NCBI GenBank assembly: GCA_949825065.1
Contig: OX463846.1
Coordinates: 10,745,366-10,809,365, forward strand
Length of the DNA stretch: 64,000 bases
DNA from: Odontocerum albicorne
Lineage: Eukaryota; Arthropoda; Insecta; Trichoptera; Odontoceridae
Direction of reading: 5' to 3'
The position numbers and the translations under genes were made by a program. The notes under the pieces were generated by a model. It ran no database searches. It was not told where the DNA came from and worked only from the letters and a program-made list of their open reading frames with translations. Below are positions 1-64,000 of the stretch, piece by piece; the first letter of the stretch is position 1, and every line of letters begins with the position of its first letter.

Positions 1-341
1 GGAAAATTAATGTCTTTGAATATTTTATTCAAAGCTTTGTTACAATTTAATAAGCTATAAATTTTAATATATTTCAGAGAATACGGATTCAATAAGCTGT
101 TTTGGACAAGGTTTCAAAATATCAACTTTTTTGACATATGTGAATTATAATAAATGTTGATTTTTATTTGTTCACACTATAAAAATATATTAAACACTTT
201 TTATTCATTTGGATGGTAACCCTTTAACATATAAGAATTTTTAATCCGGACATATTGAATAAGGTAGCCGGGAAACTACACTGTTTACGATTCCGTAGTA
301 TTATACTTTCACTGAATACAGTTTAACGTAGCGGGTATATG

Positions 342-525
342 ACCATGTGGCAATCTCTTTCAACAAACTTAAAAAAAATCAAAGTTCCAACGGTAAATCA
401 GGCATATTACTAACTAGACCACAGAAGCCCTTATTAATCTCATAAACAGAACCTTCGGGTCTACCCTCACTGGAATATCCACGGAACTTGCGACAACAAT
501 AATCGCACACTTTGTAACTAGACGA
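342..525 (-). repeat. Decayed tRNA-headed SINE, antisense
   Basis: The left end (accatgtggcaatctcttt) is the reverse complement of the 3' tail shared by the SINE copies at 7788 and 46524. Near 490-525 there is a weak antisense tRNA-like head with an 'actagac' A-box relic. The middle is too diverged to align by eye. Tail recognition is good; the head assignment is inference. Confidence 0.45.
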
Positions 526-1898
526 ATCTTTTACTCCTGCGATTTTGAACCGCGAGTTGCCTGCCTACTCCTGTGAAATTTTGATTAATAAGAACAAAGA
601 CAATATTTTCTTCAAGCTACGCTTTTAAATATGTCTGAATTACCATTTCGGATACGTTGAAGAGTGCCATACAAATGAAAAAAAGTCTTTCTTGTCAAGT
701 CAACGAGAATTGATATTTTTCTGAGGATCGTTGCTTACAAATAAGAAGAAAAACTATTTGCTTAATAAAGATTCACAGTTACTGGGAATATTTATTAGTT
801 TAGATGGCCAATGAAGTCTCGAAACGTGAGATTCTTCTCGGAATATCGAGAGGAGAAATGTTACATTAGTAGAACTCGAAGGGAGAATGAAACAGATAAA
901 TTACTTCGCAAAATCTAATCAATTATTCTCAGTTTTCACTTTCAACTGTCTACTTAGTAGCAATCTATTTTGATTTTTTATATAAGAGTAGGCTGGGTAG
1001 TTTAAGAAATATTTTCTACCATTAATATCTGATCATCATCATCACTGTCGTTCCTAATTACTTAGAGGCGTGATCTATGAGGCGTTAGGGTTAGAACTTG
1101 CGACGACACGTCTTACTGACCTTTTGCAAGACAGTAAACAAGTTTATCCCAGTCAATTTCTTCACCGGATCACTCTACCTAGAATTGAGATTCCTTTAAT
1201 ACAGGGTTCTAGCGGTTTGTGAGATGCTGCCATCGGGAAACTGTGAGACGGGGCGGGGTAATCGGGAGGACGCTGGAACCTGACGATGCCACCAGGGCCG
1301 CTAAAATAAGATAGAATCCCTTTGGATATATTTGCGTATAACATCTCGGGCTAAATTCAGTGACGTATCAGGATGGAACGGGGGACACCAAAACAACTAA
1401 AATTAAGATAACTACTAAAATACTTCCTCAAAGTATACATAGATAAACTGATAAGTGAAAAAGGTGATCCCTGAAATCACTCAACACGTGGATCACACGT
1501 AATTCTTACTTTCAACATAAATAATAGAACTCGTTTTCGTTCGTTCGGATGCTGAAAATCCCGTGGACCACCAGAAAAATGAATGTCTCCATACTCCAGG
1601 AGTTTAATGCGACGGTATGACTGTTATCAATATGCTTCCAGCGTATCCTTCGGTTCTTCGGACACATTTCCAAACGTAAATAATACCTGGAAAAATATGG
1701 TCACATGTAACAAAAAATAGAAGTAAAAGCAGAGTGCCTGCAACAAAAAGTGATATCTGTTTATGGTATTAGGACTACTATGTTAACTTTTTTTTAAATC
1801 TGATCTCATTGTTCATATCACATTTTCCTGTATATTTGTTAAAATTATGTATTATTTAAATATCCGTTTTGTTCTTCACTTTAATGTTGACGTCGATT
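526..1898. other. No gene recognised
   Basis: No coding similarity seen. A slightly GC-richer patch at about 1030-1420 has a SINE-like fragment (gttagggttagaacttgcga), too weak to classify. Confidence 0.4.
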
Positions 1899-2071
1899 TA
1901 TACTGAACATTACACACATGTGTAATAATCCACCTACTAAATATTACACACATATGTAATAATCGACCTACTGAACATTACACTCATATGTAATAATCGA
2001 CCTACTGAACATTAGACACACATGTAATAATCTACCTACTGAACATTACACACATATGTAATAATCCACCT
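1899..2071. repeat. 34-bp minisatellite, 5 copies
   Basis: The word attacac or a one-base variant recurs at 1909, 1943, 1977, 2011 and 2045, exactly 34 bp apart. Each unit contains a near-palindrome around acacatgtgtaat followed by aatc(c/g)acctac. Confidence 0.9.
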
Positions 2072-3574
2072 AAAACTGAATGTGTTACTATCACACATCG
2101 GAAGATCAACAATGTTTCTTTATAGTACGTCTACCCTTGGTAAATTTTCTACGTTTATTTTATCAAATATGTTTTTCTTAACATATATTAATTCGGGGAA
2201 GTTCCTAATCTAATGGCCGCATCCCCCTCTCCATTTTTACATTCAACTTGATTTTTATAATATTTCAATAATAACATTTCTTTGAATATCGAGTTAGAGT
2301 GCGATTGAGAAGAGTATTTCCCCTAAATGGCACTGCATAAACTGTATTTTTATTATTATTTGAAACAATATTGAAAACCAAAAAATGTATGGCTGGATCA
2401 AATAAATGATATTGTGAAAGAAGGAAACGTAAAAAGTCAGAGATGGTAAAGAAGTGTATGGATATAGAAATAGCGAAGAATATATGTCGAGATAGGAAAG
2501 TCTGGCACTCTTTCATTTCTGCATACTACGATAGGGAGATGGCGTGATAATTTGTATGTATCATATGTACAATAACACGTAAATCAAGATAAAATAATAA
2601 ATAAATCATGTGTAATTATTTACTTTTTCTCCTTTATAATCAGTATTGCCTAAATAATTTATACTCATTCCTCGTTGTGTACATGTATTGTAGTCTAGAC
2701 TATTAGAAAGGTAAAACTCAAGTTTATCGCCTCGGTTACACATTATTAAAATAAAAAACGCCAAACGAGTACTATAATTCCTTCACAGGAAAATAATTAT
2801 ATGTTCCTTGTTAAAAATAACAAAAAAAACGAAAGTTAATGAACGTCGTTTGAAAAGGGTTCATTGTTTAGAACTCAATTTAATCACGATCGGAATATGC
2901 AAACTTTTATTCTCCATAACCCTTTCTGAAATACTTATTTGAACCCTGAAAACTACTCACTACATAGAATTCCAAATTACTGTGAGAGTCACCGTCCTCT
3001 TAACCAAGACTTACGGAACCCGCTGCCAACTAGACTGTGATCACGACACCCTCTTTATAAGAAGTATATACACGAAGAAACTCACTCAAAAAGCCGGAAA
3101 GATCTATAGACTTGGGAAGAAGTGAGAAATATGTGACTCGTTCACGACCCAACGGCTATTCTGTCATATTTCTGTTTTAAGAATTAACTGGTGCAGTTTT
3201 TATAATTTCCTGTCAGATGCACTGTAAGATGGCTGACAAACTCTCCTCCTTGTATTATGTACAGTGAAGAACAAACAACTATAGTATATACTCGTACATT
3301 GTTGAACAACTTGTCCAACGTTCACGCTAGAGTAATAAAAAAAGACGCGTCTCTTATTATTCGCCTAATCGCATTTAGCCAGAGCCAGGGGCCTCATACG
3401 AAAGAAAATCTAAAATTAAACCTTATACAATTACAACCTCATTTGAAACCACCTTTAAATTTTATAAACACGTATATTATTTTGTTCTAAGAAGATAAGA
3501 TGTTGATGAAACCTGTTTTTAATATTAATAAAACAGTAGCGAAATTTTCCAATTTTAAGATTTCTTTAAATTCA
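2072..3574. other. No gene recognised
   Basis: AT-rich DNA with only short chance reading frames, such as the 77-codon frame at 3257-3490, which resembles nothing I know. One TACTCGTA octamer lies at 3289. Confidence 0.4.
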
Positions 3575-4360
3575 AAAGCTTAATAAAACATGGCAGAAGT
3601 TATGTGCAACTCAGCTTATAAAACTCTAGGATTTTTAATGAGAATCTCTAAGTCGTTTGAAAGCCAATTGGTGTTCAAAAAGTTGTTTAATTCATTGATC
3701 CGTAGCAAACTAGAAAGCAATGCTTGCATTTGGAGCCCGGTGGAGGCGCAGAACTCGCTCATGGTGGAGAAAGTACAAAAAAAAGATTTACGATATCTCT
3801 ATATGAGAGAGTTCGGTGTTTATCCGTGTCTTTATCCTACTCAGTTTCTGCTGGGCATGCTCGCCTTGAGCGTAAGAAGAGATCTGCGTCTCCTGGTATA
3901 CGTAGTCAAACTCGTTCGAGGAGTTGTGAGCTGTCCAACATTACTACAAAGATTAGCGTTAAATGTTCCTAACAATTACACTAGACTGCGGAGGCAAGAA
4001 CTGTTCTCAATAACATACACAAGAACGGGTCTTCCAGCCGCTATGCCTGTTGGAAGGGTCTTAACTCTTCTGAACGGGACTGCTTCGGATATTTACATAT
4101 TTCATATCACATTACTAAAAGCAAAACTAAATTTTCTTCTTAGATTGAGCGCGTTAGAAAGCACTCATCAACATACTTAAGTGACTGAATATATGTGTAT
4201 CATATGTTTGTGTGTATATACTCGTTTGTATGCATATGCATTATTTTTTACTTTATATAATTTTTTAATTTTTTTCTATGTTATTTTTCTTCTTTTTTAA
4301 TGTCTTGTATTTTTCAAAGTAATTGGGCTAAGCCTGTTTTGAAAAAAAAAAATGGCGTAA
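3575..4360 (+). pseudogene. Jockey-like non-LTR retrotransposon, 3' fragment
   Basis: An open frame at 3590-4180 (196 codons) encodes the C-terminal part of a reverse-transcriptase polyprotein, downstream of the catalytic domain. Recognisable landmarks are TLGFLMR, LFNSLIRSKLESNACIWSP and EKVQKKDLRYLY, the 'thumb and beyond' region of Jockey-type and related elements. There is no endonuclease or YxDD box, so it is a typical 5'-truncated LINE copy. A run of eleven A's near 4345 may be the poly(A) tail. The same family recurs at 13660 (antisense) and, for the last part, at 52925 and 62140. The clade is inferred from memory of family motifs. Confidence 0.7.
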
Positions 4361-4409
4361 TGCAAATGTTAAGATAAAAAAATATGCAATAAGGATAAAC
4401 AATACTAAT

Positions 4410-5075
4410 TTAACTTAAACAAACTTTATTTCTTACATTGAACGGTGCTGATATAAAGAGAGTGAAAAAATTTAAATACCTCGGAAGTATCCTAGTGGAA
4501 GACCTCGACCCAGAAACCGAATTCAAGTGCAGAATTGAATCATCTCGTGCGACTTTTAATAAAATGAGAAGCGTATTCTGCGATGATAATCGAAACTTGA
4601 AACTTCGACAACGGTTAGTCAAATACTACGTTTGGTCAGTGTTATTGCACGGAGTGGAATCATGGACCCTCAAAGTGGGTAGTATGAACCGACTGGAAGC
4701 ATTCGAAATGTGGATGCACCGGAGAATGCTACGGATACCCTGGACGGATATGGTCAACAACACATGGGTTCTTCAAAGAGCCAAAGTTGACAGAGAGTTG
4801 CTGACTAATATTAAAATCCGAAAGGTTTCCTACTTGGGTCATGTACTTAGAGGAGCAAAGTACAAATTACTGCACCTGATCATCCAAGGCAAAATAGAGG
4901 GTCGAAGAGGTGTTGGCAGGAGCCAAATCTCTTGGATCCGCAATATACGTGATTGGACTAGCATAAGGGGCGTTGGAGATCTTTTTCGGGCTGCCGCGGA
5001 CAAATATATCTACTCTCAAGTGATATTCAACGTTGGGGGGACTTGACATGACACTGAGAAGAAGAAGAAGAAACT
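4410..5075 (+). pseudogene. RTE-like non-LTR retrotransposon, 3' fragment
   Basis: The frame at 4438-5046 (202 codons) holds the C-terminal region of an RTE-like endonuclease/reverse transcriptase: FKYLGSILVEDLDPETEFKCRI, then YYVWSVLLHGVESWTLK, LEAFEMWMHRRMLRIPWTDMV, YLGHVLRG and a basic GRRGVGRSQISWIRNIRDW. The polymerase core is missing. After the stop there is a gaagaagaagaag run at about 5057-5072, a microsatellite tail of the sort these elements carry. The segment is open, so it is not very old. Confidence 0.75.
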
Positions 5076-5229
5076 TTAAGAACAAAATGTTTATTTTCAA
5101 GTCTCTCAAATATTTACTTCAAACAAATTCATCATAGATTTGAATATATTAGTATAAAGTGATTAAAAATACGTGAATTATAAATCCTTTCGAACAAATA
5201 CAGGGTGTCTCAAAAATATATATACACAC

Positions 5230-5695
5230 TTTGAATGATTATAAATTCAGTATTTATATCTTAGATAAAAACTTCAATTGAAAGAAAACCAACGTAGATT
5301 TTTTAATAATCGCAAATGAACAAATCGGTGGTCGTTCTGGTCCACACACTGCTGATAACGTGGAATCGCAAACATCACGAATTATTTGTATTGGTATTTG
5401 AGCGCATTCTATTTCAATGGCTGCTCTCGATTCATTAAGTGTTGCCTGTTTTTTACCACAAACTTTATCTTGATGAGTATTTATGAAAAAATCTATTGAT
5501 GTGAGGTTTGAGGAACGCGGGGAGTATTCAATGCTACCTCTATGTCTAATCCCTCTGTTTGTTAATTTTTCATATCAAGATAGGCCCTCACATCACGGCG
5601 GTAGTGGGGAGGTGCACCATCTTGCTGGAAATAAAAATCATCTTCATCCCTTAAATCCTCACAAATGCGTGGTATAAAAAACCCTCCAGTAAGTT
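5230..5695 (-). pseudogene. Decayed mariner-like transposase
   Basis: On the minus strand, from about 5690 downward, the reading frame shows FYFQQDGAPPHYRRDVRAYLD, the block around the second catalytic Asp of a mariner-like DD[E/D] transposase. Degenerate sequence follows, with an in-frame stop and a relic of the 'PLDFFLW' block (SIDFF). The C-terminal part is recognisable by length and by REAIEIE-like remnants. The N-terminal DNA-binding half is absent, apparently displaced by the inverted-repeat insertion. Not functional. Confidence 0.65.
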
Positions 5696-5761
5696 CAAGT
5701 AAACGGCGCAGTGTAAAAGTGTGTAAACATTATTTATAGTTAAGGCATACATTGTGAAGGT

Positions 5762-5990
5762 TTAAAGACATTATAATTAGTTTTATCAAATACTGTTTAT
5801 TCTACTTTATGTAACAGTGTTACCCTACCGGTTTCAAGGTTTTCACCTCATCCTCAGGGGAGCACAAGGGGAGTTGTTTATGTTCCCCTGATGTTATTTG
5901 TGAGGTGAAAACCTTGAAACCAGTAGGTTATACCGTTATATTAAGCGGAATAAACAGTATTGAACTAAACAAATTATAAAGTAATCAATC
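5762..5990. repeat. Inverted-repeat element, copy 1
   Basis: Two arms of about 100 bp (5762-5862 and 5888-5990) fold on each other. Each contains the block caccggtttcaag-like/cttgaaaccagtagg and the word ctcaggggagc or its complement. It is the same family as 31261-31571, more diverged and with a shorter spacer. Confidence 0.75.
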
Positions 5991-6470
5991 AACTATTTTA
6001 TATTCAAGTGTTGAGTGGATGAGACAGTTATTGACTATTTTATATTAACGTGGGTGTGTAGTTTTGTCAATTAGTCTGACATATTTATTTATCCGAGTTA
6101 TTGCTTTTGATATCTGAGTGAACTGGGGATGAGACGTGCTTGCGTCTTTTTACAGGAAATATTACAGAATATATGTCAATTTCCTACTTTAGACACTTAC
6201 ACGTCTAAGGAGGATAATTTCTTGTCATATTTGATCTCCACGGTGAATTGAATCAAAAGATTTACATATTTCAATTGGGACAAAAATACGAGTATATACG
6301 AATGATGTTTTCTATAGCAAATTTCACCAGTAGAAATATATTTCCTTGTTCAAAATAACGAGGGAGAGATTAAGTGGAAAAAATCCAGATTCTTTGAGAA
6401 GATCCTCAGTTGAGAGATTCTTGGAGAATGATAAAAGGCGTTGTTGTATCCGTGGGGTGTTTTTCGTCTT

Positions 6471-6575
6471 TTTTGTGCTCCCCTGATGATGAGGTGAAAG
6501 TCTTGAAACCGGTAGGGCTATACCGTTACGTAAACTGGAATAAACAGTGTTTGATAAAACAAATTACAATGTGTA
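6471..6575 (+). repeat. Single arm of the inverted-repeat element
   Basis: Only the right arm is present: tgctcccctgatgatgagg, then cttgaaaccggtaggg and gtggaataaacag-like sequence, directly inside the right end of the mariner-like element. This arm reads CTGATGA, the others CTGAGGA or CTGAAGA. Confidence 0.75.
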
Positions 6576-6924
6576 TACATTGTTTTGAGACACCCTATTT
6601 ATACGTGAAATCACGTAAAAAATATCTTTACAAAATACATTTCGTGATAGTTTGGTAGACTCTTTGTCTCTATAATAAATAATGGACCCAATGCAGTTAT
6701 TCGTACATATTAGGATTCGGCAATTCTTGACTCGCATCTTTTCCCAGAAATGTTGCAAATATGAACAAAATCCTCACAGATCATACACCTAGTTTCGTAG
6801 CCCCTTCCTATACAGGTTAAGCCTTGTCATGGTTAAGCTAAGCTGCCCACGGACAATTCCTCAAAGGATCCACTTTTTAGCTTGTTCATCCCAACGGAGG
6901 ATTTTTAGGTCACATAATACGATA

Positions 6925-7060
6925 CATTTTGCAAGACTCCTAAAATCTCTGTTTATTTCATTTTGCAAGACTCCTAAAATCTCTGTTTATTTCATTTTGC
7001 AAGACTCCTAAAATCTCTATTAATTTCATTTTGAAAGACTCCTAAAATCTGTTTATTTCT
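6925..7060. repeat. 34-bp minisatellite, 4 copies
   Basis: The word gcaagactcc (gaaagactcc in the last) occurs at 6931, 6965, 6999 and 7033, a strict 34-bp period. The unit also contains taaaatctctgtttatttc. Confidence 0.9.
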
Positions 7061-7787
7061 TTTTGGTGTCTATTATTTCACCACCAAGTATATGGGAAAT
7101 AGTTCATCTTTAAATCTTAAATTATCGAATTACTGTTACTTTTTCATCAATACTTGAAAGATATTCAAATTGCTGAAGAACATTTTTCTCGACAGATGAT
7201 GTCTTCAATTTCTGAAGCCGTCCTCCACTCTAATTTATACACGTTTTTGGGGCTGCGCACTCTAGTTTGAGAATCGCTTGTCTAAAGAATTCTACATCTT
7301 TATCCAACACGCACGCAACCTGCCTAAATTACAGTTATTTCATTCGCATTACAAATTTTTCCTTTTAATAAGTTTTTGAGGGCTGTTTTAAAAAAATCGA
7401 TATTAAACTATTTTTTTAATAAGATTTTTTTATGGTATGTTGTGTAAGATGTTCTTAAAGTGGTAGATATTAAGATTACTTTTTTGTTGGAAGATGTAAT
7501 GGGTTCTCTTCGTTAAACCTCATAAATATTATCTCTTTTAAGTTTGATAGCTCTGTCAACACTTAAGGCCTTTATTTTATTCAACCAACCCTTAAAATTC
7601 AAACTCACAGCTTTTTTTCTTCCTTCAAATATTTTTTTTTTTGTTTGACTTTTATTTTGTCAGGACTAAAATTATAATAATTTATACGAAACTATTAAAG
7701 CTATATTAAAAAAAAGTATTTAAAAAAGAAAAGTCCTGAAAATATTCATTGTTTTTATTACACTTTCGTTTATACACTGTTAATACC
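7061..7787. other. No gene recognised
   Basis: AT-rich, with poly-T and poly-A runs; no repeat or coding pattern recognised. Confidence 0.4.
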
Positions 7788-7945
7788 ATGTGGCAATCTC
7801 TTCCAGCCAACCAGAAAAATGCCAAGAAGTTTAATGTGAAAGCCATGGTCAAACCTTTTCTAATAAAATTGGGTATCAACGGCTATCGAACCCGCAAACT
7901 CCTAGTTGAAAGACAGGCGCCTTATCAACTAGGCCACGGGGTTCA
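7788..7945 (-). repeat. tRNA-headed SINE, antisense
   Basis: On the minus strand a tRNA-like head carries an A-box-like ggcctagttgataagg and a B-box-like gggttcgatagcc. It is followed by a short body and the tail ctggctggaagagattgcc acatgg. The tail matches the LINE 3' end at 58855-58885. One of the best-preserved copies. Confidence 0.85.
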
Positions 7946-8061
7946 TCAATCTTTATATCTTAGATCTAATACGAAATTTATATATCTGACTTTGAACGAT
8001 ACAATGAGTGGTTTTCACAGATTAAACAGAAATATGCTCTAATAGTGTATTCTTCAACACC

Positions 8062-8504
8062 TGTTCACGCCAAAACCGGCGTGACGTAAAATCAGCTCAG
8101 ATCCACGCGGACGGAACGTGACCGTGATGTGGGGGTAGACCAGATGGCCGTCCACGCGCGCGGCGTGTGTCATCCCCGAGAGAGTCAGTCGCCATCCAGG
8201 CGTGTGGGGAGTGTCATCGACCCGGACGGGTGAACAAAACAATTTTGATGTGACGATTTCTCGTTACTCGAATTGGTGTATTTATGTACTCATATTACAA
8301 ACGCGTGTGTTACGTGCAGTTGAAATTTACTATATGTGGGCCAGTACCCAGTGCTTATAGGATCAACCCAAACATTGTGATAAAATAAGTGTGGTGTACA
8401 TACGTCAACCTTTTAGCTCGAAACGACTTCCGCGCCATCACCACTAAACCTGTAAGTACCATTTCCTTTCCCATCGTGTATTGGGATTGGCGTAAGCCAA
8501 ACCA
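8062..8504 (+). repeat. 5' LTR
   Basis: 443 bp, beginning TGTTCACGCC and ending AAGCCAAACCA. Differences from the 3' LTR: G versus T at the 'cagatg(g/t)ccg' site, an extra AG in 'gagagagtcag', and A versus T in 'ggg(a/t)ttgg'. A gataaaataag word lies in the 3' half and might be the polyadenylation signal. Confidence 0.95.
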
Positions 8505-8809
8505 TTTGGTCCCTCGATCCACTTCCAGCCCAGGTATACAGTCCACTCAAAATCTTTCGAATATAGTCTCGAATCTCGTATAGCCCGCTTCGTCATAAAC
8601 ATTTTTTTTTTTCTCAAAAAATCCTCAATAAAGTTAATTTTTTCGTCAAGTCCTCAAAAGCAATTTATGTCTATATAATTTCTTTCCAATTCATTCACAA
8701 TGTTTTATTATACCTACAATAATTTATTTATTGTTTGAATTGAATAGTGAGTTTGCGATTATTTGATAGACAATAGATATTTTTGATTCAAATAGAGTTG
8801 GAAATCAGC
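8505..8809. other. BEL/Pao leader without recognisable gag
   Basis: AT-rich leader between the primer-binding site and the protease remnant. No gag-like frame is visible, so gag is lost or unrecognisable. Confidence 0.5.
8507..8520 (+). promoter_or_regulatory. Putative primer-binding site
   Basis: TGGTCCCTCGATCC begins three bases after the 5' LTR. Its complement ends in ...ACCA with a T-arm-like GGATCGAGG, the form of a tRNA 3' end, where minus-strand synthesis is primed. Which tRNA is not determined. Confidence 0.6.
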
Positions 8810-9120
8810 ACACACAAAACTCAAAAGCCTCAATCAAAATCGTTTTTAAGCCTACACACAATGACACACCTACGATTACGGCTACATCTCATATTTTGAA
8901 GAATGTTACTGGTTATTTGCCATTGAGCAAAGTTCCACATATAAGTCACATGATGGACAAAACTCAGATCCCCCTAGCAGTTGAGAATTTTAATATACCA
9001 GCTCAAGTCGACCTTCTACTCGGTTCTGATGTTCTTGGCCGAGTTTTGGATGGTACTAAGGTCTCTTTGGGGCCCGGCAGGCCTATAGCCTTCGGCACGA
9101 TCTTTGACTTTGCATTACTG
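8810..9120 (+). pseudogene. BEL/Pao protease-region (DUF1758-like) remnant
   Basis: A continuous frame includes TATSHILKNVTGYLPLSKV, then IPLAVENFNIPAQVDLLLGSD, VLGRVLDGTKVSLGPGRPIA and FGTIFDFALLGPV. The 'VDLLLGSDV' and 'PIAFGTIFxxxLLGPV' blocks are hallmarks of the BEL/Pao protease region just before the reverse transcriptase. The N-terminal part with the catalytic DSG is missing. Downstream the frame runs straight into the 116-bp array, which replaces the polymerase region. Family assignment rests on recalled motifs. Confidence 0.8.
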
Positions 9121-9840
9121 GGACCAGTTCATACACTCAACTCATACCCTCAGCCCTCTCGGCTGGGATCAGCTCATACCCTCAGCCCCCTCGGCTGGGA
9201 TCAGCCCATAAGCTCAGCTCAAATGTAGCTCAGCTCAAATCAGCTCATACACTCAACTCATACCCTCAGCCCCCTCGGCTGGGATCAGCTCATACCCTCA
9301 GCCCCCTCGGCTGGGATCAGCCCATAAGCTCAGCTCAAATGTAGCTCAGCTCAAATCAACTCATACACTCAACCCATACCCTCAGCCCTCTCGGCTGGGA
9401 TCAGCTCATACCCTCAGCCCCCTCGGCTGGGATCAGCCCATAAGCTTAGCTCAAATGCAGCTCAGCTCAAATCAGCTCATACACTCAACCCATACCCTCA
9501 GCCCTCTCGGCTGAGATCAGCTCATACCCTCAGCCCCCTCGGCTGGGATCAGCCCATAAGCTCAGCTCAAATGCAGCTCAGCTCAAATCAGCTCATACAC
9601 TCAACCCATACCCTCAGCCCTCTCGGCTGGGATCAGCTCATACCCTCAGCCCTCTCGGCTGGGATCAGCTCATACCCTCAGCCCCCTCGGCTGGGATCAG
9701 CCCATAAGCTTAGCTCAAATGCAGCTCAGCTCAAACTCAGCTCATACTCTCAGCCCTCTCAGCTCATGCGTTTCAGCTCAAACTCATGCTTCAGCTCAAA
9801 CTCAACTCAGCCCAAACTCGGCTAATACCCTCAGCCCTAT
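9120..9840 (+). repeat. Tandem array A, 116-bp higher-order unit
   Basis: catacactcaa recurs at 9130, 9246, 9362, 9478 and 9594, exactly 116 bp apart. Each unit contains a roughly 33-bp subunit (ataccctcagccc with ctcggctgggatcag) twice, three times in the last unit, and agctcagctcaaat stretches. Confidence 0.95.
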
Positions 9841-9887
9841 CAGAGGGTATCAGTCAAACTCAACTCAGCTCAAATGATAATGCCCAA

Positions 9888-10153
9888 GAATGATAGAGCC
9901 CAGGAATGATAGAGCTCAGGAATGATAGAGCCCAAGAATGATAGAACTCAGGAATGATAGAGCCCAAGAATGATAGAGCTCAGGAATGATAGAGCCCAAG
10001 AATGATAGAGCTCAGGAATGATAGAGCCCAAGAATGATAGAGCCCAAGAATGATAGAGCCCAAGAATGATAGAGCCCAGGAATGATAGAGCTCAGGAATG
10101 ATAGAGCTCAGGAATGATAGAGCTCAGGAATGATAGAGCCCAAGAATGATAGA
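9888..10153 (+). repeat. Tandem array B, 16-bp unit
   Basis: Sixteen complete units of gaatgatagagcccaa or ...gctcag, without indels, plus a partial one. The two unit types alternate irregularly. Every frame hits TGA-TAG every 48 bp, so this array cannot be translated. Confidence 0.95.
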
Positions 10154-10459
10154 CGCCACTCAAACTCAACTCAGCCCAAGCTCGGCGCATACCTTCAGCC
10201 CTATCAGAGGGTATCGGCGCCACTGGGGCCAAACTCAGCCCAAACTCGGCTCATACGCCACTCAAACTCAACTCAGCCCAAGCTCGGTGCATACCTTCAG
10301 CCCTATCAGAGGGTATCGGTGCCACTGAGGCCAAACTCAGCCCAAACTCGGCTCATACGCCACTCAAACTCAACTCAGCCCAAGCTCGGCGCATACCCTC
10401 AGCCCTATCAGAGGGTATCGGCGCCACTGGGGCTCAACTCAGCCCAAACTCGGCTCATA
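10154..10459 (+). repeat. Tandem array C, 102-bp unit x 3
   Basis: The word cgccactcaaactc occurs at 10154, 10256, 10358 and 10460. 102 is divisible by three, so one frame gives a 34-residue repeat (STQPKLGAY..., then QPYQRVSAPL). The unit shares short words such as cagccctatcagagggta with the end of array A. Confidence 0.95.
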
Positions 10460-10484
10460 CGCCACTCAAACTCAGCTCAGCCAA

Positions 10485-11110
10485 GTGCGATTCATTTGTC
10501 TCTCAAACGCAGCTCATGTATATCTCAAACACAACTCATTTGTCTCTCAAATGCAATTCATTTGTCTCTCAGACGCAGCTCATTTATATCTCAAACACAA
10601 CTCATTTATCTCTCAAACACGATTCATTTGTCTCTCAAGCGCGGTTCATTTGTCTCTCAAACGCAGCTCATGTGTATCTCAAACACAACTCATTTATCTC
10701 TCAAACACAATTCATTTGTCTCTCAAGCGCGGTTCATTTGTCTCTCAAACGCAGCTCACGTATATCTCAAACAAAACTCATTTATCTCTCAAACACGATT
10801 CATTTGTCTCTCAAGCGCGGTTCATTTGTCTCTCAAACGCAGCTCATGTGTATCTCAAACACAACTCATTTATCTCTCAAACACAATTCATTTGTCTCTC
10901 AAATGCAATTCATTTGTCTCTCAGACGCAGCTCATTTATATCTCAAACAAAACTCATTTATCTCTCAAAACACAATTCATTTGTCTCTCAAACGCAGTCC
11001 ATTTGTCTCTCAGCCCGCAACCCATTTGTCACTCAGCCCACAATCCATTTGTCACTCAGCCCACAATCCATTTGTCACTCAGCCCACACTTCATTTATTT
11101 CTCAGCGCTC
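10485..11110 (+). repeat. Tandem array D, 22-bp unit, about 28 copies
   Basis: The unit starts catttgtctctcaaac and has period 22, with one 1-bp expansion near 10970. Because 22 leaves remainder 1 on division by 3, each frame reads the same unit in all three phases and gives a 22-residue peptide repeat. No phase contains a stop, so all three plus-strand frames stay open for over 600 bp. Confidence 0.95.
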
Positions 11111-11169
11111 AATCCTATCTCCACACCCTTCAAACCCGCTCTAAATGGCTTTCACCATCCTCCCCTCCT

Positions 11170-11394
11170 CAAATCGGAGAGCTCGTCCTAATAAAGGAGG
11201 ACAACTTGCCGGCACTGAAATGGCGACTTGGACGCATCACCCGCACCATACCCGGCAAAGATGGAGTGCCACGTGTTGTGGATCTGGATACAACCAGTGG
11301 ACACTTGAGAAGGCCGGTTTCAAAGCTAGCCCGGTTCCCGTTGGAGGTCCTCCCGGCCCCCCAGGATGTTCACGCCAAAACCGGCGTGACGTAA
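11170..11394 (+). pseudogene. BEL/Pao integrase C-terminal tail (DUF5641-like)
   Basis: The sequence reads GELVLIKEDNLPALKWRLGR, then ITRTIPGKDGVPRVVDL, TTSGHLRRPVSKLARFPLE and stops at 11394 inside the 3' LTR. 'VLIKEDNLPxLKWRLGR' and 'RxVDLxTxSGxxRRPVxKL' are typical of the C-terminal domain that closes BEL/Pao polyproteins. It is fused in frame to array D: an ATG-started frame runs from 10516 through the repeats into this domain. The integrase catalytic core is absent, so an integration role is excluded. Confidence 0.85.
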
Positions 11395-11807
11395 AATCAG
11401 CTCAGATCCACGCGGACGGAACGTGACCGTGATGTGGGGGTAGACCAGATGTCCGTCCACGCGCGCGGCGTGTGTCATCCCCGAGAGTCAGTCGCCATCC
11501 AGGCGTGTGGGGAGTGTCATCGACCCGGACGGGTGAACAAAACAATTTTGATGTGACGATTTCTCGTTACTCGAATTGGTGTATTTATGTACTCATATTA
11601 CAAACGCGTGTGTTACGTGCAGTTGAAATTTACTATATGTGGGCCAGTACCCAGTGCTTATAGGATCAACCCAAACATTGTGATAAAATAAGTGTGGTGT
11701 ACATACGTCAACCTTTTAGCTCGAAACGACTTCCGCGCCATCACCACTAAACCTGTAAGTACCATTTCCTTTCCCATCGTGTATTGGGTTTGGCGTAAGC
11801 CAAACCA
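11367..11807 (+). repeat. 3' LTR
   Basis: 441 bp, from TGTTCACGCC to GGCGTAAGCCAAACCA, about 99% identical to the 5' LTR. The polyprotein stop codon lies about 25 bp inside it. Confidence 0.95.
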
Positions 11808-11939
11808 ACACCTCTCCCTTCAGCATCGCTCCAAGAATTCATAGTACGAGTATGCGATTAATAATCGCCTAAAACAATCCAGTTGAATAAAGTTTAAACA
11901 GCAAAACTAGTCCTAAAGTGAATGCGCCAGATATATTAC

Positions 11940-12060
11940 TTGATGATCTCTGTAGCGTAGTTAGTTAGATGCTTGTCTTTCAGCGTCGAGGGTTCAATTC
12001 CCGTTGATATCCAAAAAAATAAATTTCAGTATGATTTTCACTAATTACCTTTTTAATAGC
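11940..12060 (+). repeat. tRNA-headed SINE, sense, partial
   Basis: The head shows an A-box-like gtagcgtagttagttagatgc and a B-box-like gggttcaattcccg, followed by a poly-A-like body. It is not a functional tRNA: no closed acceptor stem or CCA context was found. The LINE-derived tail is lost. Confidence 0.65.
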
Positions 12061-12344
12061 TTTGTGGTTTGTTGGAATAGAATGTCACAAAGTAGGCTTT
12101 ACTGTATAAAACGAAAGTGAAATAGAATACAAATTCCAAAGAAAAAGCATGCTTACTTCTAGGCAACGGTGCTGACTTATATTTTGGTACTATTAGAACT
12201 GTTAAACATGTATTAGAATTTATTAAACATGTATTTCTCTATTTTGTTTCAGGTAAGAGAAAAATCTTCATATTTCTCTTTTCGTGAGAGAAAAGAAAAT
12301 CCAAAGAGCGAATGTATTGAAAAGTGTAAGTTCCTACTAATATA

Positions 12345-12960
12345 TTTTTTTTATCCACTTTGCACAGACTTCTCTTGTTATACAAAGAGCATCTGAGTCT
12401 ACAGTTAGCTTATTCGTTAGGAAGCCACGATTCTTCTCATGCTGCCAGGCGCTGCCGAGAATACTCGTATATCCACTGTGTCATTCAGTTGGTTCAATAT
12501 CTCTATGGTATACCACGCGTGACTGAGTGTTTGGCCATGATATTCGTTCTGTAAATTGGTATGTAGAACAGAGGGTGATTTATTGCACGGCTATATTTAT
12601 TAAGTACATATAAACTTAGTGCTTCTAGAATCGCGGGACTGTTAAAGCAACCTTGAAAAACCTTTAGTAGGAATATTGCAATGGATCCTTACCTTCTTGT
12701 TTCGAGGCTTCTATAGTTACACACTGTGAAAAGTTCCACATGGTGAGCATATTTTGAGCAATCGCCCTTTGTTCTGTACTATAGATATCTGAGGATTTTT
12801 TTTTGTATTTGTTCTATATTGTTTTAATGCTTGATCTGATGAAGAGCCAAGAGTATGCATATTGTAATTTGGTTCTTATTAGATAATTATATAAGTTTCG
12901 AAGGATATCGGTACTGTTAAATTATCTTGATTAACGACATCAAAGGTTACACTAAAATCT
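12345..12960 (-). pseudogene. Jockey-like non-LTR retrotransposon, copy 1 of a pair
   Basis: Read on the minus strand this is the C-terminal region of a Jockey-like polyprotein (SLETRR, SIAIFLLK, EALSLYVLNKYSRA, HSVTRGI). It is highly similar along its length to 28378-29245. Several stops and frameshifts make it inactive. Relative to the other copy it has an internal deletion near 12940 and two small TA-flanked insertions: TACTCGTA at 12462 and TATGGTA at 12504. Confidence 0.75.
12462..12469. other. Transposon excision scar TA-CTCG-TA (diagnostic)
   Basis: Here the sequence is gagaaTACTCGTAtatccac; the paralogue at 28505-28517 has gagaaTAtatccac. The difference is exactly six bases added to one TA. 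Confidence 0.8.
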
Positions 12961-13659
12961 ATTTGTATCTATTTTATAAACCTGAAACTGCAGAACCCAA
13001 TTACTGAGTTCTACTATGGTCTATTGTTGGAAGTGTTGAATCTTACAACCTTGACAGATGGATGAAAAATATTTGACCTCACAATATTACTTAAGATTGT
13101 CAGCTCGTATTTCAGCAGTCCAGAACTAACTCTGCTGGTCAAACTGCACGTTCCTTGTAGGCCCACCAGGAAAAATCTTGTTCCATAGTCAAGTAGTTGC
13201 AACAAATTATTTGTACAACACTTACATAAGTCTGCACACATTGGGGCATTGCATGGACTTTGACTACTTACAAAAGTTTTACTTAATAAAGAAGTTCTTA
13301 TTGTCGAGATGAATTTTATTGGTTTGCTATATTCGTCTTGTACTAGTTTTTTCTCTTTTGGTTTTATAAATTTATTTTATAAAGGTTACATATACCGGTT
13401 AAACACAATAACAAACAAAGTTTGAAGATAATTAAATACAGTAGCAAGAAACAAAAATTAATATACAAGAAGTACTTGCTAAGTCGACAAAACTTACTCC
13501 AATTATTAAGTAAATTCAAATTATTTACATTTTCGAAGATGTTGAATTATCTGAGGTCATATTCAAAACAGAAGCTCACGATAAAAAGGAAGAATACTTG
13601 GTAGGTTAGTTCTACTTAAAAGTCAATATTTCAAATAGTTGTCACGAACATAAAACCAT
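12961..13659. other. No gene recognised
   Basis: A 75-codon minus-strand frame (13014-13241) has no recognisable similarity. The remainder is AT-rich. Confidence 0.4.
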
Positions 13660-13925
13660 GTATTTTCTAATACAGTTGGATTAGGTGTAGCTCCCGTCAG
13701 CAACTTAAAGATATAGGAAGAGATCCTCATAGCTCTCCTCATGCTATAAAGGTAGTTTCCCAATATACCTAGAAAAAACGTTGTAGGGTAGAGCTACGGG
13801 TAGAAACCACTCACATAAGTAGATATATATCACAAATTTCTTTTGGACTTTCTCCACAATTTGAATGCAACGAATCCCCGCGGGCTCCACACCTATTTTT
13901 AATCTTACATATTACGTACCGGCTC
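13660..13925 (-). pseudogene. Jockey-like fragment, antisense
   Basis: The minus strand gives IVEKVQKKFVIYIYLCEW, then after a frameshift a relic ending YIFKLLTGATPNPTVLEN. This aligns with EKVQKKDLRYLYMREF and the following region of the fragment at 3590-4180. Short, frameshifted and inactive. Confidence 0.65.
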
Positions 13926-14699
13926 ACTGTAACGGGACCTGAGAACCTCACCCCCACCCTCCCTCCATAAATTACTTAGATACTCTTACCACAAACTCCA
14001 ATACTCTACGAGTATAAGCAGACTCACACAGTTCCTCTGCACGAAGACCAAATGAGAGCATACTCTCTGGATCATGATACCGTTCAGACTGTACCTATAA
14101 TATTTGATAATCATTACTCTGTAAAAACACAAGATTTTACATTTCGAAATATTGATATTCAGTCTATTGATCGAACTCAACTCTCAAATGTCGTTCAAAT
14201 TCAACTGAATGAGTAAACAGTCTTCAAAAAAAAAGGAAATTATAACACAGGTTACATGTAAATGTAAAATTTTATTTCTAGATATTTTTTTTATCTTTTC
14301 TATCGAAATGTCATTTGTTACTTATTTCAATTTATATGTCAAATTTTTATATCGCACTAAATCCATTTGTGCTTTAAAAAAACACGATTGAGCGTAATTT
14401 AATACAGCAAACGGCTCTTTATAAAATATTCCTATTTTTATACATTCTGTATTTTCTTGTTGAAAATATATCCATTTGTCCGTTTTAAAAAGTATAGTTG
14501 AAAGTATATTCGTTTTAAAAAAATATATAGCATGAAAATGGTATTGAAAAATTATCCGACACTTACGTGTCGTGGAAAATCCCAACGAACACGCCAAATG
14601 CAATAAACCAGTTAAGTGGAAGTCTGGTCGTTGCACTTCATGCTACATATTAACAACAGCTATGAGAATAAAATACAAGAAACTAATATTTTTTATGAA
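13926..14699. other. No gene recognised
   Basis: AT-rich. Holds one TACGAGTA at 14007 and a 104-codon minus-strand frame (14322-14636) with no similarity I recognise. Confidence 0.4.
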
Positions 14700-15125
14700 A
14701 GATATATAGTACATCCTTCACCTCTTCTACGTCCATCCACCTTTTCGAACGACTTTTTTATAGTTCCTTCTTTCAAAATATCATCCACTTGAACATTCTT
14801 TCATTGTTCTTCCTCTACCGCACTTTTCACTCACATTTGCACTGTTTATTTGTTTTTGTTAGTCTGTTTTTATTTATTTGTTCTACATGCCAAACCATCT
14901 CAGAGTGCTCTTCTTCATCTAACTCAACACATCTAACTCAACACATCTAACTCACATTCAGCTAGCATTCATCTCTAAACACTTCATTCCTTATTCTATG
15001 ACACATTGTCACACCACGTATTCTTCTAAGTACACGCATTTCTACAGCATTTATTCAGCTTCTTTCAGTATTTTATTATATCCGCGTTTCACTCCCATGC
15101 ATCAAAGTTGGAACTCAAATACTGT
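14700..15125 (-). pseudogene. Possible RTE-like fragment, antisense
   Basis: The pyrimidine-rich plus strand, with words such as ccaaaccatctcagagtgc and ttctaagtacacgcatttc, complements the 'LRWFGM', 'VYLEEYVV' region of RTE-like elements. Similar stretches occur at 17830-18260 and 38540-38960. All three are badly decayed, and the assignment is mainly from their mutual resemblance. A tctaactcaacaca triplication sits at about 14919-14955. Confidence 0.4.
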
Positions 15126-15934
15126 TTTGGTACCTTATTAATGTAATATATACAAATTTGATACTAAATTACTGTGTAATAAATAAAAAGAAATATTGAA
15201 TTTCATTATTTGAAATAGAATGTGTTTTTTTTATCAAAATTAATTTGAAAAAGAATGTGTTTTTGTTATCAAAAGTTATGTACATTATTACTGAATTATT
15301 TATATAAAAATCTGCGCAATGAATTAAAGCATAATTATATTAAAGCAAATTGACATTTGATTTATTATTTTGTATTTACGTAACTTTATGTAAGAAAAAA
15401 GCGTTTTACTAATAGTGATAATGATTCAAAGACAATTTATACAGCGCCTTTTAAAAAGCAGACTAACCTCAAGGTCGCTCTAGCTATGGGTTTAATCCTA
15501 CTTTAGTTGACAAATTAAAAATATTACAAAATAAATATATATGTTGATAATGGATGAATAGGTAGTGACTGCGGCCATTAGATGAGGTATTTCGTCGCAA
15601 ATTTATGTTTAGAAAAATATATTAGGTAAGAAAACCGCTGAAAACTTGACAAAGACAAACTACTAAGAAATTTTAGTAGATCTTCCGATATGTGATATGA
15701 AATATATTTATTAATTTTTAATGTACGAGTATATAAATTAAAATTATGAATAATTTTTAAATCATTTTAGATATTTAGTTTATTTTGACCAGTGAAAACA
15801 TCAATTCAAAAATCGTTTTACTAAAATTTTCATCTTAAACATTCTTCAAATAGAAAACAATAACTAACTGAAATGCAAAGCGTTTTGTGTTTATATTAGA
15901 AATGAAATCCCTCGCCACTTGGAGTCGCTAACGT

Positions 15935-16298
15935 ATTGAATATTTATAGCTATCCGAAGTTTCCCGTATTACTACAATATTTTGATATTTTTGCGCAGTA
16001 CATATTACATCCTGTCCGTCAGCCATCATTTGACGTATAAATTATTAAACCTTACCAGGACACTGCCTCTGAACATATAACTACGAGTATACCATGAAAC
16101 AATTAATTAAGCATCAAAAAGGATTGAACATTTATAGCTTTCCGAAGTTTCCCGTATTACTATCTTGATACTTTTGCGCGGTACATACTGCACCCTGTCC
16201 GTCAGCCATCAGTCGACGTATCAATTATTAAACCTTACCAGGACACTGCCTCTGAACATACAACTATGCCATGAAACAATTAATTAAGCATAAAAAAC
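15935..16298. repeat. Imperfect tandem duplication of about 180 bp
   Basis: Copy 1 (15935-16116) and copy 2 (16123-16298) share ccgaagtttcccgtattact, cctgtccgtcagccatca, ccttaccaggacactgcctc and atgaaacaattaattaagca. Copy 1 alone carries TACGAGTA at 16082. Confidence 0.9.
16082..16089. other. Transposon excision scar TA-CGAG-TA (diagnostic)
   Basis: Copy 1 reads aacTACGAGTAtaccatg; copy 2 (16262-16272) reads aacTAtgccatg. Apart from one substitution the difference is a 6-bp addition at TA. Confidence 0.8.
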
Positions 16299-16429
16299 TA
16301 TATTTTGCACTAAACCGGAAATTCTATAATACATACTTGATTGAGCCCATAGGGTCAGGGACTCTAAAAGCTTAACTTTCTGATTTAACAATTCGTTAAT
16401 TTATATCATAGTCTTAAATTGATCAACAT

Positions 16430-17520
16430 TAGTTGGCGTGATGCATGATGCTGAAACATGGGTATTGATATAAAAGGAAAACAAGAAGATAGACGCCTTA
16501 TATCAGACTATCGTTAGACCCGCAATTATGTATGGCTCAAAATGCTGGACTATGTACAGCTCCTACTCTAGGCAACTTGAAACAGCAGAAATGCGAATGC
16601 TTAGGTGGTCGGCAGGAGTATCACTAAAAGATAAAATTAATAGATCACGCATTCGTGGTAGCCTGGGAGTTACTGACATAAATATTAAGCGGGAAGAGCG
16701 ACAGCTGAGATGGTACGGGCACATAAGACGGAGACCACCAAACCATACTGTAAATCAGGCAATGTCTGTGGATCTTCCTCGACAGCCATCCAGAGGAAAA
16801 CCAAAGAACTCCTGGATGGCTCAATGCTCCAAAATCCTGCAGAGAACCGGCCTAGATGAAAGCGACACCCAGAACCGAAGAATATACAGCCTGAGAACGA
16901 GAAGAGCTGACCCCAACAGCCTACCTAGGCAATGAGTTGGGACAGTGCCAGGAAGAAGAAAGAAGAAGAAGATAGACGCCTTAGAGGTGAAGTACTAGTG
17001 ACAAATGTTGCGAATATCTTGGACATCAAGTCAAATGCATGAAATCTGGAAGAACTACGTTTGTATTCAATTATCAAACAAAGATATTTAAAAAAACAGT
17101 GTTCATTTTAAACGCAGTTATTAAAAATAGGTTTTATTAAGTAGTTTATAAGGACATTACAATACCTCATCCATATAGTGGTAGATAAAGAACTTAATCT
17201 GACATGTTCATACGAGTACATCAAATCAATTCCTGGAAGAACTACAAATCGAACAGTGTTTGTCTTCAATGATCCAACTTCGAATCCTCAGGTACTTCGA
17301 CCATATTATTTGACGGGAAGATACATTGGAGAAACTGATGATCCAAGGTAAAATATATGGGTGCCGATCTGGGTACAGATCATTTACACGATTGATAGGC
17401 GTGCTAAAGAATACACATATAACTTCAAAAGTTGTAGTAGAAATGCTACTAACTGACCATGAAAAATACACGCGTATCGTTATTTCTGCCGTGTGGTCAA
17501 TTGAAACTTCTTCAATAATT
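16430..17520 (+). pseudogene. Old RTE-like retrotransposon interrupted by a younger one
   Basis: Left of the insertion the frame reads AETWVLI, stop, KENKKIDAL. Right of it, it resumes KKIDALEVKY and then MLRISWTSS, the 'ETW.L ... KIDALEMKYLRRMLRISWTD' block of RTE-like elements. Further on, 17270-17515 encodes IGREDTLEKLMIQGKIYGC and a relic of the final helical region up to SAVWSIET. Multiple stops show long decay. The interruption at 16501-16965 is a separate, better preserved element. Confidence 0.75.
16501..16965 (+). mobile_element. 5'-truncated RTE-like insertion with target duplication
   Basis: The open frame 16528-16935 (135 codons) is an RTE-like C-terminus: MYGSKCWTMYSS, ETAEMRMLRWSAGVSLKDKI, RGSLGVTDIN, LRWYGHIRRRPP, then a basic end RRADPNSL. 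It ends in a gaagaaagaagaa tail. The flanks carry an 18-bp direct repeat, aagaagatagacgcctta, at 16483-16500 and 16966-16983, although part of the right copy overlaps the GAA tail. The intact frame suggests a relatively recent insertion. Only the last fraction of the element is present, as usual for target-primed reverse transcription. Confidence 0.85.
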
Positions 17521-17829
17521 GTCTGCAACAGTTTAGTTATAAGAACAGCATTCGACAAGGAGAGGTCCTGAGTTCAAATTATTCTTGTAGAAATTATATA
17601 ATCTTATCGAGGTGAGACATTCGGTAAAATATTCTCTCCATTAAAAAAAATCTTTAATTTTTAACTTTTACGTTACTTAATTTTTGGACTTGCAGATTAA
17701 AAGAGTTTAAATACGCGAATTTAAAAAGTTGAGCTAGACAATTATATTTTCCTCAATCAACATCATTATTTCATTCTGAAATTCAATTATATATGCGTTT
17801 TAGTTCCTATCATTTGAATTCTGATATTG

Positions 17830-18260
17830 TGTTTTATTGACATCATCATCACTATCACGCCATGTTCCTATTGTGAGAGCAAAGTGAACAGATCTTTACT
17901 TTACTCTATCCTGATACACAGTTTTTGCTTATGTAACGTCCATACACCTCGTCATGCATTACGTATTCCCCTTTTCCAAAGACTTCAAACTAACCTCTTT
18001 CAGAATTTGATTAATTTGGTGGTTCCACGTTTTTTCCAGTTCTTTCCAAATTTGTACCTTCTACACTACTTGCAAATATAATTTTTTTAATTCTTTCATC
18101 ATTCGCTCTTTCATGTTTGTTCGCCGAACCATCTCAATTGTTTCATCAATTCAAACACTGCATCTTCTTTCAATTCACATTATTTCTTCATTACTTATTC
18201 TGTAATAAATTGTTTTTCCCAAATCTCTAACTTCTACATTTCAATCAAACTTTTATCTAG
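17830..18260 (-). pseudogene. Possible RTE-like fragment, antisense
   Basis: Similar in base composition and words (gccgaaccatctcaattg, ttattctgtaataaattg) to 14700-15125 and 38540-38960. Read as an antisense, badly decayed RTE-like C-terminal region. No clean frame remains. Confidence 0.35.
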
Positions 18261-19119
18261 TTAAGCTTCTTAATATAATTCTAGAAGAGTTTTTGGGCTT
18301 ATAATTGTCATGAGTTTTAATTTACTTTAAAATTTATTCAAATGAGTAAAGTTTAAAATCCTCTGAACAACCTCATCGATCGGACATGGAGTTCAACACC
18401 CCAACTGCCTTTCCTACCACGCCCTCGCAACACCACACCTAGTTGCAGATGCACTGCAGAAAAATTCACGAACAATGTTTCATACATATTTAAAACCTGC
18501 TTTACCTGAAATTTATGTTTTTATCTACATAAAAAGTGTTTTCAAATTCATATTGCTGTTGCGAAAATGTTAAAGTCCGTGGATGAAAAACAGCAATGTT
18601 TTCAGACCTATCAATCTAACTTTGTGTTTAAAATTACTGAAGAACATCATTCGCGATTCTTCATAGAAATTGTATTGGACACAAATTGGTAATAATTATG
18701 TTTTGACGAACTGTTAACCAAATTGGAACCCTTTATTATATTTTTTGATATATTTGAGAATGCGTCGACGTTATCCGTGACCTTCTTAAGGTTCTACATA
18801 GTATGGCTTTCAGGGTTCTGTTATATAATTCTGGTTGATTGTAAGAATTTACAACATAAGTCTAGCTGTTCCAACTTTTCAGTACACAAGGAAAGTTTTT
18901 TACAATACAATATCAATATTCATATTATTTTAAACAAGAAATTTAGTTTATTTGAATCATATCGACAACATTAGAAAAAAAAGTTAACTACGAAGGCATA
19001 GGGACTTCAGTGGCACAGTGGACATTTCATCAGGTGCGACATTGATTGAATGTCACTACACATACTTCATGGTGGGTTATTCGAGGAGGTTCATTTGAAG
19101 AGTCTTTAGGTTTAATGTG
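18261..19119. other. No gene; weak SINE tail
   Basis: At about 18828-18870, attctggttgattgtaagaa resembles the SINE/LINE tail. Otherwise unrecognised. Confidence 0.4.
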
Positions 19120-19330
19120 ACTACCATAACCTTGGTAGGACAGCTTTATTCCAATACGGAGGTTCGATTCCTGGTGGAACCCTTTTTTTTTAATAATTCT
19201 AGTCTGGTTTTTCTTAAAGGCCTTATTAACCACATTCTGGTTGATTGGAAGAGATTGCCGTATGAAAATAAGCCCTCTAGATTTTATTATGTACATCTAA
19301 AATGTTATACAATACAATATGAACAAAGGA
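19120..19330 (+). repeat. tRNA-headed SINE with long LINE-derived tail
   Basis: The head ends in a B-box-like ggttcgattcctggtgg, followed by poly-T and a body. The tail (ctggttgattggaagagatt, then gaaaataagccctctagatt) matches the LINE 3' end at 58855-58905 further than other copies do. It links the SINE to that LINE family most clearly. Confidence 0.8.
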
Positions 19331-20010
19331 CTGTAGTGTCAAGAAGGATAAAAAGGGGCTTTGTTGGAGAGCTTAGACATCTAAAACGAAGAGGTTATAA
19401 CAGTTTGACAAGAATTTAATAACGTTATAAAAAATCGTTAGAAGCACGGTAAGGACACAAGATATACGTGGTTTTTGAAGCAATGGAGTTTTAGATGTGA
19501 AATTTAGAAATTTTAGAAATCAGACATTTAAATAAAGTATACAAAAAGGTAAATGTACGAGTATATGGATGAGGCGAAAATGTATTAACTGTGCGTGCTC
19601 TTGCAGTAAAATTGGTAATTTCATGGTACACATGCATGTTCTTGAGAATATCCTACAAATTCAACAAATGCTGTCTCAGGAAATGACTCAAAGGCTTCCC
19701 TTTAATAATTTATTTCATAATGATTGATTCAACGTCCACCCAAGCATTTCAGTATGTCTAACATGTTTTCTTATGAAAAGGCATATCAAATTGTACGCTT
19801 GCTTTAATAGATGTATATGTTTCAATTATTTCCCTTGTGATAGTCTGATTTCCAATACATTATATTATATTTTCGAGTCGAAAGTAGTTGAAGAAAATTA
19901 TCCATTCATTGAAAAGGCTTAAAATACCACTCAAATTATTCTATGGGTGACTTATAAATACGTTCAGATTACTCCATTTTTTAACTTGTATTTTAATATA
20001 AACATATATA
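19331..20010. other. No gene recognised
   Basis: AT-rich, with one TACGAGTA at 19556. Confidence 0.4.
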
Positions 20011-20015
20011 TACGA

Positions 20016-20436
<421 letters not shown>

Positions 20437-20479
20437 AATCGTTAGAGTGTTGACAGTCTATATATAGACGTTTTATAGT

Positions 20480-20615
20480 AATGAAAAAAAATCTGCAGTA
20501 AAACCAGACTAAAATCTTTTTACTTTTAAAATTCCGGGTTCGTTCCAATGGGAAACGAAACCGCAACCTCCGGATCAGAAGACAGGCGTCTTACCAACTA
20601 GGTCATAGATGGCAA
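20480..20615 (-). repeat. tRNA-headed SINE, antisense
   Basis: The minus strand has an A-box-like gacctagttggtaagacgcc and the words gaggttgcgg, as in the copy at 46524. The LINE tail is missing. Confidence 0.75.
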
Positions 20616-21759
20616 CTCCCAGGTATCCTACCATATTTTTGAGGTCTTTCTGGGTAACGATGGTCAACGGGTTCATGCATTCCCACGTAGGGAACATCTA
20701 TGTCATGTGGCTTTTTGCATTTTATAAATATATCTTTAACTTTTCTGATCAAGGAATTAAATAACGTTATTAAAGGAAAAATGAAAAAAAAAAACAATGA
20801 AGGATTTTGTACTTTTTTTGAGTAAAGTAGTTCACTCCGTAAAATAACACCAATTGTCAAAAATTTGTCGTCAAATCTCAGAACGTTTTTTTTTCACTGA
20901 GACCAAATCACTGCCATTAACGATACATTTTCAGAGAGATTTTTGTCCATAAACTATCCCTTAATATGAGCCACTTTGACCTTTAATATTCGTTTAGATA
21001 TTTTTTGTCCAAATACATTAAAATCTATTTGTTAGGATTAAGAATGATCGAATAAGCGATAACCGTTTGTAAAAGACGAATATTATGAATAGGATAAGAA
21101 AATAATCTTTAGATGGTTTGTTTATATAAAGAGAGTGTGTTCCGAAAGGCCTACATGACAAATGTATGTCTGAAATGAACGGAGAGCGAGGAAAAAGACC
21201 GAGAAAAGTATGGAAGAATATATAATAACTAGAGAAATAAAAAACAGCATTTTGTGACAAATTATTTGGAGATCGGTCCAATCTGCCTACTCCATAAGAT
21301 ACATGACGTAGTTGTATGAATCTCTTCTCAAATATTTTTGGAACAGAAATCGTACAAAAATAGTTTTACTGACAACTGAGTCGATTATAACAAATTTTAA
21401 AGTTTATCAAGATAATAAAAAAAATATTGAATTGTATAGTACAGCCATCGTTGAAATTACAATCTGTTGAACCCGTCGTTTTTTTTTTAAATGTCATTCA
21501 ATCAATAAAATGATTTTGTTACATTTAATTGTTCGTAAAGTAAACAGAATACGTGACTCAAGAATCTTATAAAACGCACATATTTAATATGATAAAAAAA
21601 TACCACGATAAAAGTTACAATACTAGAATTGGCGTAATAATGGAAGTAAATTATTTATTTACTATTGAACACTCTTTCTTGCATCCAGTATTTGACTGAC
21701 AAGTGTGATAAAAGCTCACCAATTAGAAACTTGGTTACTATACTAAATAAATAAAAAAA
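20616..21759. other. No gene recognised
   Basis: Two minus-strand frames of 85-87 codons (20603-20860, 21018-21281) show no known motif. Confidence 0.4.
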
Positions 21760-21900
21760 TAGTAATTAGTAGACCACTCGTCTTTCTTCTAAAGTCTAGG
21801 TTTCACAAGAATTTTTTTAAAATCCTAGCCTTGTTATCATCATCCAAAGTCTTTTAACACCTGTCTGGTAGACTGGAAAAAATATCATATGGCAAAAAAT
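21760..21900 (+). repeat. Decayed SINE, sense
   Basis: The head relic is ccactcgtctttcttctaaagtc. The body has aaaatcctagccttg and the tail ctgtctggtagactgg...catatggcaa, aligning with the LINE-type tail. Confidence 0.5.
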
Positions 21901-22024
21901 TTACATGTGGTACTGTGCACAAAGCAAGTGTTATCCAATATAATTTGGTGGTAATTTTTTTCAACCGACCATAAAGATTCATAAGGACTAGGATTGGAAA
22001 GACCAGGTTGGGAAATATATTTGG

Positions 22025-22090
22025 TCTCTGAAACTGAAGAGGCAACCCCCGAACTTACAACAAGCGTTCTACCACTGAGCCAGAAACGAA
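22025..22090 (-). repeat. tRNA-like head fragment, antisense
   Basis: gcaacccccgaacttacaac followed by gttctaccactgagcc resembles an antisense tRNA-like SINE head. No tail; too diverged to be a working tRNA. Confidence 0.4.
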
Positions 22091-23019
22091 TGTTATTTAA
22101 GTCAAATAAAAAAAATAATAGTAAATTTATACTAGAAAGTTTGATAGATGACACATTAAATAGATTTGAGTTGTGAAAAAGATACATTTTACCTTGATGT
22201 CCCGAGTGAAGCTTTCTTTGAACCAAAGCCAAGCTAAGATGTCTTCAAAGGGATTTCCAATAGCGGTTAAAAATTGTTTTATATTCCTAGAAGATGTTTA
22301 CCTACAAAAAGCTACTGTATCTGATAAATTGTTCAGTGTCATTTGACTACGCGTCCGTACATGATAGTATATACGCCATAGCAACTATAACTTTATCAAC
22401 TATAGATATTCCAAATGTAAAATATTTATAAACTTACCCCCTAAGGCTATATAACTCTTTTAGAGATTTAACCTCCTGGATTATGTTTCTCAATTTATCA
22501 CGACCCATCTCTCCAATAGCCCCACTCTCATAGTCTCTTAGAAGTTCGGTGTTGGTGCAAAGAGCTGTCTTCTTCCTGATTTCTTAATCTCAATTATAGT
22601 TTTAATAGTTCAGCTATATTATACTGATACGGGAAATAATAGAACGATGAAAGTCAACGTATAATAATTTACTCCCTTATTTTGTCACTTTATTTGAAGA
22701 ATATTAAATTTTACATAAGAACATTTATAGCTTCTTCAGACCTTTTGTAAGACGCAAAATGATAATATATCACCTGAAAAATTGTAGAGTACAAAATTTA
22801 TAAGTAACAACTCAAAAATCATTTTCCAATCGTAAGGAATGAATAGAACTTGAACTGTTATAAAATGATATACAGTTAAAAAAACATTTTTGGCTTCAAA
22901 TATTATAAGGCGAACTACACGTATGTGAAAATATTTTTCAATTAAAGTAACCAAAAAATTATTTCAAGAAGAACAGAGGTAAGGGTGCGAACAAAGAGTT
23001 GTTCTATTCTTGATCGCAT
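22091..23019. other. No gene recognised
   Basis: AT-rich, nothing identified. Confidence 0.4.
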
Positions 23020-23300
23020 ACTTAATGCTGAGCGTTGTTTTCCTCTGATATGTCTGGAACTTGATACACCATTTACTATATCTACAGCCTTCCAGGTCCT
23101 AGGCCATGTTAAATACAGCGTTTAAAGAAAGTCCTCAAAACTCTTCTTGTTGATCCGTCCATCTTGTAGAAGACCTTCTTGCACGTTTTACAATACTACT
23201 CATCCCTAGCTTCTCGGTACTTTCGATTTTCTTTCCGGCAACATTCCCAAAGTATGTCAAAATCCTTTTCCTGCATATTGTCGAAAGTCTTCTGGTAACT
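23020..23300 (-). pseudogene. RTE-like fragment, antisense
   Basis: The minus strand yields relics such as HEFVVTRRLSTICRKRIL, YFGNVAGKKIESTEKL and RSSTRWTDQ. These correspond to the 'I..RILKFFGHVARK..S.EKL' and 'RSPTRWTDQI' blocks of RTE-like C-termini. Frameshifts and stops are present. Confidence 0.6.
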
Positions 23301-24104
23301 ACGAATTCATGGATATTATAGACTTTGATGTGCCTTGCATTTTGGTAGTTTAAGAGAACTAGGAGTTAGGAATAAAGAATATTACTAGCTTAATACAAGT
23401 TTAATCATTATTATATATTTTTGAAAAAAGGACTTTTCAACCATTTTACCGCCACTCTTTATAAACTTATCTTAATAACGGTTTTTGTTTACACTACTGT
23501 TATTTTCACGATTTCTATTTTTAACAGTCTCAGAAAGCACTGTTTTCAACCAAATGCTTCGTTTTCGAGAAAGTTAACGTTCATTGATTTAAGCGAGCGT
23601 ACACAGTTTTGGCCGAACGCCAGCAGCTCCCACTAAGCCTGCAGGTTTGTTCTGGGGGCTGGCCGCAAACATTCACTACTTGTCATTACTTCACCTTCAG
23701 ATAATGTTTAAATACGCTTTCCATACAGTTGGATAATTTCATTTGTTTCTCATTAGAGAAGTAGATTAATGTCTACTTAAAATCATAAAAACCTCATGCT
23801 GGAAAACAAACGTTATGCCAACAAGGCTACAGGCGTTGAGATTGAGGTCCTACCTTGTTTTTTCTCGAATTGTTACATTTTTTTATCTAACGTTGTCATT
23901 TTTAGTTAAAATCTTAAAATATCATATACACTCTGTTAAAAACTGACTGTCTGACGAATTTATGTTTCTTCATATACTCGTATCCGAATAAATCTGGATA
24001 TAATCGAACATGATAAAAATAAAATTTAATTAAAAGTTTACCTACAAATAAAATTTAACTAAAAGTTTATCAAAAAAAAAAAGTTCATCCAACATATTTT
24101 AGGA
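23301..24104. other. No gene recognised
   Basis: AT-rich with a GC-richer patch at 23600-23670. One TACTCGTA at 23975. Confidence 0.4.
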
Positions 24105-24475
24105 TATGTGTCCTAGAGGGAGAGATAATGATGATTTGTTGATAAATAAAACTCGTTAGATCGCAATGCGGAAAGAGGAATTTTAGTGGTAACGTAGGTA
24201 TTTATACTATTCCCGCGTGTGTGCGGGAATGCGAGCAAGATATCTCGCCGTCTCGTTTCTACATCCGCAAAACGATTAATGTCGTATGTAGGTGATAATT
24301 TATTTACGGAACTGGCGAGACAGGTGTGGTGCGTTCTCGCTCTAGTATGGAATGAGCTCCGCATCGGCTATGAGTTGAATGACCGGACTTTGTACTTATT
24401 TGTTTTGCATTGCTAAGGAATGCAAAGGTCATTTCATCGGTCATTGACCGCGTGTGCGACCGCCACAATATCAAC
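24105..24475 (+). repeat. Structured repeat family, copy 1
   Basis: Homologous to 45265-45670 through gataaataaaa, gcaatgcggaaagag, tttacgg-ctggcgagacag, gcgttctc-ctct-tatggaatg and ggtcatttcatcggtcattg. It contains a hairpin TTTGCATT-gctaagg-AATGCAAA (24401-24425) where copy 2 has a different hairpin. CpG-rich for this window. It may be an LTR or a non-autonomous element; borders are uncertain. Confidence 0.6.
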
Positions 24476-24917
24476 ATATGCAACCACTTTAGGTTTGAAA
24501 TCATATAGATATGTGTTTTAAAACTATTTAGATGATATTTTGGCCTTATCCCCTTACTTAAATCTCGCTTACTCCCCAGGAACACCAAAACCAAATTATT
24601 GAACCAATGCTTAGACCTTTGCTAACTAAAACGCTTATAAATATGGACGCTTACAAAACGGGATCAAAAAGTTTTCAATTCCTTTGAGAGAAAGATTCTC
24701 CGCAGAATATTTGGTCCAATTCGTGAAAATGACAAGTGGATACAAAGGTGACGAAGTTAACATATCAAAAATTATATAAACTCTAGTCTTAGCTAGTGTG
24801 GTTGTTATATTTCATTCAGAATAACGCAGATATATAAATATAGTAATAATATATTTTTCTTTTAATTATTTCTGTAAGCAGTCTATACTACATTTACATA
24901 TGTTAACACTTCATAGT
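24476..24917. other. No gene recognised
   Basis: AT-rich spacer, nothing identified. Confidence 0.4.
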
Positions 24918-25640
24918 AAAAAAGCAACCTGACTGACTTATTGCCAGGTGGCAATCTCTTCCAGCCAGACAAAATTAAATAAAGGGAAATACTTGCACGC
25001 AAAAAACATTTAAATGATTATTCATCTTTACAAAATTTATGAACAATGTACATAGTGAAAGTGAGATATCATCAATCAAACGAATAGGAAAGGATGATAC
25101 AGAGGAAAGAAAAATCAGTAATAAAACACGTTATATTACTGACTTGAAATTAAGAGTTTTTTCAGTCGCTTCTTAAAGTATACCAAAGACGAAGCGAGTC
25201 TAACATTGGTGTGTAACTGGTACCAGAGTCTCACTGTATGGACAGTACAGAACGACGTTAAAAAGAAGATTGATGAACTGGGAAGGTCAATGAAAAATCT
25301 CTATAGTATTTGAGCGTAGCACAAGTCCATGATTGAAAAGATGCTGAATATTATCTGCGAGATAAGAGGGCGGAGGGACAGCTAAATATAATATATTATA
25401 CAAAAGATACAGTATGTGAATCTTGCGTCTATTTCTCCCATTCAACCAGTTCAACTCCTTCTGGTATGAACTGATGTGATCGTAATTTCTCAAGTTAAAA
25501 ATAAAACCTTTGCAAACATTTTTAAAGCGCTGTAATTTTTCCACCTGTTTCTCTGTAATATCTAAATGACAGGCGTCAGAAAGAGCAGATATTACACGAG
25601 TAGGTTTTGATTTTTGTTTATCAGGTATCTTTGCAACACT
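24918..25640 (-). pseudogene. CR1-group LINE, 3' fragment, antisense
   Basis: A second copy of the 3' end of the LINE at 53767-58940. The minus-strand frame 25287-25544 reads EKLQRFKNVCKGFIFNLRNY, then ISSYQKELNWLNGRNRRKIH and SYLADNIQHLFNHGLVLRSN, clearly the same C-terminus with about 70% identity. Beyond the coding end the 3' UTR and the tail (ggtggcaatctcttccagcc) also match. Endonuclease and polymerase domains are absent; a 5'-truncated dead copy. Confidence 0.9.
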
Positions 25641-26459
25641 AGGGGGTTACGCTCGACATAGATATTAACTCTTGCCACCCTGTGATGGATAGCGAGTGAC
25701 CAAAACTTATAATTTATTTGATTATTTGACGTTTTAATACATAATAAAATTATTTTTATAGCTAATTACAAAAGATAACCTAGCAGATTTTGCATAATTT
25801 TAATTAAAAACATACATTTTTCACTGGACGCTTAGTGTCCAGTACCGTGGCGGGTGGAATTTTTTAGCACAGTAAGGCAAGTGTTAACAATATATAAGTT
25901 TCTAGTCAGTTACATAAATAATAATAAATATCCAAAGCATCCACCATTGAACAAGTTTGGCGAATTTTCCTTTATCGTTTAATACTGACATACAAAAACC
26001 AGTTTCTTTGTGTTTTATTCAAGACGAAACATGTGTTTTCTCGGAGTATTTTTTTGCGATTTCCCTGAAACTTTAATATAACAAAAACATCTGCGACTCA
26101 AAAACTTGAGCCTTATAAAACAGGGACGCAGAACAACGAGGAGGTATTACGGAAACCCTTAAATAAAACAATCTTTGAATATAATAAGAACGGTTGGGAT
26201 GAAATGAATCCCGCGTAGCATTTTCCAACTAATCCCGCTCGTAAAAAAGCGTTCATTTGCTTTTTTTTTTATTACAGGTAGGATTAAATAAAATACAAGT
26301 ACAAATGCCGGTGCTTTATTAATTTTTCGTACTTTGTATTTTACCAACCAAAATATTAATACGATGTATCAAAAATTTCATTCTGTAATAATCATTTTTG
26401 ACGAAGTGCTTTTGATTTTATTGAGATGGAAAGCGAGGAAGAATAAGACTTAGTGAACT
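25641..26459. other. No gene recognised
   Basis: AT-rich, nothing identified. Confidence 0.4.
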
Positions 26460-26598
26460 TATGTGGCAATCTATTCGAAACAACTAGAAATACGTTTAAG
26501 AGACCTTGAGTGAATGCCAGTCTGAATTACTTCTTAAAATCGGGTACCCGTGGGAATCGAATCAACATGGGTCTTACCAACTAGGCCACGGAGGTTTT
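26460..26598 (-). repeat. tRNA-headed SINE, antisense
   Basis: The left end atgtggcaatctattcg is the tail; the right end ttaccaactaggccacggag is the antisense A-box region. The B-box region reads gattcgattcccacggg on the minus strand. Confidence 0.75.
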
Positions 26599-26749
26599 AC
26601 TTATATGTTATGAACGTGAGTTGAGAGTAAGGTTTAAGACAGATTCTAAGATGATTTTCATAATTTCCTGCCTGAATTCAGTTATGCTTTACTTATCATC
26701 ATCGAGTGAGGGAACTCAACACTTTACCCACTGCTCTAATATTTTCCAC

Positions 26750-27320
26750 CATCTAACATCCGATACCGGGGATATTCAATAATAGCGGCTGTGAAGCGGA
26801 AATAAAAAGGAGAAGCGCCATTACATGATGTACTTTGGATAAGCTGAATAATATATGGAGAGACAGGATCATTACTAGGTATACCAAAGTAAAACTTACA
26901 AGAACATTGATTTTTCCAATATTTCTGTATAATACGGAAGCACAGATATTGAGAGAGAAAAAACGCAACAAGATTGATGTTGTAGAAACGTGGTGCTGGC
27001 AACATATTTTGTGTGTATCATGAACAGCACGTAGGACAAATTCATGTGGAAAAACTGCAAATTGAATAATCTTTTTCTTGAATAATACAATTGTTAATCC
27101 TTTGGCATTTTTGCCATTTTATAAGGCGGGAAGATATAATGGAGAGACTGGTGATCCAGAAGAAATTAGAAGGATCACGATGTCGAGGTAGATCACCAAC
27201 GTATGTATGTACAGACTCGGTAAACAATGCTAGCAACAACTATCTCCAAGAGTATAGTAGAAATGCTATTGACTGAGAAATGGAGCGATATCATTCTTTC
27301 TACAGTGCGGTCAATTTGCT
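26750..27320 (+). pseudogene. RTE-like retrotransposon, decayed
   Basis: Two segments of one C-terminus. 26835-27023 encodes KLNNIWRDRIITRYTKVKLT, RTLIFPIFLYNTEAQILREK and KRNKIDVVETWCWQHIL. 27100-27310 encodes HFIRREDIMERLVIQKKLEG, then RCRGRSPTY and a final relic ending SIL. A frameshift separates them. It is the same subfamily as the old element at 16430-17520. Confidence 0.7.
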
Positions 27321-27507
27321 CGTAAGATCATGTTCAATGATCACGGGTGTTGTAAAGAGCGTAACAAATAATAGAAGATAAGACCTCTTAACTTGAAAAT
27401 CATGTTATTTTTTTACTGAAACAGCCTCATCCTAACTATTGTTATGTATTGTATAAAAGTTCACTTCCGTTGTACAAATCACAGCCAGGTGGATTATTAT
27501 CATCACA

Positions 27508-27658
27508 TGTGGCAATAATTTCTTCCACAACCTAGAAAAAAAATTAAGTGAAAAGCAGACAGAAATCCTTTTATTTAATAAAACTGGACATAACGGAAAT
27601 ACTCGTAGAACAGCAACCCCCGAGCTGAAAAATAGGCGTCTTACTAACTAGGTCACGT
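27508..27658 (-). repeat. tRNA-headed SINE carrying an octamer insertion
   Basis: The tail is at the left (acatgtggcaataatttctt), the antisense A-box at the right (cgtcttactaactaggtcac). In the B-box region the sequence is six bases longer than in the copy at 46524 because of TACTCGTA at 27600-27607. Confidence 0.7.
27600..27607. other. Transposon excision scar TA-CTCG-TA (probable)
   Basis: This SINE reads ggaaaTACTCGTAgaaca before gcaac; other copies have ggggatcaaactc there. Removing six bases brings the spacing to within one base of the consensus. Confidence 0.55.
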
Positions 27659-28317
27659 TGGTCACATATTATATATTTCAAACGCTCTCAGAAAAACTGA
27701 AATCCATGTTCAATTTTAAGATTTTGTTTTGAGAATAAATATTTGAAAAATCGTAATTCAGACGATTACTATTATTTTTTGAGTATCTTTTGCATAAGAG
27801 GGTGGGTTTCCCAACAGCCAAAAATCACGATTCTCTACGGTATGCCTTCACATCCCACTTGTAAGACGAGTATGTTTGCTTACGAAACATTCGTAAATAT
27901 TTATCCTCAGTATATGGGTGGGTCTGGGACATATTTGTACTGCCGGTTCTGCACTGTTTGTTCTACTAATCTGCGAGTCGATGCCAGTTATGTACATAAT
28001 CGTCAGCACACTTGCTTTGAATTCAATTTTCCATCGTCTGGTTTCACGTAAGACATCTTCGGCATATTTTGTTTGGTTGGAAGACATTACAGCAAGATAA
28101 TAAAGCCAGTACTGCATATGTACATGTACATTTTGGTGTATTTTTTAATATATAGGAAATCTACCCACACTTGGATAACTTATGCCTTCATTGTTTTTCA
28201 CATAAATTTTAGTAGTTAATGAAAATATGACACGATTTAAAGCTTCAACTGATGAAAATTAAAAAAAATTTAAAATAGGCAATATTTATTTGTTATTTAT
28301 CACTTCATTGTAAAAAT
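27659..28317. other. No gene recognised
   Basis: Overlapping frames of 60-102 codons on both strands at 27743-28117 show no known motif. Confidence 0.4.
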
Positions 28318-28362
28318 AATGGCAATCTTTTTCAACCAACCAGACAAAAGTAAATAAAGGAA
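28318..28362 (-). repeat. LINE 3' tail fragment, antisense
   Basis: atggcaatctttttcaaccaaccagac... matches the 3' end of the CR1-group LINE in antisense, next to the Jockey-like copy at 28378. Confidence 0.6.
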
Positions 28363-28377
28363 GTTACTAAAAATATT

Positions 28378-29245
28378 ACAACACTTTGCACGGATTTCTC
28401 ATGTTACACAAAGAGGAACTTGGTGCTTTCTAGCTGCTTCTAGTTAGCTTATTCGTTAGGAAGAATATCAGTCATGATTCTTCTCATACTGCTAGGTGAT
28501 GTCGAGAATATATCCACAGTGTCATTCAATTGGTGCAATATATCTATGCCACGCGTGACTGAGTGTTTAGCCATGATATTCGTTTTATAAGTTGGTATGT
28601 AACATAGAACAGAGGGTGATTCCTTGCACGGCTATATTTATTAGATATATATAAACTTAGTGCTTTTAGCATCGTAAAACAGTTAAAGCAACCATCCAAA
28701 ATTTTAAGTAGGAATATCGCAATGGATTCTTGCCTTCTTGTTTCGAGGTTTCTATAGTTACACACCGTGAGAAGTTAGACGTGGTGACCATACTATATTT
28801 TGGGTAATCGCCCTTTTTTCTGTACCATAGACATGTGAGGATTATTTTTTGTATTTGTTCTATATTATTTTTATATTTGAGCTGATGAGGAGCCCAAACT
28901 GCAGATGTATTTTCTAATTTGGTTCTTATTAGATAATTATATAAGTTTCGAAAGATATCCGTACTGTCAAATTATCTTGATATTCTCATTATAAAACCGA
29001 GTAGTTTGTAACAAACAGTCCGATTTCAAACGCGAGACATGGTTAACGAATGTGAATCCGACATCAAAGGTTACGTCCAAATCTTTGAATTCAGTAACTC
29101 TGTATAATACTACTCCCTGTATAGTATACTGATGGTGGGTTGGTGAAAATGATCAACGTTGGGATTTACAAACACATTTATTTATATTGAACAAGAGATG
29201 ATTTTGCTAAGTCCAGACAACTAGAGAGTCTAGTTCCTGTTGTAA
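28378..29245 (-). pseudogene. Jockey-like non-LTR retrotransposon, copy 2 of a pair
   Basis: On the minus strand from 29240 downward: NHLLFNINKCVCKSQRWSFS, TEFKDLDVTFDVGFTFVNHV, then LGFIMRIS, YLIRTKLENTSAVWAPHQLK, EQIQKIILTCLWYRKKGDYP, and finally SLETRRQESIAIFLLKILDG and KALSLYISNKYSRARNHPLF. These are the post-catalytic reverse-transcriptase region and C-terminus of a Jockey-like element, missing the YxDD core and everything upstream. A few stops and shifts. It is the better preserved paralogue of 12345-12960 and lacks that copy's two small insertions. Confidence 0.8.
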
Positions 29246-31150
29246 CTGTGCATATATAATTATTTGATTTAACAAGGTAAAATTTAAATTTTAAACTTAA
29301 ATCTATCTTAAAATTTATTTGTTTAGTTAATAATTGATTTTATTCTTCGTTGTTTTTTAATTTGATTCTCGGTTTGGATAAATAAATTTATATATTTTTC
29401 TTTGGAACTGACAGCTACTCTGAAGGTCGGCTGTTGTTTGAATGTTACGAAAGTTTTATTGTCAGACTGTAGATTTTATTTATATACTTACTTATAGCAT
29501 ACAAGTGTTCAATTTTTTTGCTTAAGATCTTAACCGACTGTATTATATAAATAAATAAATCCCAATGCAAAATATTCCTATAAAGTATTTTTTTTGCTTA
29601 AAATCGTTTTGTAAAGAAACATCCTCGCGTTATAATGTCCTGGCCTCGTACAGTGGTGGCACGTTTCGAATGGGATACGCTTGACTCTTTTACATTTAAG
29701 TAGAAAATTTATAAGATTATATTTTGTTTCAAATACAAAACTTTATGTTATTTCTTCCCTCCAACCAATGCTGTTAATCCCTTGTTATTTTCGTCTTTGA
29801 TTTCCTTGAATTTCATATTTTATAAAACCCACATAGAAATAAAATATTCTTAATATTTTGAAGTACGCTCTGTTTGTTAATATATTTATTCAAGGTTCTG
29901 ATTTTTGAGGGAAAGTTTTCAAAAATATTTAGCATAAGCAAATATTTCATCTATTTTTTTTTTCGTTTAATTTCTGTTTAAAAAGTAGAGCTCATAAACA
30001 AAGTTTTAATATTGTTTACGTGGCAACTTTACTTTGATGTTTTTTTGGCGTTCTTAATATTTATATTTTCTAACTTCCTTATTTGTTTTGAAAAAAAATC
30101 AATGTAATAAATAAATCACATTTTTCCCAACGTGTTTTAAAACGTGTATTTTCATATAAAATTAGTGAAAATGTCAAATGTTAAGGTTGAGATAGAGGAC
30201 TAAAATGCAATAATTTTATATAAAAAAATCTCGACCTTTCCAAAGTTGAAATAAATTTTAAATAAACCTATGCTAAACTTAATAATTCCTGTGTGGGTCT
30301 CGAGGCAAGAAGAATACGATGAATACATTTTTCAGGTATTCTTTTTTGGAAATTCACAAATAAAACTCTAAGACGAGCCGTCTTTAAGGTATCCCCTAGG
30401 GCTCGAGGCCATTGAGTTATCATAGGTAGGCTCGGACCCGAAGGGCGTGAAGTACCGAGCTATGAACCGACCTGGATAGAAGCGTTTTATGGCATCCCTC
30501 TGTTCCAGACGGAATATACAGGGGTTTAATAAATAAGAATGACACATAACTCCCCTTCTCAAAAGACTTGGATGAACGATAATAAAGGAAATGGTTCAAA
30601 ATAAGGCTGGAGTTAAGTTATTCAAGGCTTATTTTAAGGATTGTTTTAGACGGAAGGAGATTGCCAAATGTCGTCTCAGGTTAAGGTCGAGCGCTGCGAA
30701 TAATTTGACTACGTGTTGGCGAACCCAAATATTTCGACAGAACGTTTCAAGTAGCAGAATCACTTCTGTGGGACCATCGTTCGTCCTCCCTGAGGCATAT
30801 CACCGAATCGGCGAAGTTCTCGGTAGACTTGAAAATTAACTTGTCCTCAGTACATCTTCTGTAAGTTAATATGTTGAGTTTGTTAGGAAGCGCTCTTCAG
30901 GAAACATACGAATATCAAGTCCAGTTCGCTTTAAAGGTTGAGGATTGATGTTATGTTTGTTTAAACTTTTCGTTTGCATTACATCCCTATATTACCTCCT
31001 ACCACATTTTAGGCCAGTAATCATATTCTTAAGTTACTTATGATTAAAAAAATCACAATTTATCGTGAATACATTTTTATTTCCGATGGCCACTCGTAGT
31101 GCGATATTAAAAAACGCGAAGCAGTAGGCATTGCAGTAAATGGTGGGATA
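29246..31150. other. No gene recognised
   Basis: Mostly AT-rich. A GC-richer part at 30360-30850 includes an 82-codon plus-strand frame (30591-30839) and a 64-codon minus-strand frame; neither matches a family I know. A hairpin-prone gctcggacccgaagggcgtg stretch lies at about 30430. Confidence 0.4.
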
Positions 31151-31154
31151 TATT

Positions 31155-31602
31155 GTGTGTTTACCAATTAGATAATTTTATATTGTATGTTTACCAATTA
31201 GATAATACAATTTAATGTGTTGTTTATAGTTAAGGCATTAACATTGTGGAGGTTTAAAGACATTGTAATTTATTTTTATCAAACACTTTATTCCACTTTT
31301 TTATGACGGTATAACCCTACCGGTTTCAAGGCTTTCACCTCATCTTCAGGGGAGCGCAAACAAGACTAAATGTTGTTCGAACTGGCACCGATATACACGC
31401 TTCAACGGTTGGGGGCTGGGGGGGGGAGGGGAGAAAGGCATGGGACAATTTCGGCCAAGAACGGTTTGTGTTTGCGCTCCCCTGAAGATGAGGTGAAAGC
31501 CTTGAAACCGGTAGGGTTATACCGTCATAAAAAAGTGGAATAAACAGTGTTTGATAAAAATAAATTGCAATACAATGTGTTTACCAATTAGATAATTTTA
31601 AT
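31155..31602. mobile_element. Large inverted-repeat element, copy 2
   Basis: Arms 31261-31361 and 31470-31571 are almost perfect complements around a spacer of about 105 bp that includes a G-run (gggggctgggggggggag). The flanks carry the direct repeat tgtttaccaattagataat three times (about 31160, 31188, 31580). No protein is encoded. Related copies sit at 5762 and 6471. Probably a foldback or MITE-type element; its ends are not certain. Confidence 0.8.
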
Positions 31603-31791
31603 AAAGCAAAGCTGGCTGTTCATAATAGAATCTTGAACTCAGCATTAGGATGAAAAGAAACCTTGGACGTAGCAAAAAAGTTTAATAAATGCAATATAAA
31701 TTAGAGAGATGCGTTCAATGTGGGAAAATCAATGTATGACATTAGAAAAGAATACAGATTAAATAAAACGCAGTGCTTAATATGAAAAAAG

Positions 31792-32085
31792 GTGAATTAT
31801 GATGGTTCGAACACGTGGTATGATGGTTCAACGATGGTTCGATCGTTCAACCATGAAAGACAAATTAAGATGGTTCGATGGTTCAACGATGAAAGATTTA
31901 CACAATCAATTTATACTAGTAGTATAGAAGTTACAAGAAGTTTAGCAAGAACTAGAGAATTAATCATGGAAATCAATCGAATTCTACAAAAAGGGGAATG
32001 TAAAAAACCTTTACAATATGAAAGTATGCATGACGAGGTATGTTTACGTGGCAAACCCGAAAGAAGTGTACCAAGATAGATTACA
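31792..32085 (+). pseudogene. RTE-like fragment
   Basis: The frame 31792-32079 contains IKMVRWFNDERFTQSIYTSS, then IEVTRSLARTRELIMEINRI and LQKGECKKPLQYESMHDEVC. The C-terminal tail of RTE-like elements has 'RWFGHVERMDDERLTKQIY ... EGTRxRGRPRxxWIDEI' in the same order. The upstream part is overwritten by gatggttc repeats (31799-31890). Confidence 0.6.
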
Positions 32086-32170
32086 GTGCAGATATGGTGT
32101 CTCTATCTACTCCAATAGGGTAATGGTAATGATGGTGTCTCTATCTACTCCAATAGGGTAATGGTAATGA
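32086..32170. repeat. 40-bp direct duplication
   Basis: tggtgtctctatctactcc, then aatagggtaatggtaatgat, occurs twice in tandem. Confidence 0.9.
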
Positions 32171-32274
32171 TGAAGGCATATCTTAACCATACCAAATTGA
32201 ATACACGTATAAATAGATCTGCAAGAGATCAAATATTGTTAAAAACACTGTTATATGAATATGTTAGCAGCTAG

Positions 32275-32639
32275 CTCTACACCATGGTTTCACAACCTAT
32301 TTAGAAACGAAGCCCTTTTGGAAAATCTAAGGATAAGTCGAAGCCCCCCTAAAATAATCTTAGATATTTATAGTTCTTGCAACGTGAAGAAGATAAAAAA
32401 GCGTAAAAAATACTGATTTTTTTGTGGTGTGAAAAACTTAAATTAGGTTTGTTGTGCTTTTTGTAAATGTGAGTCCAGTGAAGTTTACAAGTGTTTTATA
32501 CGGCTAGTTTACAAGTGAGGTATTACTAAAATATTTAAAAATACCACAATGACCCCCTTGAAAGCCCTAACATCCCACAAAATAAAAATTATCCCCTAGG
32601 GCAGCCATGTTTCCCCTGTTGGAAAGCACTGCTCTAGAC
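32275..32639. mobile_element. hAT-type non-autonomous element, copy 1
   Basis: Element 32283-32631 (349 bp). The right end in reverse complement begins CAGTGCTTTCCAACAGGGG and the left end begins CATGGTTTCACAACC, the CA(G/T)...G style of hAT ends. The 8-bp flanks CTCTACAC and CTCTAGAC match at 7 of 8. No coding capacity. Internal blocks (ccttgaaagccctaac, cgaagcccccctaaaat) recur in reverse orientation at 48032-48625. Confidence 0.7.
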
Positions 32640-33274
32640 GCTAATTTATGTAAAAATGTAACACCATTTACCTGCTTATTGAGGGAGAGTTCATATTGTA
32701 CCATATACTTGCAATTTATTTTCTCTAAAATCAAATGTGTCATACATACAAAATAAAAGTACCATAAAGTATGAAAACTGTATTAATGAACAAAGTAATT
32801 ATGTAATAGGTGGATAATTAACGCTGATTAAAATTTGATAGACGGCAAAGATTATCTCTGTTGGGTACAGAGACGGGGAACCACTTGATCTGAGGTACTT
32901 ACGCCAGAGGGTTGGGGGAGATTAATAATGGATGCTGTGTACGTAATGGGACTCTTCCACTCTCGAATTTCGACCTGGAATCTTTCACTCTTTCACTGTA
33001 CAGATATTTATTTTGTGAGATAACATGGTAACGCACATCGGCACTTTAAAAAATGCACTTGAATTATACTGTAATTCATGCTGTAAATATTCATTTGAAG
33101 AAAGAATTTGTGTAAATACTATTTTTTATTATCTGTGGAAATATTTCATTAGGTTTCTGGCTGGAATACGTTGATAAGTGCAAAATTTCTAAAAAAAAAT
33201 ATTTCTAATTATTATAAAATATGTATGTATGATAAAATTTTGGAACTGATATTTTGATTAGAAATACTTTCGAT
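32640..33274. other. No gene recognised
   Basis: AT-rich; a slightly GC-richer patch at 32870-32960 is unidentified. Confidence 0.4.
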
Positions 33275-33440
33275 GACTTGCGTGCCCTAGTTGGTAAGAC
33301 GCCTGTCTTCCAGCTCTGGAGGGAGGGGGGTTTGATTCCCGTTAGAAGTCATTTTTCTTAAATGATTCCAATCTGGTTTTTACTTCAGGTCTTATGAACA
33401 TCTTTCTAGTTGGTGGGACAGAGAAATTAGCACGTGTCAA
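33275..33440 (+). repeat. tRNA-headed SINE, sense
   Basis: A-box-like gtgccctagttggtaagacg, an expanded G-run, B-box-like ggtttgattcccg, then body tccaatctggtttttacttc and a degraded tail (catctttctagttggtggg). Confidence 0.8.
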
Positions 33441-33489
33441 TAAATCCACCAGTTTTGTTTATTTATTTTTATATTTTATTGTAAAGTAT

Positions 33490-33960
33490 ACAAGTGTTGA
33501 GTTTATTGGCCAAGAGTTACACAAATTCGTATCAATTACGGGATAAAAAGTTAAAACAATTTTTTTCAAGAATATGTTATAAACAAATTAAATAAAAATA
33601 GTAAAACAAATTATTGTATTGTATTTATAAATACATAAAAAACTGAGAAAGGAGAAGATAAAAGGAGTTGTTATGAATAAACACATTTAAAAAGTAGATG
33701 CGATATTTTTTAAGTCACTAGTAAATTAGTATTTAATTAAAATGAAACTAGCGAGAGTGAGATCTAACGACAGCCGATACTAATTCCAGAGTCTGGCGAC
33801 ATGGACAGTATGGGAATACGTGAAGATGAGATGAGGAGAGAGGCACTGAAAATACCAAAAAGCCTCTGCTTTATAATAAACCCATGATCAGAATGGCACA
33901 AGCCCATGATCAGAGACACAAGTCCATGATCAGAAAGACATCGAAAATGTCAGTGAAACA
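33490..33960 (-). pseudogene. CR1-group LINE fragment, antisense, decayed
   Basis: acaagtccatgatcagaaagac and neighbouring words parallel acaagtccatgattgaaaag in the antisense LINE copy at 24918-25640, which encodes the 'NHGLALRSN' region. 'cgaatacgtg...' and earlier parts are consistent but not alignable by eye. The phrase cccatgatcagaa is tandemly repeated at 33878-33935. Confidence 0.5.
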
Positions 33961-34029
33961 TTGATAGATGATAGGATAGTAATAGGTTATACACAATACA
34001 CGAACCTAACGGCTGTTACTTATATTTAA

Positions 34030-34310
34030 CCTTTCTTAAAAAATCATGATGAACAACTGCTTGTCGCAGAGATGTGCATGCTACGGTAGTCACTGGGCGT
34101 CAATAGATTGAACATGATCAAAAATGAACAAATTCGTGGAACAATCAAAATGGCGAGAATAGAAGATAAAGCCCGAGAACTGCGAGTACTCTGGTATGGG
34201 CACGTGCAACGGCGAGATAAATGGTCTACGCTAAAAACAGTCACAAATTGGGACCTCCTGAAAAGACGCAGACCCAAGAAAACCTTACATAAGAAAGTAT
34301 AGGAGAGAGA
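34030..34310 (+). pseudogene. RTE-like fragment
   Basis: From 34051 the frame reads EQLLVAEMCMLR, a stop, SLGVNRLNMIKNEQIRGTIK, then ARELRVLWYGHVQRRDK and a basic RRRPKKTL. The order AEMxMLRW, 'RxxxIRG', 'LRWYGHVxRR' and 'RGRPKKxW' is the RTE-like C-terminus also seen in the nested copy at 16501. One stop codon and no polymerase core. Confidence 0.75.
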
Positions 34311-34959
34311 CTCAGACTATCCCCGAGTGTTTGTCGAAGTAAAGAGAAATGAAAAAAAAAGATCCAAGCAGCCGACATCAAATTAATGGAATTAAGTAAG
34401 GGAAAAAAAGAGAACCTCTCTCAAATAATGCAGGTTGTACTGTGTTATACAATATTCCTAGCCCCTATAAAGCTAGAGTGGCCAATCGCATTGAAAATAG
34501 TCCAATATTAAGTCCGTCACATGAAGGCACAATCTGTTTTACGAATTCATCTGACACGGAATATTTAAAGCGTAACAACGCTGGCTTTCGCGTCCAGGTA
34601 ATGCGAGGATCCCAGCTCCTCACTAGATTATGCAGATAACACCGCACTCGAGGCGCATGTTTAGCAAATTACCTTTTGATGGAGCCACGCTGATTAAACA
34701 TACATCGTTCCAGGATTTGCCATCTTTAAGAATTCATAAAATTGCCTAGTTTTTAAGTTTTGGTTACATGTGTTGTTAATTGGTTTAATTAATTTTCGTG
34801 CTAGGGTTCTCAAGTTGACTGAATTTATTTTTTCTTTGAAGTATCTATCGAAGAATTTATAAAGTAATTATATGAAGAGATTTACGATGTATGATCCTTT
34901 AAAAAAATAGCATCGCACCTAGCTGCATCCCTGTAACAGATGTTTTGTTTCACTTGGCG
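34311..34959. other. No gene recognised
   Basis: Nothing identified; it may hold more of the flanking RTE-like elements in unrecognisable form. Confidence 0.35.
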
Positions 34960-35900
34960 GATTAGTAATGGATGCATTTGATACCAATACTGGTATCCGT
35001 CAAGGATGCGCCTTGGATCCAGCCCTATTTTATGCGCATATGAAAGACTTGATTGTCGTCGTTGACAAACAACTTACAGTAGTCAGGCAGAGTATTATTA
35101 AAGGGATTGAAGTGACATAAAGGCCTGGTTAAGGACTGCATAATCTTCGCTTATTGCGTGTCCAAACTACAGTTGCTCATACATACATCTCATAGTACAA
35201 TATACAAATAACTGAACTATTGTTAGTTATTCAGAGGAAGATATCCGAGAAATTATCAGAGTTTACGTAACATAAATATATATGTCACATGTTTGGCCTA
35301 GAAATAAATGTGAAAAAAACAAGTTCTAGCATGTTCTGCAAAAAACAAAGTATCATATCCATCCGACATTTTTGTGAGTGGTATTAGAAGAAATAACGTA
35401 CCTTACTTCACATATCTAGGCAGTATTTTGGAATCGAATTCCTCTCTTGATGATGAACTGAAAAGTCGCCTCAAAAGTTGCGTAAAAATAATTCTACAGA
35501 ATGGACGTCTCCCAGTTTACTTAGATATATATCTATCAATCCATTATCCTTCTCCACATGTTTCACTTCTCTATGGGTTAAAGGCTTAAGGTTCCTCTAG
35601 AAGGCGTCTTTGGGCTAGGAAATGTTTCATCAGGGCTTTCTTTGCCGCATCCTCCGGATCCTCTGTAGTGATCATGACACAAATGTCTCGGTCCTGCAAA
35701 GCTCTAAGTGTAAACCTATAAAGGATATAGGTTTAGAGGTAAAATTGAGCTGGAGCTGTGTGATATGCGTGACCAATCACAGACTCCCGAAGCGCATCCT
35801 ATGTGGAAAAGTAATGATCAAACGAAAGGTCAGTGAGGAGAGCAAGTGCTATAGGGACAGCCTTCAGGAGTCGCTTACTTTGTGTGGGGTGTCTTAATAT
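34960..35900 (+). pseudogene. RTE-like retrotransposon, decayed, includes reverse-transcriptase core remnant
   Basis: 34985 onward encodes DTNTGIRQGCALDPALFYAH, the reverse-transcriptase block 'GVRQGCxLxPxLF'. About 35285 gives FGLEINVKKTSS. 35374-35589 gives NNVPYFTYLGSILESNSSLD and DELKSRLKSCVK. 35622-35897 gives MFHQGFLCRILRILCSDHDT, then DIGLEVKLSWSCVICVTNHR and LPKRILCGKVM. These blocks are in the order expected for RTE-like elements. The YxDD region between them is destroyed. A different, older subfamily than the copies at 4410 and 16501. Confidence 0.75.
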
Positions 35901-36594
35901 TAGGAACAGGTAGTTTAAGATCGTAAAAGTGGAGAGATAATTTAGTGCCCATTTTAAGCTAATGGTGTCTCAAAGACTATGTATAAGAAGCAGTCATTCT
36001 GCTGGAAACATGCGTAAGTGACCACGCCACTCAGCGGGATCTATACGTATGTGACGTCTACGAAAAAGAATTACATACTCTGATCAGTATTTGGAGAAAA
36101 CTTTATTCAACGAAAAACGTGCAATTGTATTATTTGTGTCCTCTCAATAAAGTTGAACTTATCTCGATAAAGTTGAACTTATCTCAATAAAATTTAAAGT
36201 ATCAAGGTATCAGATAAGGTGTTGGATATAGTGTTGAGTAAAACCTATTGATTTCGCTTCCCAGGGTATTGTCCTATAGAGATTGACTGAGTCACTTTCT
36301 CAGATTCTTGGCAAGAACGCTGAACTATCCTGCAGCCAGAGATCGAAAACTTTGGCACCGAACCTAAATAATATTAGTAATCAAATATTGGAACCTATTT
36401 ATATCACATTATAAGAATTATATAACAGGTAACTTTTCAATAAGACCTATTGACAAGTTGCCTATTGCCGTTTTCAATAATATGCCTATATTGAATTTTA
36501 TTATATTTCCGTTTTAAACTATACTGCTCGATGAGTTTTTTTTTTCTGTCTAACAAATTATTTCAAAAAACATGGAGATTTTGAAGGCCTTTTG
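35901..36594. other. No gene; short 20-bp triplication
   Basis: ataaagttgaacttatctc occurs at about 36147 and 36167, with a degenerate third unit. Otherwise unrecognised. Confidence 0.5.
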
Positions 36595-36692
36595 GTAAAA
36601 AATTAGATTGGGTATATTTTTATACCATCAATAATCGAACCCGGAACTCCAGTTTTTAAGATTAACTTTCTGTCAACTGGGTCAACAAGGTT
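36595..36692 (-). repeat. Decayed SINE, antisense
   Basis: tcgaacccggaactccag (antisense B-box) and ctgtcaactgggtcaac (antisense A-box) at SINE-like spacing. Confidence 0.55.
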
Positions 36693-37100
36693 GTCAATAT
36701 ACTCGTATCTAGTTATGATATTTTTCTCATTTTAAATAAGTATTGAAGGCATGTTGAAGGCAGGCATAAAATTTAAAGCTGAGTCGTATAAATTGGTTCT
36801 ACTTAGTCCAATGAACAAAGTATCATTTTTATGTATCTACGACCGATTTCGACCATTTTCACAACATACAATAAAAATTCAAAATGCTTATGAAAATGGA
36901 AACACAATATGTAACAAGAAAGATCTGAATATCGAAACACTAACATGATTCATACAATTTACTGTCAAAAGGAACAACAAATATACAACAGGTCAGCGCT
37001 CAATAAAATATATTTTATAAGGTATATATGAAAACATTTATAGCTCCTTACATTTAATTTTAGTAAAAAAGGTTCCCATCCCCTAAGTCCGGTCCAGCTT

Positions 37101-37222
37101 AAAGTTATGGTGTCCGCAAGCTTTTATACACGAACATCAAAAAGTTATGGAGTCCGCAAGCTTTTATACACGAACATCAAAAAGTTATGGAGTCCGCAAG
37201 CTTTTATACACGAACATCAAAA
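37101..37222. repeat. 40-bp minisatellite, 3 copies
   Basis: aaagttatgg(a/t)gtccgcaag starts at 37101, 37141 and 37181; the unit ends cttttatacacgaacatc. Confidence 0.95.
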
Positions 37223-38059
37223 AGAAAAGTGCACTTCTTTGATTATTTTTAATTAATACAAAATATCGTTTTGCTATAGGAAAACAAACAATGGCAAATT
37301 AACATATTTTTGTAATGCTGGGCAAAAGATTGTTACATTCTGGGAAAAATATCGTCAGGTTAAATTCTCGCTCTGATAACAGAAATATTTTCCACTCGGT
37401 TTTAAATATTATAACAAATTTGGTTAAAATCATAAAATTAGCAAAAAAATATGGTGTGGAATATATTGCCAACCTGATTGTTTTCTTCAAATAAAACATG
37501 CTTACAATACTCAAAACAGAAAAAATATTTTCAACGCGCACTAACTATTCTTATACGTCTTTTATCGATTTTCTACAATAGATATAGCATAAGATTATAT
37601 CGAAGCGCATGACTAATAAATTAATTCGTTGCACTTTATAACATCTCTTTATAAGCAGTAGTGTGAGGGCTGGTCAATGAATAAGAGTTGACCATTTAGT
37701 AATGAATTAAAAGACATAAAGAGCAGAGGTCAATTTTGAAGAAAAACCTCCAGAAAGCTAACCTCTGGGTATTTGCTTTCTAACTAGTATTTTGACTGAA
37801 TTGAAGAAAATTAGGAAAATGTAATATGTACATTGTCATTAATGTCGTCGTCGTTGCTGGACCTCGTAGTTGAATCTCCTCGCCATTCCATAGTCAAGTC
37901 TGCTAGAAAGCGAAGTAGTGCCGTGGAGTTTTTCGTTTCCTTTTTTTTAATCAGTGAGTCGTTTCATGCCAGCAAACTCACGGATCACACCGATGTGCTG
38001 AATCCAATGGCACACCGAAGACAAACGATCGAAAGACACTGGCACATTTTTTTTCGCTT
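37223..38059. other. No gene recognised
   Basis: A 78-codon frame at 37833-38069 and an 80-codon minus-strand frame at 37299-37541 have no known motif. 37840-38060 is GC-richer and may be part of an unidentified repeat. Confidence 0.4.
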
Positions 38060-38230
38060 TTTTTTTTAAGAATAGATATGACCCAAGTCGTAGGTATCCT
38101 TATACCCCCGAATACTAGGCGGAAAAAGATACCTTTGTTATTTGAGGGGAGTAGCACAGTGCGGGGCTCGAACCGGCAATCTTCCGCGCGGAAGTTCAGT
38201 GCGTTACCGAGCGGCTATGCACATCTGAAG
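38060..38230 (-). repeat. Second tRNA-headed SINE-like family, antisense
   Basis: The minus strand starts with tagccgctcggtaacgc (A-box-like), an anticodon-arm-like cttccgcgcggaag, and B-box gccggttcgagcccc. A body follows with a hairpin-like tatctttttccgcc and ataaggatacctacg. The T-stem does not pair well, so I reject a functional tRNA. Unlike the main SINE family it lacks the LINE tail. Confidence 0.55.
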
Positions 38231-38340
38231 GTAGAAGTATCGTCCAGGAACCACTCAAAATGTGTATGATTATGAAAATTAAATTTATGAAGTATAATAT
38301 ATAAAAAGTTGATAAAAAACATTTACTTTGAAAATCAGAA

Positions 38341-38459
38341 TGTTCATTGTTAATTGTATATAAATTAGAATATTCATTGTAAATTGTATGAAAATTTGAA
38401 AATTCATTGTAAATTGTATAAAAATTGGAATATTCATTGTAAATTGTATGAAAATTCGT
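38341..38459. repeat. 30-bp minisatellite, 4 copies
   Basis: ttcattgt at 38343, 38373, 38403 and 38433 (30-bp period); unit tattcattgtaaattgtatg plus a variable end. Confidence 0.95.
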
Positions 38460-38539
38460 TATTTTATTAATTGTCTAACTGTAGCCTCCTAAAAATTCTA
38501 GTGTATCATCCGTGCCATCACGCCGTTTCCCTGTTGTTA

Positions 38540-38960
38540 TAGATAGAGAGGATAGAGTGCCAGATTTTTCTATATCGACTTCGCCTCTTCTACAATCATA
38601 CACCTTCTCATACAACTCCTGCATTTTTTTTTCTTTTTAAGTTTCCTTCTTTCAACGTATCATTCGGTTGATCTGACCATATTCTCCTTGGTGTTTTTTT
38701 TACCATAAATCTACTCATATTTGTTTTGATACTATTTCTTCGTTCATTCATCCTATACATCTCACAGTGCAATTTCTCGTCTTACTCATCAATTAGCCTT
38801 TAGTTTATATTCCTCCCTAATCCTTTATATCATATTCTTCATAAATTGTCACCTTATTCTTCTCATAGCACGCTTTTACTGCATTTATTCTCATTCTCAT
38901 TTCTACTGCATTTATTCTCATTTCCACTGCATTTATTCGTTTATTTTTAATATTTTTCCG
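38540..38960 (-). pseudogene. Possible RTE-like fragment, antisense
   Basis: Resembles 14700-15125 and 17830-18260 (tttccttctttcaacgtatc; cacagtgcaatttctcgtct). Ends in a ctgcatttattctcat triplication (38880-38940). Badly decayed. Confidence 0.4.
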
Positions 38961-39119
38961 CGTCTATGTAAATAGTGTATCGTTTATAAAAAATTAAGAC
39001 AGTTAAAACAGTATCTAGATTTTGTATATATTCTGTCTAGCAATTTTTTTATCAAATTAACAAAATCAATGATTTCAGTCATATAAAAGTTTTCAGTCAC
39101 GTATCTCAACTTTTATTAG

Positions 39120-39310
39120 CGTATACGTTTTGAAAGTCCCGGTAGTTGGAAGGAGTAAGCCCGGGTTTTATCCCGCCACGAAGGGTTGATCCGGCCAGAT
39201 TACCGCTCCGTCTTTGCCGTCCTATCGTCCCGTGCCACTTACGTTTGTCCGAAATGGTTCTCCGCTGAATTATTCGCCGTGAGATAATTTCTCGTTAAAA
39301 TATTGAATTA
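39120..39310. other. GC-rich patch of unknown nature
   Basis: tcccggtagttggaaggag, cccgggttttatcccgcc and following CpG-rich DNA stand out from AT-rich flanks. No gene, repeat partner or tRNA-like fold found. Confidence 0.4.
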
Positions 39311-39390
39311 TTCTGAGTGGGTGAGTTAAGTCGCAAAACCTGAAATAAGTGGTTATGTCTAATCGTTCTCTTTTCAAAATGTTATAAAAC

Positions 39391-39700
39391 ACTTGCATAA
39401 TTAAATTGTCTTATTAAAAGGTATTGTAAAAATATTATAAAACACTTGCATAATTAAATTGTCTTATTAATAGGTATTGTACAAATATTATAAAACACTT
39501 GCATAATAAAATTGTCTTATTAATAGGTATTGTAAAAATATTAAAAAACACTTGCATAATTAAATTTTCTTATTAAAAGCTATTGTAAAAATATTAAAAA
39601 ACACTTGCATAATTAAATTGTCTTATTAATAGGTATTTTAAAAATATTATAAAACACTTGCATAATTAAATTGTCTTATTAATAGGTATTGTAAAAACCT
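39391..39700. repeat. 53-bp minisatellite, 6 copies
   Basis: acttgcataa recurs at 39391, 39444, 39497, 39550, 39603 and 39656, exactly 53 bp apart. The unit continues ttaaattgtcttattaatag. Confidence 0.95.
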
Positions 39701-40204
39701 CACGGGCTTAATTTATTTATTGAAATATGTGGAAAAAAACATGTATTAAAAAATAAATAAACAACTATTGAAATAAGAGTTATTTTAAATAATCTACAAT
39801 GCATATTTTTTTCACCATATTTTATTTTTATGTATCAGTTATTCATGTTTTAGGAAAAATATAATTTTTGCTTGTCGTATAACATTTTACTCCAGGATTT
39901 TTGGGTATTTTTTTATTTTTTGATACAATTTTCTTACAATATGTACTATAGATATTATAACATGTATATATTATAATATGTAGATATTATTTTTTAAATT
40001 GTAAAAAATATGTACTATCCCCAATTTTTTAGTCACAAAGTTTTTCAGTAGAGCTTATTAATAATATTTTGTTTTCAAAAAAGTTTATATAATATTTACA
40101 TAAAAAAAATTGCTGACACAAAACGTCAACCTAAATTCAGACATTGAAAATTTTCGTTTTTTTTTTTCATTAATCCGTAGTTAAAAAAGCTACCACAACC
40201 TTGC
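39701..40204. other. No gene recognised
   Basis: Very AT-rich, nothing identified. Confidence 0.4.
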
Positions 40205-40303
40205 AGATGGACTCTTAACCAGATTGGATACCATTTTATTGGAACCATTGGAAATCGAACCCAAAACCTTCGGATTTGCCGACAAGCATTTTCCAACTCG
40301 TAT
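40205..40303 (-). repeat. Decayed SINE, antisense
   Basis: ccagattggataccatttta, aaatcgaacccaaaacctt (antisense B-box) and gacaagcattttccaactcg (antisense A-box) in SINE order. Confidence 0.6.
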
Positions 40304-42393
40304 TATAATTATTAATATATTGTCTGATGTTAGTTTTCAGTGATATAAAATAATATTTAAGTAATGATACAATAAAAGTTCAAAAAGTAATCAAATATTG
40401 AAAAACGATAAATTATCTAATAATTCAAAGTAAACAACCTTTTTAATATATTTTTTCAAAAAAAATCCGCTGTGGGTGAACTGTCCTACCCATCGTGTAA
40501 GACAAAAATTTGACGTTATTATGAAAAAAGGCCCATCTCACATTTTACAACTTCTCAGATAATTGAGGAAATATCGCGCCCCTTGTATAGTAAGAACTTG
40601 TACGGATTAAAAAATCTTGAAAATGTAATTTAACCATGAAATAACCATTTAACATACTTCATATTTTTGCAGATACATACAGAATTGATGTATAATTCTT
40701 GGATTTTTTAAATATATCAAAAATATATTTGAAATATCCAACATGTTTACAAATAAATAACTTTCCTATTCCACTAATTACACAAATCACCAGTCTGACC
40801 TAAGCATTACTCTCGTAACAAACTTGGATCATTCAAATATTATATAAACACGTGTAGCGGGATTAATGTAGGTTAGTGGAATAAGTCATTTAATGTAAAA
40901 TATTCTTACATGAAGTTTCACAAAGTTAAAACTGAAACCTTAATTAGTGAATTTAATATTCCCTATATACAAACATATGTGTATGCAAGCATAAAAATAA
41001 TTTAAACTATTAAATGTAATAGTTTAAAACCTCGAAAGAATGTCTTAATAAAATTCACGTTACAAGAGAATCAAAGCTGACCGCTCGTAATTGATTCTCG
41101 GTCGAACCTTTTGATAAATAGAAAATATATGTTTTGTGGATTGAGTCCTTTTAACACATATATGTCCGTTAGAAGATTTTAAACTACTATTACCGGCCGC
41201 ATCTGAGAAGACAGGGAATGATTCATAACCCAATATTAACCGGAGATCAATAAACGGTTACTAGCCCGCTGCACATTGGTTCAAAATTTAATACTAAATT
41301 CTAATTGCTTTAATCATAAGACTTTAATGTAGTTTGTAAGCAGATTAGAAGGAATATTGTAGTTCTTTATAAGTAAATGCAGTGTAGGGGTGAGCAATGA
41401 AAGTTAAGAACAAGTAAGAAATCTCGCTAATTGGATAGTTCTTTTTACATAATAAAGAGCTACAAAATATATTGAACGAAGTAAAATGAAAAGAAACAAT
41501 GTCAATGGGAAAGTAAAACATATTAACTTGAAACAAGCAGTGTTAAAAAACATTAAAAAAAGATCTCAGGTGTATTTTAGTGTCAACTATGATGGAGAGT
41601 GAAATATAAGGGTGAAAAAGACCAAAAGAAATCTAAATTTAATTGAATGCGATAACTTTGTGTGACAAAATTCAGAAGGAAATTGTTCAGAAAAAATATG
41701 AATCAATGATTAATTTAATTAATAAGCAGAACGAGAAGAGTTTTTTTGAGATCAAAATATCATTTGATTCAATTGTTCTTACTGTAAACTAAATGCCTTT
41801 CGGGCTATATCAAAAGTCCATTCTAAAATGTCGGTATATATTTTCATTGTTCTTTGAAATGTATTATTAGATCAATGTTTGTCGCCCCTCAGACTCTACA
41901 TACGAGTATAATGAATAATTATCGGTCATACGCCCATTATAGTCCAGTTTTATGGTCGCCCTGAACCCTACGCTAAATCTTACAAAATAACAATGCCTGC
42001 TAAATAATATATAATGTCCGCTTATAAAATAACTATGTCATCTCGAAGATTAACTACATTAATCTTCTACTGTATGACCTTGATTATCCATATTATATAT
42101 CTGACCTTAAATTTCATAGAGGCTTGTATTACTTTATTTATGATAGGGCTGTCAAACCGCAACTGGTGTTGAGTATTAAGTTGGGAACAAAGATCGTTAA
42201 AAAATCAGAATCAAATTTTAATTATTAAAGAATATTTTATTATAAAGTATATGTTACTGCAAGGGCATCTTAAAACCACATCCTTATTGATTTACGAGTA
42301 TGTATTTTTTCAGATACAGTTGTTCGATCCCATCGATGGGGACAAAATAAGTCTCCATCCAGCGCGATCTACACTAAAATATCGAAATCTTCT
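40304..42393. other. No gene recognised
   Basis: Two kilobases of AT-rich DNA; TACGAGTA at 41901 and 42293 only. Confidence 0.4.
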
Positions 42394-42627
42394 TTATTTT
42401 TTCATGAGCGTGACGTCACGTTGAGATGAAGGAGGAACTGTTCCAAACAACTTCTGAAAAACAACACGGTCTATAGTTTCATCATACAGACCACACTCGT
42501 AGCCGGAATTCTCCACAATATATATTCTGTAATGTTGACTAGTCACCACGCAGTGGCCCGTCCATAAACGACACATGACTACCACTTCCATCTTGTTCAT
42601 TCTTATTATATTAAACCATGGTTTCAT
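42394..42627 (-). pseudogene. R1/I-group-like LINE C-terminal fragment
   Basis: The minus-strand frame (77 codons) reads VMCRLWTGHCVVTSQHYRIY, then NSGYECGLYDETIDRVVFQK. It resembles the 'R.RTGHxxLxxHLYRIxxxxxPxCxCGxxETxxHxxFEC' block that follows the RNase H region in R1/I-group elements. One expected cysteine is replaced by Y. Short remnant with no flanking domains. Confidence 0.55.
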
Positions 42628-43735
42628 AGAGATAGATTTTAGGATTGATTTATATCTAGAACGCTTATTTACACCAATTATATTCCAATCTGGTGCCCAT
42701 CGGTGTCAAGTATCATGTTTAATTTTATTTCAAGATCTGTTACTCACTGGCTCTGAAAAATTAAATAGGAGACAACCGGTTAAACGTGCTTTCTTTGCCA
42801 AGGAATCAACACAATCATAACCAGTGATATTAGAAATAGGTAACACCTACACACTAACTTTTAATTGGAGATCAATTCTTACAACTAAATATTTTTTTAA
42901 TATTGCAGTTTGTTTTGAAGTTATTATTATATTTCGTTGGTTTTTTAAGCTCTGTAGCTTTTGTTTGAGCAGAGATATGTTTTGAGTCAATATTTATAAA
43001 AATAAATATTGACTAAGGACATTATTCAATTAGCATCACTGATGATGCATTCTCTTGTACGGTGAGGAATCTAAGCAGCATCTTTTGAAAGGATTTGGAT
43101 TATTAATTAGACGAGAAGATCAAAACTGAAACAATATATTTTTTTCCAGATTTCAATTATGAATAAAACAATTGGGATATTTTTACTCAGAATTTTAAAA
43201 TGATTACTGGACCAATGTTAGATTTAATAATTTTTTTTAGCTTTTCATTGTTCAAAGTTTTTCGTTTTTAGCTTTTCATTACTATCTGTTCCCAAAACAT
43301 AAATATAATGCACTACATCTAAAGTCGAATAAGATGCTTTCATATAGCGGAAGATCTTCAAAGGTGTATTTGTACTTCGGCTTCTCTTGGCAAGTATTCT
43401 GCGGTTGTCTTACCAAATATGTTTTTTTAATATATGCAGATGTGGACAACTACCTAATTTTATTACGTAATAATTTATTCTGTTAATAATAGTCGGTTCA
43501 AATCCTGGAATAAAGCGCCCTTGAAGAGAATCCGTTCTCTGCATTATGATATATAAAATGTTATTTTATTTTAGTTATAAAACATTATTTTTTAAATATA
43601 AGAAATGATTAAGAGAAAGGAGGAATAGAGAAAAAAATAAATTGTGAAATAGGAAAATACACACTGTATAATTGAAGAGAGAGGATTTTTCATAAAATAA
43701 AGAAAAAATATTATTTTGTTTTTTGCGTATTCTTA
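42628..43735. other. No gene recognised
   Basis: AT-rich, nothing identified. Confidence 0.4.
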
Positions 43736-44695
43736 TACTAGGTAAGTCCAGAAAGTAAGTGTACTGAGTTTTTGTAGGTTACAATTTTTTTTATTTAAAC
43801 AAAAAAATTACGTGGTTACCGTAGTACATATGTAAGCTATTTTTCGACATAGTCGCCATTCCTCTCAATGCAGGTGGTGAAGCGCCGTATCAACTTTTTG
43901 ATGCCTTCCTCGAAGTAGTTTCCCGCCAACCCCTCCGTCCACTTCTCCACCTCCTCCTTTACCTCCTCGTCGGCTGAAAACCTTTTTCCACCCATGTGCA
44001 GCTTCAGGGAGGTAAAGAGATAGTAATCTGAAGGTGTTAGGTCAGGGGAATGCGCGGGATGGTTCAGGACATCCCATTTAAACGAGGCGAGCAGTTCATT
44101 CGTGGCGTTGGCCGTGTGTGGTCTGGCATTGTCGTGCAGCAGGCAAACTCCCTTTGTCAGCATGCCTCTCCTCTTGTTCTGAATCGCCCGCCGCAATTTT
44201 TTTAGGGTTTCACAGTATCTTGCAGAGTTGACGGTCTCCCCTTGAGGCATATATTCAATTAAAATTATGCCTTGACAGTCCCAAAACAATTTCGTCAATT
44301 TCGTTAGTCACAATTGAAGGTCTTCCGCTCCTCTGATCATCATGCACAGACGTACGACCGTTTTTAAACTCGCGACACCACTTGTACACACTCGTACGGT
44401 TCATAGCTTTATCACCATATGCAGTTTTCACCTCATTATAAACCTCAACCGGAAGTTTTCCCTTCCAAACGAGATAACGGATGACGCCCCGTATTTCGCA
44501 CTTGGCGGGAGATTGGATTTACGTTTTTCACGAAACGTGTTGTCGCGTCGACACTTCTCAACATACTGACCTCAAACCGGTCTCGTTGCGGAGGGGAAGG
44601 GTCAGGTTACACGGAAGTGTAGCCAACATGTCGAAAAATAAAATCCATCCGGTCGTGAGAGCCTCAGTACTCTTACTTTCTGGATACGCCTCGTA
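43736..44695 (-). mobile_element. Mariner element with both ends, internally deleted
   Basis: Inverted ends, read inward: TA-CTAGGTAAGTCCAGAAAG from 43736 and TA-CGAGGCGTATCCAGAAAG from 44695, then gtaag(t/a)gtactgag in both. TA dinucleotides border each. The 960-bp length compares with about 1.3 kb for complete mariners. The right end starts CGAG. Confidence 0.9.
43837..44490 (-). pseudogene. Mariner transposase, internally deleted
   Basis: The N-terminal part (44485 down to about 44300) reads VIRYLVWKGKLPVEVYNEVK, then SVYKWCREFKNGRTSVHDDQ and RSGRPSIVTNEIDEIV, the paired helix-turn-helix region and linker. It jumps directly to WDCQGIILIEYM and then HDNARPH and SPDLTPSDYYLF. The last two catalytic Asp residues are 34 residues apart (D34D, a mariner signature). 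The stretch with the first catalytic Asp is deleted, and the two parts are in different frames near 44298. Cannot be active, but its ends could be mobilised by another mariner. Confidence 0.9.
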
Positions 44696-45109
44696 TTTAA
44701 ATTCGCTTTAATAACACTAGTTTTTAAATTATTCATCTGAACTACTTAATTTAAATAGTACTTAAGTCTTAAGAATACTTCAGTGGTTTTTAATACTATT
44801 TCCCAACACCCTCAGTTGCTGAAATATTCAGTAGGGTCCATTCAAAATAAATTTTGCGGGAAATTGAAATGAAAAATTCCATTCGTAAAAGTATCTAAGA
44901 GCCGTTTCCTTATTTAAATAGCTTAATGGAATTCCCTTTTTGTATTTAGTGAGCCTTGAATAATTCCTCAAAGGCATTTTACTAAATCGAAACCGAATTC
45001 TCGTTTATATTTTCCGTATTTGAAAATACTTTGCATGTAAGACGATTTCCATAATCTTTACATTAGACTCGTATTCATAATGTCAATTTAGACAGGTAGC
45101 TGACGGACT
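44696..45109. other. No gene recognised
   Basis: AT-rich spacer, nothing identified. Confidence 0.4.
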
Positions 45110-45240
45110 TCCTGGACTAGTTGATAAGATATATATCTTCTTGCTCGGGGGTTGCAGACTCAACTTGCATTGGCATCCCGATTTTTTTAAATGAATTGGA
45201 CCTGATTTTCACTCATGACCTTCTTTACGTCTTTAGCAGA
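45110..45240 (+). repeat. Decayed SINE, sense
   Basis: tggactagttgataagatat (A-box-like), gctcgggggttgcagactca, poly-T, then gacctgattttcactcatga; the tail is lost. Confidence 0.55.
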
Positions 45241-45264
45241 ATGCTTCTTGTCTGAAGAGATGAT

Positions 45265-45670
45265 GATAGTAGTTGTTGGTAAATAAATAAAATACGTCAA
45301 TTAGCAATGCGGAAAGAGAGAGTGAATGAATGTTTTATTTATACATTTCAGAATGGGCGCGGAAGTGCGCCCGCGATATATTTTTATCTCACTTCTGTGC
45401 GTGCCGAAATGGTCGATTGCAGTATTGCAGACAACGCAAATAGTATTGTGGGTAAACAATTTGTTTGCGGGATCGGCGAGACAGCGTGATGCGTTCTCTT
45501 TCTACTGTGGAATGCATCGTAAATAGTATTGTGGGTAAACAATTTGTTTACGGGACCGGCGCGATGTCCGGCCGCGTCATTGTTTTGGTATGTGACCTTT
45601 GGACATATCCAAAGGTCGTTTCGTCGATCTTTGACCGTATGTGTTGACAATATTCAGCGACGACCGTGGT
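45265..45670 (+). repeat. Structured repeat family, copy 2
   Basis: Related to 24105-24475. It contains an internal duplication with period 83: aaatagtattgtgggtaaac at 45438 and 45521. It also has a perfect hairpin GACCTTTGGA-cata-TCCAAAGGTC at 45594-45617, followed by gtttcgtcgatctttgacc. No protein family recognised in any of the five short open frames here. Confidence 0.65.
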
Positions 45671-46244
45671 TCCCACACGTCTTTATGGTTAGTTGGAAAA
45701 TTTTACCAAGTGACAATAAACTCGCCAGTTTGTATTATATACAACAAAAGCGTAATACAGTACAAAGATTCTTAAATTACAGGTTCCCCTAATTCGTAAG
45801 ATAAACGAATATACCAAAAAGTAAAAACCAAGTTAGGGTGGCGCGACAAAGACTGCAATTTTAAATTTCAATTAAGTGACGCAATCGCGTACCACTGCAT
45901 TATTAATTTGTAGGTTATGTAGATGACGTATGTCCATTATAAATATTATACGTTTGATAGCTGAAAAATGGCGGCAAATTTAAAACTGCAATTCATGTTG
46001 TGCCACCCCCTATGATACCTTCGGTCAATGGAAATGGATATCGTGACATGATTCAAACTTTTTTTGGCATGAATTGAATTATTTGGACTTGGAAAACATG
46101 TGGTTCCAGCAAGATGGGACGGGGCTACTTATCGTACTGCTGATGAAACAATGGCTTTGTTTCAGGAAAAGTTCTCGTCGTGGAAATGTGAATTGGCCGC
46201 CACGATCGTGTGATTTAACCCCTTTAGATTTTTTTCTGTAGAAT

Positions 46245-46252
46245 TACTCGTA
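46245..46252. other. Transposon excision scar TA-CTCG-TA (diagnostic)
   Basis: FFL-stop-N-YSY-V here versus FLW-V-Y-V in the relative at 53735-53755. The two added residues are exactly the 6-bp insertion at TA. Confidence 0.8.
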
Positions 46253-46337
46253 TGTTATGATAAATCTCAAGTATACGCCAAGAATTCAAAAACCATCGAT
46301 GACCTTAAATCCTACATCACTCGTTTCATTGCAGATA

Positions 46338-46345
46338 TACGAGTA
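46338..46345. other. Transposon excision scar TA-CGAG-TA (diagnostic)
   Basis: RFIADIRVRIHLC here versus RVIGESEPQLC in the relative at 58979-59014. Without six bases the two align residue for residue. Confidence 0.8.
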
Positions 46346-46523
46346 CGTATCCATTTATGTGAATCCGTTATTGAAAATTTTGTTCAGAGTCGTCATCTGT
46401 AACAGGAGCTGAGGTGATCATTTGGCTGATATTATTTTTCAAACATTAACTTTTTAAATAAACTTGTTTTTTTTTCATTGAAATAAAATTTGAGTTCTAA
46501 TTTTTTATTTAACCTGGCGTATT

Positions 46524-46685
46524 ACCATGTGGCAATCTCTTTCAGCCAATCAGAAAGATGTTATAATGGGCCCTAAATGAAAAACAGACAGCAATCCCAT
46601 TTAAAAAAAATCTGGATTCCAGCGGGGATCAAACTCGCAACCTCCGGATCGGCACACAAGCGTCTTACCAACAGGCCACGGAGGT
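46524..46685 (-). repeat. tRNA-headed SINE, antisense, well preserved
   Basis: Reading the minus strand: ggcctgttggtaagacgc (A-box), gaggttgcgagtttgatccc (B-box), body with ctggaatccagatttttt, gggcccattataacatc, and tail tctgattggctgaaagagat ending at the window's accatgtggc. Confidence 0.9.
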
Positions 46686-47270
46686 CGTCTTGTTGAGCCA
46701 CATAAAAAAATTCACAATTTAAGGACATTTTGCATGAATAACATTAAAACAAATAATAGCATGTTATAAATAACAACGTTAAAACAGAAACAATTTACAG
46801 GATTACGCTAAATTTATGAGTTTTTCCCTGAAAGAGTTGAGTGACATGAAAAACGTTTATCTGAGAACAAAAACGGTTAAAAAGTCTGATTGCTCTATCT
46901 AATTGTATTTCCAAAGGCAGGTTGGTTCTACATTTAAGGTGATAGAACAACATATGAGCGCGTTACCTCAGATTAATTATCTGGAACATATAAATCAGGA
47001 CTTTTCAGGACGGTTGAATTACATTACCCCATAGCAAACATTACCCCATACATTACCCCATAGCAAACAAAAAAGTGGAAACCCAATCGATGAACTCTTC
47101 TACTATGTAATGATCTATAGTTAAACATCCCCAGTAAGCAGACTCTAGGATACAGTCAGGGGTGGTTCTCACTAATGTAGAGACGGATTTTTTTTATAAA
47201 CTGATAAACACTTGACCCTTACTGGCGTCCATATTACAGAATAAAAATGTAAATGACTACTGACCATCCC
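46686..47270. other. No gene; attaccccata triplication
   Basis: cattaccccata recurs at about 47023-47060. Otherwise unrecognised. Confidence 0.5.
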
Positions 47271-47274
47271 ATCC

Positions 47275-47560
47275 TGTCGTGTAACTTATAACTGAGTATC
47301 GTAATTCCCATGATAGAATCTGACAACTCCTCTCTATTCATCCCTGCACTCCGTGGCTCGAAGGACAGTTGTTAAGGGTAGTCCAGTTGCGTTTCTCAAT
47401 TGGTCAGTCCAACACATTGGGATTCTTCCTCTTGTAACATACGTCATCCTTTCACGTCTCCAGTAACCACAAATATCTCCAAACTATCTTATTGGCCACG
47501 AGCAATGTACTCAAATGACCGGAAGACTCATCGAAAAATTATTGTCGGTGATTCTCAGAA
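47275..47560 (-). pseudogene. RTE-like fragment, antisense
   Basis: The minus strand reads RRERMTYVTRGRIPMCWTDQ, then LRNATGLPLTTVLRATECRD, a stop, RGVVR. It matches the 'KRxRGRxPxRWxDQxxxxTGxxLxxxxxxAxDRxxWRxxV' C-terminus of RTE-like elements. One stop; no other domain. Confidence 0.7.
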
Positions 47561-48031
47561 ATCACATTCTGTACAACCAACAACCCTTAAGTCTAAAGCG
47601 AAATCCGGAAAAAGATAGATTCGTTATTACAACCCAAATTGAACATGAATGGTAAAGTATGTGCACTTAAAGCTGCATTATCTACTTTAATATTTTTTTT
47701 CTTTTTGATACTTCTTCCAATCTTGAAGAGGTATTATTTTATTGTTCGGTGAAACACACTGAAACTCTTATCAATATTATTTTGGTATATTTTTAGCTTT
47801 CCAATTTGGACTTTTATCTGAAGGACCTAAACTACAAACAGCTTTATTTATTACCCACCATTTTATTATTTAAATAAAGCTGAAGGCATATTAAATATAA
47901 TATGTCGATGTTCCAAAGGTGATAGTAAAAACACATCGTTTATCATACCACCTCTCTTTTGAACCTTTTCCATCTGAAAATCTGTGTTTTTTGAAAAATT
48001 AGATATGTTTTATAAATTAAAGCACTTACAT
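47561..48031. other. No gene recognised
   Basis: AT-rich spacer, nothing identified. Confidence 0.4.
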
Positions 48032-48625
48032 CAGCGATTCCCATCGGTGAAAATATTGCCCTTTGGGGGCGAATTTTATTTTTTTAGGGAGGGCATTAAG
48101 GTTTACAGAATAATTAGGGGGCGTTAGGGCTTTCAAGGGAGTCATTGTGGCTATAAAATATTCTAGAAATAAAAACAACAGTTTTAGTTTGGAAAAGCTA
48201 GAAGTTCTTAAAAAATTACAAAGTGTCAGAAATATGAGAGTTTCAGCGAGATATAAAATATAAATCGACTTAAAATTGACAGTCGTGAAGAGTTTAGACT
48301 TTTTATTACAAAACTGCAACCAAATATATGAAAACTCACGAAAAATCCATGTAACATAAGTAGCTCACATTAATAATGATAATCATTATTAAGTTTATTA
48401 ATTTCATATTTTACAATCGTGTTCATTGATGATAGTTTTATAATTATTACAATTTAATGTTTTGACGAAATAAACGAACCAACATATTAGTATCATTAAA
48501 CGCGTTTTTTAACCTTATACTCGTATTTACAAGAACTAGCAATATCCGATGATCCTCTAGGAGGACTTCGATTTATTCTAAGATGCTGCAAGGGAGCGAT
48601 GGTCCAAAAAAGTTGCGAAACCCTG
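48032..48625. mobile_element. hAT-type non-autonomous element, copy 2
   Basis: Ends CAGCGATTCCCATCGG and ...GTTGCGAAACCCTG match, in reverse orientation, the two ends of 32283-32631, as do agggctttcaaggg(a/g)gtcat and cttcga(t/c)ttat. It is longer (594 bp) because of about 240 bp of extra internal DNA. The left flank is ACTTACAT. The right flank becomes ATTTACAT only if six bases of the adjoining TACGAGTA are discounted. Confidence 0.7.
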
Positions 48626-48628
48626 ATT

Positions 48629-48636
48629 TACGAGTA
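48629..48636. other. Transposon excision scar TA-CGAG-TA in an 8-bp target duplication
   Basis: Right flank atTACGAGTAcat versus left flank ACTTACAT. Removing six bases restores a 7-of-8 match. Confidence 0.7.
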
Positions 48637-48704
48637 CATCAACATATTTATTTTTCTTTTTTATTTCAGCATTATAAATTTACTTTATAGAATAAAATGT
48701 TTAT

Positions 48705-48860
48705 CCCTCTTTTGCTTAGATAAGACGTCTAGCGTTTTAACGTTAAATATAGTCAAGCTTTTGCTCAGATAAGACGTCTAGCGTTTTAACGTTAAATATA
48801 GTCAAGCTTTTGCTCAGATACGACGTCTAGCGTTTTAGCGTTAAATATAGTTAAGCTTTT
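48705..48860. repeat. 49-bp minisatellite, 3 copies
   Basis: gacgtctagcgtttta at 48724, 48773 and 48822; unit includes cgttaaatatagtcaagctt. Confidence 0.95.
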
Positions 48861-51800
48861 GCGAAATAAACTTTTTACGCAATTCCCAGCAAAAGTTAAT
48901 TCGAATTTAGTGTTCCTTAATCTGTGTAGTTTTTAAGCGTCGACTTTGATGGAAACTAAATGCTTATATCGTTGTTGGAGTAATCTCGATAGCACAGTGG
49001 TAAACATGCTGGTGAACCGCAATTAGTTAAATGTTAATTAGCATAGTTAACATTATATTTATAGCCAGTGTCGGACTCGATTTTATTCTCTTACGATCTG
49101 TAAAAATAATCAGACTGCATTGGATTTATTATCCTTCCTCATTATTATGTCATATTATTTTAGATTGATAATGACAATGGTCTGATGAATGGTAATTTGT
49201 TATTTATTATTAACATCTCAGTTTTTAACAACCCTCTAGACATCATTTCACCTGTAGTGCTTCAAAATTACCTTTTTGAAAATAAAAAATAAATTTAGAG
49301 TCTATATTTTAATAAGCATAACGCTAAACTCGTAAAATCGTCCCTTTGTTATTATTATTACTCTGAAGAAAGTCTCTGAACACTGAGCCGCCGTAAGCCT
49401 TTAGATTCTCAGGCAACGCTTTCTAGTCGTTAAACAGGTTCATTCAGTTAGAAACATTCGACTTGTTGGCTCTGTTTAGATCAATGGCCTTTTGATATAT
49501 CTTAATATTCGACGCAGTATCAACGGACGTCTCATAAACACGTCGATTTCTTGATATGAAAATGTCATTGATTATATATAAATGTCATTTCTTAGACAAA
49601 AAAAAATGCTCGAACATACCATACAATCAAACAATCATGGTTTAAACATCTCATTTCCTTACATAATTATTATTAATTAACAAAATTTAATGTTACAGTG
49701 CATAAAAAAACTAATTCGTCTCGCTTTATTAGTGTCCAATTTGACAATAACGGTTTGAACATCTCATTTCCTTACACATTTCACCCGTTGAGCAGAGTTT
49801 GCTTTCTAAAGGTGTAATGTACTCGTAAATTGCACTTTTATTTTTATTAATTAACAATAACAATATAATGTTACAGTGAACAAAAAAACTCATTCGATTG
49901 CTTTGTTAATTAGTTAGACATGCTTTGTTAGTTAGTTAGACATGCTTTGTTAGTTTTTAGGTTCACAGTTAACACAAATCTTAACAATGTTTCATAAAGT
50001 TGACTTTCAATGTTCCACATACTTTTTTTACTGCTTTTTCCAGTGTCCATGAAGTTTTTTTTTTCAATATTATTGTTGATGTCCACTCTTGTTATATGAA
50101 ATGTTTTAAGGTCTATTTTATTGCTGTTTTAATTTTTTTAATAAATAAATAATGTCGTAAGGGTCTCAAAGGAATGACTACATATTAAGATGAAACATAA
50201 TCAAATGCAAAATTATTGGACGATACGGACATAGAATGCTATAGAAAAATCAGAATTCTTTTTTTTTATTTGGTGCTGAAAATTATAGGCCAATTTTTTC
50301 TTATAAATTTGGCCATAGTAGATTTTGTCATATTTCCCACAACGTGGTTTCTTAATGAAGAATAACAATGAAATTATATATTTGAGCCAAATATTTTTTG
50401 AATAAATTGAAGGATAAATCACAAAGTAAATCTGTTCTATTTAATTCTTAAATCTGAAACATATCCCTTACCCGCCCCTGGTTCTCCAATTCAAAATTTA
50501 AGGGGACTCCCCTTCCGTGTTACTTAGGGAAAGGGGCATATAACACGCATCGTTTGACTTTTCAATAAATTTCATTCACATAGTTTAGATTAGTTCTCGG
50601 TTGGTTCTGAAAAGTAATTATTTTGGTTGATTTACATCAATCTCTTGGCTGTAGTTTTTTCTATAACTTCAAATCTCTCACAAGCATTTGAATTTCTTAC
50701 CCTGATTTAAGTGCATATTAAAAATGGCCAGAATCAACGTTTTCCCTTTCATATGTCAATGTTTTAAATAGGTCAACGTGGTGCCTGCTATTAATGAGAA
50801 GGTTGTATATATTAAACGTAAAATATTTCCAAAACTGCAAATCTTGAAAACGATTTACTTATTTCCGATGGACACAAGCGAGAAAAATACAATTAGTTTA
50901 CGCAGAATATCAACTCGTATACGGATTTTTTTTTTGATAATATGATATCCCTTATGATCGAAATGATTGTCAGTCATCTTAAGGAAAGAAAACGCCTATG
51001 CACAAATAAGTTTTTAGTATACAAGCTGTTGTATTTGTATACAAGCTGTTGTATTTGTAATTTGAATAAGCACAGTCTTGACATATCAAACCCAAAGTTC
51101 CGATACTGAGGACATCGAAGTTCCATGCCTTTCGTTAGACAGAGTTTTATATAGCGCTATTTTTATGTTGCATAATGGCGCTGTAAGAATTTATGATAAA
51201 CAATTTATAAGGTATAGAAAAACATAAATTCTAATATAAAACAGTCCACGAGTAATATCAGTCTAGAAATGAATCCGCTAGGAATCTTACTTGGGGCATC
51301 CACTTGCAGAGCATGAATGTTGATTTCTCTTTGTCTTATTCTGTTCTGCCATAGACTCTAAAGGCAATGATACCTTAGAAGAATCGATTTAGCATCCTCA
51401 AAAATTTGGTGACTTTTGTGGATACCGAAAGTTACACCTAGTGATGAGTTTAAGAAGTCTGTACTTCTCACCAAGTCACATATTACCCAACTGCTACTCT
51501 ATTTTTTACGTCAACAGTTAGCATCCTCTTTTAACTCCAGCTTGACTAAGGAACATATGAGATGCTCAATATCTAATATGAATAGCAACAGACATCGATT
51601 CTGATATTTGGGAAGAAATATGCATATAATAAAGTGTATCTGCCTACTCTACGATAGACAGAGGACACAGACTTTTGTTTTCACAATATGGTATACAACT
51701 TTCACAGTCTCAACATCTATTCATCTTCTCAAGTCATTGATAAAGTTTCTCCGACTCCTCTGTTGTCTTGCCTTTTATTTAATTAATACTAACCATCATA

Positions 51801-52012
51801 ACATCTTGCGGTAGATAGAGATAAAAGACCTTCGTTTCATTCTATCCTCACCAACCACCACCTTTCTACCCTTATTCTTGATTTTTTTTGTAATATTCAT
51901 TATTAATCTCAAAATCAAAATTATCGCTCAATTATCCCGATATGTTGATAGATACCATAAAAATAAGGAAGAAAAGTTATATTTAAATATATTTTCCTTG
52001 TTATCTTAAGAA
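48861..52012. other. No gene recognised
   Basis: Three kilobases of AT-rich DNA. 49640-49730 and 49765-49905 are an imperfect duplication (catctcatttccttaca; aatgttacagtg). A 19-bp word gtatacaagctgttgtatt is duplicated at about 51018-51056. A 69-codon minus-strand frame at 50213 resembles nothing. Confidence 0.45.
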
Positions 52013-52410
52013 TGGCACCGTAGCCTAGTGATTAACATAGTTATTAAACACCTAGGTGACCCAAGTTCGATTTATAGCAATTTTAAGACCCTGTCCAGAT
52101 GAGGCGTTTTACGCGCGATTCGAGTAGCGCGTTTCGAATTAATTAAGGTAAATTGATCTGGCTTTGCGGTATTTATGAAATTTACGAACATGTATGTTTC
52201 TGTAAAATGTCTTCTTTCTCCTAACTCAATCGCACGGAGGAAGAAGACATTTTACAGAAACATACATGTTCGTAAATTTCATAAATACCGCGAAGCCAGG
52301 TCAATTTACCTTAATCAAATCGAAACGCACTACTTGAATCGCGCGTAAAACGCTTCATCTGGACAGGCCCTTAGACTGTTTTAAGGCTATTTTACATATA
52401 ATATGATTCT
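52013..52410 (+). repeat. Decayed SINE split by a foldback element
   Basis: Head caccgtagcctagtgattaa and B-box-like caagttcgatttatagc on the left; gactgttttaaggc on the right of the inserted element at 52086-52370. Confidence 0.6.
52083..52373. mobile_element. 285-bp foldback element, Harbinger-like
   Basis: Arms of about 130 bp run from each end to a 20-30 bp centre (taactcaatcgcac). The end gaccctgtccagatga pairs with tcatctggacaggcc. TTA occurs on both sides (52083-52085 and 52371-52373), a PIF/Harbinger-type 3-bp target. Arms match at roughly 90% and hold no coding sequence. Confidence 0.8.
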
Positions 52411-52924
52411 CAGTTGACCTGACTTATTAGCTACTGAAGATACATAATGAAGCATTTTGAGTATGTTTTTAAAAAGCGTTGTACAAATTCCTAGATTTTT
52501 TAAATGCTTTTAGAGCATATTGATCAAATTCGAAAGCTTTTCGGAAATGTAAATAAGATTGTTTGGAATATTCAGTCTGCAGATATAAATCACTCTGGTC
52601 TGTTTGTAATGAATTTATCTTGTTTGTCCGAATCCAGGTCGCGTCTGTATGGACAAGGAACGGCGCAATTAATGAAGGTTTCTTTATTTCTATGGCAGGA
52701 AGGTTTGCTTAGCGGAGAATTAATTACAGCGTAGGAAAGGGGGATTCATCCGGCGATCAGCGTTTAAAGGGATTTGTGCCAGCCGCTTATGTATAGATGA
52801 ATTATCATGGGTCTGAAAAATTTAAAAGCAAAAAGTTAAAGACCATGTGAACTAAACAAACATCACAGAATACGGATGATGAAGAACACAAAGTTGATTT
52901 TTCAAATAGAAAAAAAAACATTTA
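52411..52924. other. No gene recognised
   Basis: A 76-codon frame at 52504-52734 has no known motif. Confidence 0.4.
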
Positions 52925-53220
52925 AATCTAAATATTAATGACATTAACAACAATGTTCTCACGCTTCCCTGTGAAGTGATTCAATTATGCCAATAAAGTT
53001 TATTAAGGAGTTCAATCTTCAATTTATCCACCAAGATGTGGAAGACATCGAAAACTCATTCAACAAAATCATTCCATGTGCATGTGGTGATGCTCTTAAC
53101 AGCTCTGTTCGTGAATACGGTACCGAAAACAATCTTAATTCATGATGGCATAAATAATTGTCCAGTGCATCAAACAAAAGATTGTCAATCGACAAAGGGT
53201 GTGCTATTTTCCTGTTAGCT
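52925..53220 (-). pseudogene. Jockey-like C-terminal fragment, antisense
   Basis: The minus strand reads NYLCHHELRLFSVPYSRTEL, then LRASPHAHGMILLNEF, the end of a Jockey-like polyprotein ('RRxELFxVPxxRTxLxRxSPxxRMxxLxNxF'). The following DNA (ttgaactccttaataaactt; cacttcacagggaagcgtg) matches 62300-62375 on the other strand. Confidence 0.65.
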
Positions 53221-53234
53221 ATTTGTTTATATAG

Positions 53235-53375
53235 TAAAGGGTCTTTCAAATTAAACGGTTTTTTTTAATTCTTGGATAAAACACAGATGGCGTCGCGAAC
53301 TTGTCTGGGTCTTGTGACATTTGAGAAGTGTAATGTATGACATTTATAAAAATGGAGTCCATTGTCCAATTTAAA
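53235..53375 (+). repeat. Solo left end of the mariner-like element
   Basis: TA-AAGGGTCTTTCAAATT..., gataaaacacagatggcgtc and onward to ataaaaatggagtc are nearly identical to the start of the element at 53491. The sequence then diverges at the start codon. No right end found. It lies 256 bp upstream of its twin. Confidence 0.8.
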
Positions 53376-53900
53376 AAGCACTGGGCGTTTTGCTTGTACC
53401 CACTTGTGTGGAGTTACCTTCATCTATGCTGCAGTATTATCACTATGGACATTATGTAACACAAGCTTCTTATGTCAATCCTATTGGATGTAAAGGGTCT
53501 TTCAAATTGAGCGTTTTTTTTTTAATTCTTGGATAAAACACAGATGGCGTCGCGAACTTGCCTGGGTCTTGTGACATTTGAGAAGTGTAATGTATAACAT
53601 TTATAAAAATGGAGTCGTATACAATAAAACAACGCGTTCAAATTGTTGAATTATTTTATGTATTGTAATCTCCGGAAACTGTGATGTTAATTGGCCACCA
53701 AGATCATGTGATCTGAAACCGTTGGACTATTTTCTCTGGGTTTACGTGAAAAGCCAAGTCTATAAGATCTATAAGTTGTCTATGGTCGAAAGTTGTCTAT
53801 GTCCAAGTCTATAAATTGTCTATGGTCGAAAAGTGAAGACGCGTTAACTGTCACGCGAGTTTAAATATTTAAATTTTATTACTAATTACTGAGGGTTAAT

Positions 53901-54617
53901 ATGGAGGGTGGTAATACGGAGGAGCTGATGGTGTTCTTTAGAACTGAGATGGCGTCATTCGAGGAGAGGCTCCGTCAAACTGGAGATGGCGCCCGTTCTC
54001 CAGACCTAACCTCACTGACGGGGGATTTTGTGAGATTTAAGGAGCAAATTATGACCCTCATGAAAAAGGTGCTCAAGGTTCAGCAGGATCTCCACTCCCG
54101 GATCGACAATCTCGAGGCGGTGGCCCGAAGGAACACTCTATTGTTCCACGGGATCCGAGAGAGTGAGGTTGACTCGCCCAGGGAGGCGATCATAGCGTGC
54201 GCCCGGACTGACCTGGGTGTGGAGCTCAGTCCGGACGACATCGTCAGCTGTTTTCGCTTGGGACGGGGAACAACGGGTAAGCGCCCCATTGTTGTTAATT
54301 TTTGCAATAAAATAAGACGCCAAGAGGTGTTTAATAAGAAGAGGAACCTCAAGGGGAAGGAGATATTAATAACGGAGTCCCTGACCCCGAGTCGCTATAC
54401 GGTCTTTATGGAGGCTCGCAGATTGTTTCCTCCGCGAAGCTGCTGGACCAGAGATGGAAGGATTGTAGTTCGCCACCGTGACAAAATCTTTCATCTCACA
54501 AGTTTGCAGGAGCTGCAGAACATAAAGGGAACAAACGAAGTAACCTTGGATAGCGAGACCCAGGCGAGATCAACAAGGCAGAGCTCTAAGAGGGGAAAAT
54601 CATCGGGCTCCAAGTGA
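53901..54617 (+). CDS. LINE ORF1 protein (nucleic-acid chaperone type)
   Basis: 238 codons from ATG 53901, about 130 bp after the LINE's 5' border. It is probably the RNA-binding ORF1p that coats the element RNA in the cytoplasm. Residues 1-60 are acidic and helical. Residues about 40-75 form a coiled coil (FVRFKEQIMTLMKKVLKVQQ, then DLHSRIDNLEAVARR). NTLLFHGIRESEVDSPREAI starts an RRM-like domain similar in layout to L1-type ORF1p, with a basic CFRLGRGTTGKRPIVVNF core. A C-terminal domain (about 150-215: RYTVFMEARRLFPPRSCWTR, then DGRIVVRHRDKI) and a very basic tail (SSKRGKSSGSK) follow. No CCHC knuckle is visible. The domain analogy is inference. Confidence 0.8.
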   Translation: MEGGNTEELMVFFRTEMASFEERLRQTGDGARSPDLTSLTGDFVRFKEQIMTLMKKVLKVQQDLHSRIDNLEAVARRNTLLFHGIRESEVDSPREAIIACARTDLGVELSPDDIVSCFRLGRGTTGKRPIVVNFCNKIRRQEVFNKKRNLKGKEILITESLTPSRYTVFMEARRLFPPRSCWTRDGRIVVRHRDKIFHLTSLQELQNIKGTNEVTLDSETQARSTRQSSKRGKSSGSK

Positions 54618-55635
54618 TACGTGCTTCTAGTATTTTTTTTTTCTCTTCTATTATTTTAAAACATTTTAACAAACTGTCAAATTTTGTGTCAAATATTGTG
54701 TTGTGATTACGCGAGTGTTGCCGCGTTATGAAGACCAATAAATCAGCGGAATAAATGTCATAGAGCATATGCGAGTCGCGCTGATCGGCAGTCAAGGCAA
54801 TGTTGCCTGATCGGGAGTTCGGCTCGGCGTACTTAGCCCGAATTTTTTGTTTGGTCTGTTAACTGGGTCCTTGAGTTGATTCATGCGTCGGGTGATATAT
54901 GCTGCTTGTACTGCAATCGACAATAAATTTTGACAGCAATGCGACTTGCACCTCCGTTGTGGCAATACTCGCGCTCGGTACATAGCATATCTTACATTTT
55001 TGATGGCGGGAACAAATGTCAGACTCAAACTATTCATTGTTTTTGATTTTTTTTTTTTTTGTTTTTTTTTTTACCCACTGTACTATTGAGCTGTGTTCCT
55101 GCCGCTGTATATTGCCTTTAAACTGTTTTTTTTTTATCCTATTATTTTGACTTGCCTATATTTACATTCTGTTTTCTTTTTTTTTTTTTTGGGAATCTGT
55201 TGCTATTTTTTTTTCCTTTTCATGATTGACAGCTTCCATTTTACAACTTGAGGCAATCCACACTCAATGTAGATATTCTCTTACTGATTACATTATAGCT
55301 GTGGAAATATATTCATATTTTCTTTTTTCTCTCTTCCACTTGCCTGAACTACGTTAAGTGTTACTTTTACATTTGTTTCTTGTTTCCTTTTCTCTCTCTG
55401 TATTTGTATGTATTTTTAATGACTTGCATTGTAAGTCTCTAAAGGTTTTGTAATTTTTTCAAATTTTTTTTTTTTGCTTGTTTTTATTTCTTGTTTGTGA
55501 CCTTCAATCAACTAGACAGGGGTACGACGCGTGACAGTAGAATAAATTCGCTGTTTCTTGGCTTTGTATTTCTGAGCTTGTTTTTTTTCGTTGATTTAGT
55601 TTATTTTGTGTTTTTTTCTTTTGAACAAATATTTA
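54618..55635. other. LINE inter-ORF region
   Basis: About 1 kb between ORF1 and ORF2 with many long T-runs and no frame. Unusually long for two-ORF LINEs; ORF2 is therefore unlikely to be reached by simple stop-start reinitiation. Confidence 0.6.
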
Positions 55636-58629
55636 ATGTCATCGCCCCCCTTATCTCCCGATGATTCCATGACTCTACCTACTTCGCATACCCTTCTATC
55701 TACTCCCTCACCCTTTCCTGAATTCCTATCTACATTGGACACGTCATCTTCAGACTCTTCAGATTTCGCTGATACAAACCCGCCATTACTTTTGAATAAT
55801 CATCTCCGCTCTGCTTTCTCTACAGCTAACAATGACTTTCACGCATGCCATATAAATGCCCAAAGCATACCCGCCCATTATTCTGAGCTGCTCACCTCAT
55901 TTCATGACCAGCCTGTCCATGCCCTGCTGGTTAGCGAATCCTGGATGAAACCATCACTATCAAACTCACTTTTTTCTCTTCCAGGATTCCATCTAGTTCG
56001 GCGAGACAGGGTGGGGAGAATGGGAGGAGGAGTCTGCATATATTTGAGGAATAATATAAATTTTTCTATCATCTGTCAATCCCAAGCTCCTTACTCTGGA
56101 GGCCCAGAATATTTATTTATATCCCTTCACTACAACTTCATTAAATATCTCATCGGAGTAATATACTGTCCTCCTAATAATAATTATTTTGACGAGTTAG
56201 AAAAACTTCTTGAAGATCATACTCCTAATTTCAATACCACTCTCATAATGGGAGATTTCAATACGTGCCTTAAAAAAAATGACGGCCGATCTGATAAACT
56301 CCTGAGAATCGTACAGTCAATGAACCTCTCAATAATGCCCCTAAACTGTACACATGTAACAAGAAATTCCCAAAGCCTTCTAGATTTAATTATTACCTCA
56401 AATCCCTCTGCAGTTCGAACTCATGGACAAATTGATGCTCCAGGCTTCTCGCATCATGATTTGATATATATCTCACTGATCAACCACGCTCCGAAACTCT
56501 CAAAAGAGAGAAAATTCCTGAGAAGCTTTGGACGCGTTGATAGGGACGCCTTATTTTCCGACGCAAGCGAAGTTGACTGGGCGGCCATCGAACGATTGGA
56601 TAATATAGATAGTAAAATAAATCTATTCAACACGTTTTTACTAGAGCTCTGCGACAAACACGCTCCACTTAAACTTACTCACTTAAAGTATAGACCTGCC
56701 CCATGGCTGACTGACGACATTAAAAAAAACATGGCTAGACGTGACAAAGCGAAAAAAAACTTCAAATCTAATCCCAATGATCAACTATGGGAGATTTTTC
56801 GACGACTTCGCAATAAATGTACACAATTATGTCGGAATGCAAAAAGAAAACACTATTTTGACACCCTTCAAAACTGTCAGCCTGCAAAAAGGTGGAAGGT
56901 CCTGAACTCGATGGGTGTCAAATCCTCGGACACCTCAGGTAACTTCACATTAGATGTTAATAACCTTAATAGACATTTTGCAACACCATCACTCAGTTTA
57001 GACATTACCACAAAGGAGAACACTCTCCGAAAAATTCATGTAATGCCTCGACCCAATGTTCCTGAGCTCCACTTTTCGGAGGTTGATGTAGGTGAGGTTC
57101 GTCGTATTCTTTTGACTATATCCTCAAAAGCGATGGGTGACGACAATATTTCGATTGTATTCATCTCCTTCATTATCGATGCTATTCTTCCTATCATAAC
57201 ACATATTATAAATTTTTCTTTGTCTACTAGCAGCTTTCCTAGTGTATGGAAGAGGGCTCTAATTATTCCGATCCCGAAAGTTGACTCACCCACGTCATAT
57301 AAAGATTTTAGGCCCATATCTATTCTGCCCACACTATCCAAAATTATTGAAAAAATTGTTCATATACAAATTGACTCCCACCTTAATCAATTTGAATTGT
57401 TTAATCCATTGCAGTCAGGATTTCGTCCGGGACATAGTACCACTACCGCACTGGTCAAGATCACGGATGACGTGAGACGTGGAATGAGCTTTAAGCAGTT
57501 GACATTGTTATGTCTACTGGATTTCAGCAATGCATTCAATACTGTAGACTTTGATCTGCTTATGGCTCGAATGCGTTCATTACGATTCTCTGAATCGGTC
57601 ATAGTCTGGTTTTCGAACTATTTAAAGGGAAGACAACAATCCTGTAAATACCAAGAGCGTATATCTGAATGGACTGATCTCTCTGCAGGCGTTCCCCAAG
57701 GTGGAATTCTCTCTCCACTCCTTTTTTCTATATTCATCAACCCAATAACATCGTCTCTTAAATGTTCTTATCATCTGTATGCAGATGACCTGCAGATATA
57801 TATTCATTTTGATCCAAATTTCTATCACGCGGCTTTGAACAATTTAAATACGGACCTTCAATCGATCTCGGAGTGGACTGGGGAGCATGGCTTACTCATC
57901 AATCCTAAGAAGTCTCAAGCGATCCTCATTGGCAGCCCTCAGCTTCTCGGTAAATTCAACACTGACTTACTTCCTCCAATATTACTTGATGGCTCTATTA
58001 TACCATTACATAAAACTGTTAAAAACCTAGGAGTGCTAATAGATAACACTCTCTCATGGCGAGATCAAATAAATGAGGTAAGCCGAAGGATCTTCTTCAG
58101 CCTTCATTCCCTTAAAGTGTTGCAAAGATTTCTACCAACTAAAACCAAAAATTTACTCGTACAATCTCTGCTCTTTCCGATTCTGGACTATGCGGACGTA
58201 TGTTACTTGGATGTTACAGAGGAACAGCTGGACAAATTACAGCGTCTTCAAAATGTGTGCCTAAGATTTATTTTCAACCTACGAAAGTACGATCATATAA
58301 CTTCATACCAGAAGGCATTGAACTGGTTGAATGTTAGAAATAGACGCCAAATTCACATACTGTCTCTATTGTATAATATCCTTAACTGTCCCGCCGCACC
58401 CTCTTATCTCGCCGAAAATTTTCAGCGTCTTTCCAATCATGGATTAGCGCTACGCTCAAACAGAGATTGTTTATTGGCCTTTCCAGTTCACCGCTCTTCT
58501 TTTTTCACGTCGTCCTTTACTGTCCATGCAGTGAGACTTTGGAATCAGTTACAAACCAATATAAGACTCGCTCCGTCCTTGGCATGCTTTAAGAAGCGAC
58601 TGAAAAAACTCTTAATTTCTAGTCAGTAA
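55636..58629 (+). CDS. LINE ORF2: APE endonuclease plus reverse transcriptase
   Basis: 997 codons from ATG 55636 (an in-frame TTG and nine codons lie upstream), intact to the stop. An apurinic-type endonuclease occupies residues about 65-280: HACHINAQSI, LLVSESWM with the catalytic Glu, IMGDFNT, LLDLIITSN and the terminal FSHHD. The reverse transcriptase covers about 540-800: FRPISILPTLSKIIEKIV, QSGFRPGHSTTTAL, CLLDFSNAFNTVD (catalytic Asp), AGVPQGGILSPLLFSIFINP at about 684 and YADDLQIY at 715, the catalytic YADD. The C-terminus (KLQRLQNVCLRFIFNLRKYD and beyond) is the LINE 'Cys-less' tail. All expected catalytic residues are present, so the copy may be competent. There is no RNase H domain. 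A TACTCGTA at 58154 is ordinary coding here. Confidence 0.92.
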   Translation: MSSPPLSPDDSMTLPTSHTLLSTPSPFPEFLSTLDTSSSDSSDFADTNPPLLLNNHLRSAFSTANNDFHACHINAQSIPAHYSELLTSFHDQPVHALLVSESWMKPSLSNSLFSLPGFHLVRRDRVGRMGGGVCIYLRNNINFSIICQSQAPYSGGPEYLFISLHYNFIKYLIGVIYCPPNNNYFDELEKLLEDHTPNFNTTLIMGDFNTCLKKNDGRSDKLLRIVQSMNLSIMPLNCTHVTRNSQSLLDLIITSNPSAVRTHGQIDAPGFSHHDLIYISLINHAPKLSKERKFLRSFGRVDRDALFSDASEVDWAAIERLDNIDSKINLFNTFLLELCDKHAPLKLTHLKYRPAPWLTDDIKKNMARRDKAKKNFKSNPNDQLWEIFRRLRNKCTQLCRNAKRKHYFDTLQNCQPAKRWKVLNSMGVKSSDTSGNFTLDVNNLNRHFATPSLSLDITTKENTLRKIHVMPRPNVPELHFSEVDVGEVRRILLTISSKAMGDDNISIVFISFIIDAILPIITHIINFSLSTSSFPSVWKRALIIPIPKVDSPTSYKDFRPISILPTLSKIIEKIVHIQIDSHLNQFELFNPLQSGFRPGHSTTTALVKITDDVRRGMSFKQLTLLCLLDFSNAFNTVDFDLLMARMRSLRFSESVIVWFSNYLKGRQQSCKYQERISEWTDLSAGVPQGGILSPLLFSIFINPITSSLKCSYHLYADDLQIYIHFDPNFYHAALNNLNTDLQSISEWTGEHGLLINPKKSQAILIGSPQLLGKFNTDLLPPILLDGSIIPLHKTVKNLGVLIDNTLSWRDQINEVSRRIFFSLHSLKVLQRFLPTKTKNLLVQSLLFPILDYADVCYLDVTEEQLDKLQRLQNVCLRFIFNLRKYDHITSYQKALNWLNVRNRRQIHILSLLYNILNCPAAPSYLAENFQRLSNHGLALRSNRDCLLAFPVHRSSFFTSSFTVHAVRLWNQLQTNIRLAPSLACFKKRLKKLLISSQ

Positions 58630-58940
58630 AATAACGTGTTTCATTCCTGATTTTTCTTTTCCTTTCCTCTCCACCATCCCTTCCTTTCCTTTTGATTGAT
58701 GATATCTCACTTTATATGAAAAATAGTGTTCGGGTGATTGTCCGTCTTTGTGGGGTTTGTGGGCATGTTCTCACGTATATGTTTATGGATTTCGTGGGGA
58801 TGGATAGTCATTTGAATGATTTATGCGACCACGTAACTTGCTTCATTTACTTTTGTCTGGTTGGTTGGAAGAGATTGCCGCCTGGCAATAAGCCCGCCAG
58901 ATTGTATTGCAATAAAAGTGTTAAATAAATAAATAAATAA
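58630..58940 (+). repeat. LINE 3' UTR and tail shared with SINEs
   Basis: gtctggttggttggaagaga, then ttgccgcctggcaataag and cccgccagattgtattgc at 58855-58913, followed by (TAAA)5. The first part is the tail of the SINEs at 7788, 19120 and 46524. 58692-58928 also holds a short chance frame. Confidence 0.85.
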
Positions 58941-59451
58941 GAATGACCCCCAATCAATTCCTGAACTGAAGGACGAAATTATTCGCGTTATTGGTGAGTC
59001 AGAACCACAATTATGCCAAAATGTCATCGAAAATTTTGACAAAAGAGTGGACATCTGTGGATCTGCAAGAGGTGAACATTTGACTAATATTGTTTTTTGT
59101 GTTTAAATGGCATACATTATACTTCAATGACCAATTAAAAAAAATTAAATCAAAGCAAATTGTGTGTTTTATTCAAGAATTTAAAAAAAATAGAATTAAA
59201 AAAAAACGCTCAATTTTAAAGACCTTTTAATATAAACAGGCACGTTGATTTCTTCCAACGCTTAAGGAATCATATCCAAGCATACCTTGTGGGCAGGTGG
59301 TATAATTGTTTTTAGCCGACATAAATCGAGCCTTCACTGGAGTAGGAAGTGAACTTATCGTTCGAAATCACAGACGCTAGCAATACTCCCGCACTTGGAG
59401 AGGTAAAAACACTCGCACACTTATATCGTGTACATTGTTATCAGTCGATTT

Positions 59452-59565
59452 TTTTTACCAGACTAGATTCCATTTTTTTATTGTTTAATTTTAGGATTCC
59501 ATCAGGATTTGAACCCAAAATTTCTGAATGAAAGTCTTGTATCTTACCAAATAAGCCATTGAAAT
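59452..59565 (-). repeat. Decayed SINE, antisense
   Basis: accagactagattccatttt, atttgaacccaaaatttc (antisense B-box) and tatcttaccaaataagcc (antisense A-box). Confidence 0.65.
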
Positions 59566-60635
59566 CATCTTGGAAATTACACTAAGAGAACCGCCCCCTA
59601 TATACATTTTCCATAATAAAAGACCAAAAGAATTTTAAAACGCTTATTTTGTTTAAATACCAGTGATAAGTCAAATGAAAGCTGTCAGTTAGTATTTTAT
59701 TAATTTCAAAACTTTATCATAATTTAATTCAAAACTTTATCATAACGACAAAATAATTAAATAATAATTTTCTTAATAGCAATGTTCCCTATGAATATAT
59801 ATCCTGTAATTTTTTCATGCTAAATATCCTCAGTGAGATACAGGCAAAAGCCTAGTTTACTGGGGATACGACAAATGAAAGGCAACAAACCCAGATCCAT
59901 TAAAATTATATGTCCAAATCAAATTACCTGTTGTTTTTTCTCAAATTGTGTATATTTCTTGTCATGTGTAATAAAAATAATAATAATAATAATAATTAAA
60001 CTTGTATGTAAAGGCAATGGAAACACATTTGGTAGAGATAAGCTTTTAAAAGAAGAACTTATCTCTACAAACGCAATTGGTATAGATAATTTCATCTTAT
60101 AATATCCTCAAGATCGAGTTAAATGTCACAACAAAAAGTAGGCAAGCCCGAATACGAGGACGTCAAATGTTTTATAGACTACACCTTTGTACACTTAAAA
60201 TATATTGAAAAGTTAATAAACAAATAATAATAAACAGTTCATACAAAAATAAACCTAATAAACATGTTCAAAAAATATAAACATACACACTCACACATAC
60301 AGATGCAAGCCCAGATTCACTGCTAGCATAAAGAGAAAAAAAGATAAGTAGAGTTCAAATTTTGATAAGTAAATAAATACTTATTTTTCTAAAATAATGG
60401 CCGTGAACTCCTTTATATGAAGGAGTATACGCCAGTGTCTGTTTTTAAAAGTTCTATTCACATAGGCGACATATCGACATACTCGTAGTTCAGTTTTTGC
60501 GTCCGTAGTTATTATTTTGAGTATGCTAAAGCAACTTGACCCGAGTTTATTATTATCTAGTGAGATAATATGGCGTGAAACTTTTTTAAAAATAAACAAT
60601 GTGCATGATTAACAACGAAATGCAAGAAGATAAAA
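59566..60635. other. No gene recognised
   Basis: Contains a 20-bp word aattcaaaactttatcata duplicated at about 59704 and 59725 and an (AAT)n stretch at 59968-59995. One TACTCGTA at 60480. Confidence 0.45.
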
Positions 60636-60953
60636 ATTAGATTTGCTGTAAGCGAGCGAATGATTTCAATTAATTATAAGACAATAAAATTAGATATGCT
60701 GTAAGCGAACGAATGATTTCAATTAATTAGAAGACAATAAAATTAGATATGCTGTAAGTGAACGAATGATTTCAATTAATTAGAAGACAATAGAATTAGA
60801 TATGCTGTAAGTGAGCGAATGATTTCAATTAATTAGAAGACAATAAAATTAGATATGCTGTAAGCGAGCGAATGATTTCAATTAATTAGGAGACAATAAA
60901 ATTAGATATGCTGTAAGCGAGCGAATGATTTTAATTAATTAGAAGACAATAAA
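60636..60953. repeat. 53-bp minisatellite, 6 copies
   Basis: gctgtaag at 60645, 60698, 60751, 60804, 60857 and 60910, exactly 53 bp apart. The unit continues cgagcgaatgatttcaatta. Unrelated in sequence to the 53-bp array at 39391. Confidence 0.95.
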
Positions 60954-61918
60954 TTAATAGACAAAAAATAACTACAAAAATAAGTTTAACTGAGTAACTA
61001 GTCTAAGAATATAACTAAACTCTTACCATATATGGTATCCGTAACCTATCTTTAGTCAGGTAATATCATACTAAGAGTTCTTGCCATAGCCGAATATTCT
61101 CCATTTACACTAACAACAAACCACTCAAATACCACAAAATAAGGCGATCGACAGCGTGGACTATCAAGAAGGTAAATACGCCTCCAGTCCCTCTATCGGA
61201 AACCGGATACGGAAGTGACGTACGACAAGCCCAAACACCGCAACCCCTAAACTTGGACTACTGTTAATTCATGGGGTTAATATATACATGTTGGACTAAA
61301 AGGAAATTTCCTATTTCGATTGGCCGCTATTTTGGTAAAATAAATTACAAGTCCACAAGAAATTCCACGAGTTATTAGCGCATTGCCTTGACTTAATGAG
61401 CAAAGTTTTGAAGGCAGTGAATGAAGCCTTCATCTTTAGGGTGATGTAATGAAAACACCGATGAAAATGATAATAAAGCTATAAAGAAAGTGGATTGTGG
61501 AAAATATTTTGGAGATATCAATAAGCATTTGAAATTTAGTTAAAATGTCGAATTTGTAACTAAATAAATTACATCAAGGTAAATTTTCTTACTTGTAGAA
61601 TTAGATGTTCGAAGTTCGACCGAATTAGTAAATGATACAATTATAATAGCATCACTTATAGAGAGGAATCCAGAATTCCCTGATAGTTAACCGAGTCCAA
61701 AAGAAATTTCTGCGACACCCTGTTTTGCAAAGTGTATGGATTCTAACCATGGCGGTTTCACACATATTTTTAATGGGTATCCTAACATGTAACTCCTTAA
61801 GCGTTAGAAAAGTTTTACGCGCATATTTTTATGTAAACAAATAGGCAACAGGAAACATAGCAAATCCTTTGCTGACTGACAATTGTTTTTCTTCAAGTAC
61901 TGAAGAATTGTTACAGAA
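60954..61918. other. No gene recognised
   Basis: Nothing identified; a slightly GC-richer patch at 61140-61260. Confidence 0.4.
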
Positions 61919-62103
61919 TGATTTGACACTTAAACGTAAAAAAAATTGTACACAATAACTTAAATTAAAGTGACAGGTCTGTTTTGTTTTACAAAAGCAT
62001 TGTTACACTGTTAATTTTGACTATGCTTTTGTAAAGCGAAACCGATCTATAACTTTAATTTGCGTTATTGTGTAGAATTATTTCGTATTTAAGTTTCAAA
62101 TAT
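61919..62103. mobile_element. Imperfect foldback element
   Basis: Left arm tgtacacaataacttaaat, aaagtgacaggtctgtttt, ttacaaaagcat is mirrored by atgcttttgtaaagcgaaac, gatctataactttaattt, gcgttattgtgta around a roughly 22-bp loop. Arms about 80 bp and roughly 80% matched. No target duplication settled; no coding. Confidence 0.75.
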
Positions 62104-62139
62104 TTATGTAATAAAATAGATTTCTACAATATAAACACC

Positions 62140-62385
62140 AAATCAATTAGTACCGGACAATCATTCACGTCATCATGAATGAAGATTGTTATCGATATTG
62201 CATTCATGAAGTAAGATGTTTAGAGTATCATCACTCGCACACGGAATGACCCTGTAGAATTAATTTTCCGATACCGATATCTTCCATATCTCTGCAGATA
62301 AATTGAGGATGGAACTCCTTAATAAACTTTGTAAGTAAAACTCAGTCACTTCACAAGGAAACATGAGTAACACTGTCCCTGTTGT
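62140..62385 (+). pseudogene. Jockey-like C-terminal fragment, sense
   Basis: Decayed counterpart of 52925-53220. Relics such as DNHSRHHE, SSLAHGMTL, FSDTDIFHISADKLRMELLN are recognisable. The DNA ttg-ggatggaactccttaata and cacttcacaaggaaacatga parallels that copy. Confidence 0.6.
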
Positions 62386-62957
62386 CGTTATATTTATATT
62401 ATACATGCTATATTTACACTTTTATTTAAAAAAAATCTTGTTTTATATAATTGGGATAAATCTGTTTCAAATGTAATAGGTATAATAAATAATTGTTCAA
62501 GTATTCTTTTTCTGTGCAATCAAACTCAATAGGGAAACTTCAACTTATAAAAAATAAAGGGTTTAAGACTTTTTTTTAATTAAGTGAAAACACTAAAAAT
62601 AAAGTTCTACTTTGTAATCAATTGTAGATACGAGTACGTACATGATAAAATTATCTATATTTTAATATCTTTAAATGTATCATTTACTATAATGACCTCA
62701 CGCGAAATCCAATGACTTTCGGGTTACGAAAACCAAAATAACAAAAAGTTAAATAATCAATACTACAAAGACTTCAAAATGCCAAACAGTATTTAAGAAA
62801 CTGAGAGCATGCAGAGTTTTGTCTTTTTTTTTTATATGTTAAAAATAAATTTAATTATTGTATTATAGAAGTAAAATCAAAATACATAAATGTATTTTTT
62901 CTGATGATGCAACTTACTCGTAATGAATAAGGTTAAAATTAGTTCATAATTATTTTA
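62386..62957. other. No gene recognised
   Basis: AT-rich; two octamer scars (62639, 62915). Confidence 0.45.
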
Positions 62958-63040
62958 GGCGACCTTCGTAGTTTAGTGGTTATATTCTTGAATTTCACCC
63001 GAGCGTTTCGAGTTCGATATCCGATGGTTCCCAAAAATAA
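62958..63040 (+). repeat. tRNA-headed SINE head, sense
   Basis: ccttcgtagtttagtggtta (A-box-like) and gtttcgagttcgatatccg (B-box-like), then an A-rich run and a G-run. Not a functional tRNA by its acceptor region. Confidence 0.6.
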
Positions 63041-64000
63041 AAAAGGGGGGGCAGTCTAGAAAAATAGTACGCCAGGTAACAAAACACGCACGTGCCGAGC
63101 GGTATTGTTGCCGAAACATTCAATGGCGAAACGCGAGTTCCGTGCGTACTTCACAGGTTCTTTACCCAAAGACTGATTTACTTGGGCCGAATACAATATT
63201 TTCTCTCGATCACGCTCTTTATTATGGCTAAAACACTAATTTGGACATTGAAGGGTATCATACGAAAAAACGTATTTTTTTAAACCAATTAAATAAACTG
63301 ATTCGAGTGATTGCACGTAGTTTGCCCATTTGGTCACCCACAATCGTGAGCATATATGCACAGCGAAATAACCAACCCACACTCTCAACCATTAAGTGAA
63401 CATGTAAACGGTGGCCGGCGTTGCTCGTATTGTATATTGTTTATTCCCCAAAGATGAAAAGAGAACACGGCACCAATTGGACAATACAAATGAAAATGTT
63501 CAAACATACTTCAGTTAACTGAAATTCAGCATTTGAAATTGATTATCAATAACTTAATTATTCAAAACGGGTTTGTATTGTAGGTTTTTTTCCTAAAGAA
63601 TTCAAACAATTTCATCAATCAATTATTTGTAATAAAAGTCCCAGTTTGACAAAATATCACTATCTGGTAACAATATCACTGTCTGGTAACAATACTCGCG
63701 AACGCAAGACGTGTGTGTGTATTGTTGCATCTTCACATACGAAAATATTGTCATCAAGTGCGATGATGAACTGCGAGTTCCGTGTCCACTTCAGTGGCCC
63801 CGCTCTTTATACGTCCAATGCTATCTGGTTGTTGAAAAATTGGTGCGTATATATTTTTTTCAAATTCGGGTGTTCGAATATACTCACATATCTGCGAGAT
63901 GGTGGAAAGACTTAGTCACGAAAATCTAAATTTATTTCGGTCCTCCTTGTTTTAACTGGACACATGTATCAGCAGCAAATTTGGTTCTAGATTTACATTA
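63041..64000. other. Possible diverged repeat pair
   Basis: 63100-63230 and 63710-63830 share tattgttgc, ctgcgagttccgtg or gcgagttccgtg, acttca and ctctttat in order. They might be related to the structured repeats at 24105 and 45265, but I could not align them securely. Nothing else recognised. Confidence 0.35.

Follow-up and report, generated by a model that had tools for sequence, protein, structure and literature searches.

The window, by which we mean the whole 64-kb stretch of DNA analysed, contains 24 exact copies of the octamer TACGAGTA/TACTCGTA, a density of about 1 per 2.9 kb. Read on the + strand, 13 copies are TACGAGTA and 11 are TACTCGTA, so both orientations occur. An earlier note had listed the coordinates of all 24; 23 were correct, and the copy placed at 62639 in fact lies at 62629. 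The octamers and one eroded transposon are given below, where "scar" denotes the interpretation argued in this text.

3289..3296, - strand: octamer, presumed scar; exact match, no informative relative
6287..6294, + strand: octamer, presumed scar; exact match, spanning relative absent
11845..11852, + strand: octamer, presumed scar; exact match, about 40 bases past a matched LTR stretch (end 11807)
12462..12469, - strand: scar with a clean empty relative; the 28.4 kb relative lacks exactly six bases at TA
14007..14014, + strand: octamer, presumed scar; exact match, spanning relative absent
15724..15731, + strand: octamer, presumed scar; alignments only weak and AT-rich
16082..16089, + strand: scar with a clean empty relative; exactly six bases are missing from its tandem copy at 16.26 kb
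17211..17218, + strand: octamer, presumed scar; exact match, spanning relative absent
19556..19563, + strand: octamer, presumed scar; exact match
20011..20018, + strand: scar in an (AT)n array, phase preserved; collapsed form aligns gap-free, weak evidence
23975..23982, - strand: octamer, presumed scar; exact match
27600..27607, - strand: less exact scar within a SINE-like repeat; once collapsed, the sequence aligns across to the 7.85 kb copy (E 1.3e-8), occupied form gives no spanning match
36700..36707, - strand: octamer, presumed scar; exact match
41901..41908, + strand: octamer, presumed scar; exact match
42293..42300, + strand: octamer, presumed scar; exact match
43736..44695, - strand: eroded DD34D-type mariner with CGAG-type ends; end match, inverted pair, Pfam Transposase_1 at 43837-44307
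46245..46252, - strand: octamer; gap in the 53.7 kb alignment whether the six bases are present or removed
46338..46345, + strand: scar within a relic of a transposase; the frame holds exactly two more codons than the relic at 59.0 kb
48518..48525, - strand: octamer, leaning against a scar; at 32.4 kb only the occupied form aligned, with a three-base gap
48629..48636, + strand: octamer; beside a claimed hAT element
49820..49827, - strand: octamer, presumed scar; exact match
58154..58161, - strand: octamer, no scar but part of the ancestral coding sequence of a jockey element, from the 25.6 kb relative and homologue alignment
60480..60487, - strand: octamer, presumed scar; exact match
62629..62636, + strand: octamer, presumed scar; exact match
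62915..62922, - strand: octamer, presumed scar; exact match

Overall, neither chance nor base composition accounts for this abundance. The mean number of octamers in 100 dinucleotide shuffles was 1.37 and the maximum was 4, versus 24 observed, and Markov models of order 1-4, built after the octamers had been collapsed to TA, predicted 0.9-1.6. With seven tandem arrays masked, the octamer was the commonest 8-mer in the window among those with two to five G/C bases. Among TA-NNNN-TA words, TACGAGTA reached a z of 15 and the next word 3.8; apart from TATATATA, no other word of this form was strongly in excess. The 24 positions were compatible with a uniform spread (KS p = 0.89), and the copies shared no further flank beyond an AT bias. 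A tandem-array artefact was also ruled out: 23 of the octamers lie outside the seven masked arrays, 20011 being the one inside. The copy at 16082 sits in an unmasked two-copy tandem, and only one of the two copies carries the octamer.

A second comparison is with relatives that lack the octamer. For 5 of the 24 copies a relative without the six bases at TA was directly observed, cleanly for 12462, 16082 and 46338 and more weakly for 27600 and 20011; the evidence from 20011 is weaker because any even-length insertion in (AT)n preserves the phase. Another 14 copies have no informative relative, while 15724, 46245, 48518 and 48629 settle the matter neither way. The copy at 58154 stands apart: the 25.6 kb relative carries ACTCGTG at the equivalent place, and all 120 of 120 jockey homologues aligned across the site are gap-free within five residues of it. 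The earlier note had taken six copies as comparable in this way. Three of these (12462, 16082, 46338) were borne out cleanly and 27600 less exactly, while 46245 and 48629 were not confirmed; for the latter, the argument had relied on the flank of a hAT element whose left partner did not turn up when 44.0-48.6 kb was scanned in a simple way. The central proposal, that TA became TA-CGAG-TA on excision, is nevertheless well supported by the six-base insertion at TA relative to empty copies.

We then considered the sequence around the octamers and the words related to them. The third base outward from TA was T in 16 of 22 scars on each side, versus a background of 36%, and the bias was greater in the flank following CGAG-TA than in the opposite one (sign-flip p 0.023). 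Only the exact word was enriched. One-mismatch octamers numbered 37, against 39-42 expected, giving no excess of decayed forms; on a background of 42 (order 2), 37 or fewer would occur with probability 0.021 at a divergence of 0.05 and 0.066 at 0.03, and the order-3 background of 39 sets a looser bound on divergence. The single-sided hexamers TACGAG (18 copies) and CGAGTA (13 copies) did not exceed the 20-22 or so expected under the order-3 model. This indicates that scars are present and not a crowd of element ends, and rules out the octamers as the ends of present elements. The fill-in product TACGAGCTCGTA had 0 copies in the window.

Taken together, these observations make it very probable that some 22 of the 24 octamers were left behind by the excision of a TA-targeting, cut-and-paste Tc1/mariner element with CGAG ends, of which four bases are retained. 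Such an element would insert at TA and duplicate its target, giving TA-element-TA, with ends reading CGAG...CTCG. On departure, a transposase cutting with a four-base stagger would leave the last four bases of the element end behind; the two four-base tails would not match each other, and end-joining repair of the flanks would keep just one of them, yielding TACGAGTA or TACTCGTA. The asymmetry of the flank bias counts against this model, because it would not be expected if the tail were chosen at random. Scars may outnumber elements without any unusual process, because each departure leaves a scar while copy number stays level. In the papers that our literature searches listed, we found no natural field of scars at about this density without a donor.

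The identity of the donor is less certain. We slightly favour a Tc1 element of the Minos type, or a MITE of such an element, as the earlier note had suggested. Minos, an element of Drosophila hydei, resembles the putative donor in its CGAG ends, its six-base footprint and its TA target: its ends begin TACGAGCCCC/TACGAG, as read from a primer (PMC3680223), and it leaves a six-base footprint (PMC3386967; PMC10992017). Against this, one fly paper describes a Minos excision line with four extra bases in place of six (PMC6980720). The retained bases and the footprint agree with published Minos, but the window differs in containing no Minos-like end. The best match to Minos inverted repeats in the window had 9 mismatches of 25, no better than shuffled queries (7-9). 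Minos is a possible name for the donor and not a secured one, because CGAGG also starts many insect mariner ends and one eroded mariner of this kind lies in the window.

That mariner, at 43736-44695, is the sole CGAG-ended element found in the window. Its ends are of the CGAGG type and differ from those of Apismar1.1 by 2 and 4 mismatches of 30. Its identity rests on this published-end match and on the Pfam match, not on the scan for paired TACGAG...CTCGTA ends whose inner bases also match. The pair search by itself proves nothing, because its 5 matches fall within the range of 10 scrambled-end controls (1 to 9 each); of the other four, two were palindromes nested in each other at 52.1-52.3 kb, one matched an AT array and one was a weak pair. 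The window holds no intact donor, so the earlier statement to that effect was literally correct, although it overlooked this eroded copy. The accompanying claim of excision on a large scale has a single 64 kb window as its basis. Searches outside the window returned no relative either. Two viral contigs with a SINE-word match (GC 44% and 63%) lacked the octamer. Across viral contigs, the aphid-type mariner end had 0 matches and a protein scan gave 11 pattern matches, none a relative; scanning bacterial and archaeal contigs with a jockey profile gave 82 pattern matches, again none a relative. Rfam (at gathering thresholds) and ARAGORN found nothing on the window itself.

A DD34D mariner with CGAGG ends might have left the same scars, keeping four bases and not the three of Mos1. 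We regard this as a tentative alternative, plausible but somewhat unlikely. Mariners of this type (Apismar1.1, Rpmar33 and others) share the CGAG start and the TA duplication, and such ends are frequent: 15 of 17 Rhodnius mariner ends in one passage of a table (PMC4678618) begin CGAG, as do several in aphids (PMC5490172). The retained CGAG equals the published terminal bases of both Minos and these mariners. On the other hand, Mos1 cutting produces a three-base overhang (PMC4505599), whereas the scars in the window keep four bases, and the corresponding three-base scar TACGATA was not enriched in the window (6 observed versus about 9 expected). Furthermore, erosion is seen in the window's mariner copy but not in the scars. 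A four-base overhang would be an exception for the preferred reading too, because a review gives 2 or 3 bases for Tc1/mariner elements (PMC3878927).

Three further explanations are less likely. The short insertions might have arisen in another way, for example by recurrent repair or replication errors at AT-rich TA sites. This would agree with flanks that favour AT, but a single fixed word, CGAG or its complement, would then be unexpected and other TA-NNNN-TA words show no comparable excess; we consider this origin very improbable. A putative programmed excision, by which elements are kept in the germ line but cut from body cells as the animal develops, leaving scars only in an assembly from body tissue, is likewise very improbable. 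It would explain the absence of decay, as scars would be remade each generation from ends under selection, and also the window without an intact donor, but scars that simply accumulated during a few million generations would account for both. No somatic-elimination system of this kind is known to us in insects, and a literature search showed none among 10 of its 28 matches. Programmed elimination in ciliates is similar in its TA-bounded excision across the genome; by contrast, the window resembles arthropod DNA, carries a six-base scar and shows no sign of developmental excision. Finally, a functional motif such as a protein-binding site under selection, which could explain an over-represented exact word without excess near-misses, is most improbable: the octamers occur as six-base indels within decayed repeats, run in either orientation, are spread uniformly and have no other flank in common.

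For repeat-rich genomes, these results carry the caution that over-represented short words may be scars rather than motifs. Programmed excision, if true, would be an animal counterpart of the internal eliminated sequences of ciliates, with a visible six-base scar. If the density of the octamer holds genome-wide, a single 8-mer count would be a record of a transposon family's past excisions, lost copies included. Germ-line excision and end joining in a wild species would then be countable and datable, and scar counts would show the extent to which copy number understates the activity of the family.

Overall, the window contained 24 copies of the octamer TACGAGTA/TACTCGTA, the two orientations of TA-CGAG-TA, split 13 to 11. 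The earlier note had reached the same count, and only its position 62639 had to be changed, to 62629. In 100 dinucleotide shuffles the octamer occurred 1.37 times on average and at most 4 times, and Markov models of order 1 to 4, built after the octamers had been collapsed to TA, predicted 0.9 to 1.6 copies. Once seven tandem arrays had been masked, 23 copies of the octamer remained; it ranked top of the 5971 8-mers with three G/C, whose mean was 2.5, and also exceeded the top 8-mers with two (15), four (10) and five G/C (6). Among TA-NNNN-TA words, TATATATA and TACGAGTA alone stood far above expectation. When the 24 flanks were compared by eye, no common sequence was seen beyond the octamer, so it does not belong to any longer repeat.

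At five of the 24 sites (12462, 16082, 46338 and, less strictly, 27600 and 20011), the window also holds an empty relative, that is, a related copy without the six bases that such a scar adds to a TA:

12462: empty relative at 28.4 kb
16082: empty relative is its tandem copy
27600: less strict; compared with SINE-like copies
20011: less strict; inside (AT)n, whose phase any even-length insertion would keep

Site 46338 lies within a transposase relic whose present frame is IADIRVRIHLCESVIENF. Reduced to one TA, the frame becomes IADIRIHLCESVIENF, equal in length to IGESEPQLCQNVIENF of the relative at 59.0 kb; the automatic DNA alignment set the gap some bases off. The reading of the octamers as transposon excision scars, already proposed in the earlier note, is sound. 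Four further sites (46245, 15724, 48629 and 48518) were counted neither as scar nor as non-scar; 48518 leans against, since an alignment was obtained for the occupied form only and with a three-base gap. For 14 of the 24, the window offers no informative relative. Site 58154 falls within a retroelement frame:

55600-58629: jockey frame, with relatives by protein identity

There, the relative at 25.6 kb reads ACTCGTG and all 120 of the 120 homologues aligned, among the matches listed, lack a gap within five residues, which rules this site out as a scar. The background predicts one chance octamer in 24, as seen. Among the 120 of 476 jockey matches listed, identity was at most 51%, and the organism-named relatives were Lepidoptera by our own classing of names, except for one archaeal genome bin, taken for contamination. 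The window was accordingly regarded as arthropod DNA, probably from an insect.

Other repeats were also observed. A transposase relic (53259-59105), with a repeat starting GGGTCTTTCAAATT at 53.25 and 53.5 kb, seems to have been interrupted by a jockey element whose open frame is long. A nested near-perfect palindrome with ends TACGCGCGATTCGAGTAGCGCG (52110-52347) is perhaps a hairpin or MITE-like element. The retroelement-like stretch 8062-11807 has LTR-like direct repeats (97-99% identical) enclosing long in-frame tandem arrays with periods of 16, 22, 102 and 116, and holds no octamer. A SINE-like repeat with core GTGGCAATCTCTTCCAGCCAA (family D10, 7 copies) is widespread (338-378, 7781-7821, 24939-24979, 46520-46560 and others).

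Which transposon left the scars was approached through published accounts and the window's own elements. In those accounts, Minos ends start TACGAGCCCC, as given by a primer (PMC3680223), and the Minos footprint is six bases (PMC3386967, PMC10992017), although four extra bases are described for one fly line from which Minos had excised (PMC6980720). CGAG likewise starts 15 of 17 Rhodnius mariner ends in a table passage (PMC4678618) and several aphid mariner ends (PMC5490172), and is therefore not specific to Minos. Tc1/mariner overhangs are given as 2 or 3 bases in a review (PMC3878927), and Mos1 is stated to leave three bases (PMC4505599). The window itself contains one relevant element:

43736-44695, minus strand: eroded, internally shortened mariner of 960 bases, with ends of the type of the aphid mariner Apismar1.1

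Compared with the Apismar1.1 end over 30 positions, its ends, TACGAGGCGTATCCAGAAAGTAAG and TACTAGGTAAGTCCAGAAAGTAAG, show 2 and 4 mismatches, whereas 15 shuffled queries reached 10 to 12; its frame matched Pfam Transposase_1. A search of the window for Minos-like ends gave none: the best match had 9 of 25 mismatches, against 7 to 9 for shuffled queries. Nor was TACGATA, the three-base scar matching a Mos1-type cut, enriched. Since CGAG occurs in both end types and the three-base scar is not enriched, the scars were made either by an element of Minos type or by a mariner whose cut has a four-base stagger; Minos, the label of the earlier note, is a candidate.

Tc1-type elements favour the target CAYATATRTG, which the base bias of the octamer flanks resembles. 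For 22 octamers (58154 and 20011 omitted), T stood third outward from TA in 16 flanks on either side, compared with 36% for TA flanks in general. After CGAG-TA, pyrimidine then purine was preferred (20/22 and 19/22); the opposite side showed no clear preference (14/22 and 13/22), and the bias was stronger after CGAG-TA (22 octamers; sign-flip p 0.023). This inequality looks as though the flank influenced which tail was retained. Separately, of the 18 copies of TACGAG without a following TA in the whole window, 17 lay on the minus strand and one on the plus strand, and no common downstream sequence was seen among these copies.

One-mismatch variants of the octamer were at background level (37 observed, 39 to 42 predicted), suggesting that the real scars carry no sign of decay. 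At 5% divergence, 37 or fewer variants would have a probability of 0.021 (order-2 background). The host repeats have diverged further: the 12.4 and 28.4 kb copies are 79% identical, and the 183-base tandem copies 86%. If we assume 100 copies, each leaving once per ten thousand generations, one new scar would arise per hundred generations, and tens of thousands could gather over a few million generations, a span that we infer to fit the decay bound at ordinary mutation rates. Of the large-scale excision proposed earlier, the massive synchronous form is therefore not needed; gradual accumulation would suffice under these assumed numbers.

Among the papers listed by PMC searches on genome-wide or over-represented excision footprints, on the octamer and on programmed elimination with mariner footprints, judged by title and opening of the abstract, none dealt with such a scar field. 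If general beyond the window, this density of scars would be unusual.
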